In this document: in pieces, positions 1 through 64,000 of the stretch
Position numbering within the stretch: the stretch's first letter is position 1
Layout of the letters: each line of letters begins with the position of its first letter
DNA from: a bacterium ADurb.Bin243
GTDB lineage: Bacteria; Muiribacteriota; UBA9980
NCBI GenBank assembly: GCA_002069765.1
Contig: MWBZ01000003.1
Coordinates: forward strand, 1 to 64,000
Length of the DNA stretch: 64,000 nt
Reading direction: 5' to 3'
The notes under the pieces: model-generated
Database searches by the model: none
What the model was told of the DNA's origin: nothing
Seen by the model: only the letters and a program-made list of their open reading frames with translations
Translations under genes and position numbers: made by a program

Positions 1-327
1 GAGCCGCTCTTTAAGGCGGGCGAACCATGATTTTTGAGGCGTTTTTTCCTGAAAGCCTTCAGCTTTGCCGCCGGCTTCCACTATTACGGAAGTGTTGGAA
101 AGCGCCGTTTCAGATGATTCGGCAGAATCAGAAGCAGGGCTTTCATCCGCGCCGGATTCGTTTTCGAGCGTTTCTTCGACGTTTTCCGCCGGATCGCCGC
201 CGTAGGCTATTTCGGCTTCGGCCGCGGCTTCCGCCGCCTCCTGGCCGCCGGCTTCCTGTTCGACCGGCGCGTCTTTCGGATCGCCGGGTTTATCGCTTTT
301 AAAATAATCGATTATCTTCTTAAACAT
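1..327 (-). CDS. ftsY: FtsY, signal recognition particle receptor (5' part only)
   Basis: Only the first 109 codons are inside the window; the gene runs off the left edge. The visible protein starts MFKKIIDYFKSDK, continues with a long Glu/Ala-rich acidic stretch and reaches a WFARLKERL motif at residues 101-109. An acidic A domain followed by a FxRLKxxL helix is the start of the NG GTPase core of FtsY, the membrane receptor that docks SRP-ribosome complexes at the translocon. The ATG (325-327) has an AGGAG ribosome site about 5 nt upstream. It lies 32 nt after the sugar transferase gene on the same strand and is probably cotranscribed. The GTPase motifs are outside the window, so the call rests on the N-terminus alone. 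Confidence 0.8.
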   Translation of the reverse strand, partial: MFKKIIDYFKSDKPGDPKDAPVEQEAGGQEAAEAAAEAEIAYGGDPAENVEETLENESGADESPASDSAESSETALSNTSVIVEAGGKAEGFQEKTPQKSWFARLKERL

Positions 328-359
328 TATCGCTCCTTACTTTGGACCATGCCGCGCTC

Positions 360-1718
360 TTACGAAACGTTCGAATTGCGCGGCGATCTTATAAAATTAG
401 AATATACCGTCAATATTATTATTTTAATATCGAGCAGAAGGTTCATATTGTTGATATATGCCAGATCGTATCTGAGCTTGTGCTCGAAGTTGGAATCGTA
501 ACGGCCGTGGACCTGCGCCAGGCCCGTAATTCCGGGTTTCACCAGAAACCGTTTGGAATATACCGGCAGCATTTTACAGAACCTTTCCACGAAATGAGGG
601 CGCTCCGGCCTCGGCCCCACCATGCTCATATCGCCCTTTATAACGTTTATCAGCTGAGGAAATTCGTCGATATGGTACTTTCTTAAAATTCTTCCCAGAG
701 GCGTAACGCGGTCGTCGGAAGTTCCGCTCGATATTACCGGGCCGGTTTTCACTTCGGCGTCGTTGACCATCGTTCTGAATTTATATATTTTAAACTCCCG
801 GCCGAACCTTCCGACGCGGATCTGGCTGTAAATCGCCGGGCCGCGGGACCCAAGCTTTATTAAAAGGGGCACTATCAGGAAAAAAGGCGAAAGAAGCACG
901 AGCCCTATAAGCGCCAGGCCAAAATCGAACAATATCTTTATTTTAGCGTAAAACTTGTCGTGCGCCCCAAAATTTACCTCCAGAAGAGGTATGCCGGCGA
1001 TCTGCTTGATATCCACGCGGCCTATGACTATTTCATATAAATTGGGAAGTATGGCCACTTTAACGTTCGCGCCGTCGCATTTGAAAATCAAATCTATCAG
1101 TTTAGAAAGGCTTATTTTTTCGGAGCTGACTATAACCAGGTCTATTTTGTTTTCTTCAATAACCTTTTCGAGTTCGGAAAATCCGCCGAGAACGCTTATT
1201 CCGTTTTCCGGAGTATCGTCGAGATAGCCGGCTATCACATGCATATTTTTAGAATAAGTTTCGATATCGTTTTTTATAAGGATGCCTTCGCTGGAAGTGC
1301 CTACTATAAGAGTATTGAGAGGTTTGAGTTCGCTCACTACGAAGGCTTTTTCAAAAAAGCGCCACGCCGATAAAAAAATGACATTGACAAGAACCGACAT
1401 TATTAATACGGTTCGCGGAAAAGCGAATGAACGCGCATAAAAAATAAAAGCCACCATTATTACGATTCCTATTATAACCGCGCGCGTAACGCCGTAAAGT
1501 ATATCTACGTAAGTATTCTTGCGATCGTAATCGTAAAGGTTGTTAAAATAAAGGCTTGCGATACCGATAATGGTCGTTATCAGCGATATATCGATATACG
1601 CCTGATAGTTGACGCGCGGAACGGCGCCGCTGTATCTCAGATAAAATGTGGCTATGATGGCGGCGTTCAAAAATATGGAATCGAGTAGAATATATAAACT
1701 TTTACGCCAGTTTATCAT
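360..1718 (-). CDS. Undecaprenyl-phosphate sugar-1-phosphate transferase (WbaP/WcaJ type)
   Basis: This 452-residue membrane protein matches the exopolysaccharide polyprenyl glycosylphosphotransferase family, which transfers a sugar-1-phosphate from a nucleotide sugar to undecaprenyl phosphate to start O-antigen, capsule or EPS repeat units. The first ~120 residues hold several hydrophobic segments. Residues ~130-250 form the Rossmann-like CoA_binding_3 domain. The catalytic bacterial sugar transferase domain runs from ~290 to the end, with YKFRTM, the DEFPQLINVIKGDMSMVGPR block and KPGITGLAQVHGR. The length is normal for two-domain members. The ATG directly abuts the TAA of the upstream glycosyltransferase gene, so translation is probably coupled. 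The sugar substrate cannot be read from sequence. Confidence 0.92.
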   Translation of the reverse strand: MINWRKSLYILLDSIFLNAAIIATFYLRYSGAVPRVNYQAYIDISLITTIIGIASLYFNNLYDYDRKNTYVDILYGVTRAVIIGIVIMVAFIFYARSFAFPRTVLIMSVLVNVIFLSAWRFFEKAFVVSELKPLNTLIVGTSSEGILIKNDIETYSKNMHVIAGYLDDTPENGISVLGGFSELEKVIEENKIDLVIVSSEKISLSKLIDLIFKCDGANVKVAILPNLYEIVIGRVDIKQIAGIPLLEVNFGAHDKFYAKIKILFDFGLALIGLVLLSPFFLIVPLLIKLGSRGPAIYSQIRVGRFGREFKIYKFRTMVNDAEVKTGPVISSGTSDDRVTPLGRILRKYHIDEFPQLINVIKGDMSMVGPRPERPHFVERFCKMLPVYSKRFLVKPGITGLAQVHGRYDSNFEHKLRYDLAYINNMNLLLDIKIIILTVYSNFIRSPRNSNVS

Positions 1719-4148
1719 TTAAATCAGCCCTTTTTTAGATACGAGCTCCAGATAGCAACGCTCGGTATTTTCGAGCATTTTTTCTTCGCTGAACTCTTTA
1801 GCGACTTTGTTTTTGAGGTTAGCGCCCAGTTTTTTTCTTTCGGCTTCGCAAAGCGCCAGCATTTTTAAAAGCGCGTCGTAGAATGCCTGCGGATTTCCGG
1901 CTTCGGATAATATTCCCGTTTCACCGTCGCGGATAATATCGCCGATGCCGCCCGCGTTCGAGCATACCGCCGGAACTGCGAAGCATGCCGCTTCTAAAAG
2001 CGAATATGGAAGGCCTTCTTTAATGGACGACAGAAAAAATATGTCCATAATAGAATAAATTTCGCTTACGGTTTCCACTTCGCCGGTAAAAATGACTTTA
2101 TTCTCTATATTCAATTTTTTTACGAGCTCCTCGAGCGTCTTTCTTTCATAACCTTCGCCGGCGATCAGCATGGTTACGTTCCCGCGGACGCCGAGCAGCC
2201 TGGCAAAAGCTTTAATCGCCGTAGAGTATGACTTTTCATAAACAAGCCGGCCGACGCTCCCTATTAAAATGTCGGTTTCGTTCACGCCGTACTTCGCGCG
2301 CAGTTTTTTAACGTCTGTATCGCTAAGGCCGGCCGCATCTTGATTTTTCAGGCTTCCGGCGCTTATTCCGTTATAGATCAATTTTAGTTTGCGCTTCGGC
2401 GCGATCCGGTATTTTACGGCTTTTAAATAGTCGGCCTTCGAAACGGTAATGATGGCGTCGCTGAATGCGCCGCCTATCTTTTCGGCCAGCACGCACAGGT
2501 ACTTTTTAACCGGGTTCATTCCGTCATGAAAAACAAAGCCGTGCGCGGTGAACACTTTAACCGGAACTCCCGCAAAAAAAGCCGCGAGCCTGCCTAATAT
2601 GCCGGCTTTTGTAGAATGGCAGTGGATGATATGAAAATTGTTTTCAATAAGCAATTTTGAAATTTCATAAAACGTGGCAAGGTCTTTGAATATATTAATG
2701 GATTTCTGGAGATTTCTGAGAATCAGCGGCATTATTCCGAGTTTTTTGAGGTTTGAATTCATCGGTTCGCCAGGCGAAGTAGCCACTTTGACTAAATGAT
2801 CGCGCGAAATAAAATATTTTACGAGCGAAGTCAGGTGTTTCTGGGCCCCACCCACATCTGAAGAGGTTATCAAATAAAGGATATTCAACTTAACTTTAAA
2901 TTCTTCGGGGTTAAAAAATTTTCCGGCGACCGCCGGCGCATACTGCACGAGCAGGTCCTTATAAATGGCACATGTTTTAGAAATCAGGCTGCCGCAGGAA
3001 AATTTAGTTTTAAGCCGTTCTATGGCGTTTCTGGATAAAAATTTGGCGAAATCGGGGTTTTCAACTATATGAACGGCTTTTTCGGCGATAGCTTCGGCGT
3101 CTTTAGGCTCGCACAGCACACCGTTAAAATTATCGGTTATTATTTCGGACACCCCGCCTACGTCGGTGGCCGCCACGGGAACTCCGCATGCCTGGGCCTC
3201 CAGTATGGCGTTGGGAATGCCTTCGTAAATGGAAGTGAGCAGGAACATATCGGAGGAATGAAGTATGTCCCTTATATCCGTACGGGTACCTAAAAATATA
3301 ACGTTTTCAGTTAAATTGAGTTTAGCGGCCGCCTGTTTGAGCTCGTCCATGAGCGCGCCGCCGCCCGCCAGCACAAATTTAACGCGCGCCGCGAAAGCCG
3401 CTCCCTTTTTCTGTGAAAGCCTGTCGCAAATTATGCGGGCAGCTTTCAAAAGGGTCAGATGGTCTTTTTGCTCTTCGAGGCGGGCCACCGTGACGATTAT
3501 ATAATCTTCCGGGCCGGCCCCGATAGATTTTCTGAATTCGCTTCTGGAATATGAAGGGCTCGCCGCGTACTCGTCGAGCTTAATGGCGTTATAGACGACT
3601 TTTATTTTTTCCGGCGGAATTTTTTCTACATTAGAAAGCCTTAGCGCGCCAGCCAGAGAATTAGATATTATAGCCGAAGACAGCCCATAGGTAAGGGAAT
3701 CTATAAAAATATGATAGGGCTTGCGCCATAAATCGATATTTCTCATAGAAGTTATAACCACGGGCGTTCTGGCCAGAAAACCCGCCATACGGGCCATGAG
3801 ATCGGAATAGAAAAGATACGAATGGATTATGGTTATATTCTCGTCGCCTATTATTTTAAGAAGCTTAAAAAGAGCTAAAGGTATCTTAAAATAGCTCTGC
3901 ATTTCAAGCGTATAATATTTAACTCCGCGGTCAGTGAGAAACTGCCTGTATTCTCCTCTATCGAGCAGAGTACATACCACGGGGTTATATACGCTTTTGT
4001 CCAGACCCGCGATCAGATACAGCATCATCTTTTCAGCGCCGCCGATCTTCAGGTCGTTTATTATAAATAAAATATTAATACGACCGTCACTGCCGCGCGA
4101 TTTTTTTTCGCCGGAGTAGCGATCAGTTTCAGATAGATTATAGTTCAT
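1719..4148 (-). CDS. Tandem (fused) GT4-type glycosyltransferase
   Basis: The 809-residue protein holds two complete GT-B glycosyltransferases in one chain. The first half (about 24-400) opens with NDLKIGGAEKMM and carries the donor-site block EGIPNAILEAQACGVPVAA near 308. The second half (about 424-809) opens with SSDVGGAQKHL and repeats the block as EGLPYSLLEAACFAVPAV near 711. Single GT4 enzymes are usually 360-420 residues, so this is a true fusion. It likely adds two successive sugars to a lipid-linked glycan begun by the sugar transferase encoded next. The predicted promoter (4163-4191) leaves only a very short leader and there is no clear ribosome site before the ATG, so the start may be leaderless or misplaced by up to ~22 codons. 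Confidence 0.9.
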   Translation of the reverse strand: MNYNLSETDRYSGEKKSRGSDGRINILFIINDLKIGGAEKMMLYLIAGLDKSVYNPVVCTLLDRGEYRQFLTDRGVKYYTLEMQSYFKIPLALFKLLKIIGDENITIIHSYLFYSDLMARMAGFLARTPVVITSMRNIDLWRKPYHIFIDSLTYGLSSAIISNSLAGALRLSNVEKIPPEKIKVVYNAIKLDEYAASPSYSRSEFRKSIGAGPEDYIIVTVARLEEQKDHLTLLKAARIICDRLSQKKGAAFAARVKFVLAGGGALMDELKQAAAKLNLTENVIFLGTRTDIRDILHSSDMFLLTSIYEGIPNAILEAQACGVPVAATDVGGVSEIITDNFNGVLCEPKDAEAIAEKAVHIVENPDFAKFLSRNAIERLKTKFSCGSLISKTCAIYKDLLVQYAPAVAGKFFNPEEFKVKLNILYLITSSDVGGAQKHLTSLVKYFISRDHLVKVATSPGEPMNSNLKKLGIMPLILRNLQKSINIFKDLATFYEISKLLIENNFHIIHCHSTKAGILGRLAAFFAGVPVKVFTAHGFVFHDGMNPVKKYLCVLAEKIGGAFSDAIITVSKADYLKAVKYRIAPKRKLKLIYNGISAGSLKNQDAAGLSDTDVKKLRAKYGVNETDILIGSVGRLVYEKSYSTAIKAFARLLGVRGNVTMLIAGEGYERKTLEELVKKLNIENKVIFTGEVETVSEIYSIMDIFFLSSIKEGLPYSLLEAACFAVPAVCSNAGGIGDIIRDGETGILSEAGNPQAFYDALLKMLALCEAERKKLGANLKNKVAKEFSEEKMLENTERCYLELVSKKGLI

Positions 4149-4162
4149 ATAAATTCGGGTTT

Positions 4163-4191
4163 ATTTTATAATATTTTGACTTTAAAGTCAA
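4163..4191 (-). promoter_or_regulatory. Predicted sigma70-type promoter of the glycosyltransferase operon, with palindrome
   Basis: On the minus strand TTGACT (4186-4191) and TAAAAT (4163-4168) are separated by 17 nt. The -35 lies inside a perfect 16-bp palindrome, TTGACTTTAAAGTCAA (4176-4191), which could be an operator. The expected start of transcription is only about 8 nt before the ATG at 4148. Confidence 0.5.
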
Positions 4192-4258
4192 CTACAATTC
4201 ATGCCCGCGGCAATTGAACCCATAAATCAGAATTGATATGTATTTTCGCGATTTTTTC

Positions 4259-4287
4259 TTGACATTGCCCGCCGGCTGTTATATAAT
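4259..4287 (+). promoter_or_regulatory. Consensus sigma70-type promoter
   Basis: TTGACA at 4259-4264 and TATAAT at 4282-4287 are 17 nt apart, a full consensus match. It points into the gene starting at 4391 and implies a leader of roughly 97 nt. The two divergent promoters share the 4149-4390 intergenic region. Confidence 0.85.
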
Positions 4288-4390
4288 GTAATCGAAAAAA
4301 TACGGCCTCGGCCCATTTTTTTTTGCCGCGAATAGCCGTTCATTTCGTAATAAATATAATAAATAAACACCAAACGGAGGAAAATTACCC

Positions 4391-4852
4391 ATGAAAAAAT
4401 CCCTGCTTTTTGCGATCGCGTTATTTTCAATTTTCGCCATAACCCTTAACGCTTATGCCGCCTCATCCTGCGACAGCTGCGCGTCAAAAAAAGTTTGCAG
4501 CGAAGCCAAAGCCGGAGGCGCCTGCGGCGATTCGCCGGCAAGCTCCACCGAAAACATCAATTTCGCAAAAGAATCTACAACTGAAACCGCTCTTACCGGC
4601 AATTACTCAGCGCTTACCGCCTCACTGAGAACCGGCGCAAAAAATACCGTGATAAAAATAAAAGGCGAAAAATCTTCCCTGGACAAACTTTCAACCGATT
4701 TTTCCGCTAAATTCGGCCTCAAAGATAAAAAGAGCGCCGATTGCGAACTCGCGGGCATAGCTTCGGAGCTATGGGTCAAAATCGTTTCCGGCAAAGAAAA
4801 AGAAAAAGTCGAATATCTCGAATCGCTCGGCATAAAAATCGAAAAAAAATAA
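4391..4852 (+). CDS. Cys-rich secreted hypothetical protein
   Basis: The 153-residue product begins with a clear signal peptide (MKK, hydrophobic core, cleavage likely near NAYA-AS at 22-24). The mature N-terminus is Cys-rich, with CDSCASKKVC followed by another Cys in GGACGD, then a Ser/Thr-rich linker. The second half is a compact alpha/beta segment with one Cys, which may resemble the ACT- or HMA-sized fold seen two genes downstream. I do not recognise a family. It has a GGAGG ribosome site, sits behind a consensus promoter and leads an operon with a polyferredoxin and a membrane-anchored HMA-like protein. This suggests a role in extracytoplasmic thiol, redox or metal chemistry. That role is inference from context. 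Confidence 0.75.
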   Translation: MKKSLLFAIALFSIFAITLNAYAASSCDSCASKKVCSEAKAGGACGDSPASSTENINFAKESTTETALTGNYSALTASLRTGAKNTVIKIKGEKSSLDKLSTDFSAKFGLKDKKSADCELAGIASELWVKIVSGKEKEKVEYLESLGIKIEKK

Positions 4853-4873
4853 ATAAAGTTTAACGGTGCGTTA

Positions 4874-5632
4874 ATGCAGGCCATAAGGTTAATTTTTCAA
4901 TTATTTTTCCTGGAAATAATACTTTATCACGCGGTTTTATTTTCGCTCGGCGATTCATATAAAAACTGCGAGTCCTACTGCCCTTTCGGCGCCGTGGAGA
5001 CGCTCGCGCTTTTCGCTAAAAGCCATAAATTTCCATGCGCGGTCAATGAATTCAACTATTCCATACTTATCGGCGTCCTGCTCATAACGGTATTATTCAA
5101 GCGCGCTTTTTGCTCCTGGGTGTGCCCTCTCGGCGCGGTCAACGAACTTATAACCCGCGCGCGCGCGTATTTTTCAAAATACGCGCCTTTGAACGAAACG
5201 GCGATGAAATTCATGTACGGCATAAAATACGCGCTTCTTGGGATAATAGTCTATGCCACCTATATCAATTACGATCTTGTATTCAGGCCGTATTGCCCTT
5301 ATTTTACGGCTTTCGGCCTTCACGGCCATACTACGGTCGTATTGAGCTATTTTATACTCGCCAACGCCCTGCTCGTAACATTTTTTATTAAAATGGGCTT
5401 CTGCAGAACGTTGTGTCCGTTCGGAGCGTTTTTAAATTTTTTCAACGTTAAAACCGTATGCAAAATTTATCGCGATGAAAAAGCTTGCGACTGCTGCAGG
5501 CTTTGCGACAGCGTCTGCCTGAGCGAAATAAAAGTTTCCCAGAGCATAAAAATCGAAAGCCGCGACTGCACAATGTGTTTAAGCTGCGTTTCCGCTTGCG
5601 GCAAAAAAGGGTCCCTTAAAATCGGCATTTAA
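4874..5632 (+). CDS. NapH/YccM-like membrane 4Fe-4S polyferredoxin
   Basis: The 252-residue integral membrane protein combines transmembrane helices with Cys motifs typical of NapH/NosR/YccM-type electron-transfer proteins. CxxxCPFGA-like motifs occur as CESYCPFGA near residue 33, CSWVCPLGA near 79 and CRTLCPFGA near 177. A C-terminal bacterial ferredoxin region carries CCRLCDSVC and CTMCLSCVSAC. Such proteins pass electrons between the quinone pool or cytoplasmic donors and a periplasmic redox partner. Here the partner could be the Cys-rich secreted protein 21 nt upstream or the anchored HMA-like protein downstream. It is shorter than some family members but looks complete. The specific pathway is unknown. 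Confidence 0.85.
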   Translation: MQAIRLIFQLFFLEIILYHAVLFSLGDSYKNCESYCPFGAVETLALFAKSHKFPCAVNEFNYSILIGVLLITVLFKRAFCSWVCPLGAVNELITRARAYFSKYAPLNETAMKFMYGIKYALLGIIVYATYINYDLVFRPYCPYFTAFGLHGHTTVVLSYFILANALLVTFFIKMGFCRTLCPFGAFLNFFNVKTVCKIYRDEKACDCCRLCDSVCLSEIKVSQSIKIESRDCTMCLSCVSACGKKGSLKIGI

Positions 5633-5719
5633 TGTTTATTTATTTTTCGCATTAAGCTCAAAGTTAAAATCCGCGCTAAATGAATCTAAAGCGGCGCTAA
5701 AAACTAAAAAGGGTTTGCC

Positions 5720-6175
5720 ATGAAGCCAAAAATTATAATCAATCCGCTCATACTTCCGCTGGTCATCGCCGTCACCTTCAGCGCGGCATCTTATTTCGCC
5801 TGGTTTTTCAGGGTGCCCACTTATTCGGAATCTAACGAAAAAGCCATAAAAGAGGTTTCAGCCGGAAATTTTAAAACGGCCGAACTAGAAGTCAACGGAG
5901 TCGTCTGTCTCGGCACGTCAAAAACCTTTGCCAAATGGCTTAACGAATCGAGCGGAATATTATCGATCGAGACTTTCACTTCGGACAGAACGGTAAAAGT
6001 CGGATACGACGGTTCAAAAATCTCCGCCGACGAAATGATAATGTCCATCGAGCGCGAAGTAAGCGTTGACGGTGAAAAATTAAAGCCGTTCAGCGTTATG
6101 CGCTACCGCGAAACCGCAAATTCAGACTGGATAGTTTTAAGAACGAATAAAAAAACGGAGGTCGACGAGCTGTGA
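5720..6175 (+). CDS. Membrane-anchored protein with a one-cysteine HMA-like domain
   Basis: The 151-residue protein has one N-terminal membrane segment (about 9-29) followed by an extracytoplasmic domain. Residues about 54-112 follow the spacing of a heavy-metal-associated (HMA) fold: VNGVVC, then an Asn/Gly turn, then VGYDG and a helix ending in SIE. Canonical HMA domains bind metal through CxxC; here the second Cys is replaced (CLGTS), leaving a single thiol. That could suit one-Cys metal transfer or a redox/structural role. It sits between the polyferredoxin and a small membrane protein and overlaps the latter by 4 nt. The HMA assignment is a pattern-level inference. Confidence 0.65.
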   Translation: MKPKIIINPLILPLVIAVTFSAASYFAWFFRVPTYSESNEKAIKEVSAGNFKTAELEVNGVVCLGTSKTFAKWLNESSGILSIETFTSDRTVKVGYDGSKISADEMIMSIEREVSVDGEKLKPFSVMRYRETANSDWIVLRTNKKTEVDEL

Positions 6176-6450
6176 ACGCAATAATGGGGTCTTTCGTATC
6201 CACATACAATCAGCTTATTTTTTCGATCGTGCTTTATCTGAGGCAGATGGGCTTGAATTTTATGTCGGTGAATATTTTAAACGGAATCCTTCTGCTGATA
6301 ATGCTTTTGATAGCTTATCAGATGTTCAACATGGCGAAAAAAGCCGTAATTTATCTTATAATCCTGGCAATAGTCATGCTGCCGTTCATTTTTTTAATAA
6401 TATCTTCGTTTTTTTACGGCGGAACTAATCTAAACGGTATAGTGCAATAA
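6172..6450 (+). CDS. Small hydrophobic membrane protein of unknown function
   Basis: The 92-residue protein is almost entirely hydrophobic, with two or three predicted membrane helices (about 12-28, 36-56 and 62-85). The start is a GTG whose last two bases overlap the TGA of the preceding gene (GTGA), with a GGAGG about 10 nt upstream. An ATG four codons later is an alternative. The overlap indicates translational coupling with the HMA-like protein. I do not recognise a family; a membrane subunit for the redox/metal proteins of this operon is a context-based guess. Confidence 0.65.
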   Translation: MNAIMGSFVSTYNQLIFSIVLYLRQMGLNFMSVNILNGILLLIMLLIAYQMFNMAKKAVIYLIILAIVMLPFIFLIISSFFYGGTNLNGIVQ

Positions 6451-6476
6451 TATAGATATATGAACCGGGGGTAGTC

Positions 6477-7406
6477 ATGAAAAATACCGAAAACGGAATC
6501 AGAAAAACCTTTAAAGCCGTTCTCGATTATATAAAATCGAAGCCCAAACAAAAAGTGGCCGTGGCCTGCGCCGCTGACGAGGCGGTCCTCAAATCGGCCG
6601 AAATAGCCGCAAATGAAAAAATCCTCGATTTCATTTTTTACGATAACGCCGAAAAGATAAAAAAAGCGGCGCATACTTACAAAGTGGATATTTCGGGGTT
6701 TGAAATAGTAGATACGCCTGACGAACAGATATCGGCCGCCATGGCCACTCAGGCCGTACGCGAAGGCCGCGCGCAAATACTCATGAAGGGGCACCTTTCT
6801 ACGGGAATGTTTTTAAAGGCTGTCCTGGACAGGCAGAACGGCCTTAGAAAATCAAAACTGCTTTCGCACATACAGGTTTTTGAATGCCCGGTTACCGGCG
6901 AAATTAAAATGATATCCGACGGCGGCATGAATTTATACCCCAAATACGAAGACTTCTGCCATATCACGTCTAACGCCGTGGACGCTTTCGAAAAAATTTG
7001 CGGCCGCGCCCCTAAAGTGGCGTTGATATCGGCATATAACAGGCCCGACCCGCTTTTAAAAACTTCGATCGATATGGCCGCGGTATGCGACGATCTTAAA
7101 ATATTCTCCCGCGGAGAGCAGGTGGCTATAAAAGGGCCGGTTACGCTCGACGTTGCACTGTCTGAAAAAGCGGCCTGCAAAAAAAATATAAAGACCGGAT
7201 TCAACGGGCCTGCCGACATTTTAATAGTGCCCAATATAGAAACGGGCAATCTGCTGGGTAAGTCCCTTATGTATTTTACGCAATCCCAATCGGCCGGAAT
7301 AGTCTGCGGAACGTCAAAGCCGGTTATAATGCTTTCCAGGGCGGATAATTTCAGTACGAAGTTAAACTCTATGGCGCTCGGTTCTCTGATGTCTATTTTC
7401 GATTAA
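6477..7406 (+). CDS. ptb: Phosphate butyryltransferase / phosphate acyltransferase
   Basis: The 309-residue protein has the length and layout of the PTA_PTB family: an N-terminal KVAVACAADEAVLKS-like Rossmann half and the LMKGHLSTGMFLKAVLD segment. The ITSNAVDAFE and VALISAYNRPDP blocks follow, and the C-terminal half ends near STKLNSMALGS. These enzymes exchange CoA for phosphate on short acyl-CoAs. The butyrate kinase gene starts 55 nt downstream, so together they would convert butyryl-CoA to butyrate and ATP by substrate-level phosphorylation. A closely related acyl substrate (isobutyryl, acetyl, propionyl) cannot be excluded. A GGGGG ribosome site precedes the ATG. Confidence 0.93.
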   Translation: MKNTENGIRKTFKAVLDYIKSKPKQKVAVACAADEAVLKSAEIAANEKILDFIFYDNAEKIKKAAHTYKVDISGFEIVDTPDEQISAAMATQAVREGRAQILMKGHLSTGMFLKAVLDRQNGLRKSKLLSHIQVFECPVTGEIKMISDGGMNLYPKYEDFCHITSNAVDAFEKICGRAPKVALISAYNRPDPLLKTSIDMAAVCDDLKIFSRGEQVAIKGPVTLDVALSEKAACKKNIKTGFNGPADILIVPNIETGNLLGKSLMYFTQSQSAGIVCGTSKPVIMLSRADNFSTKLNSMALGSLMSIFD

Positions 7407-7461
7407 GTTATAATCTCCGCAATCCGATTAGAAATAAATATAAATTTATCAAGGAGTGGTT

Positions 7462-8535
7462 ATGAAGTCCAGTTATCTTATTTTAACTATCAATCCAGGT
7501 TCTACTTCCACAAAAGTGGGACTCTACAAAAACGAAGAAAAAATATCCGAAAAAAACATCAGCCATCCGGATTCCGAAATTCATAAATTCGAATGCATCT
7601 TCGACCAGCTGAATTACCGCACTGAAATGATAAAAAGCTTTCTTAACGACCATAAAGTGAAAATCGAAGAACTTTCCGCCATAGTAGGACGCGGCGGCCC
7701 CATCAGATCGCTCACTTCGGGCACATATATCATCGACGATAAAATGGTCGAAGAGCTCAAAACGAAATATACCGTCCTTCACGTTTCGATCCTGGGCGGA
7801 TTGATCGCTAAAAACCTCGCCGGCAGCGTCGTTAAGAATGTTTTTATAGTGGACCCGGTCTGCGTGGACGAAATGTGCGACGAAGCGCGCGTGAGCGGCC
7901 ATCCCATAATAGCGCGCGAAAGCCTTTCTCACGCGCTCAATATTAAAGCAGTCGGAAGGCTCGCGGCGAAAGAGCTCGGCAAGCCTTACGATAAATTAAA
8001 TATGGTCATAGCGCACCTCGGCTCCGGCGTGTCCGTAACTGCCCACGATCAGGGTAAAATGGTAGACGTGAACAACGCCTATGACGAAGGGCCGTTTTCC
8101 ATCGACCGCACCGGCGGCCTTCCCCTGCGCGCGCTTATCAATTTATGCTTTTGCGGCAAATACGACAAAAAGCAAATCCAGGAAATGTTCATGAAAAAAG
8201 GCGGCATCATAGCATATCTTAACACCAACGACGGCCGCGTGTTCGAAGACATGGTCACCGCCGGCGATAAAAAAGCCGAAATGGTCATGCACGGCCTCTG
8301 CCATCAGGTGTGCAAGGAAATCGGCGGTATGTCCACCGTACTTCGCGGCAGGGTTGACGCGATAGTCCTCACAGGAGGCCTCGCCCGCTTTAAAAAGCTG
8401 GTAGAGCTCATCAAAGAGCGCGTATCGTTCATTTCTAAAGTCCTGGTTTTCGGAGGCGAAGACGAACTGGCTTCCATGGCCGCGGGCGCTTATCGCGTGC
8501 TGTCGGGACAGGAAAAAGCAAAAACGCTGGAATAA
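7462..8535 (+). CDS. buk: Butyrate kinase
   Basis: This 357-residue ASKHA-fold kinase carries the acetokinase-family signature LTINPGSTSTKVGLY at its N-terminus, the glycine-rich VGRGGP block, VIAHLGSGVSVTAH and a C-terminal LTGGLA/FGGEDELASMA nucleotide-binding region. The length fits butyrate kinases rather than the longer acetate kinases (~400). I place the start at the ATG at 7462, preceded by AAGGAG with a 5-nt gap; the in-frame GTG two codons earlier overlaps that ribosome site. It pairs with ptb to make butyrate (or a branched analogue) plus ATP from the acyl phosphate. A strong terminator follows. Confidence 0.93.
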   Translation: MKSSYLILTINPGSTSTKVGLYKNEEKISEKNISHPDSEIHKFECIFDQLNYRTEMIKSFLNDHKVKIEELSAIVGRGGPIRSLTSGTYIIDDKMVEELKTKYTVLHVSILGGLIAKNLAGSVVKNVFIVDPVCVDEMCDEARVSGHPIIARESLSHALNIKAVGRLAAKELGKPYDKLNMVIAHLGSGVSVTAHDQGKMVDVNNAYDEGPFSIDRTGGLPLRALINLCFCGKYDKKQIQEMFMKKGGIIAYLNTNDGRVFEDMVTAGDKKAEMVMHGLCHQVCKEIGGMSTVLRGRVDAIVLTGGLARFKKLVELIKERVSFISKVLVFGGEDELASMAAGAYRVLSGQEKAKTLE

Positions 8536-8561
8536 ACTCGATATCTAAAAATAAATATCAT

Positions 8562-8599
8562 AGTAAAAGAGGCGCCTTATTATCGGCGCCTCTTTTACT
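8562..8599. terminator. Bidirectional intrinsic terminator
   Basis: A perfect 15-bp inverted repeat, AGTAAAAGAGGCGCC, is followed by an 8-nt loop and its complement. The AT-rich ends give U tracts in both directions. It lies between the convergent buk gene and the end of the giant-gene operon and can serve both. Confidence 0.85.
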
Positions 8600-8654
8600 T
8601 TTTTGCCATATATTAAATTTCGAATATTCATAAGCAAATGCTTTCCAGATTGCT

Positions 8655-9074
8655 TTATTTAACGATCAAATCTACCCTGAGCCCTCCGGCGATGCTTACT
8701 CTGTCGCCTTTTCTAATGCCGCCGACATTCGTTATAGACATCGCGTAAACGTAAAAGCCCACGTCGCAAATATACCAGTTGTCTTTTATGTCAACGATGG
8801 TCCCGTTCATTTTAACGACGCCGCGGTAACGGTTTTTTTCTATACGCGCGCCTTCCTTTTCGGGACAGTGGGGCGATATCACTCCGAACGTCGAAAAAAA
8901 CGCCTCGTAATGCTCGCCTATTTTAAAAAAATCCAGATGATCGCCGCAATCCACATCGCAGCACAGCAGCTCTTCACCGGTCTTGCTTTCGTGCACCAGT
9001 AAAGATCCCTCATTGGATGGCGAATCTAAATCGTATAAAATTTCAAGTAGTTTTACATTGGATAAGTAACTCAA
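8655..9074 (-). CDS. Hypothetical protein, last gene of the giant-gene operon
   Basis: The 139-residue protein has no signal peptide and no family I recognise. Its C-terminal half is predicted to be beta-rich (GVVKMNGTIVDIKDNWYICDVG, then GIRKGDRVSIAGGLRVDLIV), resembling a small barrel or OB-like fold. Its N-terminal half has CCDVDCGDH and one further Cys. The start is a TTG placed one nucleotide after the TAA of the upstream gene, with AAGG about 9 nt before it, so it should be coupled to that gene. Its fixed position behind the giant and pseudopilin-like genes suggests a linked function, but none can be named. Confidence 0.65.
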   Translation of the reverse strand: MSYLSNVKLLEILYDLDSPSNEGSLLVHESKTGEELLCCDVDCGDHLDFFKIGEHYEAFFSTFGVISPHCPEKEGARIEKNRYRGVVKMNGTIVDIKDNWYICDVGFYVYAMSITNVGGIRKGDRVSIAGGLRVDLIVK

Positions 9075-9075
9075 C

Positions 9076-9744
9076 TTATTTTACCTTCATCTGCAGAACG
9101 TTTTTTCCGTATTTTCCCCTGTTGCCGAACGTGTCGCGCTGCCCAGGATAATCGGTTTCGGGCGGCTTGTCTGCGTCGTGTCTTATGGAGATAAGGCTGC
9201 TTTCGGTAGTGGTGGCAAACCACCACTGGTTCACCTCCGCCACATTCGACTGCTCGGTAATTCTGTAAAGCTTCATAAAATTATCGCCTTCGAAACTCGA
9301 AGAATTCACCCGGTTGACTGCGACGCGCCAGCCTACGTTGAGATTTTCATTTGCGTCAACTTCCAGCAGCGGCGCGTCGAATTCCTGCCTTAAGTAAACG
9401 GCCTTCTGATCCATCTTTGTTCTCTGAAAAGAGCTGCTATTGTGAAGAGCGGCGACTAATTTTTTCTGGACTTCTTCGGAAGACGATTCTTCATCGAGTT
9501 CGGCAAAATTAGAGTCCGACTTGAACGCTTCGTTATTTTTAGCCATATCCAGCGCCTTTCGCATCTGCGAAAGCCTCGAATCCAATTCTTTCTCCCTGGC
9601 GCGTCTGTTTTCGGTGCTATATAGAGTAAAGCCCTTGAAATATACTATTCCAAGTATGGCTATAACCATTATTATACCGAACAGCAACACGCCGCGGCGG
9701 CCATTTTCATGCCTCAGCAATTTAATTTCGTTATATGTTTTCAT
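9076..9744 (-). CDS. Type II/IV pseudopilin-like protein
   Basis: The 222-residue protein has the architecture of a pseudopilin: a short basic leader ending RRG, a ~20-residue hydrophobic helix starting VLLFGIIMVIAILGIV, then an amphipathic REKELDSRLSQMRKALDMA helix. That helix resembles the GspG/H family of secretion-system pseudopilins. The usual Glu at position 5 of the mature protein is absent. The C-terminal part is polar, with several Trp. The ATG at 9742-9744 has GGAG 8 nt upstream and is preferred over a GTG three codons earlier that overlaps the ribosome site. It lies 50 nt after the giant gene on the same strand, so it may help export or anchor the giant protein (inference). Confidence 0.7.
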   Translation of the reverse strand: MKTYNEIKLLRHENGRRGVLLFGIIMVIAILGIVYFKGFTLYSTENRRAREKELDSRLSQMRKALDMAKNNEAFKSDSNFAELDEESSSEEVQKKLVAALHNSSSFQRTKMDQKAVYLRQEFDAPLLEVDANENLNVGWRVAVNRVNSSSFEGDNFMKLYRITEQSNVAEVNQWWFATTTESSLISIRHDADKPPETDYPGQRDTFGNRGKYGKNVLQMKVK

Positions 9745-9794
9745 AATATACACTCCACAACTCTACACTATCCACTCTCAACTATTATTATACA

Positions 9795-12700
9795 CTATCT
9801 CATTTGATATGGCAAGAGTTCGTTTAACGGTTTCACCACGTCCATGAGTTTTCCGTCCGGGCCTTTTTCACTGAGCGGCCCCAGAATCAGGGTTTTGTCG
9901 TGAGTATATCGGGTGGCGTATTTAGAACGCTGAAGCTGCAGTCCGTCAAAATAAACCGACAGGCCCGAGCTGGAATTTACCTTCGGATACATGTAAAGTA
10001 TGTAGCGCTTGCCTTTAACCAATCCGTTGCCTCCGACAGGCGGATAGAAGTGTATAAACACGCGTTTCCATCTGTTAAGGTTTCTTGCGCGCGTTCCGGC
10101 AGTTGAAACGGTTTCGCCCGGTTTGATAACAAAGTTTTTATATTTCGGATGCAGGCGCGGCGTAGACGAAGTTTCATAATAGTTGGTTTCGGTTATGTCG
10201 AAATTATTCGCCTTGTTATTCACCAGGAACGGGACCTTTCCGCTCTGATACGAATATACGTTGCCTAGTAAATCCAGGCCTACCACAAATTTAGTTTCCG
10301 CGCCGAGCGGGGTTCCGTCGAGATCGAACTGTTCAAAAGCTATTTCAGCCCTGTTAGCGCACACTTCGGAAGTGCATATCGGATGATGATTATTAACGTG
10401 GTTCAAAAACGACGAATAGCTTTGAGTCAGGCATTCGCTCTCCAGGCAAGTCATATGCGACGCATGGCCCGGAACCGGATTGTGAGGTTTATCGCAGTAT
10501 TTTTCGAAGTCGATATCGGAGCCGACTTTTATCCAGCCAGAAAGCACGAAACCAGGATGCTTTTCTTTCAGCGCTTCGATTGAAGCGGCGCTGTTATAAG
10601 CATCGATATATTTATGAATGATATCTTTGTCGAGCTCCTGATAGAAGTAAGTGTCCGCAACGCCGCCCCACAATTTGGGTTCTATCAAGCCTACCGCAAC
10701 GGATATCGTTCCGGTCGGATTGCAGGTCGCCGGCGAAAGAGGCGCTACTTTAGACTGATTATCTATATCGGCCTGATAAGTAAGCTGCAATACTACGCCG
10801 CTGGTTTCAACCGTCAAAAAGTGCCTGGATACGCCTTCGTAAAATCCTAAAGGCTCTATATTGGTTATAGAATAAGGAACTTCACCGGAAGGCGGCACAG
10901 ATACCGAGTCCTTAGGCGTCCGCAAGTATGTCTCTTTTGAGCCGTCGGCGTTGATAAAGCTATCTTCGATTTCGACTATGGGATAATTGCTCGGAATCAG
11001 CGCCACCGATGCAGTTTCATGGAAAACGTGATCGCATACGTTTCCGAACCTGTCAACCAGACTGACTGTAATAGTTTCAGGCACCATGCCTTCGAGCCTT
11101 TCAAGCGAGTTATGGGCTTCATCGCCAATTTCAAGCTTGTAAGTCGTGTAATCGCTCTTATCGGCGCTTACCGTCACTTCTTCCGAATCGCTTTCGAACC
11201 CGGCAGTAAGCCTGTTATCTATTATTTCTATGATCGATTTGGTGGATTTGTTTTTATTATACTTCCTGTCCGGAGTCAAATTATTCGATGCGACCATATC
11301 CTGATAATAGAATTCCGCCGCGCCATCGTTAATTTTAATCGAGTTGATCTTATTGCCGCTAATGTCATAGAAACCCCATCCGGAAACAGCCGGATCGTCG
11401 TAATATACCGTCATTCTATTGACGGCGCTATCTTTCGGCGAAGCCTTGAGCGCCGCCATGAACGCTCCGGTATTTGTCATCGGATTGGCCCATCTGTCGG
11501 TCGCGTCGATATGATACTTGGTATATAATCCGGCCTGAGGACCGCTGCCCGGAACTAGATTTCCATTTATGGAGCTGAAAGTTCCGACATCCGATATTTT
11601 TAATTTGCCCGGCGCCGATGAGTGCTCCACTTCTATTTGAATCTGCTGCGAAGGTTTTGCCGTTTTAAACTGTGATTCAATGGTTGAGTAGCCGTATATA
11701 TAAGCGGTTAATGTAGTTTCTACCGTAGCGAAAGTATCGTTATACCATAAAGATGATTTCCTCGTTTTAATTATGAACTGATGCTTATCATAATCTCCGG
11801 CGTTAGACATAAGCTTGATTCTTCCGGCATCTACATAATAAGTAGTTCTGGAAGTGTTATCGGAATAATAAGCTCCGGATATTTTAAACGGATGGCCGTC
11901 GGAGAAATTTCCGGAACTGCCCAGAGCCACGCCGACGGGTTCGGTTTCGGCTGAAGCCACTTCCCATGGATACCAGCCGGAATCATTGATCGGATCCTTA
12001 ACCTTATCGTTCGTATTTTGGGAATTCCAGTATAATTTAGAATTAACCGTTGAATCGTAATTATACCTGCTCAAGCTTTCTCCGTCGATAGAGAACGTAT
12101 GCTCGTTGATAAAACTTACTCCGACGGCTTCTGAATCGGCCGAAGAATATATAAGGTTATCATACTCATCGCGCCTGTCGAAGCCTATTAAAATACCTTC
12201 ATCCGCCTTGAACGAATACATTTCTTTAATCTTGCCTTTTTTAATTTCATCATAAGTCAGCTCGTTGTCGAACTTGAGATGATGGAATACGTTAGGCCTG
12301 ATTTCGATATCGGCCATAGCGTTTTGCGAATATGACGGAGAGCTTATTACTATCTGCATATCCGCCCGCCCGTCTTCGGAGTTTATATCACGGGTTTCAA
12401 AGTAAACTACTGTAATATAGCCTTTCGACCACATCGAATTGACCCCTATAGAGTTAGGCTCGAGCACCGCCATTTTAGTGTTTTCGCTTAATTCGAAAGG
12501 AGCGGCCGTAGTCACGCCGTCTTCGCCGCCCTGATAAATTTGAACGCTCGCCATAGGATCGTTAAAATTACCAGAAGCGTTGGACGTATCGAATCTTACG
12601 AAACCCGAATCGTCGTCGTTTGTGACTATATCGAAGTCTTTATCGGCTGAAACTATATAGAACGTTTGAGTATCGCCCGCTTTAACAAAGGGAGCCCTGT

Positions 12701-15700
12701 AATTTGTTTCGGTCGTCAGAGGAACGTAATCGAGCAACCTGCCGGTAGCGTCGAATTTCATAGTGTCTTTATTTGCAAAAACCAGTTTATACGGCTCCGA
12801 CGCTATGATTTTATATGTTTGCCATGCGTAATCATTATAGTTTCCATCTTTATCATAAGCCCTTACAAATACTCTATAAGTTCCCGCGCGTGTGAACTGG
12901 TTACGTGTAGGATACCACGGAGCTTTAGTAACGATTTCACGGTTACATGTTACATTGACCGATTCTGAGCCGTTGAAATAAGTTATAGTATGGAAATCCT
13001 TATTTACAGGCCAATTCCAGGTCTGCTTACCGCCGACTATTTCAAAGAACCACTCGGTTTTGACTATGCCCGAAGACGGCACAGCATCGTTAATTGCAAA
13101 ACGGTCCCATATATCGGTAGAAAGCTGCGACTTGGTTATCACTACTGAATAATCGGAAGGCAGCCCGGTTCCAAAATCAACGACTGGCGCCTTGGTGTCT
13201 CTCGCCTTTACGGCAAGCGACACGCCGCCGGTCGTGGCTATGTTGCCTTCGGCGTCGATAGCGGTTACCCTGAATTTATAGTGATAGCCGCACGGGCCTC
13301 TCGCTATAGTCGCATAGTAATCCTGGGCGCTGTCGTCACCGCCGTTTTTAGCGCGTATATTCGCAAACGTAGAGATGTTATAGATATTTTTAAGCGCTTC
13401 TTTATCGAAACCGTCGGCGATTACCTTGGTAAGGTATCTTATGAAACCCTTCGTAGGATATTTGTCGTCATAAGTGGCGAGCCAGGAATATGCTCTCTTT
13501 GCGTCCGCGGTATAGGCGGCTCTTATATCGACCATATTGACACCGTTGTCCGTTATTTCAGGCTGCAGGCTCAATCCTATTCTGGGAGCGAAACTCAACA
13601 ATACGCCGTTCTCTTTAGGGCTTATTATCGAAAGATATTCATACGTAGGCCCTGACAATACCCTTTGAGGAGTCACGCTTAAAATATTCTGGAACAGGCT
13701 GCCTGAGTTTATCTTGTAATCCGAAAGATTGTTGTAGCTCCATTCTAACGGGAAATCACCAAGCCAGGTAACGGTGCCGCCAAGATTCAGGAATTTTCTG
13801 AGTGTCGTATTGGCGGGAACCGCGTTATCTATTATATTAAATGGAACGGTTCCATAAGGCAGTAATACCAGAGTGTCCACACAAGTGCCGTCTCCGACGG
13901 CCGTGTTCATTATAAGCGCAAGGTCGGCGTAAGTGTTGATTTGCGTGAAGCCTCGGGATTTAAAGTATTCTCCCAGATAACTTCCCCTGGTGACGTATCT
14001 CCATTTATCCACCCATTGAGCCGCATCAGCGCTGGTTTCAGGATAGAAAATATACTTATATTTTAAATCGTAGAAATCCGGCGTGTACTTGGCTCCTAAA
14101 ACCGAAGCCGGGGTTTTATAGTAGTTGGTTTCCGTCTGAGTCCAGATGCCCGCTACAAAATCATATGCTTCAACTGAATTGATCGTCACGCTTTCGGTGA
14201 CCGAACACTTATTTCCAAACTCATAAGGCACGATATTCAATCGCCGCCATTCTTCATCGGCCGCGCCGTCCGTGATCGAAACGTCCACGTTATACCTGTA
14301 TGATTTTGAATGCCCGTCTTTAACGCCTTTCCAGTGGCATACTACTTCTATGCTGTCGCCGGAGTTGGCGCCGCCGTCGCTCATGTACAGATTGACTACC
14401 GGCGAAGGAGGCTCTGTTCTGTCCGGAGTTACTATGGTTTTTGAGTTAATGCCGTAGTTTCCGCGCGCATCATATCTAACGAGTATTATTTCATGCGTGG
14501 TGTTATCGGAAATATTCGACAAAGTGAACGTCTTATTCGCGCCCGAAAGATCGAGCGTCGGCGAAGGAGTATTGAGCGCGGCCGTAGTGAACGCTACCCA
14601 ATCTATCCATACCGCCATATTCTTTTTATCGAGCGAAACGTCGGATGTGGTGTCCTGCATTTCGATCGAAATCATATCGATCCTTTCGTTGACAGGCAGT
14701 TTCATCATTACGACTTCTTCGGTAGTATTAATAGGTTTGAGCTGCACGGCGTTTCTAAACGGAACGGTTCTATAAACCCTGCCGCTGTCGGTCCTTATAA
14801 GCACTCGATAATCGCCTATAGGCTTGGAAGAAGGTACGGCCAGATCCGAAATATCTCCACGAAGCCTTATAAACATGTTTTTATAATAGTTTGTGTTGAT
14901 TAAAGGATCGAGTTTTTTACTCATCGATACCCTGTCCGTTCCGGGCGTAGATGTTCCCTTGAAGCGAACAAGGCCGTTATTGACTCCGGTGCCTACTTCG
15001 AGCGTCGCGTCGGTTATTCCGACAGCGTTGGTATCTATAAAGAAAGTTTCGTTAGTGCCGCTAAAACCGAATACGGAATTATCTTTTGAAGAATCTATAT
15101 CGAACACGTCGTAACCGCCCGCGTCGTCTTCTCCGAAGCTCGAGTCGCCCGAAAGATCTATTTTGATAGAAGCTTTTTGCGAGTTGACGACATAACCGCT
15201 GGTCGTAACGCTGAATGCCGGCGGAATCGGCGGAACGGTATCGAGAAATACCTCCATCGTATATTCCGGTTCATAGTTACCATAATAGTCGACGCTATAC
15301 TGATATATGGTGGATTTACCTTCGGCCTTTATCGGGCGCGTAGGCTGCGACTGAGTGATCGGCGAAACCCACGGTACGGCAAAAGGAGCATATAAAAACG
15401 CCTGTCCTTCCTGAATGATAGATTCCGGGGGCGGCAGCGGCTTCCAGTTATAGTACGTGAGCGCTTCTTTATCAACCGACATAGTCATACTCGGCGGGTT
15501 TATGTACCAGCCGTTGACGGGGCCTATGCGATCACCCTTATTGATCAGGCCGCCTCCGGAAAGGGCAAAGCTTACAGGGCTATCGCCCGAGCGAACGAAC
15601 TTGATTCTCACTTTACTTACGGCAGGCGTTATGGTTTTATTTCTGGTCGTCAACGTCGCCCTGAACTGGATATACTGGTGTTCGAAAAGGTTAGGCGACA

Positions 15701-18700
15701 TTCCGCTGAATTCAGTATTTTTGTCTATTTTCACGTTCGAAGCCGTGTAGTTCGGCGACCACGGCGACCATGCGCCCGTATCCGGGCTTCCATAACCGTT
15801 ATCCGGGCAAAGCCTGGTATTATAGAAAACTCCCGTAGAAGGCTTTCTGGAATGGTCGTCTTCCCACAGGATATTAGAAAATTCTCTCACGTGCGTTCCA
15901 AGATCTATAATCGGCGAAGTATAAACGCCTTTGAGCTGGTATATTGAAATATCGGTATAGCGCGCGCAGCATATATTGTTATTGCCGAGCGGCGAACCGT
16001 CCTGCCATGAAGCGAAAGTGATCAAACCGTCGGAAGTCGAACAAATGGAAGGTTTAACCTGAGCGCCGTTCTGGTAAAGGTTATTCACTTTCGTTTTGAC
16101 TTCGAACGTTTCATCGGCGTACTTCGAGAAATATATATCTTCGTTTCCGGATTCATTCACTTTTGAATCCCACGCAAGCATTATAACTTCCTGAGCTTCT
16201 TCGTTCAAGCCCACGGTTATGGAAGGGTTCTTATCGATATCCGGCGACAGGGTGACGTTAGTATCGTCGAAAGTGCTTCCATAATCTTTTGATTTAGCGT
16301 AGAACACGTCGTTCGAACCGCTCCATGTCAGATAAACGATCTTATCGTTCAATCCGGCTAAAACCTGAGCGCCCGATATTTTTTCTCCTTCAGCTCCATT
16401 GATAGGAACTTTATCGAGAATTATCGTCGATGTGATGCTTCCTTTTTCGGAAGAGCCTTTGCCGAACATAACATTGCTGTTGCCGTCTTTAGTTAAAACG
16501 CAGGCCGCATATACTTTATTCCCGACACGATCAGCCGAAATACTTATGTTGGAGAGGTCGCCGTCGTATCCGCAAAGCGCGGCGACAATATTAGTATCCG
16601 AAAAAGCGGTCATAGCGTTTACCTTTTGAGTTATTGCCGCAACGGAAAGGTTATAATGTATTTTACCGCCGGATTCCCATGCGATATAAACATGGTTATC
16701 TTTATCAACCGTTATCGAAGGGTTAGCGCAGCCGGTCTGAGCGCCGCTGACGATAACCGGCGTAGAGAAGCTGGTATTCGATCCTACAGGCTCATCGCAA
16801 CCGTCATTCATCGAAAACATTACTTTGCCGCTCTTGATAAATGCCATGTAAGCGCGTTTGGATTTAGACGACGTGACGGCGAATTGTGTGCCTTCGCTAA
16901 TCACGTTTTCTTCGCTGTATTCCGTGGCGTCTTCGTCTTTTGCTATTTTAAAGTAAATTTTTTGAGTGCCCGAAACGTTTTTCTCATATACTACAAGAGG
17001 GTAGGTATTATATTCGCTATTGGTAAGTAAAACAAGTGAATGATTCGAATTGCCCATCGCGGCGTCGTCGCCGGAATCCTCAACGGCTACTTCACCCGCG
17101 AACTTGGATATACCGGTTTTGACGAGACGATGTTTTCCCTGCTCAACGACAAGACAGTATTGATCATAAGCCGTCACGCCCCTGAGAGCGCTAAGCCCCG
17201 AAGTTCCCGTAAATTTGTCGATGTAATTAAGGTTTAAATCAAGTTTTACTACGCTGTTCGCGGCTGTGCCGCCCTGAGTGAAATAAAGGAAATCAGGCGT
17301 TAGAGTTATGTACTGCGGCTTTGTAACACCGCTGGAATACTGGTTTTGATAAACCAGAATATGATTGGTAGGCGAAGATTTATCTATTTTAAATTTTACT
17401 ACGCGATTGTTTAAATTATCGCAAACATATACATCTATGCCGTTAGTCGTTATTCCAACGGGCCCGTTAAGAGCCGCGGGCCCCTGCAATCCGGATATGG
17501 TTAAATTTTTATTGAACTTAATAGAAGTACCGTCGTCTATCAACTGGGCTATATTATTGCCAGAAGTTACCAGCAGATAGTTGGCGTCATAGCCGGTCGC
17601 TCCGTTTGCGGTTATTCCCAGTGACCGCGCCTTGATCTGCACGTCGTCGGTCGAAAGGCTTATACCCGCCGAGTCTACTACATAAACACCCTGCTCATTG
17701 TAATAAACATCTTTAGGCGAGTTATATAAGCCGTTAGAGGACGTTTTAATAAAGCTCAGGTCATTTTTAAGCATAACCACGCGGTTATTCCCCGCATCGG
17801 CCACATATACGTACGCTCCGCCTATAGTGACGCCCATAGGAGACGAAAGCCTGTCTTCGGTGTTTCCGGCCGTTCCGTCGCCGAATTGCGACAACTCGTT
17901 CCACTGGACTTTCTTGGCTACGTCGCCGGTTACAACGATCCTCGCTTTTCCGGTTTCGCAGATATAAGTATAATAACCGTCGGTCGAAATACCGTTAATT
18001 TCAGTAAGGTCGTCGGTAATTATTCCGCCCGGATCTTTATTGTTTTCTCCCATGAATATATCTTTAAAGATCAGATAACCCTTATCGTCGATGTCGAGTC
18101 TTGCTACTCTTTTTTTACCGTTTTCAGAAATATATAAATAGCTTCCGTCGGTAGTGATGTCTCTCGGATCGTTTGTAACGCCCGCATCCGCGTATGTAGA
18201 TCTTAAAGTTAAAGAATTGGATAGATGGAATATCTTATTTCCCTTTACCGAATCGATATTGAGAAGATAAACATTATTTCCGTCGGCTGCCACCCTCAGT
18301 TTTGTCGACAAAGCTTCTCCGCTTAACTCGGCCAAAGGCGTGCCAATAATGGCTAACGATTTATTGAGGGCCGTTAAAGTTCCATTTTTAGTGGTGAAAT
18401 ATACCTTCTGGCTATCAACGGCTATGGAATTGGGACTTTCTACGGCATATTCGGCATATATCCTGCTGAGCGCAAGATCTACTTTTAATATCCTGTTTTT
18501 TCCAGTATCGGCTATATAAACGAATTGGCCGTCAGAAGCGATTCCTTCCGCCTTGGACGCGAGTTCGTTATTTTCCTTGAGTTTAGCCATGCTGGAACTA
18601 AGCCTTATGATATTGTTCGAACCAATATCGGACATGAATATATTTTTTTCGGTCGCCGCTATCGCAAACGGCTTGCTGTACGAAGGGCTGCCGGGATTTT

Positions 18701-21700
18701 CACTGACGCCGCCCCATTCGACGTTATTTCTAAGTCTTATATTGCTCGAAGTTCCGCTGCGTATAACGCTGACTTCTTTAAGCGTTCCTTTAATGAAATC
18801 CTGACGGCTTACCGAAACCACCTGTTGGTTGAGCGTATTCGGAATGCCGCCCTTGATGTATATTTGAAGTATATTTTTTACTTCGGTCTTGTTGCCTGCG
18901 CGGTCGGTTAATTTTACATGAATGTCATAGTTCTGATCGCCCGCCACGTTATCGTTCGGATTTATTTTCCACGACGCGACAACCCATACTTCGTCGCCGC
19001 CGCCGGCATAAGGACCTGTATAGCGCCTCAATTTAAAATCGTTTCCGGGAGTAGCCTGATCGTTATCCGAATCGTAGGTGCTGCCGCCTTCAATGCGTAT
19101 TTCACCGCGCGTAAGGTTGTTGGCGCTGCCCGGATCTTCAAAGTCCTTGACGTCCTGTTCGGAAAGCGATTTTTCATCGAGCCTTATATAAATATTAATT
19201 AAGCCTTCTTTTTTATTGAACTTCGTATCTATAATACCGTTAGCGACCGCTTTGGGGTTGCTTAAGTCGCTCACCTTCGGCGGAGTGTTATCGATAATAT
19301 ACTTGTAATAGTTAAATTTATCGAGATTTTCGGTGTTTTCGGTATTGCCGAGATCGTCGGTAGATTTAAATTTGATCAAGTATTCGCCGTCGCGCTTTTG
19401 TCCGGCGACCAACGGTATATCGAGCGCGCTGTTTTTCAAAAACACGCCTTCGGTAATTTTAGCCATTACGCCGTCGATATCTTTAGACCACCACCACTGG
19501 TAATCGATTACGCCTTTTTCGTTCATGGCAAGCGAAACCGTGGGGAACGTCAAAAAGTAACCGAGGCCATAGTAAATATCGATACCGCTTGGGTTTCCGT
19601 CGATAGTTTTCAGGAAACTCAACTCCACGCTTTTCAGGCTGGGAATATTCGCGGAAGAATCCGTTAAAAACGATACTCTGTACTGTACGAGCTGATTCAC
19701 GTCAAAAACGCCGCCCGGCCTCGGGCTTACTATATCCAGCAGAACGTTATTCTGCTGTACTATATTTTTCCACTCCGTAGGAATAGACATTACGCCATTA
19801 GACATAAAGGCCTGCCTGATTTCAAAACTTAATCCCGAACCAAGAGGTATATCGCCTTTATAACTTAAAATTTTGAGCTTGTCTATGTGGCTGCCCATAT
19901 TAGCCCATGCAGAAGTATAAACGCCTACGTTATTTCCTGTTTTAACCATTCTATGGTTCACAAAGTCGTTGACGTAAATGTCGCCGGAGAAAACCGTTAT
20001 GCCGGAAGGCTTGTTAAAGTGAGTATCATCGATTCCAAGGACGCCGCTTTCGCCGTATTCGCCTTTATAGTTCAAATAAGGATCGAGTTTTATTACTCGA
20101 TGATTGTTCGTGTCCGAAACATAAACCTGATTTCCAGTAGAGAACATTTTAGAAATATCTGAAATATTCAAATGAGAATCGTCTTTATCCGGGCTATCCG
20201 GCACACCGAACCTTATCTCGCGGCCATAATAGGTTTTAACGCTTTGCAGATCGAGCTCCAGTTTTACTATGGTATGGTTATTCAGCAGAACGTAAACGCC
20301 GCTCGCATCCGCGGCGACCGCAATCGGTTTTTTATCGAACAGCATAGACTGGCCCGTTCTTATAAGCTGGCCGTCGGTTTTTTCTTCGTATTTATAAATC
20401 GTCTGGCTGTTGTAATCGGCTATATAAAGCTGATACTTGCTGCCGTCGAAATATGAACATATATCGTAAGGTTGAACAAGGCTCGGCAAAAATACGCTAT
20501 TATCATAAGTGTACTGGATATTAAAATCTTTGCTCCAGATCAAAAGTATTCTTTTTGCAGAACCGCTCGAGTTAACCACATAAACGCAATTTTTAGTCAG
20601 CGCGATACCTTTCGGGTTGGACATTTCATAGTTTTTATTTTCCGACAGATATTTCAGGTTATTATTAAGTTTATAAACTACGCCCTTATTTGTGACATGT
20701 CTGCTCAACACGAAAATATTGGAATCGTCGGAAGCTAAAGCCGTAGGCTCATAGAGCCTTTCTTCGATAGCGGTTCCCGACATGCCGGTCTTACCGAACT
20801 GCCCCTTATACTTCCATAATGCCGAAGAAGTTTTAATTATCTTTTTGCTGCCCACATCGATGAAATAAATATCTTCGCCGTCGGCATAGATGCTTCTGAT
20901 ATCGTTGAGCGGAACGGGAGTTTCGTCAATCACAAATTCCTTAACGAAAGTCAAATAACGGATTATAGGATTGATAAGGAATTTAGAAACGCGCATATCC
21001 GAAGTTTTATGAGCTACGTAAAGATAGTTTCCATCCGAAGTGACGGACCGTATGTCGCCCATAAGGTTTCCCGCGCTCGCAGTCGTAAAATACTGAAATA
21101 CGTTCAAATTTTTATCGAGCTGAACGACCTTATGAACGCCGTCCAGGCCTTTTTCCGCGATGTAAACGTTAGCGTAATCCGCGCTCACCGATACAGGTTC
21201 TTTAATCGGGCTCGCAAATACGGAACCGTATTGAGCGGTAATATTGGTAAGATTGATATTTGTTTTAAATACCCTGTTATTTCCGGTATCGGCGACATAA
21301 ATTTCTTCAGTGCCGAATATAGCCATGCTCATTGGGCCGTTCAAACACTGCGGAGCCGACGAAGGCGAATTAACGACGCCGAACATGGCTTCTATGGTAT
21401 CGCCTATTATCGATGCCGCCGCCGCATTTTTATTGAGCGCGACTCTGAACAGCACATGAAGCTCTTTATCAAGGATAAAAAGCTTGTCGTTAAAAGGAAT
21501 AAAGGCGACAGGCGATTTTAAAATTACCGAAACTGTGCCGCCCGGCATTAAAAATGTATTTTTAGTAGTCTTAAGTTTTCCATCGAGGAATTTTCCAATT
21601 ATGCCTACATTCGAAGCGTCGCAGACATACAGATATTTACTGTCGGCCGAAACATAAACAGGCGTGTTGCCGTTTTCAAGAGCGCAGTCTTTGTTGTACA

Positions 21701-24700
21701 TCCACTTCGACATCATAAGTTTGTCGTCCAGAATTATTATACCGTCGCTATCATGGCCGGGAAGTGTGAAGTCTTCTTTTGACGAGTGTATTATGCGGTC
21801 ATTATATGATTTAGGTTTCGTAGAATCCAGATAAATTCTCATATAATTTATATTAGATAAATTTCCCGCCTGGTCGCTGCATTTTACATATATTATATTC
21901 AAACCTTCAGTCAGAGGATAATCCGTTACGCTGTGCATAAGATAATCAGCCTGGCTGGCATCCGTCATTTCGTTCCACTTCGAAGAATCGGACGGATGGG
22001 TATTCAAATCCGCCGTTTTGTTCGAAACGATTACCCTTCTTGCTCTCTTATCAAGCGATTCGACTTTAACTTTGAAATTAACCTTCGGAGCATTAACATA
22101 ATACGCGTTATTTTCGGAATCATATTTCGACGCAGACTCCAGAATTATTTCCGGCTTGCCCGGAGGCGTCTTGTCGTAACATATTTCTATAGTTTCACCG
22201 GGCTGAGAGTTGCCTGAAAGATCTTTAGCCCAGGTGGCAACGCTGTTCGTGCCTTCTATAAACTTGAAGTTAGCAAGCGCGGCCGCCGGCGCTTCAGTTG
22301 TAATTACCGGTATTTTTGTTCCGGCCGCAAAAGTGAATTCTTCGCCGCCCGGTTTGTTGTTATCGTTAATAAGAGTTATTTTAACTTCGTTCCATTCAGC
22401 CGCCGACGCCGTATACGCCGGAGGAGTCGTGTACCAGCCAGGCCATGAGTTTGAAACGCCAGGATAGATCGGCGCTCCGACAAATTCATTTGTGTCCGTT
22501 GCAAGTCCTTCGCCACGTTTGAGGAATTCGACTCTGAAACTTTTCAAAATCGGCGTAACCTGTTTATCAACGGTAGTCAGGGTCGCTCTGTACTGAACGA
22601 AATAATGGTACTGACCCGCAAAGCCTGTAGTCGAATTAGGCTGCGAAGGAAAGCCTATAGCCGGGAATTCACTTCCGGTTTCATCGAGAGTCATCCATCC
22701 GTTTTCGCCGTCATAGAAATCAAGTGCAGCCGTATGAGCTCCCAGAGTGCTTATTTTATCCGGATAAACCCTCATTTCAAGTTTGACGCTCGTTTTCGAG
22801 CTTCCTTCAAGGATGTAATACACTTTATCTATTTGACTTACATGAGAGCCTATATCAAAAACTTCTGAAACATACTTACCGGAATTTGTATAGAAAGTAT
22901 CGACGGCGTTCAACTTATAAATTTTATTATCGTCACTATCCGCAACAAACAGATAAACCGATGACGGCCCCTGTGACGAAGATATTCCGCCGACACTTGA
23001 AAGCTGAGCGTATTCTCCTTTTATTTTAAAGCCAAGAGAAGTCATTACTATTTTGTTAGTTCCAGAATCACCTATGTACAAATTAAGTCCGTCGGACTGA
23101 ACAAAAAACGGATCGCTCAAAGCGGAATTAACTGAGCTGTATTTAAAAGAATCCGTTAAATTAACGGTAACTCTTGTAATGTCTTTATTGGCGACATAGT
23201 AAACATAATAGCCGTCGCAAGCTATGCCGCGCATATCTACGCTGGTAGCGAGCTGATCGAGATATTGCATATTCTGAGAAATTAATTTAACTATTCGCTG
23301 ATTACCGGCATCAGAAATATAAAGATATCCGTTAGACCACGCTACATCAAAAGGCTTGTTGAGAACGCCTGTTCCGCCGTATTGGCACATATAAGTCAGT
23401 TTATGAATAGGCGACGACTGATTATACAATTTGACTATTCTGTTATTTTGCCAGTCGGAAACATAAAGATATGTTCCGTCATATGTCAAGCCAAGAGGCG
23501 TGTTAAAATGTTCTTCATCCGAGCCCGTTTCGTTTTCTACGCCGTATGAAGCCACATATTCAATGATTGCCGGTTTTTCATCCGTCGAAATAAATTTAGT
23601 TATAGTGTGTTTTTGAGAGTTAGCCACGAAAATTTCAAACATTTTAAGGCTCGAGTTATAATAAACCGCAGTCCCCCTTGGGCTGCCAAGATGCGAATCA
23701 TTCGATGAAGCCACAAACCCGAAGGTGTCGTTAGCCAGAGTGACATGGCCATAACGATCTACCTGCGTGCCGTTGAACGTTCCGCGTTCAAAGTCGTATT
23801 TTCCGCCGTGCTCATAAGATTTAACGCGCATAAACGGCGCTTCCGTAGCTTTTTTCTGGCGAACCGTATCCCATACCTTGAGCGTTTTCTGGCCGGAATA
23901 GTCTTTAAATTGAGCGTAAATTCTCTTGATACCGGTCTCTACCGTAGAAGTGAAATTAAATAACTTAGCGCTCGTATAATCTTCCCAGGAAGCATTGTTA
24001 AAATCAGCATATTCAGAAAGTATCATCTTCAGATGAGCCGGAGCATTAGTATCCATAACGCCGCTCAAATCGAGATTTACTTCGTTAACACTTACAGGGG
24101 CTGTTTCCATAACGCGAATCGAAGGATTGACAGGCGGAACGGTATCCACAGTATAAGTTATAGACGGGCGGCTGGCCTCATCGTGTGAAAGGTTATTTAC
24201 CCAGTCTTGAGCATAATAAGTTAAAGTATTGACGCCCTCTGAAACTTTGTAAATAACCTCGTTAGCGAATTGAAAAGCGCCGGCATTCCAGCTATAATAT
24301 ACCTTTCCATGGTCATCGTGGTCTAAAGTGCCATAAACAGGAGTCAAATAGTGGCCGCTAGCGGAGCCCGCCGCTACGACATCGCCGTCACTGCTGCGTT
24401 TGTAAGTAAATATAGTCGATCTGATACTCGGAGTCTTCTTTTCATCGTTGGTGGATAAAACTATTTTATACTGAACAAACTGAGTATCAGACAGGGCCCT
24501 TCTGTTAATGTAGTTGTTACCGATGTCTATATTGGCCACATCCGGAAGAACGGATTTTTTCCAGTCCATCCAGTAACGGCCGTCATGGCCGATATCGCCG
24601 CGGCCCGGAGCGGTTCTTACATATAGTTCTATACCCTGTGTGGAAGCCGGATCGTAATGCACGTATTTAGTTTCGGCTTTTAATCCGGTGCCGCCCATGC

Positions 24701-27700
24701 CTTCTATTATAGGTACGACATAGTTGCCAAGGCTTATAACGCGCGACAAATATTCGCCATAAGGAGCGTACTTATAAGATTCATATTTAACTTTTATTAC
24801 GCGGTTATTAAGGGTATCGGCGACTAAAACATATTTATTCGCCGGCGTCTTGATGCATGAAACGCCCGAAGGACTGTTAAGTATGACGCTTACGGTGCCA
24901 AGCCCCGTAACCCCGGCATATCCCATCGTGGATATGTAATTAAGACTGGAATCCATATGAAGCACTCTATGGTTATTTTTATCAGCAATAAAAATATCTT
25001 TTAAATCCGGAGAGATAGTTACTGCGGAAGGAGCGTTTAAAGCTTGCGCGAATCTGGAAGCGCCGCCGTTCACATTGTATTTTAACACGGAAGCGGGCGA
25101 ACGCATATTCTGCACTTTATAAAGCTGGTTAGCCCCTTTATCTACGACATAAAAATATCCGCCGGCATATTTAACGTCGGTTACATTAACAAAACCTGCT
25201 CCTGCGCCCAATGAAGTTATAGCTTCCATGAAAAGCATCGAAGAAGAGTTGTAAATAAGCACTTTATCTCCGGCGGCAATATACAACTCGGCCGGAGTTA
25301 AGCTCTTATCAATGCACATGCCTCCGGCGTTTTCTATAGGCATAGCGGGCGCTTCGGTCAACGTATCTTTAACGTACATAAGATTTCCAAAGTTATTTTT
25401 AAGTTTTATGATCCTCTTGTTACCGGTATCGGACACATAAATATAAGCCGCTACCTGATCGACCGCATCGGGAATAACCGCCGATGGCAGGTTCACATGT
25501 CCGGTATCGGCGCCCGAAACTTCGGTTACTCCGAATTGACGGTCGACAAGCATAGTCTCATTATTTATTTTGAGTATTCTATGGTTAAGAGTATCCGCCA
25601 CATAGCTGTATTCCGAATCAGAAGCTATCATGTTCGGTTCATGAATTCTAAAAGGATTATCCTGTTTGTTATGACCGGCAGGCGAATATGTGCCATCCGA
25701 AGAACCGAGCGTAGATTTAATATCGTATTCATCGATCATTTTCGATATTGAAACGATTCTTGTATTATTGAGATCCGAAACGAAAATCCTGTCGTTATAC
25801 CCCGAAACTGCAACGGGATTATTAAGATCCGTAGTAGTTCTGGAACCATAACTCGAGATAAACTTAAGGCTGTAAGATAATCTGATTATTCTGTTATTTT
25901 TACTGTCGGCGGCATATACATAACCCGAATCCTGGCCTAAATACATGGGTTCGAACAGGTGCGAGTTGTCATCGGACGAAGTATTGTATTCGCCGAACAC
26001 TTCCAGAGCGTTTCCAGAAGAAAAATCCGAAGCGTATTTACCGATAATGTGGCTCGTCGAATCGGAAATTATAATAGATTCATCATCGGCGGCTATGCCG
26101 GCGATTCTGGTCATAGGCGAACTGCCTATTTTAAAGAAATCGTAAGGTTTGCTTGCAACAAAACTCAAGCCTTCAAGGTTTACTTTTACGATGCGCTGAT
26201 TGCCAGCGTCGTTAATGTACATGTAGTTTCTGGATGAGTCTATCGCGATATCTTCCGGCGAATCTAATTCGCCGTCAGCCGAACCGTTACCTGTAAGCGA
26301 ATCATTGCCGTAAACGCCTATTTTAGTAAAATTTGATTTGAGCAATTTATAGACGGAATGTTTTTTCTTGTCCGACACATAAACATAAGTTTCATCGACA
26401 TCGACGCCGCACGGCTCTGAAAACGCCGAAGCCGATGAAGCGATGAGCGTCTGCTGATTGATTTTATAAAGTTTCTGATTTATGCTGTCTGCGGCAAATA
26501 TATAATTAGCGTCAGCCGCTATGCCGGACGGCGAACTCCAATTAGTGCCAAGGCCTGTTTCGGAAGTATATTTATTAAGAACAAGAGTGTTCTTATACCC
26601 GAGTTTCAATTCGAATGAATCATTATTTAAATCTACATAAGTAACGTTAGTAAAATTACCTCTGGAATAGTCGGCAAATTCGGAATCGCCTATTTTATAT
26701 AAATTTGCATTAGGTTTGTAAAGATCGAGAACCGCCGAATCGGATACGACTTCGGTAGTTTCGCCGTAAGGGCTTTCAAATTGAGCATAGACGGTAACAC
26801 GGCCTTCTGCGGCTGCCGAAACGCCGTCGGCAGCTTTAAGCGTTTCCGTCACATTTACCTTAAACGGGCTGGTAGTATATGAAAGCTCGTCTAAAAGCGG
26901 AATCATTCCAGGGTTACTTGAAATTTTAATCTTGCCGGGCATTAAATCATCGCCAAGCACGGCGGGATTAAGCTGTAAAGTAACGGTAGCGTCGGTTACT
27001 ATGCGGTCATCGAGAGGCGCATCGCCGTCGAGTATTTTCACCCATGCGTCTTTTCCGCCCTTAGCGGCGAATTTAAAGAGTTTTGAATGCGTAACGGATT
27101 CCGTATCGCCTGTTTTTGAAACGCTGAACCACTGAAGGTACTGCGGTCTTTCATCGTTAACTTCAAGAATATATTGAGGTTTATCGATGTTAAAAAGGGT
27201 GGTCGGATTAAGCACTTCAAAAGTTCCAGGAGCTCCGGGCGAGGCGACCGAAGACCAGCGGTATAATATTTTATCCAGTTCATTGTTTTTAGCGATATTA
27301 ACAATAACAGGATTTTCAAAATAACCGGAACTTCCATCCGGATCGTTCGTTAAATCGTAAGCCGCCATCTCCGATTTACGGCTAAAAAGCAACTCTATGT
27401 CATCTATTCTAGGCAATATGCCCGAAGTCAAAATTGTGGATAGTTTAATTTTAAACTGAACGAACTGATAATCGAACGGTGAAATGGTGTTACCGGTTAT
27501 TAACATATCCTGCCAATCCACCACTTCGGTAGTGCCGCTGCCCGCAAAGCTATGCGGCGCGCCGCCTGCGTTCCATTCGCCGGCGTTAGAAAAGTCCGGG
27601 GTTCCGTCGCCTTTATCAGGAATAGCGCGCAGCCATATTTCTATAAAAGTATCCGCGTCGGCGAGCTGAGTCCATCTTATTTTGCCGAACGGCGACTGTT

Positions 27701-30700
27701 TTATATGGCTTCCGACCAGATATACGGGCGAAGTATAGTAACCTGCTTCGATTTCACCCGTATTCTGTGAATAATACTTCAAACGTAAACTTGCGTCAGG
27801 ATAATTATATTCAGTTATATATTGGGCATTATACTTATCGCTTACGATTACCGCCGCCTCAGGCGAACCTGTCCTGGAAGTAATCGAAGAAGTGCCGTCT
27901 TCGAAGTCGTGAACAGACGTAAGTTTAAGAATCAAGTCTCCGCCATTGACGCCAAGTTTTGTATCGTTATCTATCGTAGGGCCGAGAAGCGATGTAGAAG
28001 GCGGGGTTTGATCGAAGATTATTTCGTCGGTAACGGGTCCCAGTATCAAGCCGGCGCCGTTTTTATAACGCGCATAAACCATCTTTTTACCGTCGTAAAC
28101 ATCGGGCACCTTATTGCCGGCGCTATTGAGGTAAGGCGTAGTATAGCCGTCATAATTCAAGTTATAATTGAACAGGCCTACCGTATTTGTTGAAAGCTCC
28201 CATATACTGATAGGATTGGTATCGGAAGTTTTCATTTTCTGCCATGAAGCGTCTTTAAAATCGGGCCTGTTGGATATCTGGCGGTACATGCAGCCCGTAA
28301 CTTCCATAGTCGCATCGACAAACTGAATATTGGTATATAAGTCGTCGTTGTGTTCCGGGAAAACGATACTCATATATTTATTTTCCGTGGACGTGGAACG
28401 GCTTATATCCAGTTTAGGAGCGCTTATAGGTGAAGTGTTTATATAATAAACGTAAGTTTCTCTGGTTGTTTCATTAGCCGCAAGGTCTATCGCCCAAACC
28501 GTTATTTCGAATGATCCGTCAAAGAATGAATTATCGAGAACGATTTCCTGCGTTTTATTAGATGCGTCCTTGCCAAGGGTTATAACACCGCCGGGATTAT
28601 GTTTGGTAGAAGACTGATTGGTATAAGTCACTCCGGCGAGCTGAACCGCTATGCTGCCAGGAGTTATAACGGTGTTGTAATCCAGCGTGAGTGGGTCATC
28701 CGCAGAACCGCCTGACATTCCTCTGGAATTTTTCCAGTAGTATCTTATATACATCGGGTTATCGAATGAAGATTTGGTATTGTAACCGAAATTCATACGC
28801 GGCATGGTTTGATATACGCTGAACCATACCGGAGCGGTATCGATGTTAGGATCGTCATCATAAGCTCTCACGCCATCGGCAAGTCTTTCGAACGAGAAAC
28901 CTATTTCGGGAATTCTCAAATAACCGTCTATAGCGAAACGCGCCTGAACGTAGAGAACCTCATCGGAACCAGCGGGCCAGCCCTGAGTTTTATCGCTAAG
29001 GGCAAAGAATACGCCGCTGACGCCCATGGAAATATCTATTTCAGAAGTAGCGCCATCGAGAGTCGCACTATCGACGGTTACCCAATCGGTCCACGAAGTA
29101 GCGGAATACTGCTGCGTGGTGCCTCGTCTTAACTGAATTGCCGTTACAGGTTTTGGAGCGGCCGCAGTCATGTCGGCGCCTGTATCCGAAAGCCAGTGTA
29201 ATTTTTTCAGTTCTTTGATATGCGAACCAAGATTTATTATCGGAGTTTCATAAGTACCGGAATTAGACTTCGGAATATTAATGCTGTCGTTTTCGATAGT
29301 TATGTTAGCCGTTTTAGTGCCGAGCGCAAAATTAGAATTTGTGGTTATGTAAACACGGTCTTTATAAAATACCGGTATATCGGTGACCACGTAAACTTCT
29401 TCGGATACGAGCCTTATAACACGGCCTTCCGAGCCGTACCATGCATATATCTTTTTAGTGCCCGATTCTTCGGTGTCTTTAAGCGTCCATTTTAGTTCGG
29501 GATAAAAATATTCCGCCGCTTTTTCAGCCCTTAACCATACGTTGGTAGTAGAAGAAACATCCAGGCTTACAGGCTCGGTTTCATAACCGAGAGGCGAGGC
29601 GCCTACAGGCTCAAAACCTACCGGCGCAGTTTCAAAATTAGAAATATACACCCAGTCGCCGAATTTAAGGTTTGTATCTATTAAAAGGCTTACTTCCGCA
29701 GTCTTCAAGACGTTATCGCCGCCGTAGCCGTTTTTGCTTCCAACGGAAATTTCCGAAGTGTATTCGAGAGAATTATCTTTGTCCGTTCCAAGCGTAGCGC
29801 CGTCGCGATCGACGATATGAATTCTTATTTCACTGGTAGGTTTCATATCGTCCATAAGAGGTATGAACTCGTGAGAAAGTTCGACGTTACCGGAATCCTG
29901 CTTATCCAGGAAGAAATCTTCGTATAAGCCAGACTCTTCTTCATAAGTTAAAAATACGTCTATATCAGAAGATTTATAACTTAATTGTTCGCGCCACTCA
30001 CGGTCGTCTTCGGGGATAGTATAAGGCACTTTATATGAAACCAGGTTCACACCGAGAGTGGATGCGCCAAGCAAATGGTCGGGTTCGGCATCGTTGGCCC
30101 AGTTGTAATAAATGCCGGCGCCGTGGCCTTCAGCATCGCGAGCATATATAGTAATATCGGGTTTAGCGTAATACCATCCTATTTTCTGAAAACCTCCGAC
30201 AGAAATATAATCGGCGTCCTGAGCCGAATCTAACTGAGTGATCTTTGTTTCAATAAGGTCGTTTGAATCTTCTATAGTTTTGCCGAGATACGAATCGCGC
30301 GCCCAGAGGCAATAAACCTCGTAATTACCGGCGTCGGAAGCTCTCGAATAATAAATACGGTCGCCGAGCGGGCCGTAAACCGGCGATCTGAAATTCCACT
30401 TATCGGCAGGCGTAAGTGTTTTTATCCACTTTTGACCGGTACCGTCTTCGTTCATAGTCATTATTACGCTTATAGTACCGGTTAATGGGGCGTCGGCGCC
30501 TATCGCTACAGCGTCGGTTTCCTGCAGATATATTATTTTTTTGCCGTCAGGCGAGAAGGTCGGGTCTTTATCGTTATCTTCATAAGAAGTGAGCCTGGTG
30601 CTTTCGCCTCCGCCTGAATTTATAAGATAAACATCGTATTGCCCATCGCCGACATCGGCCATATAAACTATTTTATAACCGTCGGGGCTTAATCTAGGAT

Positions 30701-33700
30701 TAATCCTGTCATAAGCCGAATCTTTTGTTATAAGTTTTATACCGCCGTCGTTATTGCCGCGATCTACGCTTACTGAAGCCAGTTCATAATGGCCTATCAG
30801 TTCATTGGTAGTAGTGTCGATTTCGACGACCGGTTCATCCTCTTGAAGCAATCTTACTATAACCTTATCTATATAAACGGGTGACGTAGAGTTTTTATTC
30901 ATAAAGTAAAGAGGCAGACTGCCGCTGTCTAATTCATAAGCAGGCGTAGATTCGACCGGTGTTGGAAACTGCGTGGTGTTATAGTACCATCTTATAGTGT
31001 TTTTAGTATCGGCCGGAAGAGGCGCGATGTCGGTGAGTTTTAACCACGAAAAAGCGAAAATATTATTTTTACCGTTTTCAGACGCAAAAGTAGCGCTGGA
31101 CGGATAATTTACAAGGTTGTCTTCTATGGAATCCAGGCCAGTGGGGTGAGTGATCCATTGGTATTTTGACGGATCCGCGTTAATATCGTTGGCCCATACC
31201 GCTTTTTTAGTGGAAACTTCATAATATGACTGTAAATATTGATCCAGATCTTCAGATCTGAAAACGAAAGAATTAGTGAAATCCGAATTAGAAAGCCCGA
31301 GCCTTATTTCGCTCGTTACAAATTCGGTTTTCATATACATCAATATACCCACTCCGGGACCGAACGTTTCATTTGAATAAAAACCGTTACCCGAAGCCGA
31401 ATTTTCAGCGTCAGGCAATTTGATCGTGCCATCGGACTGCCATATCGCGCTGCCTATCGCTTTCCATTTAGAAGTGTCGAAATATTCGTTAAAATCATCA
31501 TAAAACTTATATACCTTGGTGTAATCGACCGGCGGTGAACCAGCCCTGTTACGCCCGTATTCAATGTAATAATTGGACAGACCGCCGTCCCAGCCTGCGC
31601 TTTCCTGTATTTTAAACCACGCAGTTATGTCGTCGGAAGTAAAGCTTTCAAGATACCTGTCTAATTCTATTTCTTTAGTTTTAGACTCGGCGCTGTCGTA
31701 ATATTTCCAGAATATTCTGAAGTCATCGCCGTTATCCATAGAGTTATCGACAATGCCTTTTGCCATATCGCCGGTTATGGTAGTTTTAACAGTATAACCC
31801 GCAGGCGCTTTGGTAATTTTCAGACGGTATCTTTTATTTCCAGTATAAGATGAAAAAACTACTTTTCTTCCGTTCGCCGAAATATCGGGTGATTTGTCCC
31901 TTGTCATTTTCGTATTGATTTCTTCATTGTCAATTCTTGGCTTTTCTATACTTACAGAGTAATTTTCATAATCTTTATAATACTCTGACGCTTTCGTATA
32001 TTCAAGAGGTCCTTTTGAATAAATTCGAGTTTCAATACGGCCGTCTGAATTGGTTATGCATATATTATCGTAATATGCGGTTATCTGCTTGGACGGAGTG
32101 CTATTTTCAAAGGTTACTTCCCATGTTTTAATAGAAACTTCATTAAGCATTAAAGTGGAAGGTATTTCAATTTTTCTATGCAGCCACTTATTATTGTTTC
32201 CGCCGACAAAATCAGACGTCGGCTTATCGGTAGCGGCCCATGCCGGATCGTTTCTAAGTTCGAATTTACCGCTCACGCCGAAAGAGGCTTCCGTAGTTTC
32301 ATACATTACATTCAAGCCGCCTATGCCTGCTCCGGTTGTGTCGGAGTAGTAATCGTATTCAATATATAGTCCGGCCTGGTCTTTTGTAAACGCGACTTCT
32401 TTTGTGGAAAATATATAATACTGATAACATCCGCCGCTTGCGCTTGCTTTGACTTTGCCTGTATATTTTATCTTATCGCCCGAAGACATGGTTTTAGTAT
32501 CGTAAGTCTGTCTGGATAATATTATTGCGTTTTCACCGCTGGACTCCATGTAGCATATTTCGGACTTTTCAGTGTCTTTGCGTTCGAATACTATGTATTT
32601 ACCGTCTCTATCGATGCGCGGTTTATCGTCATCTAAAATGAGATCGGTAAGTTCTACCGGCGTGGTTGTATTACCGGTAGCCATTTTGCTGAGTATTTTA
32701 TGCCATTTATTCGCGTGGTCTGTCTGCACTATTGAAAAATAAATATTGGGCAAAAACTCGACATTGTCGGTTTCACGATAGTACGGGCCGTCCGGAGGCG
32801 GCATTAAAACGTAAGAGTTAGGCGGATGATAATCCAGGCGAAGCTCGCCGGTATTAACTTCGCCTATATTGGACCAATCCGAAAAATTCATCTCGGTCGT
32901 GTCGGTCAGCGAATCGATAGAACGGACGCGCCACACGTAATCACCCATTGGAATAGTGTCTCTGGGATCTAAATACACTTCGTTTGTGAATATGGTTTCA
33001 TCATTTTTAACGAAAACGTCAAAATCCGGATCTGAAAAATCGCCGCTTGAAGAAAGCTGCATCTGATAATAACCTACACCTGATTCTTCCATGTTCTTAG
33101 CAGGTGACACGTGAGTATTATTAAATTGAGGATCTACAGCCTTGGTCCATCTGAATCTCGGCTTTTTCTGACCTATAATATCCGTCTGCGGATGTTCCTT
33201 CACGCCGTCGGCTGATTTGAACTTTAATAGTGAAACTTTTGGCGGTTTCTGGCGGTCCACTCTTAAGAGAACGTCGCCTCTGTAATCAAAACCGTTGATA
33301 TCATTAGAGTCAACAAACCATACGCTGCACGTTTCGCGTTCATAATCCACCGTAACATCGATGTTTATTGTATTATCAGTTTTTTCGGTGACCGGGAAAT
33401 CTATAAAATGACCGTCGGTGTCGTTAGCGGGAGCATTTTTGTTATCCGGCCCCGCAACCGGCGAAGGATACGACCACACTTTATAGTAGCAGCGTTTGAT
33501 ACCGCTTATATCGGATGAGTCGGTGGTAACTATAAAATCTTTAGAATACTGGAATGGAGACGGATTGGCTTTTTTCTCGATATTTTTACCGCTTTTCGCA
33601 TAAGCCACGAGGTTTGTAGGTCGCGGAGGAGTAGTATCGACTATACCCTTCATCTTTTCATCTACCGCGATTTTATATGAAATCGCGGAATTTGCATAAG

Positions 33701-36700
33701 TGTTAAATTTGCTGTCGCCGAGTTTGAACGTAACGACGCAATTCGTATCGTCGTCGCCGAAATCGAAATCATAAGGGTTGGAGAATGTTTTGACTTCATC
33801 GGTATCGATATCGCCGGCGTTCAATACCTGATTGCCGTTCACAAACACTGAATATACCGCGGTTCCCTGCGAATTAATCATAATTTTTTTGTTTTTAGAG
33901 TTTTTTGAAAATTTAATTTCACGCCTGTAATAAGTTACGCCGGCATTGCCATGCTTATATATGAACTGGCTGCCGCGGGTAAGTTTAAAGTTATCGATAC
34001 CCATCTGTATGGGTTTGCTGTTTGTATCAAACGTAAACTTAAATCTGACATTTTTTTTGCCAAGCGCAAGGCTGAAAGGCAATTCAATTTTCTTCCATTT
34101 ATCCGTGCTGCCGAGTATGGTTTCGCTGGTATCTACAAGCCATCCGCCGGCGGCCGTTTTCTTATACTCGATAGCGAATGTTAATTCATCGGCCGCGTTA
34201 CCCATATTAAATACCATGCATTCGGCCGAACCTTCGAATGTTTTGGACAAATCGAAAGTTTTAGACGTCAGAGTTTCACTGACATTACCGCCAGCCGCGG
34301 CTACATCTACATTGACATGGCCGTCATCGGTCTTTTCAAAAGTAGTGTCGTTTTCTTTCCATTTAATTATGCCCGGGTTGCTGTTGGTCCAGCCGCTAGT
34401 GGTCCACTCAGCAGCGGTACTGCGCGTGGTATCAAAGTTATCTTCATGAAAAGCTTCCGCTATTTTTGAATTGACTTTTTTGCCCGCTATCAATTTTAAA
34501 TGGTCGATGAAAAATTTTGGTTTATTGCCTACGCTATCATTTCGTAACGCTATATAAATTCTGGCTTTTTTCACTCCAAGAGATTTATCTAAAGTAAAGG
34601 TCTTTGGATGCCATTCCGTATCTGCCGGATCAGATCCGGCCACATGCGGCGCTTCGGAATTTTTATCAAAAACTTCAAAAACATCGTCTATCCAGTTAGT
34701 ACCATTGTTCTCGGAATATTGAACGCTCACGGTGGCGCGGTCGCCCACATCCAGAAATTTATATGCGACTACGCATTCAAAAGTGCCTCTTTCATAATTT
34801 GTAAGGTCAAACTCCTTGGAAATCATATACTTTGTTTGACCGTCGTTTTGATTGACGTTCCGAACGCAGCCTATATTTGTTTCATAACTGAAATCATTAT
34901 CGCGCGTCGGCCAGTTAGCCGATTTTATGCCGTTTTCAAAACTATCCGAAAATATATTGGAATCCTTATATACCGTCATTAATTCGGTCGTGCCCCAGCC
35001 GTAATCGGTCATCAGCTTTTCGTTGGTGGTATCTATGCTCTGCCAGTTAGCGGGCGAAACGTTCACTTCGTTGGTACCGATAGTATCGCCTTTAGCGGTC
35101 GAAAAATAAGAACGGTAGCTGTCGGTAATCGTGACCGGTTTACTGAAACCGGCGCCGTTTTTAGATACCAGCCTGAAATAATAAATAGTCTGATCGACGC
35201 CTTGGAACGGATAACAGTTTTTCTCGACGGTCAGTTTAACGTTATCGATTCCGATCTTTGGATTCGTTAAAGCGCCGTCGGCGTTTACTTTAAAATATAA
35301 TTTAATCTTTTTACCTATATAATTGCTTAAAATATAAGTTTTATATTGCCATACCTGTTTTGTATTGCTCCATTCGGCGAGCTGGTCGTCAACCCATGTA
35401 GAAGACGCCGTGTCGTATGAAAGTATTCCAAATTTTAAAGAATCGTTCGAATCGCTCGAATCGTAGTTGATATTAAAATTAAGACGGGCGTAATTATAAT
35501 CGTTATAAGTGCCGCCTAAATTAAGTTCTTTAGATATCAAGCTTTTATCGGTTGCATTTGCGCCTTCAAAATATGCGTGACTTGAAGTATTTACAAAAGG
35601 CGGAGCATTGGTAGGCCAATTAGCGGCGTTGATGCCGGCCGCGTTGAAATCGTCGCTAAAAGCGACGCTTGGCGCCGGCTTAGTTATCCATTCTTCTTTT
35701 ATTATGCTTTTCTTGGTAAAAGTTTCGCTGGTGGCTATCTGTATATAGTAATCCGTCACTTCCGAAGCGTCTTTAGGCGGGTCCCAGGCAGCCCTTAACT
35801 TAAGGTTATCCGGCGAAGAAAGATTAGCGTTAGCGTTACGCGATTCTTTCCAGACTATATCGTCCGTAATTCCGTCGGTATCATCGTCGAGCGCTTCCCA
35901 ACGCAGGTTTGTGGGCGGATCCGGCGGGCTTTTAACCGACGTTATTCTCAAGGGATGATAATTATTTTCTTCAGCGGCGGGCGTTGTCGGTTCCATATTA
36001 CCCGAATTATCTATAGAGCGGCCGCGGAAAAAGTAAGTTGTTCCATCTTCAGTACTGTCAAATGTACGCGTATAGGTATAGTTAAGCGTAGCCGAATGTG
36101 TGTCGTCTTCCCAGCGTTTCCACTTGCCGTGCCAGCCTTCTCTTAAGTCTATATTGCACTGCGCCATGCCTTTGCTGGATATCGAAAAATTATCCAGATA
36201 AAATCTGGTATCGTCAGACGGGTTTTCGCCGTAGAAATAAATTTCCCGGACTACCGCTCCGTCGGCGCCGCTTTTACCCCATTTTTGTTTTATCTGTTCG
36301 TAAAAATTAATAGTAACCGTATGCCAGTAGCCGTCGTTTAAGAAATTACTATGCTTGCCGGCAAAATCGGCTAATTGCCATGGAGAGACGCCCAGCCCGA
36401 CGCCGGGATTTTCGGCCGCGGTTTTATTTATAAGTTTAGGATTTGAGCACACTTCTATAATTTCATCGCGAGCTTCACTATTTACGGTAACCTTTGCTAT
36501 GATATCGAGACTGACGCTGCCGGTAGTGCAATAAGCAAAATTAATATATTTGTAGTCCTTCAAGTTATAAATTTTAGCGGCGGTGCCGTCAACCATTGTG
36601 CGAAAATCGAGCTTAGTATTATCGGTTCCTTTTTTAATCAACAGGCAGCGTTTATTATCGAAAGCTTGCGAAAGCTCGACGCCGTCGGTGTTATTTATAT

Positions 36701-39700
36701 CCGCGCAATTAGCGGTTTTGTTGGTGAATCCGCCCTTTGACAAATCTTCGAAATTGACCTTGTACTTATAAGTAGTATCGGTCTCGAATGTATCGCTATT
36801 GGTCCATTTAAGTTCGAAAGACTCGGCGCTGGTATAAACGGGCAGCTCGGTAAATTTAGTTTCAGGCGCCTGCGCGTCCACCCTCAAATCTGTAATGATA
36901 GCGTCAGGGTTTTGCGACCTGATTATCGGTATCTGAACCGGATTATAAGTTACAGCGCCGCCCGGAAGGTCAACTTCGAGGCTCGCCATGGCGCCGCCGC
37001 TATGTTCATAATAATACATATCTATTTTATGCCAACCGGCGGTTAAATTTATATCCTGAGGCGTGGTATCCCATGTGGTCGGCCCCTGGTCCACCCATTT
37101 ATTTATTCTCAAAGTGTCGTCTATATAAAATTTAACGCCGTCGTCGGTGCGCGTTCTGAATCTGTAATTGCCGGCTGTTTCAGCGTTGAACTGTCCTGTC
37201 CAGTGTACTATAAATTCATTGGGAGGAACTATATAAGAATTATAATCGTCGTCTATTTTAGTGGGCGATTCGTTGCCATAGTCGCTCCATACGGATTGAT
37301 CTATACGGCGCAGACGAATTTCATGAGTATCGTCAGGGCCGGCAGGGCTGGTCATAATAAATGCTCTGTAATAAGTGCCCAGAAAACCCTGGTTATCCTG
37401 TCCGTCGTTTTCGTAATCCCAGCCCCTTACGTTTCCCGAACGGTCGAAGAGTTTCGCGCCTATATCGTAAACGCCGCTATCGGGGAGTTCCACTTCATAC
37501 GCCACTTCTACTTCGTCGGTCCAGCCAGCCATCTTCCATGTGGTCGAAGGGTGTTTTCTGTACCAATATTCAATTTTACTAATATGTGAGGTGGCGTCGC
37601 CGGTATCCAGATCGCAAACCGGATCGTACGCGTTGCCTGTTTCTTTATTCGGCCCTATCGGCCTGATTTTAAGCCTGGTAAGATTGACGCTGCTGCTGTC
37701 GGCGTATTCGTGATTGATCGAAAAATAATCCGGCGGCACGAAGTCCATACTAAACGAAAAAATCTCCGAAATAGTGGAGTTTGCGACGGGTTCATTCGCT
37801 GTGTCGTATGAAATGATACGCCAGTAGTACGGGCCGTTGCCCGATAATTTATTGGCCACAGGCAGAGTGAACTTGCCGTCTGCATAATCTGTGTGAACGC
37901 CTTTAACAAGGGCTTTTTTATAGAAGAAAGAGGCGAACGTAGGGCTCGTGGATATCTGAATTTCGATGCTTGCCATACCCGAAGCGGCCCCGGCGGAAAG
38001 CGGGTCATCGGGAAGTTCCCATTCGAAAGTAGGAGTTCTGGTATTTATCCAGTAAGCGTCGTCGCCGGTATCATAAGGCGAAGCGTTACCGGGCGCTTTA
38101 AGACCGGCAGCGGTAGGCGCGGTTAAATCCACCCTGAACCACGCGGTATCCGACCAGTCGGACAGCTGGTCGAATTTATCTTTAACCCTTACATGCCAGT
38201 AATAATATGTGCTTTCGGCAAGCGCGGGATCGCCGGCGGTCATTTGGTACCTATCGATAAAAGCGCCGGTATAAGGCAGCGTTTTATTCACGACAAGACC
38301 GGTAAAAGCCGCATCGGTGGCTACCTGCACAATAACTTCCTTGGTGCCTATGCCGTGAACCGTCGGCGGATCGTCGAGCGAATCCGCGCCGCCTTTCCAG
38401 CGAAGCAGCGGCCTGGCAGAGCTTATCCATTTGGTTCCGGTAGTATCGCCGGGGCTTATTGCGACTGGTTTTTGAGGCTTGGTAGTATCGCACTTAAAGC
38501 TCCATACCGGCGTCGTATTGTAATTACCGTCTTTAGCCGCGCCGTTGAAAGCCGCATCGGCCTGGCCGGCGGCGTCGAAGAAGCGCACGCGGTAATAATA
38601 AACGGTGCTGTCAACGAGATTAGCGTTGTCCGGCGCGGGCGCGGCGGGTATCGTATAATTTAAATCTGCCGCGTTAACGCCGTTATTGCCGCTATTCCAT
38701 TTAATAGTTCCAAAACCGGCGGCCTCGGATATTTCTACCTTGTAAATATAAGTGGCGAAGAAAGGCGCAAGTCCGGTAGGGTTCTGCCATTGCGAACCGG
38801 CAAAACCGGCGGCCTGGCCTTCGGGATCTATCTGACCGCTCCAGTTTAATTTGGGTTTCCAGGTATTTACCCAATGCGAAGTTCCCGTAATAGCTATAGG
38901 AGCTTTCTCCGTGCCGGAAATAGAAGGCGCGTTAAGCGTAACTTCCGGCGAGGTCATATCGAATTTAAAGGTTTGAGGGTCCGAATCCACATAATTGAGG
39001 GCTTTATCGTAAAATCTTACTTTCCAGTAGATGGTTTTACCTTCGTAAGAAGCGCGGGCCATTACCGGAACGTTCCAGGCTGGCGACGCCGCGATTACGG
39101 AATTAGCGTCCTGAGTGCCGGCGGTCGGAACTAAGTTGTTGGAATTAAAAATAAGACTCCAGCCGGCAGGATCTAAACCCGCGCCGAACGGGGTATCGGC
39201 AATATAAACGATGTAATGGCCGGCGCCCGAGCCTCCGGCGTTATCGACGCCGGTATTCCATTTTACATTAAATGTGTTCTTGTCTATCCACAGTCCGTCG
39301 CCGGGGTACGAATGCGTAACTTTGGTGGGGTCGTCGTTTTCAATGGTAAACGTCATGGCGCCCGTGTAATTTACGTTACCTACGTTATCTTCTACGCGAA
39401 CCATCCATTTAACGCTATTGCCGTTAGCGAAAGTTTTGGCGGTAAATCCGGCGTATCCCGTATTTACATCGGTTTTAAATTCAGGCATCGTAAGCTGCCC
39501 TCTTAAAGCCGCGACAGGATCGCCAGAGTCGTATTCCATCCCCGTATTCCACGCGGTAAAACCGACGCCCGCCTGAACGCGGTAAGAATATATACCGGAA
39601 CCGGCGCCGTCGGCCGCGCTTACTTCGGAACCGGCTTTTTGCTGTAAAGCGAGAGGCGAATCGATTTTACTCTGGCCGAAGGTAGGAGTGACCGTTTCAA

Positions 39701-42700
39701 CGCAATTATGCGGAGTAAAGTTTGCCGCTGTAATAGCGGGAACGGTTTTGTCCACTTTAATTATGAGATCGCCGTTGGCGTTGCCGCTTTCGGCTGTATT
39801 AGTGTAATCGGAATAATTTACGTTGGTCGCGTTATCGCGGACATATATACGGCAATAATATGTGCCGTCGGCGAGCACCGAAGGCATAAAATTGGTTGTA
39901 GTAGTAGTCCAGCCTGAATCGTAAGCCACGTTAGCGGGAATAAAATCAGATGTGGCCGGTTTTGGAGTCTGGGCAGTGCATACCAGAAATTTATATGCGC
40001 CGCCCGAGTTGAGGCCGGAACCGTCTATTCCCGCGGGCGCTTCTATAACTACCGTGCCGTCAAAACGAGGCTGACCATAGCGGGTCCAGTAATAATTCGA
40101 GCCGTCTGTGTATTGTAAATACTCGGTCGGCGCATGCTGAATTGAAAGGACGGGCGCCGAAGGCGGCTGGATATCGTAATAAACGGTTTTAAGCACCGAC
40201 CAGTTAACGTTGCCTACGCTGTCTTTAATGTATATGCGCCACTGATAGTAAGTTTCGGTTTTTCCGGTAAAATCTATACTGCAGCCGGTATTTAAAGAAA
40301 GGTAATCCATCCAGTTGGAATCGAACAGAGTGTCGTTGTTGCTTCCGTCGTTCTGCCAGCCGGCCGCCGCAACTTCGCTGAACGGATCGGCGAACGGATC
40401 GGGACCCGGGTCGTCTTTTTTCTTGAGTAAAACCCTGTATTTTTTAGCCGTAATAAAAGCGGAAGCTGGATTTCCGTTATCGCTCATATCCTGCGTCGCG
40501 CCTATATAAACATTGGCAACATTCGTATATAAAGTATTGGTGGACGAATATGAACCGCCGTATTTTTTGATTTTAGCTTCGGCATCAGGAACGAGCGTCG
40601 GGCGGCTTAAATCCACGCGGAATTTTTGAATGGTCGTACAACTTACGTTACCGTTGGCGGAAGCTATTCCGGTATTGGCGTTATCACGAACGTATATTCT
40701 ATAGTGATATTCGCCGTTAGCGAGTTCGACATCCGATGTGGTAACGAAGTTAACCCATCCGGAATCTATAATATTAGTTCCTTCGTCAAGGTCCACGGCC
40801 GAATCCGGATCGACGCTTAAAATAGCGTCGGCCTTGCCCTGGGTGCTGTTGATGATAATAATCCTGTAGCAATTAGCGGAAAGTTCCGAACGTATTCCGG
40901 CCGTTCCGTTATCCGCCGCCACCGCGGCCCATTTGAATTCGTCCAGGTTCTGGTTTCTGGTCCAGTCGGCGGGAGTGCCAAGACTGCCGTTACCGGTGTA
41001 ATGCACCGGCGAAAAAGACCACGTAGCTGGAATCGGCGGCGCTATACCGTCGATCATGATATTTTTGTTATTTGCAAGAGATCCGCTGGTAGCGGCCCCG
41101 ACCGGCATAGTAGTTAAAACGGCTAAATTATCGGCCGCATCTTTTACGGTTCCAGCACCGCCGGTGAGAGAATCGAGTATGCAATCAAACGGATTCGCTT
41201 CATGAGTGGCGCCTACGGTATAAGCGAATGTATATACCGAATAAGTATTCGGCGCTATACCGTCGGTGCGCGCAGAAGACCAGTTCACAGAAACTCCGCC
41301 CGCCGCGGTATTAACCTTGATAACTGGCGTAGCCGATTTTATTACGGGTTCTGAAAACTCGGTTTCGACATTAACTACCGTATCCTTACGATATTTTCCG
41401 CCCGTAACCTGCGGCGAAGTGACATTTTTAACCATAGGCTCGGCGAGATCGATCACAGCGTCGTTATCGTCTATGTATTCAAGGTTTGTATTGCCTGCGG
41501 CGTCTTTCCATAAACCAGCGGCAATGCCGCTTATAGAAGACGAACCTGGCGCGGTATTAATAGTAACCTGATCGGCGATGCCGGTTATAGAAACTACGCT
41601 CGAAGCGCCGGAGGGATCTGAAATAGCGCCTGCGGTAACGGCCTGGCCGTCTGGAAGCGTTATAGTTCCAAAATCAGCTAAGACGGGCGCGGCAGAATCG
41701 TCGGTATCTACGTTTTCACTAAAAGTAATGTCGATTTTATCGATCTTGCCGTCATGCGCCGGAACGGCAACCGTATCGTAAATTTTCAGGCTGGTTATAA
41801 CGGGATAAGCGCCGTCCGCGAGAGTTACTGCGGCGCCTTCGGCTTGAGTATAGTTTGTAGCGGCGTCTCTTAATTTGTTAACGCCTATATATTTTAAGTT
41901 AGGAGCGGTAGTATGCGATGTTTTGCCGAACGTCGCTTTCGTTCCCATAGTAATCGTAATTTCATCGGCTGCGACGGCTACCGACCCGGCTGCAAGCGCC
42001 GCGCCGGTTAAATCGTTATTGACCAGAGTAAAGTCGGCGACACCCGTGCCGTTTAACACTGCGTTTTCAGAAAGAGCAAGCACCAATTTGTTAACGCGTC
42101 CGGTAGAGTCGTCGTTTATATATTTTCTGGCGTAAATAAAAGGCGGCGCGCCGTCGGACGGAGCCGAGTCGTAATTGATTATAGTATTGCCGCCGGCGTC
42201 GAAAAATGCGTTTTTAAAAGATACGTTTGGAGTGGCGCCGGTATCGTAAGCGGCGCCTTCGGTGAAATTTATTCTGGCCGCATTATCGTTAGCGCCGCCG
42301 CCGCTATCAAAGACGGGATTAGCATAACCGGCAATCGTAACGTTAGCGGCAATCGACGAAACGTCTAAAATATTTCCGGAAAAAGTGAAAGCTATACGGT
42401 CTATTTTACCGTTTAAAGTAACAAGATCGCGTGTGTACGCGGCGCTCACCGTATAAACCGAACCGTCCTGGGCAGAAAGCGGCGATTCGTTAGCGCCGTT
42501 AGCGGTTGAATTTATTATGGTATATTTTGGCGTAAACGCCGTAGTGTAAGAAGATATATCGCTGTCAAAAAAAGTTCCGGCGGCGACAGTTCCCAATGCA
42601 TCGAGAGCAACGGCGCCTTCAGCCGAATGAGCGGCGGCCGCGGGAATATGATAAAGTTTTATAGCGCCTGAATTAAAAATAGCGCCGAGGTTGATATTGG

Positions 42701-45700
42701 TAGTAACTTTAGCGCGGTAGCCGGTGGTGTCGTACCAGATGCCGAGGTTTGCCAGCGTAAGAAGCGCGATATTGGGCACCGTGCCGTCAACCGCGAAATC
42801 GGAACGGTTATCGTTGATATCTTCGCAAACATATTTAGGCCTGAACGCGGATGAATAGCCGGCGATATCCAGGTCGAACTTGCCGGTAGCGGCAAAAGCT
42901 TTACCGGTTCCGTCGAGAGTTATTTTACCCCTCGGGCTTGTAATAACATTATCGTACAGAGTAATAGTTCTTCCGGCAAAATTAGCGCCCAGATCGATAT
43001 CCGATATTATATGGCCTCTGAAGTTTTTATCCGCTAAAGAATATCGGACTGCCGTTTTATCTATATCTATAATGGCGGGTACCGTGCCGTCCTGACGCCA
43101 CGGCGTTTTATTGCCCGCCGTGTCGTATAGCCTGTAATGAATCTTTTCACCGGCGGTTTGAACGGAGCCGACGGTCAATATATTCGCCCCCAGAGCGGCG
43201 CCCGATGAATACGCGGCTTCGCTCGAGAGAATGCCTGAGCTGTGCGCAGGCGGCGGATCGCCCACATAAATTTGCAGTTTGGCGTTTTCGGGATATATTA
43301 TAGCGCTTATGGCCCTCGTTTTGAGTTCGGCGTTGGAATAACCAAGAAGGGCCGCCAGATCGAGAGTATCCATTAAAACAGTATCCAGGCATCCGGCTTT
43401 ATTAACAGACGCCCATGTAGAAGCATTGCCGGCGGCGTTTTTGATCCATGACTCTATTAAAATATTTCCGTTCATAAAAGAGTCTATTGCGCCGGCTGCA
43501 AAAGTTCCTCTATTAGCCGCGGCCGCAGCGGCGGCAATGGCGTCGCCGGCGGTCGTGTATGTATTGGGGGTGCCTGCGGAGTCGCTAAGCTTCATGTAAA
43601 TGGTTCCAGCTTCGTTGCCGGTAGCGGTATTTGCGATATTTAACTTAAAATTATTAAAAGCGTTTTTGAGGTCTTTATTGATATGATCGACGGTGTTGTC
43701 GCAACCGCCAAGGTCGGCAGCGATAGCCGATGCGGATATAACCGGAGCGGCGGGAACCTTTCCGTCTTGAACCCAGGCGGAAATATTTCCCGCGCGGTCT
43801 TTAAACCTGTACCATACCCCGTGGCCGGCAGTCATAGCCCCAATTCCGGTAATAATATCATCGCCGGAAACGTGAGTGGAGCTGAACGCGGCTTCCGATG
43901 CCGTAGCGGCAGTTACGCGGGTAGGCGGAGACGCGATGGCGCCAATATAAACTTCGAGTTTGGAAGGTTCGGGGTAAGCGTCGCCGCCCGTAAAATCTCC
44001 GCTTGCCGTAACCTTTCCGGAGGCGTTATCGAAGCCCAGCTTATTTATTTGAGCCGCCGTGGGATCGGCCGGCTTTATTGTGTCTATATTAACGGTAAAC
44101 GAAGGCGCGCTGCTTGTTTGATTACCGGCAACATCTTTGGCTTTTACATACCATGTATGAGCGCCGTCAGTCAAGCCGCACTGATAAAGCCTCGTAACTT
44201 CTGCAGGAGTGAGTGCCCGGTTATATACTCTAAACTCGTCTATTAACCCTTTGAAATTAGCATAACCGAGCTCAGCCGTTTTACCGATAGTAAGCGGGTT
44301 ATCGTTATTATAAAACGCGCTGCCTGCATCGGCCGCATTATATATTTCGGAACCATCAACATAAATAATGGCCTTATGAACGGCCGTTCTGTCTATAACT
44401 ACCACAACGTGGTGCCAAACACTTTGAGAGGGAAGAGTTCCGTTAGCGGTCCGATGATTGGTTGCGCCGGCCACGGTTGGCGCTGAAGCCACATACATCC
44501 AATTATTGCCGTTTGGGGGCAGCCACAAAGAATAAGTTCGGTTGGCATAACCGCCGGTAACAGTGCCGCCCTTATGGAATATAGCCGACCAGTTTGCCGG
44601 CTGCACATCTCTATTCATCCACAAACTAACAGTCAGCTGATTTGAGGGTTTTAGCGATGCGCTGCTCGGAATGCTTATATATGAAGCGCCGGTGCCATCA
44701 AACAAAGCGGCCCGGCCGAACTTTCCATCTGTGTAAGATTCGCTCCCCACCCATGCTCCGTCATTGGTGCCGCTCAGATCTCTGGTTTCGTCATCGAAAC
44801 CATAGCGCGCCACCAGGCCGCTCGTAACGTCTGAAGCAAAAGTGTTCGTAGTTAAATATTCTTTTGCGACGGCATCGGCAAAAAACTGATAAGGCTCGGT
44901 TAAATGCATTCCGGAACCGCCAGTATCGTTTGAATTCGTCCATGTAAAAGTGGGCAAGCAGGTATTTACCCAGGAATTATCAAGAGGAGTTGAATTTGAA
45001 AACGCAGCCGGCGCTATGTTATCTATTGTGTAACTTGTCCTGCCGGTAGCCGCGGAATTTGCCCATCCGGCCCTGTCGGAGGCTGTGATGGTTACCGCCT
45101 GCGCGCCGTCGTTTCCGGCCGGAACCGTCCATTGATAGGTCCACACGAGATTACTGGTTTTTACCATGGCGGCATTAGTAACCACCGAGCCTATGGTGAT
45201 TTTCGGCGTCGCCGTTTCATCTATACCGCTGGTGGCGTCAACGAACGTGGCCGTTATGTTAACAACTTCTCCCTGCCTTACAACCGCATCGGACTGATCG
45301 TCGGAAAGAGTGACGGTTGGGGCGACTGTATCGAGCGTAATTTGATCAGATTGCCAGGTATAAGGCGTTGCCCATGTGTTCCAGTTGCCGACGGCGTCTT
45401 TAAATGCGACATAAACCGTTTGAAGACCTTCAGTGGCAGGCAATGTAAGGGCGACATCCGTAGGATTCCCAGGATAGTTTGTATCTGCAAGCGTTGTGTT
45501 AGTGTATAAATGGTATTGACTCACTCCGCTCATGGCATCGGTAGCATTATCAAGAGTGACGGTGACATTTCTGGATTTAGTATATGTATCGCCGTTGTTG
45601 ATTTTTATGGTGTATCCGGTAGGAGGCGTCAAATCTACCTTAACCGTCCATAAAGGCCCATTGGTTTTTACATTGCCTGCCTTATCTCTTACCTCGACTC

Positions 45701-46727: not shown

Positions 46728-47266
46728 AAAACTTCCTCCCGCACTCAATCAATCTATAAAAAAATTATTAACAAATGCAAATGCCCATTACAGGGCCGGT
46801 TTTTAACGTTCGAAAAATATCGCGCCATAAACGGACGCAATATCCCGTCAGAATTTGAGCAAGAATTGAGCCAAAATCATTGAAATTATTGAGTATATGA
46901 GTAGAAATCAAGCGGGAGTAAGAGAAGTTAAGACCGGTAACCTTTTGAATTTAAAATTTATGTATATATATAACAGATAGCGTGTATAAAATTATACAAA
47001 AAGGTCGGCGGTTGCATTTTTATATTTTTTATAAACGGCACGGATGAAAATTCAAAAAATCGTAAGCGCTGTCAATGTTTTTAAAAAGATTTGGGCGGTT
47101 TTGCCGGCTGCGAGGCGAAGCCGAAGCACAAAATAAAATAAAAAGCAAGTGTTAAATTTTTGACAAATGAGGATTTTTATAAAATTCCTATTTAATAATT
47201 AAAAACCTAAAGATTTTCGAACGGCAAAATCAAACGACGGCTTACAAACACCAACTTTTTGAATAA
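46728..47266. other. Upstream region of the giant gene, no gene seen
   Basis: About 540 nt of AT-rich DNA without a convincing ORF. On the minus strand there is a TATAAT-like hexamer (46991-46996) without a good -35, and a TTGACA (47070-47075) without a good -10, so the promoter of the giant gene is not resolved. A long 5' leader is possible. No known riboswitch was recognised. Confidence 0.5.
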
Positions 47267-47295
47267 TTGACTTTACCTTGAAAATCAGGTATAAT
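47267..47295 (+). promoter_or_regulatory. Predicted sigma70-type promoter of the toxin-antitoxin remnant cluster
   Basis: TTGACT (47267-47272) and TATAAT (47290-47295) are 17 nt apart. It would drive the DUF4160/DUF2442 remnants and the DUF433 gene. Confidence 0.75.
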
Positions 47296-47314
47296 GTAAT
47301 GTTAGAGGTGAATT

Positions 47315-47344
47315 ATGCCTGAAATATCGAGATTTTTATGTTAA
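47315..47344 (+). pseudogene. DUF4160 remnant
   Basis: An ATG with a GAGG-type ribosome site begins MPEISRF, the hallmark N-terminus of DUF4160 proteins, but the frame stops after 9 codons. Only this stub remains. DUF4160 genes usually pair with DUF2442 genes, and a DUF2442-like fragment follows directly. Confidence 0.5.
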
Positions 47345-47427
47345 GGCCAAAACTTTTTCAGGTGGCGCCATCCGACGATTATAAAGTAAAACTTTATTAC
47401 GACGAAAGCGAAGCGATTAAAAAATAA
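47338..47427 (+). pseudogene. DUF2442 remnant
   Basis: A 29-codon ORF begins at an ATG overlapping the DUF4160 stub. Its product (MLRPKLFQVAPSDDYK, then VKLYYDESEA) matches the N-terminal strand-turn-strand of DUF2442, where V-x-P-x-DDYK-LxL is typical. It stops before the usual KxFDVxPYL part. It is likely a decayed toxin-antitoxin-type partner. Confidence 0.5.
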
Positions 47428-47468
47428 ATGCCGAAAATTAAAGACAAAGCATAAAGAGGAGACTAATT

Positions 47469-47693
47469 ATGAATTATAAAGAAAGAATAACGGCAAATCC
47501 ATCCGTAATGCTTGGCAAGCCCACAATAAAAGGAACTCGAATCACCGTCGAACTTATATTAAAAAAAATGTCTGAAGGCATGGAAATAAAAGAATTGCTC
47601 GATGCTTATCCAAATATAACCCGGGAGGATGTTTTTGCCGCTCTCGCCTACTGCGCGGAAGTAATGTCTCAGGAGGAATTGCTTGCTTCATAA
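47469..47693 (+). CDS. DUF433 family antitoxin-like protein
   Basis: The 74-residue protein is a complete DUF433 member: ITANPSVMLGKPTIKGTRITVELIL, then GMEIKELLDAYPNITREDVFAALAYC. This small winged-helix-like family is commonly encoded next to a DUF5615 (PIN-like) partner and treated as the antitoxin of that pair. AGAGGAG precedes the ATG. The downstream partner frame is broken, so this gene is an orphan that may persist as a regulator or relic. Confidence 0.88.
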   Translation: MNYKERITANPSVMLGKPTIKGTRITVELILKKMSEGMEIKELLDAYPNITREDVFAALAYCAEVMSQEELLAS

Positions 47694-47829
47694 AATTGTG
47701 GCTGACTAATCGGTCAATTTTAACATAGTAAAATACATAATTGCCGAAAGGTTCGACGTTATTTCGATTCTAAAATTTCATAGCGGAATATCGGATTTAC
47801 AGGTCCTGCAAATTTCTATCGATTTTTAA
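47683..47829 (+). pseudogene. Broken DUF5615 (PIN-like) toxin gene
   Basis: Starting at a TTG (47683) that overlaps the end of the DUF433 gene, with AGGAGG 6 nt upstream, one frame reads LHKIVAD, stop, SVNFNIVKYIIAERFDVIS, ILKFHSGISDLQVLQIS, then stops at 47829. This matches the N-terminal half of DUF5615 proteins (LADExxxxxIVxxLxxxGxDVxxIxExxxGxxDxxVLxxA). The in-frame TAA (47707) replaces the codon after the first conserved Asp, and the C-terminal half is missing. It converges with the 3' end of the ATPase gene by 14 nt. Confidence 0.75.
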
Positions 47830-49147
47830 TAGATAATTCGAGAATCTGGTCGATATAATCCACCAAAAACAAAGGTATATTTACGAGATCGCCATCTTTT
47901 TTAAGATTTTTGAGGGAAAAGCGGACCCTTACTTTGGTTTCAGCTTCATATTTTTGAGCATACACAGCAAGGCTCCGGCTGCTTACATTAACGTCCGATT
48001 TTACTTCTATTGGAATAATGTCGTTATGACGCTGAATGATAAAATCGACCTCCGCCTTTGCTTCCGAAGTCCAATACCCCGGAAGCTCACCATATCTGGA
48101 CACCAGCCCCTGCAAAATAAAATTTTCGCTGAGCGCGCCTTTAAACTCCGTAAAAAGCCTTGCCCCTTCATTGAAAGCGACCGGGGCAAGATTAGATAAC
48201 CTTCTAAGCAGCCCGACATCAACGCTGTAAATCTTAAAAGCCGTTAAATCTTCATAAGCCGATATCGGAAGCCCGGGCTTAGTTACTCTAAATACTTTAT
48301 GGACCATGCCGGCGCTGCAAAGCCAGGTAAGGGCATCTTCGTATTCCCTGGCCCTTGCGCCCTCTTTTATTACGCTGTATAAAAATTTTTTATTTTCTCT
48401 GCTAAGCTGCGAAGGCATGGAGCGCCAGATCAGAGCAAGTCTGGCAATATCTTTTATATCGGCATGTTTTGAAAAATCAAGCTCATAGGCGTCCAATATA
48501 TTTTTAAGGCATGATTGCACGAGAGGCAGATTTTTATCTTCAGCCCAGGCGCGGACCGCCTCGGGCATACCGCCCGTTATAAAAAACATCTTGAGTTTTT
48601 CGAGCAGACGGTTGAAAAATAAATCCGGTATCGGCTCTATCGAATCGATGCTTTTTATGTAATCGGCCAGGTCCCCGTCGCCGTTCGCGTGTAAAAATTC
48701 AGTGAAAGTCATAGGATGAATAGTTAAAAAATCAACTTTACCGACCGGAAAAGAGGACGGCTTCGACAGCGTAATCCCTAAAAGCGAGCCGGCGCAGGCA
48801 ACGTGATATTCCGGGGCGTTTTCGCAGAAATATTTCAACGAATTCAAAGCGTCGTTCGATTCTTGTATTTCGTCAAAAATAATTAAGGTTTCACCTGCGG
48901 TTATCGGCGCGGCGCAGGCCATTGAAAGGTTTTGCAGCAGGCGGTTTACATTTTTCGTTGTTTGAAAAAAGGCCGCCAGTTCTTTTTGCTCGTCAAAATT
49001 AAAATAAGCTATATTTTTGTAGTAAAGCCGGCCGAATTCAAGCAGTATCCATGTTTTACCGGCCTGCCGGACTCCCTTTAAAATAAGCGGTTTTCTGTGC
49101 TTCGATTTTTTCCATTTAAGCAAATCTTCTATAATAAATCGACGCAT
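47816..49147 (-). CDS. AAA ATPase with DUF4143 domain
   Basis: The 443-residue protein has an N-terminal AAA_14 P-loop (GVRQAGKTW near residue 24, Walker B-like IIFDEIQE near 90). The C-terminal DUF4143 domain contains a nuclease-like core, EVDFIIQ followed by IPIEVKSD, resembling the D...ExK arrangement of restriction-endonuclease folds. These ATPases are common, often mobile and poorly understood; links to toxin-antitoxin or defence functions have been proposed. The ATG has AGGAG 4 nt upstream. A near-consensus promoter and an 18-bp perfect inverted repeat lie just before it, suggesting autoregulation or an RNA hairpin in the leader. Confidence 0.88.
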   Translation of the reverse strand: MRRFIIEDLLKWKKSKHRKPLILKGVRQAGKTWILLEFGRLYYKNIAYFNFDEQKELAAFFQTTKNVNRLLQNLSMACAAPITAGETLIIFDEIQESNDALNSLKYFCENAPEYHVACAGSLLGITLSKPSSFPVGKVDFLTIHPMTFTEFLHANGDGDLADYIKSIDSIEPIPDLFFNRLLEKLKMFFITGGMPEAVRAWAEDKNLPLVQSCLKNILDAYELDFSKHADIKDIARLALIWRSMPSQLSRENKKFLYSVIKEGARAREYEDALTWLCSAGMVHKVFRVTKPGLPISAYEDLTAFKIYSVDVGLLRRLSNLAPVAFNEGARLFTEFKGALSENFILQGLVSRYGELPGYWTSEAKAEVDFIIQRHNDIIPIEVKSDVNVSSRSLAVYAQKYEAETKVRVRFSLKNLKKDGDLVNIPLFLVDYIDQILELSIKNR

Positions 49148-49171
49148 AACGCTCCTCTTATTTTCACCAAT

Positions 49172-49213
49172 TAAGTTCGATTTATGTGATTAATTTCACA
49201 TAAATCGAACTTA
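49172..49213. repeat. 18-bp perfect inverted repeat upstream of the ATPase gene
   Basis: The arm TAAGTTCGATTTATGTGA (49172-49189) is repeated in exact inverse at 49196-49213 around a 6-nt loop. It lies at the predicted transcription start, 25 nt before the ATPase ATG. No U tract follows, so an operator or leader hairpin is likelier than a terminator. Confidence 0.8.
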
Positions 49214-49220
49214 TGATGTT

Positions 49221-49249
49221 AATTTAACAAATTTTAAGGGAAAAGTCAA
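49221..49249 (-). promoter_or_regulatory. Predicted promoter of the AAA/DUF4143 gene
   Basis: On the minus strand TTGACT (49244-49249) and TAAATT (49221-49226) are 17 nt apart. The expected start falls at about 49214, the outer edge of the inverted repeat. Confidence 0.5.
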
Positions 49250-49271
49250 GTTTAATATTCCAGCGCGGCCG

Positions 49272-52200
49272 TCACTCGAACATATGCTTGATAGTCCGGT
49301 ATATGTTTCTGCACTCAAAAATATCCCCCGATACCGCTTTTTCTTCAAACTCGATCAACCGTTCGGCCAGATGATGAAATTTCATGCTCCCGGCCGAGCC
49401 TTTAAGCTGGTGCGCGAGCGATTTAACCGTCTTAAAATCGGCGCGGTTCAACGCGTCTTCGATGATTTTTAAATTGAGCGAAAGCGAATTCACATAGTCA
49501 AAAAAAAGGTCGCGGGCGTCGGCGTCTTCGAGGCCGGTTTCATCCCTGAAAGTTTTATAAATTTCATCGAGATCGATTTCAACAGGGCCTTTACCGGCGC
49601 CGTATTTTTCGCAGGCGCGCCTTTGAAGCAGCTCAAAAAACGCTTTAAAATCGATGGGTTTGCTTATATATTCGTCCATTCCGGCGGCGAGGCACTTTTC
49701 ACGGTCGCCGCGCATGGCGTTGGCGGTCATGGCCACGATATAAGGTTTTTTATCTTCGGAAACGCTCGAACGGATCATGCGGGCGCTTTCATACCCGTCC
49801 ATAACCGGCATCTGACAGTCCATAAAGACTATATCGTATTTTTTAGCCGCGCATTTTTCAAACGCCTCTTTTCCGTTGGCGGCGAACTCGAATCTGTAAC
49901 CGCGGCTTTGAAGCATCGCGCCAATGAGCTTTCTGTTTATCTCGTTATCTTCGGCAAGAAGAATGTCGAGTTTTCTGGCAGGGGCTTTTTTTACGGCGCC
50001 GAGGCCGGATGAGCTCAAAACTGAATCTGAACCGCCTGCCGCTTCGACGGTTGAGTTTTTCAAGTGATTTTCCGCAACGCCGGCAGCATCGATAACGGCT
50101 GTTATGAGCGCAGCGGGATCTACCGGCCGCGCAAGGCTGCCGCAAAAACATGTTTCGCAGCCTTTAGAGGGGTCAGCCAGCTCCTGCGCGGAACGTATCG
50201 CGATAATTTTAACTCCGCGGAAACGGCCGATAGAGTTCACTGCCGAAGCCAGTTCGCAAACGGCCGCCCCGTTTATAAAGCCGTCGGCGATTATCAGATT
50301 GAACGGCCTGCTTACCCCGGCTTCGCCCACCAGCGTCACAAGCGCGCGGGCAATGGTATCGGCGGTATGAATTTCGCAGCCTTCGCTTTTAAGTAAGGCC
50401 GCCGCCGCCGCACATCCGTCAGGCTCGCAACCGGCTATAAGTATTTTTGATTTTTTTAGCGACGCGCGGCGCGAATCGAATTCATGGCCGCGCCTTATCA
50501 CCTGAAACCGGGCCGTTAAAATAAAGGTAGATCCCAGGCCTTCGGAGCTTTCGACTTTTATGTCGCCGTTCATCATCCGGGCCAGTTCTTTTGAAATAGC
50601 CAGGCCGAGGCCGGTGCCGCCATATTTTCTGGTGGTGGAGTCGTCGGCCTGGGAAAAAGGCTTGAAAAGATTAGCTATACCATCGGAGGATATGCCTATG
50701 CCGGTATCGCGGACCTCGAAACGAATCAGGGCGGAATCGCCCGAATCTTCCTCCGTAAAAACTTTAACTTCAATAGCGCCGCGGTGAGTGAATTTAACCG
50801 CGTTGGAAATGATATTATTTAATATCTGTTTAAGCCGGGCCGGATCTCCTGCCACTTCATGCGCGACGCCGCGGTCTATTTCCAGCCGCAAAGAAATGTT
50901 TTTGGCGGCTGCTTTAGGCGCGAGCATCGCGGCGGCGTCTTTTACAAGCCCGGGAAGGTCGAAATTTATAATTTCCATAGAAAGCTTTCCCGCTTCGATT
51001 TTTGAAAAGTCGAGAATGTCGTTGATAAGATATAAAAGCAGCTCGGAAGACGTATGGGCCTGCCTCACGAATTCCCGCTGAACGGGCGTAAGTTCCGATT
51101 CTTCAAGCAGGTCCAGGAAACCTAGAACCCCGTTCATAGGCGTTCTTATTTCGTGAGACATATTGGCGAGAAATCTTCCTTTAGCCACGTTCGCGCTTTC
51201 GGCCTTTTCTCTGGCGCGGGCCATTTCGGTTTCGGCGATGCCTCTTTCGATAGCACGGGATATGGAAACGGAAAACGCTTTTAGGATAGACACTTCGGAG
51301 CTTCGCCATTCCCTCTCGGTTTTGCAGTCGTCAAAACCTACGAATCCCCAGAATTTTTCATCTACCATGATCGGCAGGATAAAAACCGACCTTATTTGCT
51401 GCGCGGCGAGAATTTCTTTCAACTGTCCGTCTTTTAAAGCGCTTATTACGGCGGTGAATGGCTCGTTATTTTTTAACGGCTCGACGAATTCTTTTATCGC
51501 GTCGAAAGGAAGGCCCTGAAGCTCGGGATTATCTATCTGGGGATTTTCGGCGCCGGAATTCCACTCAAAAGATTGGCTGGTGTAGCCATTACCTTCGTAG
51601 TCGTAAGCGTTTTCAAATAAATAAACCCTGTCGACCTCGGCCGCGTTTCCGAGAATAGGAAGCGCTCTGGATATGGCCGATTTGAAGTCGCGATTTTCGA
51701 GAAGCTCGCTGGTAGCTAAAGCAATGGCTTCGAGCATTTTTTCTTTATGGGCAAGTTCGCGTTCCGCGAGCTTGCGGTAGGTTATGTCGGTGTGAGTGCC
51801 TATGATGCGCCCGGGCTTTCCATCCGCCGTCCTGGATATCACCTTGCCCCGGTCTAGTATCCAGATATAACTCCCGTCTTTTGCCAGGACCCGGTGCTCG
51901 TTACGGTAATATTCGGTTTCACCGTTCAGATGAGCGTTTAAATCGCGGTAAACGTCTTTCAGATCGTCAGGATGAACGCGCTTTTCCCACTCGTCAAGCG
52001 ACGCGGTTATTTCGTGCTCTTCGAAGCCGAGCATTTTTTTCCACTGCTTCGAAAAAAACACCTCGTTTGTAACCGCGTTCCAGTCCCATACGCCGTCGCC
52101 GCTTCCCTGCAGGGCGAAATCCCAGCGCTGTTCGCTTTCGTAAAGCGCGGTGCGCATCTCTCGCTCATCGGAAATATCTTTGCTGATAATAAAAAGCGCC

Positions 52201-52553
52201 GGGCGCGAACGCCAAAAATTTTTCATGACGCGAGTTTCTACGGGAATTTCCGCTCCGGCCGAAGTCAGAAGCGGAAACGGACAATATTGCCGGCTTCCTT
52301 CGAACATTTCTTTTATAAAAAGCGCAGCGTCGTTTCTGAACCTTTCTGGATGTATTTCATATACGCTTTTGCCGGCGATATCTTTAAACTCATAACCGAG
52401 CACGGAAAGCGCCGAATCGTTGGCGAATAAAAGCCCGGCATTTTCGTCGAGTATAAAAACATAGTCAGTATAAAAGTTTAAAAATTTAATTAAAAATTCT
52501 TCGGATGCGTCGTTGCAGAAAAACGAACCGCCGCCGGCAACAAGATCGGCCAT
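49272..52553 (-). CDS. Cytosolic hybrid histidine kinase (PAS-PAS-GAF-HisKA-HATPase-REC-REC-Hpt)
   Basis: The 1,093-residue protein has no membrane segment. In order: PAS (~20-130), PAS_3 with the VWDWN and HPDD motifs (~137-267), GAF (~276-440), HisKA with MSHEIRTPMNG (His near 465), HATPase with the NNIISNAVKFT N box, DTGIGIS and GTGLGLAI. A degenerate receiver (~690-815), a canonical receiver with LLAEDN and FMDCQMPVMDG (Asp near 912) and an Hpt domain with AHQLKGSAGS (His near 1047) follow. It is a self-contained phosphorelay of the BarA/ArcB type sensing a cytoplasmic cue. The first receiver lacks the acidic pair (LIAGCEPDG) and the conserved Lys (ARPVDP), so it is probably inactive. The ATG has GGAGG upstream. 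No output regulator is adjacent. Confidence 0.93.
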   Translation of the reverse strand: MADLVAGGGSFFCNDASEEFLIKFLNFYTDYVFILDENAGLLFANDSALSVLGYEFKDIAGKSVYEIHPERFRNDAALFIKEMFEGSRQYCPFPLLTSAGAEIPVETRVMKNFWRSRPALFIISKDISDEREMRTALYESEQRWDFALQGSGDGVWDWNAVTNEVFFSKQWKKMLGFEEHEITASLDEWEKRVHPDDLKDVYRDLNAHLNGETEYYRNEHRVLAKDGSYIWILDRGKVISRTADGKPGRIIGTHTDITYRKLAERELAHKEKMLEAIALATSELLENRDFKSAISRALPILGNAAEVDRVYLFENAYDYEGNGYTSQSFEWNSGAENPQIDNPELQGLPFDAIKEFVEPLKNNEPFTAVISALKDGQLKEILAAQQIRSVFILPIMVDEKFWGFVGFDDCKTEREWRSSEVSILKAFSVSISRAIERGIAETEMARAREKAESANVAKGRFLANMSHEIRTPMNGVLGFLDLLEESELTPVQREFVRQAHTSSELLLYLINDILDFSKIEAGKLSMEIINFDLPGLVKDAAAMLAPKAAAKNISLRLEIDRGVAHEVAGDPARLKQILNNIISNAVKFTHRGAIEVKVFTEEDSGDSALIRFEVRDTGIGISSDGIANLFKPFSQADDSTTRKYGGTGLGLAISKELARMMNGDIKVESSEGLGSTFILTARFQVIRRGHEFDSRRASLKKSKILIAGCEPDGCAAAAALLKSEGCEIHTADTIARALVTLVGEAGVSRPFNLIIADGFINGAAVCELASAVNSIGRFRGVKIIAIRSAQELADPSKGCETCFCGSLARPVDPAALITAVIDAAGVAENHLKNSTVEAAGGSDSVLSSSGLGAVKKAPARKLDILLAEDNEINRKLIGAMLQSRGYRFEFAANGKEAFEKCAAKKYDIVFMDCQMPVMDGYESARMIRSSVSEDKKPYIVAMTANAMRGDREKCLAAGMDEYISKPIDFKAFFELLQRRACEKYGAGKGPVEIDLDEIYKTFRDETGLEDADARDLFFDYVNSLSLNLKIIEDALNRADFKTVKSLAHQLKGSAGSMKFHHLAERLIEFEEKAVSGDIFECRNIYRTIKHMFE

Positions 52554-52598
52554 ATATCCTCCACGAAAATAACCTTATTATCAATAACCGCACTCATC

Positions 52599-52627
52599 AT
52601 AATAACATTTTTATTTTACATTGACAA
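52599..52627 (-). promoter_or_regulatory. Predicted promoter of the hybrid kinase gene
   Basis: On the minus strand TTGTCA (52622-52627) and TATTAT (52599-52604) are 17 nt apart, with TGn before the -10. Its -35 overlaps the -35 of the divergent DUF454 promoter. Confidence 0.6.
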
Positions 52628-52649
52628 GTCAAATTAAAAGTGTTATCAT
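52621..52649 (+). promoter_or_regulatory. Predicted promoter of the DUF454-methyltransferase operon
   Basis: TTGACA (52621-52626) and TATCAT (52644-52649) are 17 nt apart with an extended -10 (TGTTATCAT). The leader to the ATG at 52697 is about 40 nt. Confidence 0.7.
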
Positions 52650-52696
52650 AATTTTTATTATATCTTGAAAAACTATGAATTCAGAATGATTTACCG

Positions 52697-53068
52697 ATGC
52701 TCAACCCGATAAAAAAATATCTGCTGATTACGGGCGGATTGATATCGACCGCGCTCGCGGTTATAGGAATCTTTCTTCCGCTGCTTCCGACCACGCCTTT
52801 TTTGCTTCTGGCGGCGGCCTGTTTCGTGCGCAGTTCGGATTCGCTTTACCAGAGGCTTATGACGCACAGAATATTCGGAGAATATATTAAAAACTACACC
52901 GAACGGCGCGCGATCGCATTAAAAACAAAAATTACGGCGCTGACTTTTTTATGGCTAACCATTAGCTATTCGGCATTTTTTGTAGTCAAGATATTTTACG
53001 TTAAGCTTGCGTTGTTAATAATAGCGGTATGCGTAACGTGGCATATATTGAGCTTTAAAACTATTTAA
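52697..53068 (+). CDS. DUF454 (YbaN-like) inner membrane protein
   Basis: The 123-residue protein matches DUF454: an N-terminal helix ending IGIFLPLLPTTPFLLLAAACF, the RSSDSLYQRLMTHRIFG block, a cytosolic YIKNYTERRAI segment and two closely spaced C-terminal helices. The PLLPTTPF motif is diagnostic of the family. Its function is unknown; members occur in many bacteria and often sit near transport or redox genes. It is followed after 14 nt by a methyltransferase gene and probably cotranscribed with it. Confidence 0.9.
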   Translation: MLNPIKKYLLITGGLISTALAVIGIFLPLLPTTPFLLLAAACFVRSSDSLYQRLMTHRIFGEYIKNYTERRAIALKTKITALTFLWLTISYSAFFVVKIFYVKLALLIIAVCVTWHILSFKTI

Positions 53069-53082
53069 TTAAAGGGATTTTT

Positions 53083-53850
53083 ATGAAAACGCAAAAAGAA
53101 CTCTGGGAAGAAAAATCGAAAACGTTTCCGGTTTACGACGAAAGCGACGCCGAAGACATTGAATTTATAAAAAAAGTCATCGGCACGGCCTGCGAAAACG
53201 GGCCCGACGTAAAAGGCAAATCGATAATAGACATCGGCTGCGGCACGGGCCGCCACACGCTCACGCTCGCGCGGAAGGCCGCAAGCGTTCACGGCGTGGA
53301 TATTTCCGAAGACATGGTCCGCGTGCTCAAAAACACCCGCGACAAATACGGCTTTAAAAACGTAACGGCCGAAACTATGGACTGGAAAGAAACCTGCATA
53401 GAAAAAACGGGATGGCTTAAAAAATTCGATATCGCATGGGCCGCTATGACCGGCGCGATAAACACGGCGGAAGACGTCGAAAGAATGAATATGTGCGCGC
53501 GCGAATGGGCCGTTTGCATAGCCTGGGGCCGCAAACGTGAAAACCCTGTACTGCAGGAAGTATTTACCGCCCACGGCGCCGAATTGAAGCTTCCGCCCGG
53601 TCTCGGAGAGATAAAAATCGCTCTGGACGCGCTCGCCATAGCTCCCCGCATAGATTATATAGAAAATTCCTGGAGTTTCGAAGGGAGCCGGGAAGAAGCC
53701 GCCGCCGATTTGATCTGGCACCTCAAAATGAGCCGGATCGAGCCTGACGAAAAAAAAGTTTACGCCATAGTTGATCAAAATAATAAAAACGGAATATACG
53801 GGCACTCCACCGTCATGGAAATGGCCGTTATAAGGTGGAAAATTAAATAA
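53083..53850 (+). CDS. Class I SAM-dependent methyltransferase
   Basis: The 255-residue protein has the class I Rossmann motif I IIDIGCGTGRHTLTLA (about 48-63), an acidic end of strand 2 (VHGVDIS), and a motif II/III region around WKETC and FDIAWAAM. The substrate is not evident. It lies behind DUF454 and ends 10 nt from the convergent end of the iron-type ABC transporter operon. A second methyltransferase lies beyond that operon, so both may modify the transported ligand or a corrinoid/tetrapyrrole-like compound. That link is inference. A long antisense ORF covers the same stretch but shows no family features. Confidence 0.88.
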   Translation: MKTQKELWEEKSKTFPVYDESDAEDIEFIKKVIGTACENGPDVKGKSIIDIGCGTGRHTLTLARKAASVHGVDISEDMVRVLKNTRDKYGFKNVTAETMDWKETCIEKTGWLKKFDIAWAAMTGAINTAEDVERMNMCAREWAVCIAWGRKRENPVLQEVFTAHGAELKLPPGLGEIKIALDALAIAPRIDYIENSWSFEGSREEAAADLIWHLKMSRIEPDEKKVYAIVDQNNKNGIYGHSTVMEMAVIRWKIK

Positions 53851-53860
53851 TTATAAACGG

Positions 53861-54613
53861 TTAGTTTATCGCGATTATTTTTCCGCCGTCGATATCGTAT
53901 ATTTTCGAATCGACCGAATACAGCGAATCTATATTTTCTTTGGTCACGGCCAATATATTAGAATCCGCGAATATTTCTCCGCTTTTGATCATAACGAATT
54001 TAGCCGCATACTTCACCGCCAGGTTCATGTCGTGAATGGCCGCGATCGTTATTATATTCAATTTTTCCGTTATATTTTTTATCAATTTCATCATCTCGAC
54101 CTGGTTTTTCAGGTCGAGATGATTGGTGGGCTCGTCGAGCAGCAGCACTTTCGGCTCCTGCGCCAGAGAGCGAGCCAGAACCACCTTCTGCAGCTCGCCG
54201 CCGCTTAAATTATCGCAGCGTTTCAAAGCTATATCTGATATCGAAGTAAGATGAATCGCTTCCTCAGTTTTTTCGAGGTCCCTTTTACAGGCGCGAAAAT
54301 TCATGTGCCGCTTACGGCCGAGGAGCACTGCATCGAAAACGCTGCACGGCGGAGGCGCCTGCGCCTGCGGCATATATGCGGTCAATCCTTCGCGGTGCGG
54401 CGAGCATCTTAAGCCGCCGGGACCTTCGCCTTTATAGCGGATGGTCCCGGCTTGCGGCGCCAGCACGCCCGCGGCGCATTTTAAAAGAGTGGATTTTCCG
54501 CAGCCGTTAGGGCCAAGAAGCGCGCATACTTCGCCGGACGGCGCGCTAAAGGTGATATTTTTAAGCACGTCGACGCGCGAATAGCTGAAGAATAATCCTT
54601 CGAAAACGAGCAT
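53861..54613 (-). CDS. Iron/chelate ABC transporter ATP-binding protein (FecE/BtuD type)
   Basis: The 250-residue ATPase has Walker A GPNGCGKST, the Q-loop region YMPQAQAPPP, signature LSGGELQK, Walker B VLLLDEPT and the H-loop IAAIHDMN. It belongs to the FecE/BtuD/HmuV class serving iron-siderophore, heme and cobalamin importers. The ATG at 54611-54613 is chosen over an upstream extension because it follows the permease stop by 1 nt and has a GGGGGA ribosome site. It would energise import through the permease encoded just upstream. Substrate is not determined. Confidence 0.93.
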   Translation of the reverse strand: MLVFEGLFFSYSRVDVLKNITFSAPSGEVCALLGPNGCGKSTLLKCAAGVLAPQAGTIRYKGEGPGGLRCSPHREGLTAYMPQAQAPPPCSVFDAVLLGRKRHMNFRACKRDLEKTEEAIHLTSISDIALKRCDNLSGGELQKVVLARSLAQEPKVLLLDEPTNHLDLKNQVEMMKLIKNITEKLNIITIAAIHDMNLAVKYAAKFVMIKSGEIFADSNILAVTKENIDSLYSVDSKIYDIDGGKIIAIN

Positions 54614-54614
54614 T

Positions 54615-55664
54615 TCAAATCCCCCTGTCGCCTTTAATAAGAAGATATAAAAATAGCGGCGCGCCGGCAAAGGCCGTCACGATCCCTACCGGCAGCACCT
54701 GCGGGGCCAGCGCGGAACGCGCTATAAGGTCCGACGCCAGAAGCGTGAAGGCGCCCAGAAGCGCGGAATAAGCCGTTAAATACCGGTAGTCGCCGGCCAT
54801 GAATATGCGCACCGTATGCGGCGCGATAAGCCCGATGAAGCCTATCACGCCGATAAACGCGGTGACGGCGGCCGAAACGAGTGAGGCCAGAAGCATCGTT
54901 ACGATCCTGAGCCGCTTTACGTTCACGCCGAGCCCGGCCGCCGTTTCATCGCCCCATTCGAGGGCGTTGTAATCCCAGCTTTTAGATATAAAGTAAGCGA
55001 ACGCCAGACAGAAAACAGCCGCTATTACACCCAGCTCGCCGTAGCCCGCCTTTCCGACGTCGCCGAACGTCCAGAAAAGAGCGGAAGAAATCTGGATGTC
55101 GGTCGCGAAGTACTGCATAAGCATGGTAAGCGCTCCAAATAGAGAGTTGAGCGCCACGCCGGCAAGAATAAGCCCGAGCGGCCCGACGTTTTTAAAACCC
55201 GAAAGCGCCAGTATAAATGCCGTGGATATAAGAGAGCCGGCGAACGCGCAAAAGGCTATCGAATAGATATGCGTTTGCGCCGGCGGCGCCGATGAAGCCG
55301 CCGAAGAATAGTTTTTAAGGAATATAATAGCGAATGAAGCCCCGAACGCGGCGCCCTGCGATATCCCAATAGTAAAAGGCGTGGCCAGAGGGTTTTTCAA
55401 AACATTCTGCGTGACCGCGCCGGCCGACCCGAGCGCAGCGCCGCAGAACGCCGCGGCGAGCGTGCGGGGCATTCTCAAATTCCACAAAACATAACCGGGA
55501 CCGCCCGTATCGTCGAAAGAAACGAGCGCCCTGAAGATATCGCCGGGACCGCAGCCGTACTGGCCGTATAAAAGCGAAGCCGCGGCGGCGCAAAAAAGCG
55601 CGAAGGCCATAAAGACGCCGGCGATAAGTTTCCAGGCGCGGGCCGCGGCATAACTTTCAGTCAC
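54615..55664 (-). CDS. FecCD-family ABC transporter permease
   Basis: The product of about 349 residues is a FecCD/BtuC-type permease with ~9-10 membrane helices. Family blocks include LWNLRMPRTLAAAFCGAALG, NPLATPFTIGISQGAAFGA, GLILAGVALNSLFGA and the cytoplasmic coupling region near LGVNVKRLR, then FIGVIGFIGLIAPHTVR. I prefer the GTG at 55664, which has AAGG 4 nt upstream and begins 7 nt after the substrate-binding protein's TGA. A GTG at 55694 would give 10 more residues and overlap that gene. It forms the membrane channel for an iron-chelate, heme or corrinoid. Confidence 0.92.
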   Translation of the reverse strand: MTESYAAARAWKLIAGVFMAFALFCAAAASLLYGQYGCGPGDIFRALVSFDDTGGPGYVLWNLRMPRTLAAAFCGAALGSAGAVTQNVLKNPLATPFTIGISQGAAFGASFAIIFLKNYSSAASSAPPAQTHIYSIAFCAFAGSLISTAFILALSGFKNVGPLGLILAGVALNSLFGALTMLMQYFATDIQISSALFWTFGDVGKAGYGELGVIAAVFCLAFAYFISKSWDYNALEWGDETAAGLGVNVKRLRIVTMLLASLVSAAVTAFIGVIGFIGLIAPHTVRIFMAGDYRYLTAYSALLGAFTLLASDLIARSALAPQVLPVGIVTAFAGAPLFLYLLIKGDRGI

Positions 55665-55671
55665 ATAGCCT

Positions 55672-56811
55672 TCATAGTTTTTCAATTTCGACACCGTCCG
55701 GCGTAAATTCGAGCCTCGAAAAAGCGCGGTACTCGGAATTCATCTCGTCATAGCATTTTTTACCGCAAAATTTCTCGAATATTTCGTCCGCCTTCGCGGC
55801 GGGATCGATATCTTTAAACGCGCCCGGGTTTATAATCTTTCCAACGAAGTACGAGTTGGCGTAAAGAACTTCGATATTTAAATTATAAAAAACCGAAGGC
55901 AGGCACATATAGACTTTTTTATTTTTAACCGCCGAAAGCCGCAAAAAATATTGCGGATTAGCCGCATAGTCCTCGCGGACCATTTCGAGGCCGGCCGCGT
56001 CTATAAAAATATATTCCGGATCGTAAACGAGCAATTTCTCACGGTCGAGAAAAATATGGCTGTTATCGGATATTTCCGAAACCGCGTTATGAGCCCCGGT
56101 AGAGGTAAAAGGAAAATACATGGAGTCGGTGCTGGCGATGCCCTGCCGGCCGCGAAAAGAAACCGCGCCGATATAGCAGCGCGGGGGCGCGGCGTTTTTA
56201 ATCGTTGCGGCGCGCGTTTTAAGGTCTTCGCCGAGCGATTTAACGTAAGACGCGAGTTCGACGGCGCGCGTTTCACGGCCGAGCGCCCGGGCGGCGACCG
56301 TTAACGCGTCAAAGAAATATTTTTCGTCGAACCAGTTCTTATCGCCGTAGCCGAGCGATATGACCTTAACGCCGCTCTGCCTTTCCAGCAGGGCCGCCGC
56401 GTCCTTATCGCAGAAAGCCTCGAATATAAGTTCCGGCCCGAGCGATATTATTTTTTCAATATTGTGCGGCTTGTTTACCCCGCCTTCGCCTATAACGTCG
56501 AGCCCGGCGAATATTTCTTCGCAGGCAATCGTATAAGGGCGGGTTTTAACGAAATTTTTGTCAATGTTTTCGATGCCGCAGAGCTTATCGGCGGCGAGAA
56601 GGTAGGCTATAAAACGCGACGCCGAATTTAACGCAATCGCCTTGCCCGCGGCTTTTTTCAGCGCCGCTTCACGGCCCGCCATATCGATTATTTTAATTTC
56701 TTCAGACGCCTGTGCCGAAGCAAAAAATGCGGCGGAAGAAAAAAACACGAAACCGAACGCCGCGCTTAAAGTTAAAATGAAAACGCGAAAAAACTTTTTA
56801 TCTATATTCAT
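55672..56811 (-). CDS. Iron-type ABC transporter substrate-binding protein
   Basis: The 379-residue protein has an N-terminal signal peptide (cleavage near SAQA-SE at ~35) and a type III periplasmic-binding fold of the FecB/BtuF (TroA-like) class. It opens with IKIIDMAGREAAL, then IALNSASRFIAYLLAADKLCGI, IEKIISLGPELIFEA and GVKVISLGYG. It is longer than many FecB proteins because of an insertion with KNWFDEKYFFDALT. It should capture the ligand released by the TonB-dependent receptor encoded 12 nt upstream and pass it to the permease. Substrate unknown. Confidence 0.88.
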   Translation of the reverse strand: MNIDKKFFRVFILTLSAAFGFVFFSSAAFFASAQASEEIKIIDMAGREAALKKAAGKAIALNSASRFIAYLLAADKLCGIENIDKNFVKTRPYTIACEEIFAGLDVIGEGGVNKPHNIEKIISLGPELIFEAFCDKDAAALLERQSGVKVISLGYGDKNWFDEKYFFDALTVAARALGRETRAVELASYVKSLGEDLKTRAATIKNAAPPRCYIGAVSFRGRQGIASTDSMYFPFTSTGAHNAVSEISDNSHIFLDREKLLVYDPEYIFIDAAGLEMVREDYAANPQYFLRLSAVKNKKVYMCLPSVFYNLNIEVLYANSYFVGKIINPGAFKDIDPAAKADEIFEKFCGKKCYDEMNSEYRAFSRLEFTPDGVEIEKL

Positions 56812-56823
56812 AACTTCTCCCGC

Positions 56824-58968
56824 TTAAAAATCCACTTTCATAGAAGCGCCGATCGTCCGTCCCATAAGAGGATATCCGAATTTTTCCTCGTATTTTTTAT
56901 TAAAAACGTTATCGACGAATATCTCCGCCTGATAGCCCCGTTCGAGCGGAATTTTAATTCCGGCGTCGAAGATGGTGAATGAATCCACTTTTACGAGGCG
57001 GTTTACGTTTTTGCCGAACGTATAAATCTGGTCCTGCTTCCCGACGTAACGCGCTCCCAGCGCAAGGACCGATCCTCTGAAATTTTTAAGCTTGCGTTCA
57101 TAAGATAAATTCAGCTTGAATTTCGGTATCGAATCCAGGCCGTTCAAGAGATTATCCGTATCGAACAAATCGCCGGCCTTAGAGCTTTTCTGCCACGTAG
57201 CGTTAGCGTTCAAACTCGACAGCGGGCCGAAAGCCTTATTCGCTTCGAGCGAAAAGCCGTTGATCCCCACGGAGTCTATATTATAAATTCCGCTCCAGTT
57301 GGTTTCGAAACGCGACATAATATAGTCGCTTATTTTATAAGAATAAGCCGTAGCACGAAGGTTGTCCGTCTTATTGAAATTTTTGCAATAAGATATTTCG
57401 GCGGCCTTATTGCGTTCGGTTTTTAATTCCGGCAGGGCTACCGGTATTCTGGCGTTTCCAACTACTTTAACGGCGTTTTGCGCCCAGTATATTTCGGGAA
57501 GGCCCGGCGTGCGCTCCGCGTGATAGGCCGAAACGGAAACGCTCTGGCCGCCTGAAAAATCGTATTGCGCGCTGAATTTCGGAACGGCCCCGGAACCGCT
57601 CAATTCCCTTGTGGACGGGGTAAGCGAACCGATTATATAATCGTAGCGGCGAAGGCCCGCGGTAACGCTCAGCCTGTCGTTTATGCGCGATACGTTCTGG
57701 ATGTAAAAATTCTGATTAAGCCCTTCGTTATTTGGAGTGGTCCCTGTGTATATTCTTCCGTTGTAAACGTTATCTACAAAATTGACCGTTATATCGCCGT
57801 TAGCTATTATCTTCCGCTCGGCGCCGAAAGTCGTTTCATTTCTGCCGTCGATTTTAACGACCTGCACGGAACTTCCGAAACTCCTGTCGGATTCGACCAC
57901 TCTGTCTAAAACGAGATGCCCGTCGGCGGTAGAGAAGTTTTTTTCCTTTCTGTCTTCTTTATTTCTGTAATGTTTGATTTCAAAATAGCCGTTACGGAAA
58001 GGTTGATTATAAGTAAGATCGTACAGGTATTTGTCCTTGTCCCAGTATGCGCCAGGGCCTATATTGGCGATATTATTGATTCCGCTGCCGGAAATAGTTT
58101 CGCCCAGCGACAGCGGATAGTCCTCATTTATTTTACTGTTGAACAGCGGATTATCGCAGTCGAGCGAGCGGCGGTTATTTCGGATGAAACCGCGGCGGGT
58201 ATTCGAATACTGGCCGCCGAAAGAAAGTTTCGCCCCGCGCGGCATATCGTAATAAAGAAAAATCGAGCCGTTTTTACCGGTAAAATCGTTGTTCCATAAA
58301 AATTCGGGGCTTTTTCGGCGGCTGACGGCCAGCGAGTATCCGAGCCGGCCATTTTTGCCGCTATGGCCGATCTTAAAGTTATCGTTCGCGCCGTCGGCTT
58401 CATTTTTAGCGCCCATGGCGTAAAGCGTAGTTTTAGGCCGGCCGCTTTTCGGTTTTCTGGTTATTATATTCACGGCCCCGCCGATGGCGTTATTGCCGTA
58501 TAGCGCGGAACTTCCGCCTTTTATGATCTCTATTTTCTCGATATCGTCGAGCGGTATGCCGCTCCAATCTATATAATACCCGCCCACTATCCCGGAAGCG
58601 GTAAGCGGCCGGCCGTTGAGGTTAAGCATAATGCGGTTACGGGAAAGCCCGCGGATCGATATGATATCGCCCGTGTCGCCCGCGGCCGCGGTACGTTTAA
58701 TGTCCACTTCGGCGCCGAGTTTTAACACGTCCGCCACATTTATATTTTTTCCCTGCTCGATTATTTTTTTGCCAATGCTGTTATTGGAAATCGTATCCAA
58801 AATGGGATCGCCTGTAATTACGATTTCATCGAGAGTCAGTTCGAGCGGCTGCGATGCAAAAACAGCGTCCGAACAGGCCGTTAAAATTAAAATTGAAAAA
58901 AACATTAAAACTGAAAATAAAACTATTAAATTATTTTTGGAATATTTTTCTTTTTTATAATTTTTCAT
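56824..58968 (-). CDS. TonB-dependent outer membrane receptor 1
   Basis: The 714-residue protein has a signal peptide, a TonB-box-like DEIVITG soon after it, a plug domain (~45-165) with IISIRGLSRNRIMLNLNGRP and IEKIEIIKGGSSALYGNNAIGGAVNIIT, and a beta-barrel to a C-terminal Phe (MKVDF). All are standard for TonB-dependent receptors of iron-siderophore, heme or cobalamin type. It is the first large gene of an operon with the FecB-FecCD-FecE genes and so defines the outer membrane step. Upstream lie a 50-residue Cys-rich ORF and a hairpin. Confidence 0.94.
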   Translation of the reverse strand: MKNYKKEKYSKNNLIVLFSVLMFFSILILTACSDAVFASQPLELTLDEIVITGDPILDTISNNSIGKKIIEQGKNINVADVLKLGAEVDIKRTAAAGDTGDIISIRGLSRNRIMLNLNGRPLTASGIVGGYYIDWSGIPLDDIEKIEIIKGGSSALYGNNAIGGAVNIITRKPKSGRPKTTLYAMGAKNEADGANDNFKIGHSGKNGRLGYSLAVSRRKSPEFLWNNDFTGKNGSIFLYYDMPRGAKLSFGGQYSNTRRGFIRNNRRSLDCDNPLFNSKINEDYPLSLGETISGSGINNIANIGPGAYWDKDKYLYDLTYNQPFRNGYFEIKHYRNKEDRKEKNFSTADGHLVLDRVVESDRSFGSSVQVVKIDGRNETTFGAERKIIANGDITVNFVDNVYNGRIYTGTTPNNEGLNQNFYIQNVSRINDRLSVTAGLRRYDYIIGSLTPSTRELSGSGAVPKFSAQYDFSGGQSVSVSAYHAERTPGLPEIYWAQNAVKVVGNARIPVALPELKTERNKAAEISYCKNFNKTDNLRATAYSYKISDYIMSRFETNWSGIYNIDSVGINGFSLEANKAFGPLSSLNANATWQKSSKAGDLFDTDNLLNGLDSIPKFKLNLSYERKLKNFRGSVLALGARYVGKQDQIYTFGKNVNRLVKVDSFTIFDAGIKIPLERGYQAEIFVDNVFNKKYEEKFGYPLMGRTIGASMKVDF

Positions 58969-59060
58969 TTATACACCTCAAAATAAAATTTTAGTATGAC
59001 CAAACCCGGCCACTGAGCTTTTTAACAAAATCAAAAACTCCTGCGGCGGCGAAAAAGCAT

Positions 59061-59112
59061 TTTAAACGCGAATAATATATTATGCGCAAAGCGCTAATAA
59101 ATGCGTTTTAAA
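59061..59112 (-). promoter_or_regulatory. Hairpin between the Cys-rich ORF and the TonB receptor gene
   Basis: In the minus-strand transcript an outer stem (TTTAAAACGC with GCGTTTAAA, one bulge) encloses an inner stem (ATTAGCGC with GCGCATAAT, loop TTT), followed shortly by ATGCTTTTT. It could act as an attenuator or weak terminator limiting read-through into the receptor gene. Confidence 0.4.
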
Positions 59113-59156
59113 CCGTAAAAAATGAATTATGAATTTTCAGGCCGTCTATTGCCTGA

Positions 59157-59309
59157 TTATTTTGAAATGCAGTAATTAAAAAGATTATAATGCATGATTT
59201 TAGAAAAAGTGTCGATATTGGAACACGGCTCGGTAGAATCGTCTATGGTGGCGGCAAGAGCGCAATGCGGACAAACGGCCACTCTTAGAAAGCAAAGTTC
59301 AGAGCACAT
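59157..59309 (-). CDS. Cys-rich 50-residue small ORF upstream of the TonB receptor
   Basis: A 50-codon ORF has an AGGAGG ribosome site 7 nt before its ATG and lies downstream of a near-consensus promoter on the same strand. The product starts MCSELCFLRVAVCPHCALAA and has six Cys, including CPHC, plus several His. There is no signal peptide. I do not recognise a family. It ends 188 nt before the receptor ATG with a hairpin between. It may be a small metal-binding protein, a metal-sensing leader peptide or a precursor peptide. No homology support could be tested, so existence is probable rather than certain. Confidence 0.5.
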   Translation of the reverse strand: MCSELCFLRVAVCPHCALAATIDDSTEPCSNIDTFSKIMHYNLFNYCISK

Positions 59310-59378
59310 AACGGCCCTCCTGAAAATAAATATCGCTGTTGTTTACCGGCTTATTTCAGCCGGATTATAGCGGGGCTA

Positions 59379-59407
59379 ATTTTATCAAAATGTTCGAAGT
59401 TTGTCAA
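59379..59407 (-). promoter_or_regulatory. Predicted promoter of the TonB receptor/ABC operon
   Basis: On the minus strand TTGACA (59402-59407) and TAAAAT (59379-59384) are 17 nt apart. The transcript leader then contains a 6-bp hairpin CCGGCT/AGCCGG (59346-59363) before the small Cys-rich ORF. Confidence 0.7.
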
Positions 59408-59468
59408 TCATTTAATTCGCGTTTCACTTTGCAGCTTCAAAATAAAAATAGAAAACGCCGGCCGGGGG

Positions 59469-59498
59469 TTGACAGCCGCGCCCGGTTTATGATAAAAT
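59469..59498 (+). promoter_or_regulatory. Predicted promoter of the methyltransferase gene
   Basis: TTGACA (59469-59474) and TAAAAT (59493-59498) are 18 nt apart, followed by AAAAGTAGTAAATGGTAG. The same downstream sequence occurs at the exbB promoter. With the divergent promoter it fills most of the 59310-59610 gap. Confidence 0.6.
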
Positions 59499-59610
59499 CA
59501 AAAGTAGTAAATGGTAGTATAAATTCTTATATATTCTTTAAATCATTGATTGTAAAAGTAATTTATATACCAAATTTTAAATATAACATTCCGGAAAGGC
59601 GGTAATTAAC

Positions 59611-60282
59611 ATGAAATTTTTCGAGCCACACGAATCGATGAAAGAATTTTGCAAAACTTCACGCGAGTATTTTTTCGAAGGTTATCAAAACATAGCGCGC
59701 GAGGCCGCCGAATGGTTCTGTTTGTCGAAGCTGTCGCCGGACGACAGGATACTCGAATTCGGCGGCGGCGAAGGGTTCATTAGCGTTTTTCTTTCGAAAC
59801 TCTCGCCCGCCAGGTTCGTTTATATCGACAAAAACCATCACGCGGCCGAACTGGCTCGCAAAAATTACGAAGAAGCCGAAATGCTCGGCCGCTCCGATAT
59901 AATGGTCTGCGAGGTCGAAAAAGCCGAAATTCCAGAAAATTCCGTTAAATTTATAGTGTCGCGCGGCACCATCCAATTCACGGAATATAAGAAAACCCTT
60001 TCAAATGTCGTGAAGTGGCTTACCCCCGGCGGCATAGCTTTTATAGGCTGCGGTTTCGGCCTCAACCTGACCGACGAATACCGCGCTAAGGTGAACGAAT
60101 TCCTTGCGAAAAAAGAGAAGGATAACATCGACACCCAGTCAGATAAATTCGAAGAAGTGATGTTCGAAGGCTACCGCCATCTCATCGATAATTATTTCGA
60201 CGACCGTCTCGAATACGTAAAGGCGCTAAACCTGAACGGGTTCTTTTTCGAAATCAAAAAAGCTGAAAAACCGGTTCAGTAA
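59611..60282 (+). CDS. SAM-dependent methyltransferase
   Basis: The 223-residue protein has a class I methyltransferase core: motif I ILEFGGGEGFISVFLSKL (about 50-67), an acidic strand 2 end (VYIDKNHHAAELA), motif post-II near FIVSRGTIQF and post-III at LTPGGIAFIGCGFG. The substrate is not evident. It is transcribed from its own promoter, divergent from the TonB receptor/ABC operon and upstream of the FmdE and TonB-ExbBD genes. Its position suggests it acts on the imported ligand or its processing. A GGCGG ribosome site precedes the ATG by about 8 nt. Confidence 0.87.
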   Translation: MKFFEPHESMKEFCKTSREYFFEGYQNIAREAAEWFCLSKLSPDDRILEFGGGEGFISVFLSKLSPARFVYIDKNHHAAELARKNYEEAEMLGRSDIMVCEVEKAEIPENSVKFIVSRGTIQFTEYKKTLSNVVKWLTPGGIAFIGCGFGLNLTDEYRAKVNEFLAKKEKDNIDTQSDKFEEVMFEGYRHLIDNYFDDRLEYVKALNLNGFFFEIKKAEKPVQ

Positions 60283-60300
60283 TAATCTTCATCTCGAAAG

Positions 60301-60345
60301 CCGCCTTTCGGCGGTAAATAAAAATTTTCATTTTTTATTTTGTGA
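60301..60345 (+). terminator. Possible intrinsic terminator after the methyltransferase gene
   Basis: A short CCGCC-TTTC-GGCGG hairpin (60301-60314) is followed by an AT-rich tract including a run of six T. The stem is short, so it is only a moderate candidate. Confidence 0.4.
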
Positions 60346-60373
60346 GATAAATATGCGCATGACGCGTTAATTT

Positions 60374-61087
60374 TCAGTCACGGGCCGGTTCCGGCCCGTG
60401 ATTTTCTCGCCGGTAAAGCTTCGCGTCCCTGCACGCCACGCATATTTCGTTTTCCGCGTCTACGCCGGGATAAATATGTCCCGCTTCTTTGCACGAAGGA
60501 CATAAACCCCATTTTTTAAGGCCTGTGCCGCGGCCGCGAAATTCTTCCGAAACCAGCACTTCTTTGAAAGCAATAACTCTAGAGGCTTTTCCTGCGGCCT
60601 CGAAAAAAACTTCGTTCGAATCATATTCGGCGCTTCCGCCGATTTTAACGAAGAATTTATACAACAGGCCTGAATATTTCTTCAACTTTTCGGTATCGAC
60701 GAAAACTCTCACGCCCCGAAGGTCTTCAGAATCATAAAAAGTGAGCGCGTAACGGCCATAATCGTAAACCTTCAGCCTTCCGTTCACACGGTTACAGTGG
60801 GTAAGCTTCTCGATGACGTCTATAAGGCAGGAGTTCGTTTCGACTATGCATTTAAGGTGAGGCCTGTCGAAAAACGGGAAGCGGCTCATGGCGGCATTCA
60901 CCATCACGGCAGCGAGCGGCATAAGCGGCGAATGGTATTTCTTTCCCATGAAAGCGAATTTCAAAAGGACCAGTCTGAGCGAAACCGACTTGATCGTTAT
61001 TATATTTCGGATGTTTTTGAACAGCAGCGACGCCATGTGAAAGGCATATTTAAAATAGGTCCTGTATATGCAATTGACGCAGTTCAT
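60374..61087 (-). CDS. FmdE-family protein with C-terminal zinc ribbon
   Basis: The 237-residue protein carries an FmdE-like domain. CIVETNSCLIDVIEKLTHC, then NGRLKVYDYGRYALTFYD and GVRVFVD, follow the family pattern in which a Cys-containing helix is followed by the G-x-L-x-x-x-DYG-x-x-A-x-TF block. The usual HGHxCPG near the N-terminus is degenerate (YHSPLMPLAAVM). The C-terminus has a zinc ribbon with CPSC and CVAC. The name comes from a gene in a formylmethanofuran dehydrogenase operon; the molecular role is unsettled, but FmdE proteins often sit beside metal transport genes, as here. AGAGG precedes the ATG, and its promoter is full consensus. Confidence 0.78.
   Translation of the reverse strand: MNCVNCIYRTYFKYAFHMASLLFKNIRNIITIKSVSLRLVLLKFAFMGKKYHSPLMPLAAVMVNAAMSRFPFFDRPHLKCIVETNSCLIDVIEKLTHCNRVNGRLKVYDYGRYALTFYDSEDLRGVRVFVDTEKLKKYSGLLYKFFVKIGGSAEYDSNEVFFEAAGKASRVIAFKEVLVSEEFRGRGTGLKKWGLCPSCKEAGHIYPGVDAENEICVACRDAKLYRRENHGPEPARD
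60378..60401. terminator. Perfect 11-bp inverted repeat at the end of the FmdE-family gene
   Basis: TCACGGGCCGG, a TT spacer and the exact complement span the last codons and stop of the minus-strand gene. On the plus strand it is followed by TTTTC. It may end plus-strand transcription from the methyltransferase gene. Confidence 0.5.
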
Positions 61088-61125
61088 ATTCAGCCTCTAA
61101 ATATGTAAAATTTCCACTTGTTTTT

Positions 61126-61154
61126 ATTATAGCACAAATATTTTTTAATGTCAA
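61126..61154 (-). promoter_or_regulatory. Consensus promoter of the FmdE-family gene
   Basis: On the minus strand TTGACA (61149-61154) and TATAAT (61126-61131) are exactly 17 nt apart, with an extended -10 (TGCTATAAT). It is one of the strongest promoters in the window. Confidence 0.85.
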
Positions 61155-61201
61155 TTTTACATTAACATTCAAAAATCTTTTTCAATTTCTATCAAATCAC
61201 A

Positions 61202-61230
61202 TTGACAAAGCAAGTTTTTTTTGATAAGAT
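61202..61230 (+). promoter_or_regulatory. Predicted promoter of the exbB-exbD-tonB operon
   Basis: TTGACA (61202-61207) and TAAGAT (61225-61230) are 17 nt apart. The sequence TATAAGTAGTAAATAGTAG follows, nearly identical to that at the 59469 promoter. Confidence 0.7.
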
Positions 61231-61290
61231 TATAAGTAGTAAATAGTAGCATTAGTAGCGAATAGTATTAAACACGCGGAAAGGCCCAAA

Positions 61291-61902
61291 ATGTTTCAAT
61301 TAAATGAAATCGTTAAATATATGAGTCCGGTGATAATTTTTCTGGCCGCGCTTTCGGTCGTCACGCTGTCTTTTTATCTTGAAAGGCTCTTTACCATAGC
61401 CGCTTTCAATCGCAAAACGCACAAAGAACTGTCGGTCTTGCGAGATCTGGTCAAAACCCGAAAAAGCGACGAATGCGATAAGCTTTCGAAAAAGGCTTTA
61501 GAACAGATAATTTCAAACCCGGATTTTACCGGCTGCGACGGGGAAAGTTCGCTCCTGCATTACAGGGTCGAACTGGACGAGGGCGTCGAGAACCTTCGAA
61601 TTTCCATAGTCAAAATAGGTTCCGTAGCGACTCTTTCGCCTTATATCGGACTGTTCGGAACCGTTGTTGGGATTATGAATTCATTCTCGGAAATCTACAG
61701 GACCGGTACTTCGAATTTCGCTTACGTATCGAAAGGAATATCGGAGGCTCTGGTGGCGACGGCCGTCGGCCTTTTTCTGGCCATAACGGCTTCTTTCTGC
61801 TACAACCACCTGTCGGCGAAGATTCGGGCGGTTAACAACGAAAAAAATTCGGCGCTCGAACGCATCAGAATAACGATTGAAAGCGGGAGACGCAATGGCT
61901 GA
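61291..61902 (+). CDS. exbB: ExbB/TolQ-family proton channel subunit
   Basis: The 203-residue protein has three membrane helices in the MotA/TolQ/ExbB layout: one at about 10-34 (SPVIIFLAALSVVTLSFYLE), then the conserved YIGLFGTVVGIMNSF helix near 113-128 and a third near 147-172 (SEALVATAVGLFLAITAS). With ExbD it converts proton motive force into movement of TonB. The next gene overlaps its end by 8 nt, and genes for ExbD, TonB and a TonB receptor follow, which favours the ExbB rather than the TolQ role. Confidence 0.93.
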   Translation: MFQLNEIVKYMSPVIIFLAALSVVTLSFYLERLFTIAAFNRKTHKELSVLRDLVKTRKSDECDKLSKKALEQIISNPDFTGCDGESSLLHYRVELDEGVENLRISIVKIGSVATLSPYIGLFGTVVGIMNSFSEIYRTGTSNFAYVSKGISEALVATAVGLFLAITASFCYNHLSAKIRAVNNEKNSALERIRITIESGRRNG

Positions 61903-62302
61903 CCATAAAAACGACGACGAACTGACCGGCATAAATATAACCCCTTTCACGGACGTGGTGCTCGTGCTTTTGATCATATTCATGGTCGCGGCGCCGCAGA
62001 TCCAGAAAAACGCGCTGGACGTAAAGCTGCCGAAAGCATCGGCGGGCGAAAACTCGACTGCCGCCGACGGCCGCAGAGTGCACGAAATAGCCGTTATGGG
62101 CGGCGACGTTATACGCTTCGACGACGCTACAATGGAGATAGCGGTATTTGAAAAAAAACTCATTGAAAAGGCATTACACGGGCCCGACGATATTTTCGCC
62201 GTTTCCGCCGACGCCGGGGCGCCTTACCAGCGGGTAGTGAGCGTACTGGACATAATGCGTCGCTGCAAGGTCGCAAACGTCGCGTTGAGGACCGAACTAT
62301 AG
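61895..62302 (+). CDS. exbD: ExbD/TolR-family protein
   Basis: The 135-residue protein has a short cytosolic N-terminus and one membrane helix, INITPFTDVVLVLLIIFMVA, in which Asp20 corresponds to the essential proton-carrying Asp of ExbD. A periplasmic domain rich in beta structure follows. The ATG at 61895 has GGGAGA just upstream and overlaps exbB by 8 nt; a TTG six codons earlier is less likely. It works with ExbB to energise TonB. Confidence 0.93.
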   Translation: MADHKNDDELTGINITPFTDVVLVLLIIFMVAAPQIQKNALDVKLPKASAGENSTAADGRRVHEIAVMGGDVIRFDDATMEIAVFEKKLIEKALHGPDDIFAVSADAGAPYQRVVSVLDIMRRCKVANVALRTEL

Positions 62303-62315
62303 AAAGAGGCCGCCG

Positions 62316-63245
62316 ATGAACGATTGCTCAAAACCGGCCGGAACACGGCCGCACGAAATAAACGCGTTTTTATTCGCGATATTACTGGTATATTCTCTGG
62401 TCCTGCACGCTTCGGCAGTAGCGGCTTTCAGCTTATATTTAGAAAGACGGCCGGAATGCCTCGAGCTTTCGGGCAAGCTTAAAATACCATATTCGCCGAT
62501 CGTTTCGCTTACGGGCAGGAAAGGCAACACATACGACAGGTCAAAAATTAACGCGAAGATCGCCGGGACGCCTAAACCTGCCTTTGATCTGAAGGACAAA
62601 ATAAATTCGACGCGCGCAAAAATAGAAATTATGTTCGAAAAATTCAAGCCCGTCCCGCAGGCCGAACCCGAGAAAGCCGCCATAAAAAGCTCGCAGGCCG
62701 CTAAAGCGGCGGTTAAAAATCCCCAAAAGCGCAGGCCGGCCGTTTTAAAAGAAAAGGCTTACCGGGCCGCGGCGGTATCTAACGCGGACGAAAGCGCCGA
62801 AACGCGGACGGCGGAAAACGGCTCGTCCGGCCCGTCCGGCGACCCGGCGAACGCCGGCGCGGAAAAAGTTTTCGGCAATATGTCGGGAAACGATACCGAA
62901 GGCGAAAAACTCGCGGGCGCGCCGCACGGCGAGGCTGACGCCGCCATAGAAGCGTCGAAGATCGATATTTTCAAATCCGTCGTAAGGGAAAAAATAATGA
63001 GCAACGTCAGATATCCCGAGCGCTGCCGCAGGTTCGAGGCCGAAGGCACAGTCCGGCTGAAGTTCGAGATAACGCCGGGCGGCGGTATCGGAGGCATCGA
63101 GGTCGCCGATTCGTCAGGCTGCGAAGAGATCGACGAAGCGGCCGTCGAAGCGGTAAAGGCCGCGAGGCCGTTCACGCCTTTCCCTGACGGAGTCAATAAG
63201 AATATAGCATTTTCAATTCCACTCAATTATAAATTAAGGAGATGA
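62316..63245 (+). CDS. tonB: TonB energy transducer
   Basis: The 309-residue protein has one N-terminal membrane helix (about 14-40), a long disordered linker rich in Lys, Ala and Glu (with some Pro) and a C-terminal TonB domain of about 90 residues. That domain includes VREKIMSNVRYPERCRR, GTVRLKFEITPGG and ARPFTPFPDG. It spans the periplasm and carries energy from ExbBD to the receptors at both ends of this region. The linker is Ala/Glu/Lys-rich rather than the classical Pro-Glu/Pro-Lys repeats. GAGG precedes the ATG. Confidence 0.92.
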   Translation: MNDCSKPAGTRPHEINAFLFAILLVYSLVLHASAVAAFSLYLERRPECLELSGKLKIPYSPIVSLTGRKGNTYDRSKINAKIAGTPKPAFDLKDKINSTRAKIEIMFEKFKPVPQAEPEKAAIKSSQAAKAAVKNPQKRRPAVLKEKAYRAAAVSNADESAETRTAENGSSGPSGDPANAGAEKVFGNMSGNDTEGEKLAGAPHGEADAAIEASKIDIFKSVVREKIMSNVRYPERCRRFEAEGTVRLKFEITPGGGIGGIEVADSSGCEEIDEAAVEAVKAARPFTPFPDGVNKNIAFSIPLNYKLRR

Positions 63246-63251
63246 TGAAAG

Positions 63252-64000
63252 TTGGAGTTTATCAAAAAGTTCGAATTCACAAGCAGGCACGGTTTCGTCA
63301 AAACAGCGGCCGTTAAATTGGCCGCCGCATTTTTCGTTCTGGCCTTCGCCGCCGGCACGGTTCCGGCCGCAGCGGCCGAATGGAAAAATGGGGCGATCAA
63401 AAACGACAGAGCCATCGAACTCAATCCCATTTCAGTTATGGGCGAAAAGATCTACGATCCAATCGCCGAACCGACAGCCGTTCCCCTGAATAACTCGACA
63501 TTCACCGAATCCATAGACAGAAAAGCCATAGAGCTTCGCAATCCGTTCACCGCTACGGAACTCATATCGTTTATAAGCCCTTCAGTTTTAAGAAGCAACC
63601 AGAACCGAAAATATAGAAGTTTCTTCGATATAAGAGGCAGCAAGGTTTCCCTTATACTCGACGGTTTCGTCGTGCAGGACGGCAGTTCAAATTCCGGTAT
63701 GCGAGGCGACGACAGGCTGCTCGAATTTTTAAACCCGGACATCATAGAATCGGTCGAGGTTATGAAAGATTCTACTGCGCTTATTTACGGCGGCGCGAAG
63801 GGCGGCACTATTTACATCAGAACGAGAAAGCCCGAAAAAAAACATAACCGCCTGAAACTCGAACTCGGCACGTTCGGCGAATTCACTACTAAACTTAGCT
63901 TAACCGATATTATCGATAAAAAGTCGGCCTACTTCGCGGCGTTCAACCATAGAAAATTCGACGGCCCGGACGGCAAAAACGCCGCTTTTAACGACACCGG
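63252..64000 (+). CDS. TonB-dependent outer membrane receptor 2 (5' part only)
   Basis: About 249 codons are visible; the gene runs off the right edge. An in-frame TGA at 63246 makes the TTG at 63252 the first possible start, with AAGGAG about 10 nt upstream. The product has a basic N-terminus, a hydrophobic signal sequence (cleavage near PAAAA-EW), a TonB-box-like IELNPISVMG and a plug domain with SFFDIRGSKVSLILDGFVV and IIESVEVMKDSTALIYGGAKGGTIYIRT. The start of the barrel follows. It is the last visible gene of the exbB-exbD-tonB operon and a second receptor for the same energiser. Confidence 0.9.
   Translation, partial: MEFIKKFEFTSRHGFVKTAAVKLAAAFFVLAFAAGTVPAAAAEWKNGAIKNDRAIELNPISVMGEKIYDPIAEPTAVPLNNSTFTESIDRKAIELRNPFTATELISFISPSVLRSNQNRKYRSFFDIRGSKVSLILDGFVVQDGSSNSGMRGDDRLLEFLNPDIIESVEVMKDSTALIYGGAKGGTIYIRTRKPEKKHNRLKLELGTFGEFTTKLSLTDIIDKKSAYFAAFNHRKFDGPDGKNAAFNDT

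Follow-up and report, generated by a model that had tools for sequence, protein, structure and literature searches.

Giant open reading frames of bacteria are often poorly conserved, and their functional unity and the roles of their ends are usually unclear. Proteins longer than 5,000 aa are surveyed in PMC11573180. In the Omnitrophota, as described in PMC10066038, giant frames reach 39,678 aa (V. archaeovorus LiM), lengths above 20 kb are common, some of the frames carry LamG domains, and cell attachment is often proposed as their role. Giant1-5 of Apilactobacillus kunkeei appear in PMC12863079 as very large extracellular proteins of 3,000–8,000 aa. Since the Omnitrophota frames are that long, size alone is not new, and the first-pass annotation of the gene considered here, which had placed it at the extreme for bacteria, does not hold on this point.

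The gene in question is found in a window of 64,000 nucleotides, the stretch of contig MWBZ01000003.1 that was analysed. We compared the genome of the window (G000) with those of its closest species (G001), Candidatus Wallbacteria GWC2_49_35 (G002) and UBP16 UBA6123 (G003), all of the same genus. The giant gene is on the minus strand at 9795–46727, stop included, as are the other features below unless noted. The frame runs from ATG at 46727 to the final sense codon at 9798 and the stop at 9795–9797, and its 12,310 codons are uninterrupted, as the first-pass annotation had it; an alternative call of 12,317 aa uses an upstream TTG start. The good ribosome site claimed earlier is also there, GGGAGGAAG (46732–46740), a few nucleotides 5' of the ATG. 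The N-terminus is a clear Sec-type signal peptide, MKRQSSQKAFKLINIIILSLTFVIFALLGSANA-Q (residues 1–34, 46626–46727), recognised by its hydrophobic segment and kept in the closest species and UBA6123, with the cleavage site placed by eye; the earlier claim of secretion thus stands as predicted export. In a hydrophobicity scan of the full length the signal peptide is the sole hydrophobic window, and no membrane anchor is seen beyond it. The mass of the protein, estimated from its length, is about 1.3 MDa.

The UBA6123 orthologue has 13,421 aa (40.3 kb) in one frame on one contig of 80.7 kb. It is collinear with the protein of the window and aligns with 62% identity over residues 1636–12310 and 40% over residues 1–889. 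In GWC2_49_35, a contig of 21,498 bp is open over its entire length (7,165 aa), and a C-terminal piece of 3,004 aa is situated at a contig edge. The closest species has one C-terminal and one N-terminal piece of the gene, each at a contig edge. In every 500-residue segment compared with UBA6123, the third codon positions differ more than the first and second. The dN/dS ratio is 0.06–0.24 wherever it is computable, dS against UBA6123 being near saturation, and 0.08 over the C-terminal 544 codons against the closest species. The comparison of sister species shows that the gene is intact and, since third-position changes predominate throughout, that the whole frame is under purifying selection along its length.

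The gene lies within a 130-kb contig of a draft metagenome assembly (5.0 Mb, 317 contigs), and the draft state of the assembly is what speaks for an artefact fusing several genes. The probability of such a fusion is negligible: the collinear orthologue occupies a single contig of another genome, the 21.5-kb contig of a third genome is fully open, and the divergence is synonymous-dominated along the whole frame. As the orthologues exist in separate genomes, misassembly is essentially refuted. The search for full-length homologues, proposed in the first-pass annotation as a check, has thereby succeeded, and the misassembly or frameshifts that it named as a refutation are answered against.

The N-terminal zone, about residues 34–2000 (40728–46628), is remodelled, as seen from a drop of identity, extra propellers and the replacement of the tip domain. 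Identity to UBA6123 is 0.36–0.45 over approximately the first 2,000 residues and 0.51–0.78 downstream. Three NHL propellers in the front zone of the UBA6123 protein, apparently set inside Ig-like domains, are absent from the protein of the window. In the first mature domain, 78 of 79 residues (99%) are the same in the closest species and UBA6123, whereas identity to the window's protein is 32%. Since the tips are 32% identical although the leaders are 94% identical, the protein of the window carries a tip domain unlike that of its close relative. The simplest reading would be replacement of the whole tip domain between species, the tip piece of the closest species being just 112 residues long and ending at a contig edge. 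The same domain in the closest species and UBA6123 differs by 23 synonymous and one nonsynonymous codon changes in 78 codons, with nucleotide identity of 0.89. Hence the tip shared by these two is an old, strongly conserved allele, and a recent DNA transfer between them was dropped as an explanation.

The extracellular domains listed by the first-pass annotation are supported in part. Pfam finds two PA14 domains, one at the tip (46248–46622, PF07691, E=1.7e-11) and one at about residue 3158 (36957–37262, PF07691, E=3.2e-12), a LamG or concanavalin-like domain at residues 680–844 (44196–44690, PF13385, E=2e-28) and, in the first quarter of the protein, Big_13 (45633–45878, PF19077) and Ig domains. 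A PD40/TolB-type propeller is seen in two stretches, with the best repeat near residue 5377 (30528–30599, PF07676, E=1.3e-12). The claim of a sialidase-like propeller is not supported, as the protein has no Pfam match to the BNR/sialidase family, and jelly-rolls have sub-threshold support only (InhA-like MAM, 24.8 bits with the cut-off at 26.9). The propeller-rich second half is confirmed: a profile of the repeat, derived from the protein together with its orthologue, yields 27 NHL-type repeats in four arrays, and by sequence this region is related to NHL and Pizza propellers in the PDB. The arrays span residues 6729–7332 (24732–26543; Pfam, repeat profile and PDB relatives), 7739–7953 (22869–23513; repeat profile), 8354–8950 (19878–21668; Pfam and repeat profile) and 9350–9844 (17196–18680; Pfam and repeat profile). 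The linkers between the arrays resemble one another, though at low identity (7416–7556 and 10351–10527, for instance), so that the second half has the look of a block duplicated long ago. A match of one propeller to the CIS12 contractile injection system protein (NCBIfam NF053768) scores 42.4 bits, the curated cut-off being 860. IMG/VR gives no relative.

Downstream of the propellers, residues 10501–11400 (12528–15227) form a strongly conserved block with 74–76% identity and no family match. Among named genomes it occurs at two loci, in UBP16 UBA6123 and Candidatus Wallbacteria GWC2_49_35, and a phylum-wide profile search gives matches in the genus only. A ThuA/amidotransferase-like reading of about 10880–11080 comes from inspection by eye and is not put forward. 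The AlphaFold models, each built from three sequences, for residues 10770–11175 (mean pLDDT 36) and for the C-terminal module (mean pLDDT 42), are too poor for use.

Each of the four species has exactly two genes with the C-terminal module, residues 12026–12310 (about 285 residues, 9798–10652): the giant gene and a gene for an exported-looking protein of about 550 aa, of which the module forms the end. Elsewhere in the phylum the module is barely detectable. The restriction to two carriers per genome points to a shared site for a partner or an anchor and away from a tag for export in general, and the reading as a general secretion tag was dropped. A VWA-like reading of the 550-aa protein was by eye only, with no Pfam or PDB match. 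The C-terminal 300 aa of the giant protein have no family match, and nothing at this end is recognisable as a known anchor in the outer membrane or tag for secretion. There is no C-terminal outer-membrane beta-barrel of a type V autotransporter among the Pfam matches of the protein, and NCBIfam lists no T9SS C-terminal sorting domain for its final 2,310 aa. Neither does the protein resemble a polymorphic toxin, as no toxin family matches it and its C-terminal end, far from being variable, ranks with the best conserved parts.

The gene directly 3' of the giant gene in four genomes out of four encodes a single-pass membrane protein of 222 aa (9076–9744). It starts 50 nt downstream of the giant gene and is conserved at 83–92% identity. 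In all four genomes it is followed by a small conserved gene of 141 aa (8655–9074), whose TTG start is one base past the stop codon of the 222-aa gene, and in the window an intrinsic-terminator-like hairpin with a 15-bp stem (8562–8599) marks the end. The three genes probably form an operon, with the giant gene first.

Taken alone, the 222-aa protein of the window matches GspG with E=0.023 and geopilin with E=0.2, and its score against TIGR01710 is 14.7 bits with the curated cut-off of 88.85. The profile of its family, which includes one canonical pilin that may carry part of the signal, reaches E=3.6e-8 at best in the PDB, where it lines up at mature residue 1 with type IV pilins and with GspG. 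The 15 top-ranking PDB chains comprise type IV pilins, GspG and pilus-like chains, mostly aligned at mature residue 1, a few of them less specifically named. Like type IV pilins and GspG pseudopilins, the protein has a conserved RG, with the prepilin-type G followed by a conserved N-terminal hydrophobic helix, and its relatives bear canonical N_methyl motifs. Unlike them, it has no Glu at mature position 5 (GVLLFG), and the match is confined to the N-terminal third. Glu5 is absent from some minor pseudopilins as well. The pilin-like assignment is weak from the single sequence and appears clear from the family. An identification as Wzy_C was rejected (20 bits with the cut-off of 31.7, over the region of the hydrophobic helix). 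At several loci in related families the pilin-like gene has no giant gene beside it. Standalone pilin-like proteins from other families of the phylum (L085:272-898, L086:1655-2251, L088:467-1093) have the pilin helix followed by an EN..S.SFE motif, similar to the start of a carbohydrate-binding jelly-roll. In GWC2_49_35, three consecutive pseudopilin-like genes (L092:2601-4055, minus strand, G002:C62) lie some 9 kb away from the gene with the shared C-terminal module.

The 5' leader of the giant gene (46728–47003) contains the ribosome site and a perfect 16-nt palindrome TGTATAATTTTATACA at 46983–46998. Leader identity is 281/300 (94%) with the closest species and 239/297 (80%) with UBA6123, and the leader is more conserved than the first coding domains of the gene. 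The palindrome with its flank occurs once per genome in the window's genome, the closest species and UBA6123, always ahead of the giant gene. Its uniqueness to this leader in three species suggests that the giant gene may have a dedicated regulator. Upstream of the ribosome site there is also a short hairpin (GCCC/GGGC) that shows compensatory changes. Rfam gives no match at the gathering threshold in the window, and in the leader the matches are weak and chance-like. Further upstream, the intergenic region contains a 74-aa frame (47469–47693, plus strand) resembling, by eye, DUF433-type antitoxins. It is followed by a gene for an AAA_14/DUF4143 ATPase (47816–49147, minus strand) and by an island of metal or cofactor uptake (53864–58968, minus strand, and 61291–63998, plus strand) with a TonB-dependent receptor, an FecCD-type ABC transporter, FmdE, ExbB and TonB.

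On balance we lean towards the giant gene being the first of a probable three-gene operon and encoding a Sec-exported, cell-associated giant adhesin with Ig-like, lectin-like and propeller domains. The signal peptide would carry the protein to the periplasm, and a machine similar to type II secretion or type IV pili, aided by the pilin-like protein of the operon, would move it across the outer membrane. Six secretin-bearing reading frames in the window's genome and the linkage of the pilin-like gene to the giant one are the grounds for proposing this route and this helper. The conserved C-terminal module would hold the protein at the cell, and the exchangeable tip with PA14, LamG, Ig and propeller domains may bind surfaces, polysaccharides or other cells. 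The best reading of the orientation would place the variable tip outward and the conserved end toward the cell.

The same great length, numerous beta domains and lack of a recognised anchor would also suit a structural coat or matrix protein, one that wraps the cell in an extracellular layer instead of acting as a specific adhesin, and a giant frame of the Omnitrophota has been proposed to be coat-forming (PMC10066038). We consider this unlikely, as the remodelled tip with its strongly conserved alleles suggests a specific binding surface and no S-layer family matches the protein.

A secreted multi-domain enzyme or scaffold degrading polysaccharide or prey cell walls, with the propellers being catalytic or guiding the substrate, is quite improbable. 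LamG and PA14 do occur in carbohydrate-active enzymes, NHL propellers can be enzymatic or sensory too, and the conserved 900-residue block has no known fold. The weak lactonase, arylesterase and gluconolactonase-type matches over the propellers are accounted for by the shared propeller repeat, and no glycosidase, lyase or peptidase family is above the threshold anywhere in the protein. The block-like architecture could also be that of a polyprotein, translated whole and then cut into several mature extracellular proteins, the more so as a clostripain-family (C11) gene (L018:8415-9665, minus strand, G000:C34) adjoins the other gene carrying the C-terminal module. However, judged by eye, the catalytic cysteine seems to be missing from the clostripain-like protein, with DAN instead of DAC, and we regard processing of this kind as very unlikely.

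For this putative giant adhesin, the comparison of sister species provides selection along the whole chain, a fast-changing front, a stable body and a candidate partner for export or display. The N-terminal remodelling, the shared C-terminal module and the pilin-like neighbour had not figured in the first-pass annotation. How a megadalton protein is exported, and what its tip does, can thereby be tested in specific pieces.

The giant gene shares with those of the Omnitrophota (PMC10066038) a single frame longer than 20 kb (here 36.9 kb), an uncultured host and adhesion-type domains (here LamG, PA14 and Ig). The Omnitrophota proteins commonly, not universally, have several or many transmembrane helices, whereas in the present one the signal peptide is the only hydrophobic segment. 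The Ig-repeat adhesins of the LapA, SiiE and RTX kind are likewise very long extracellular strings of Ig-like domains. In contrast to them, the protein has a Sec-type signal peptide, diverse non-identical domains and many propellers; since, moreover, the Pfam and NCBIfam scans of its C-terminus give no RTX/T1SS family match, the type I route is unlikely. Giant1-5 of A. kunkeei (PMC12863079) are also giant surface proteins and take a notable share of one locus; their host belongs to a different bacterial group, and the likeness drawn here is one of description. It is a tentative and rather doubtful proposal that Candidatus Wallbacteria have a hitherto undescribed class of giant surface fibre, with a propeller-rich megadalton shaft that depends for its export or display on a dedicated co-transcribed non-canonical pilin, and with an N-terminal tip swapped as whole domains between species. 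Giant surface-attachment proteins of other uncultured bacteria are already known, and the present protein is most likely one of this kind; what sets it apart is a composition rich in propellers, together with a conserved pilin-like partner and the replacement of the tip.
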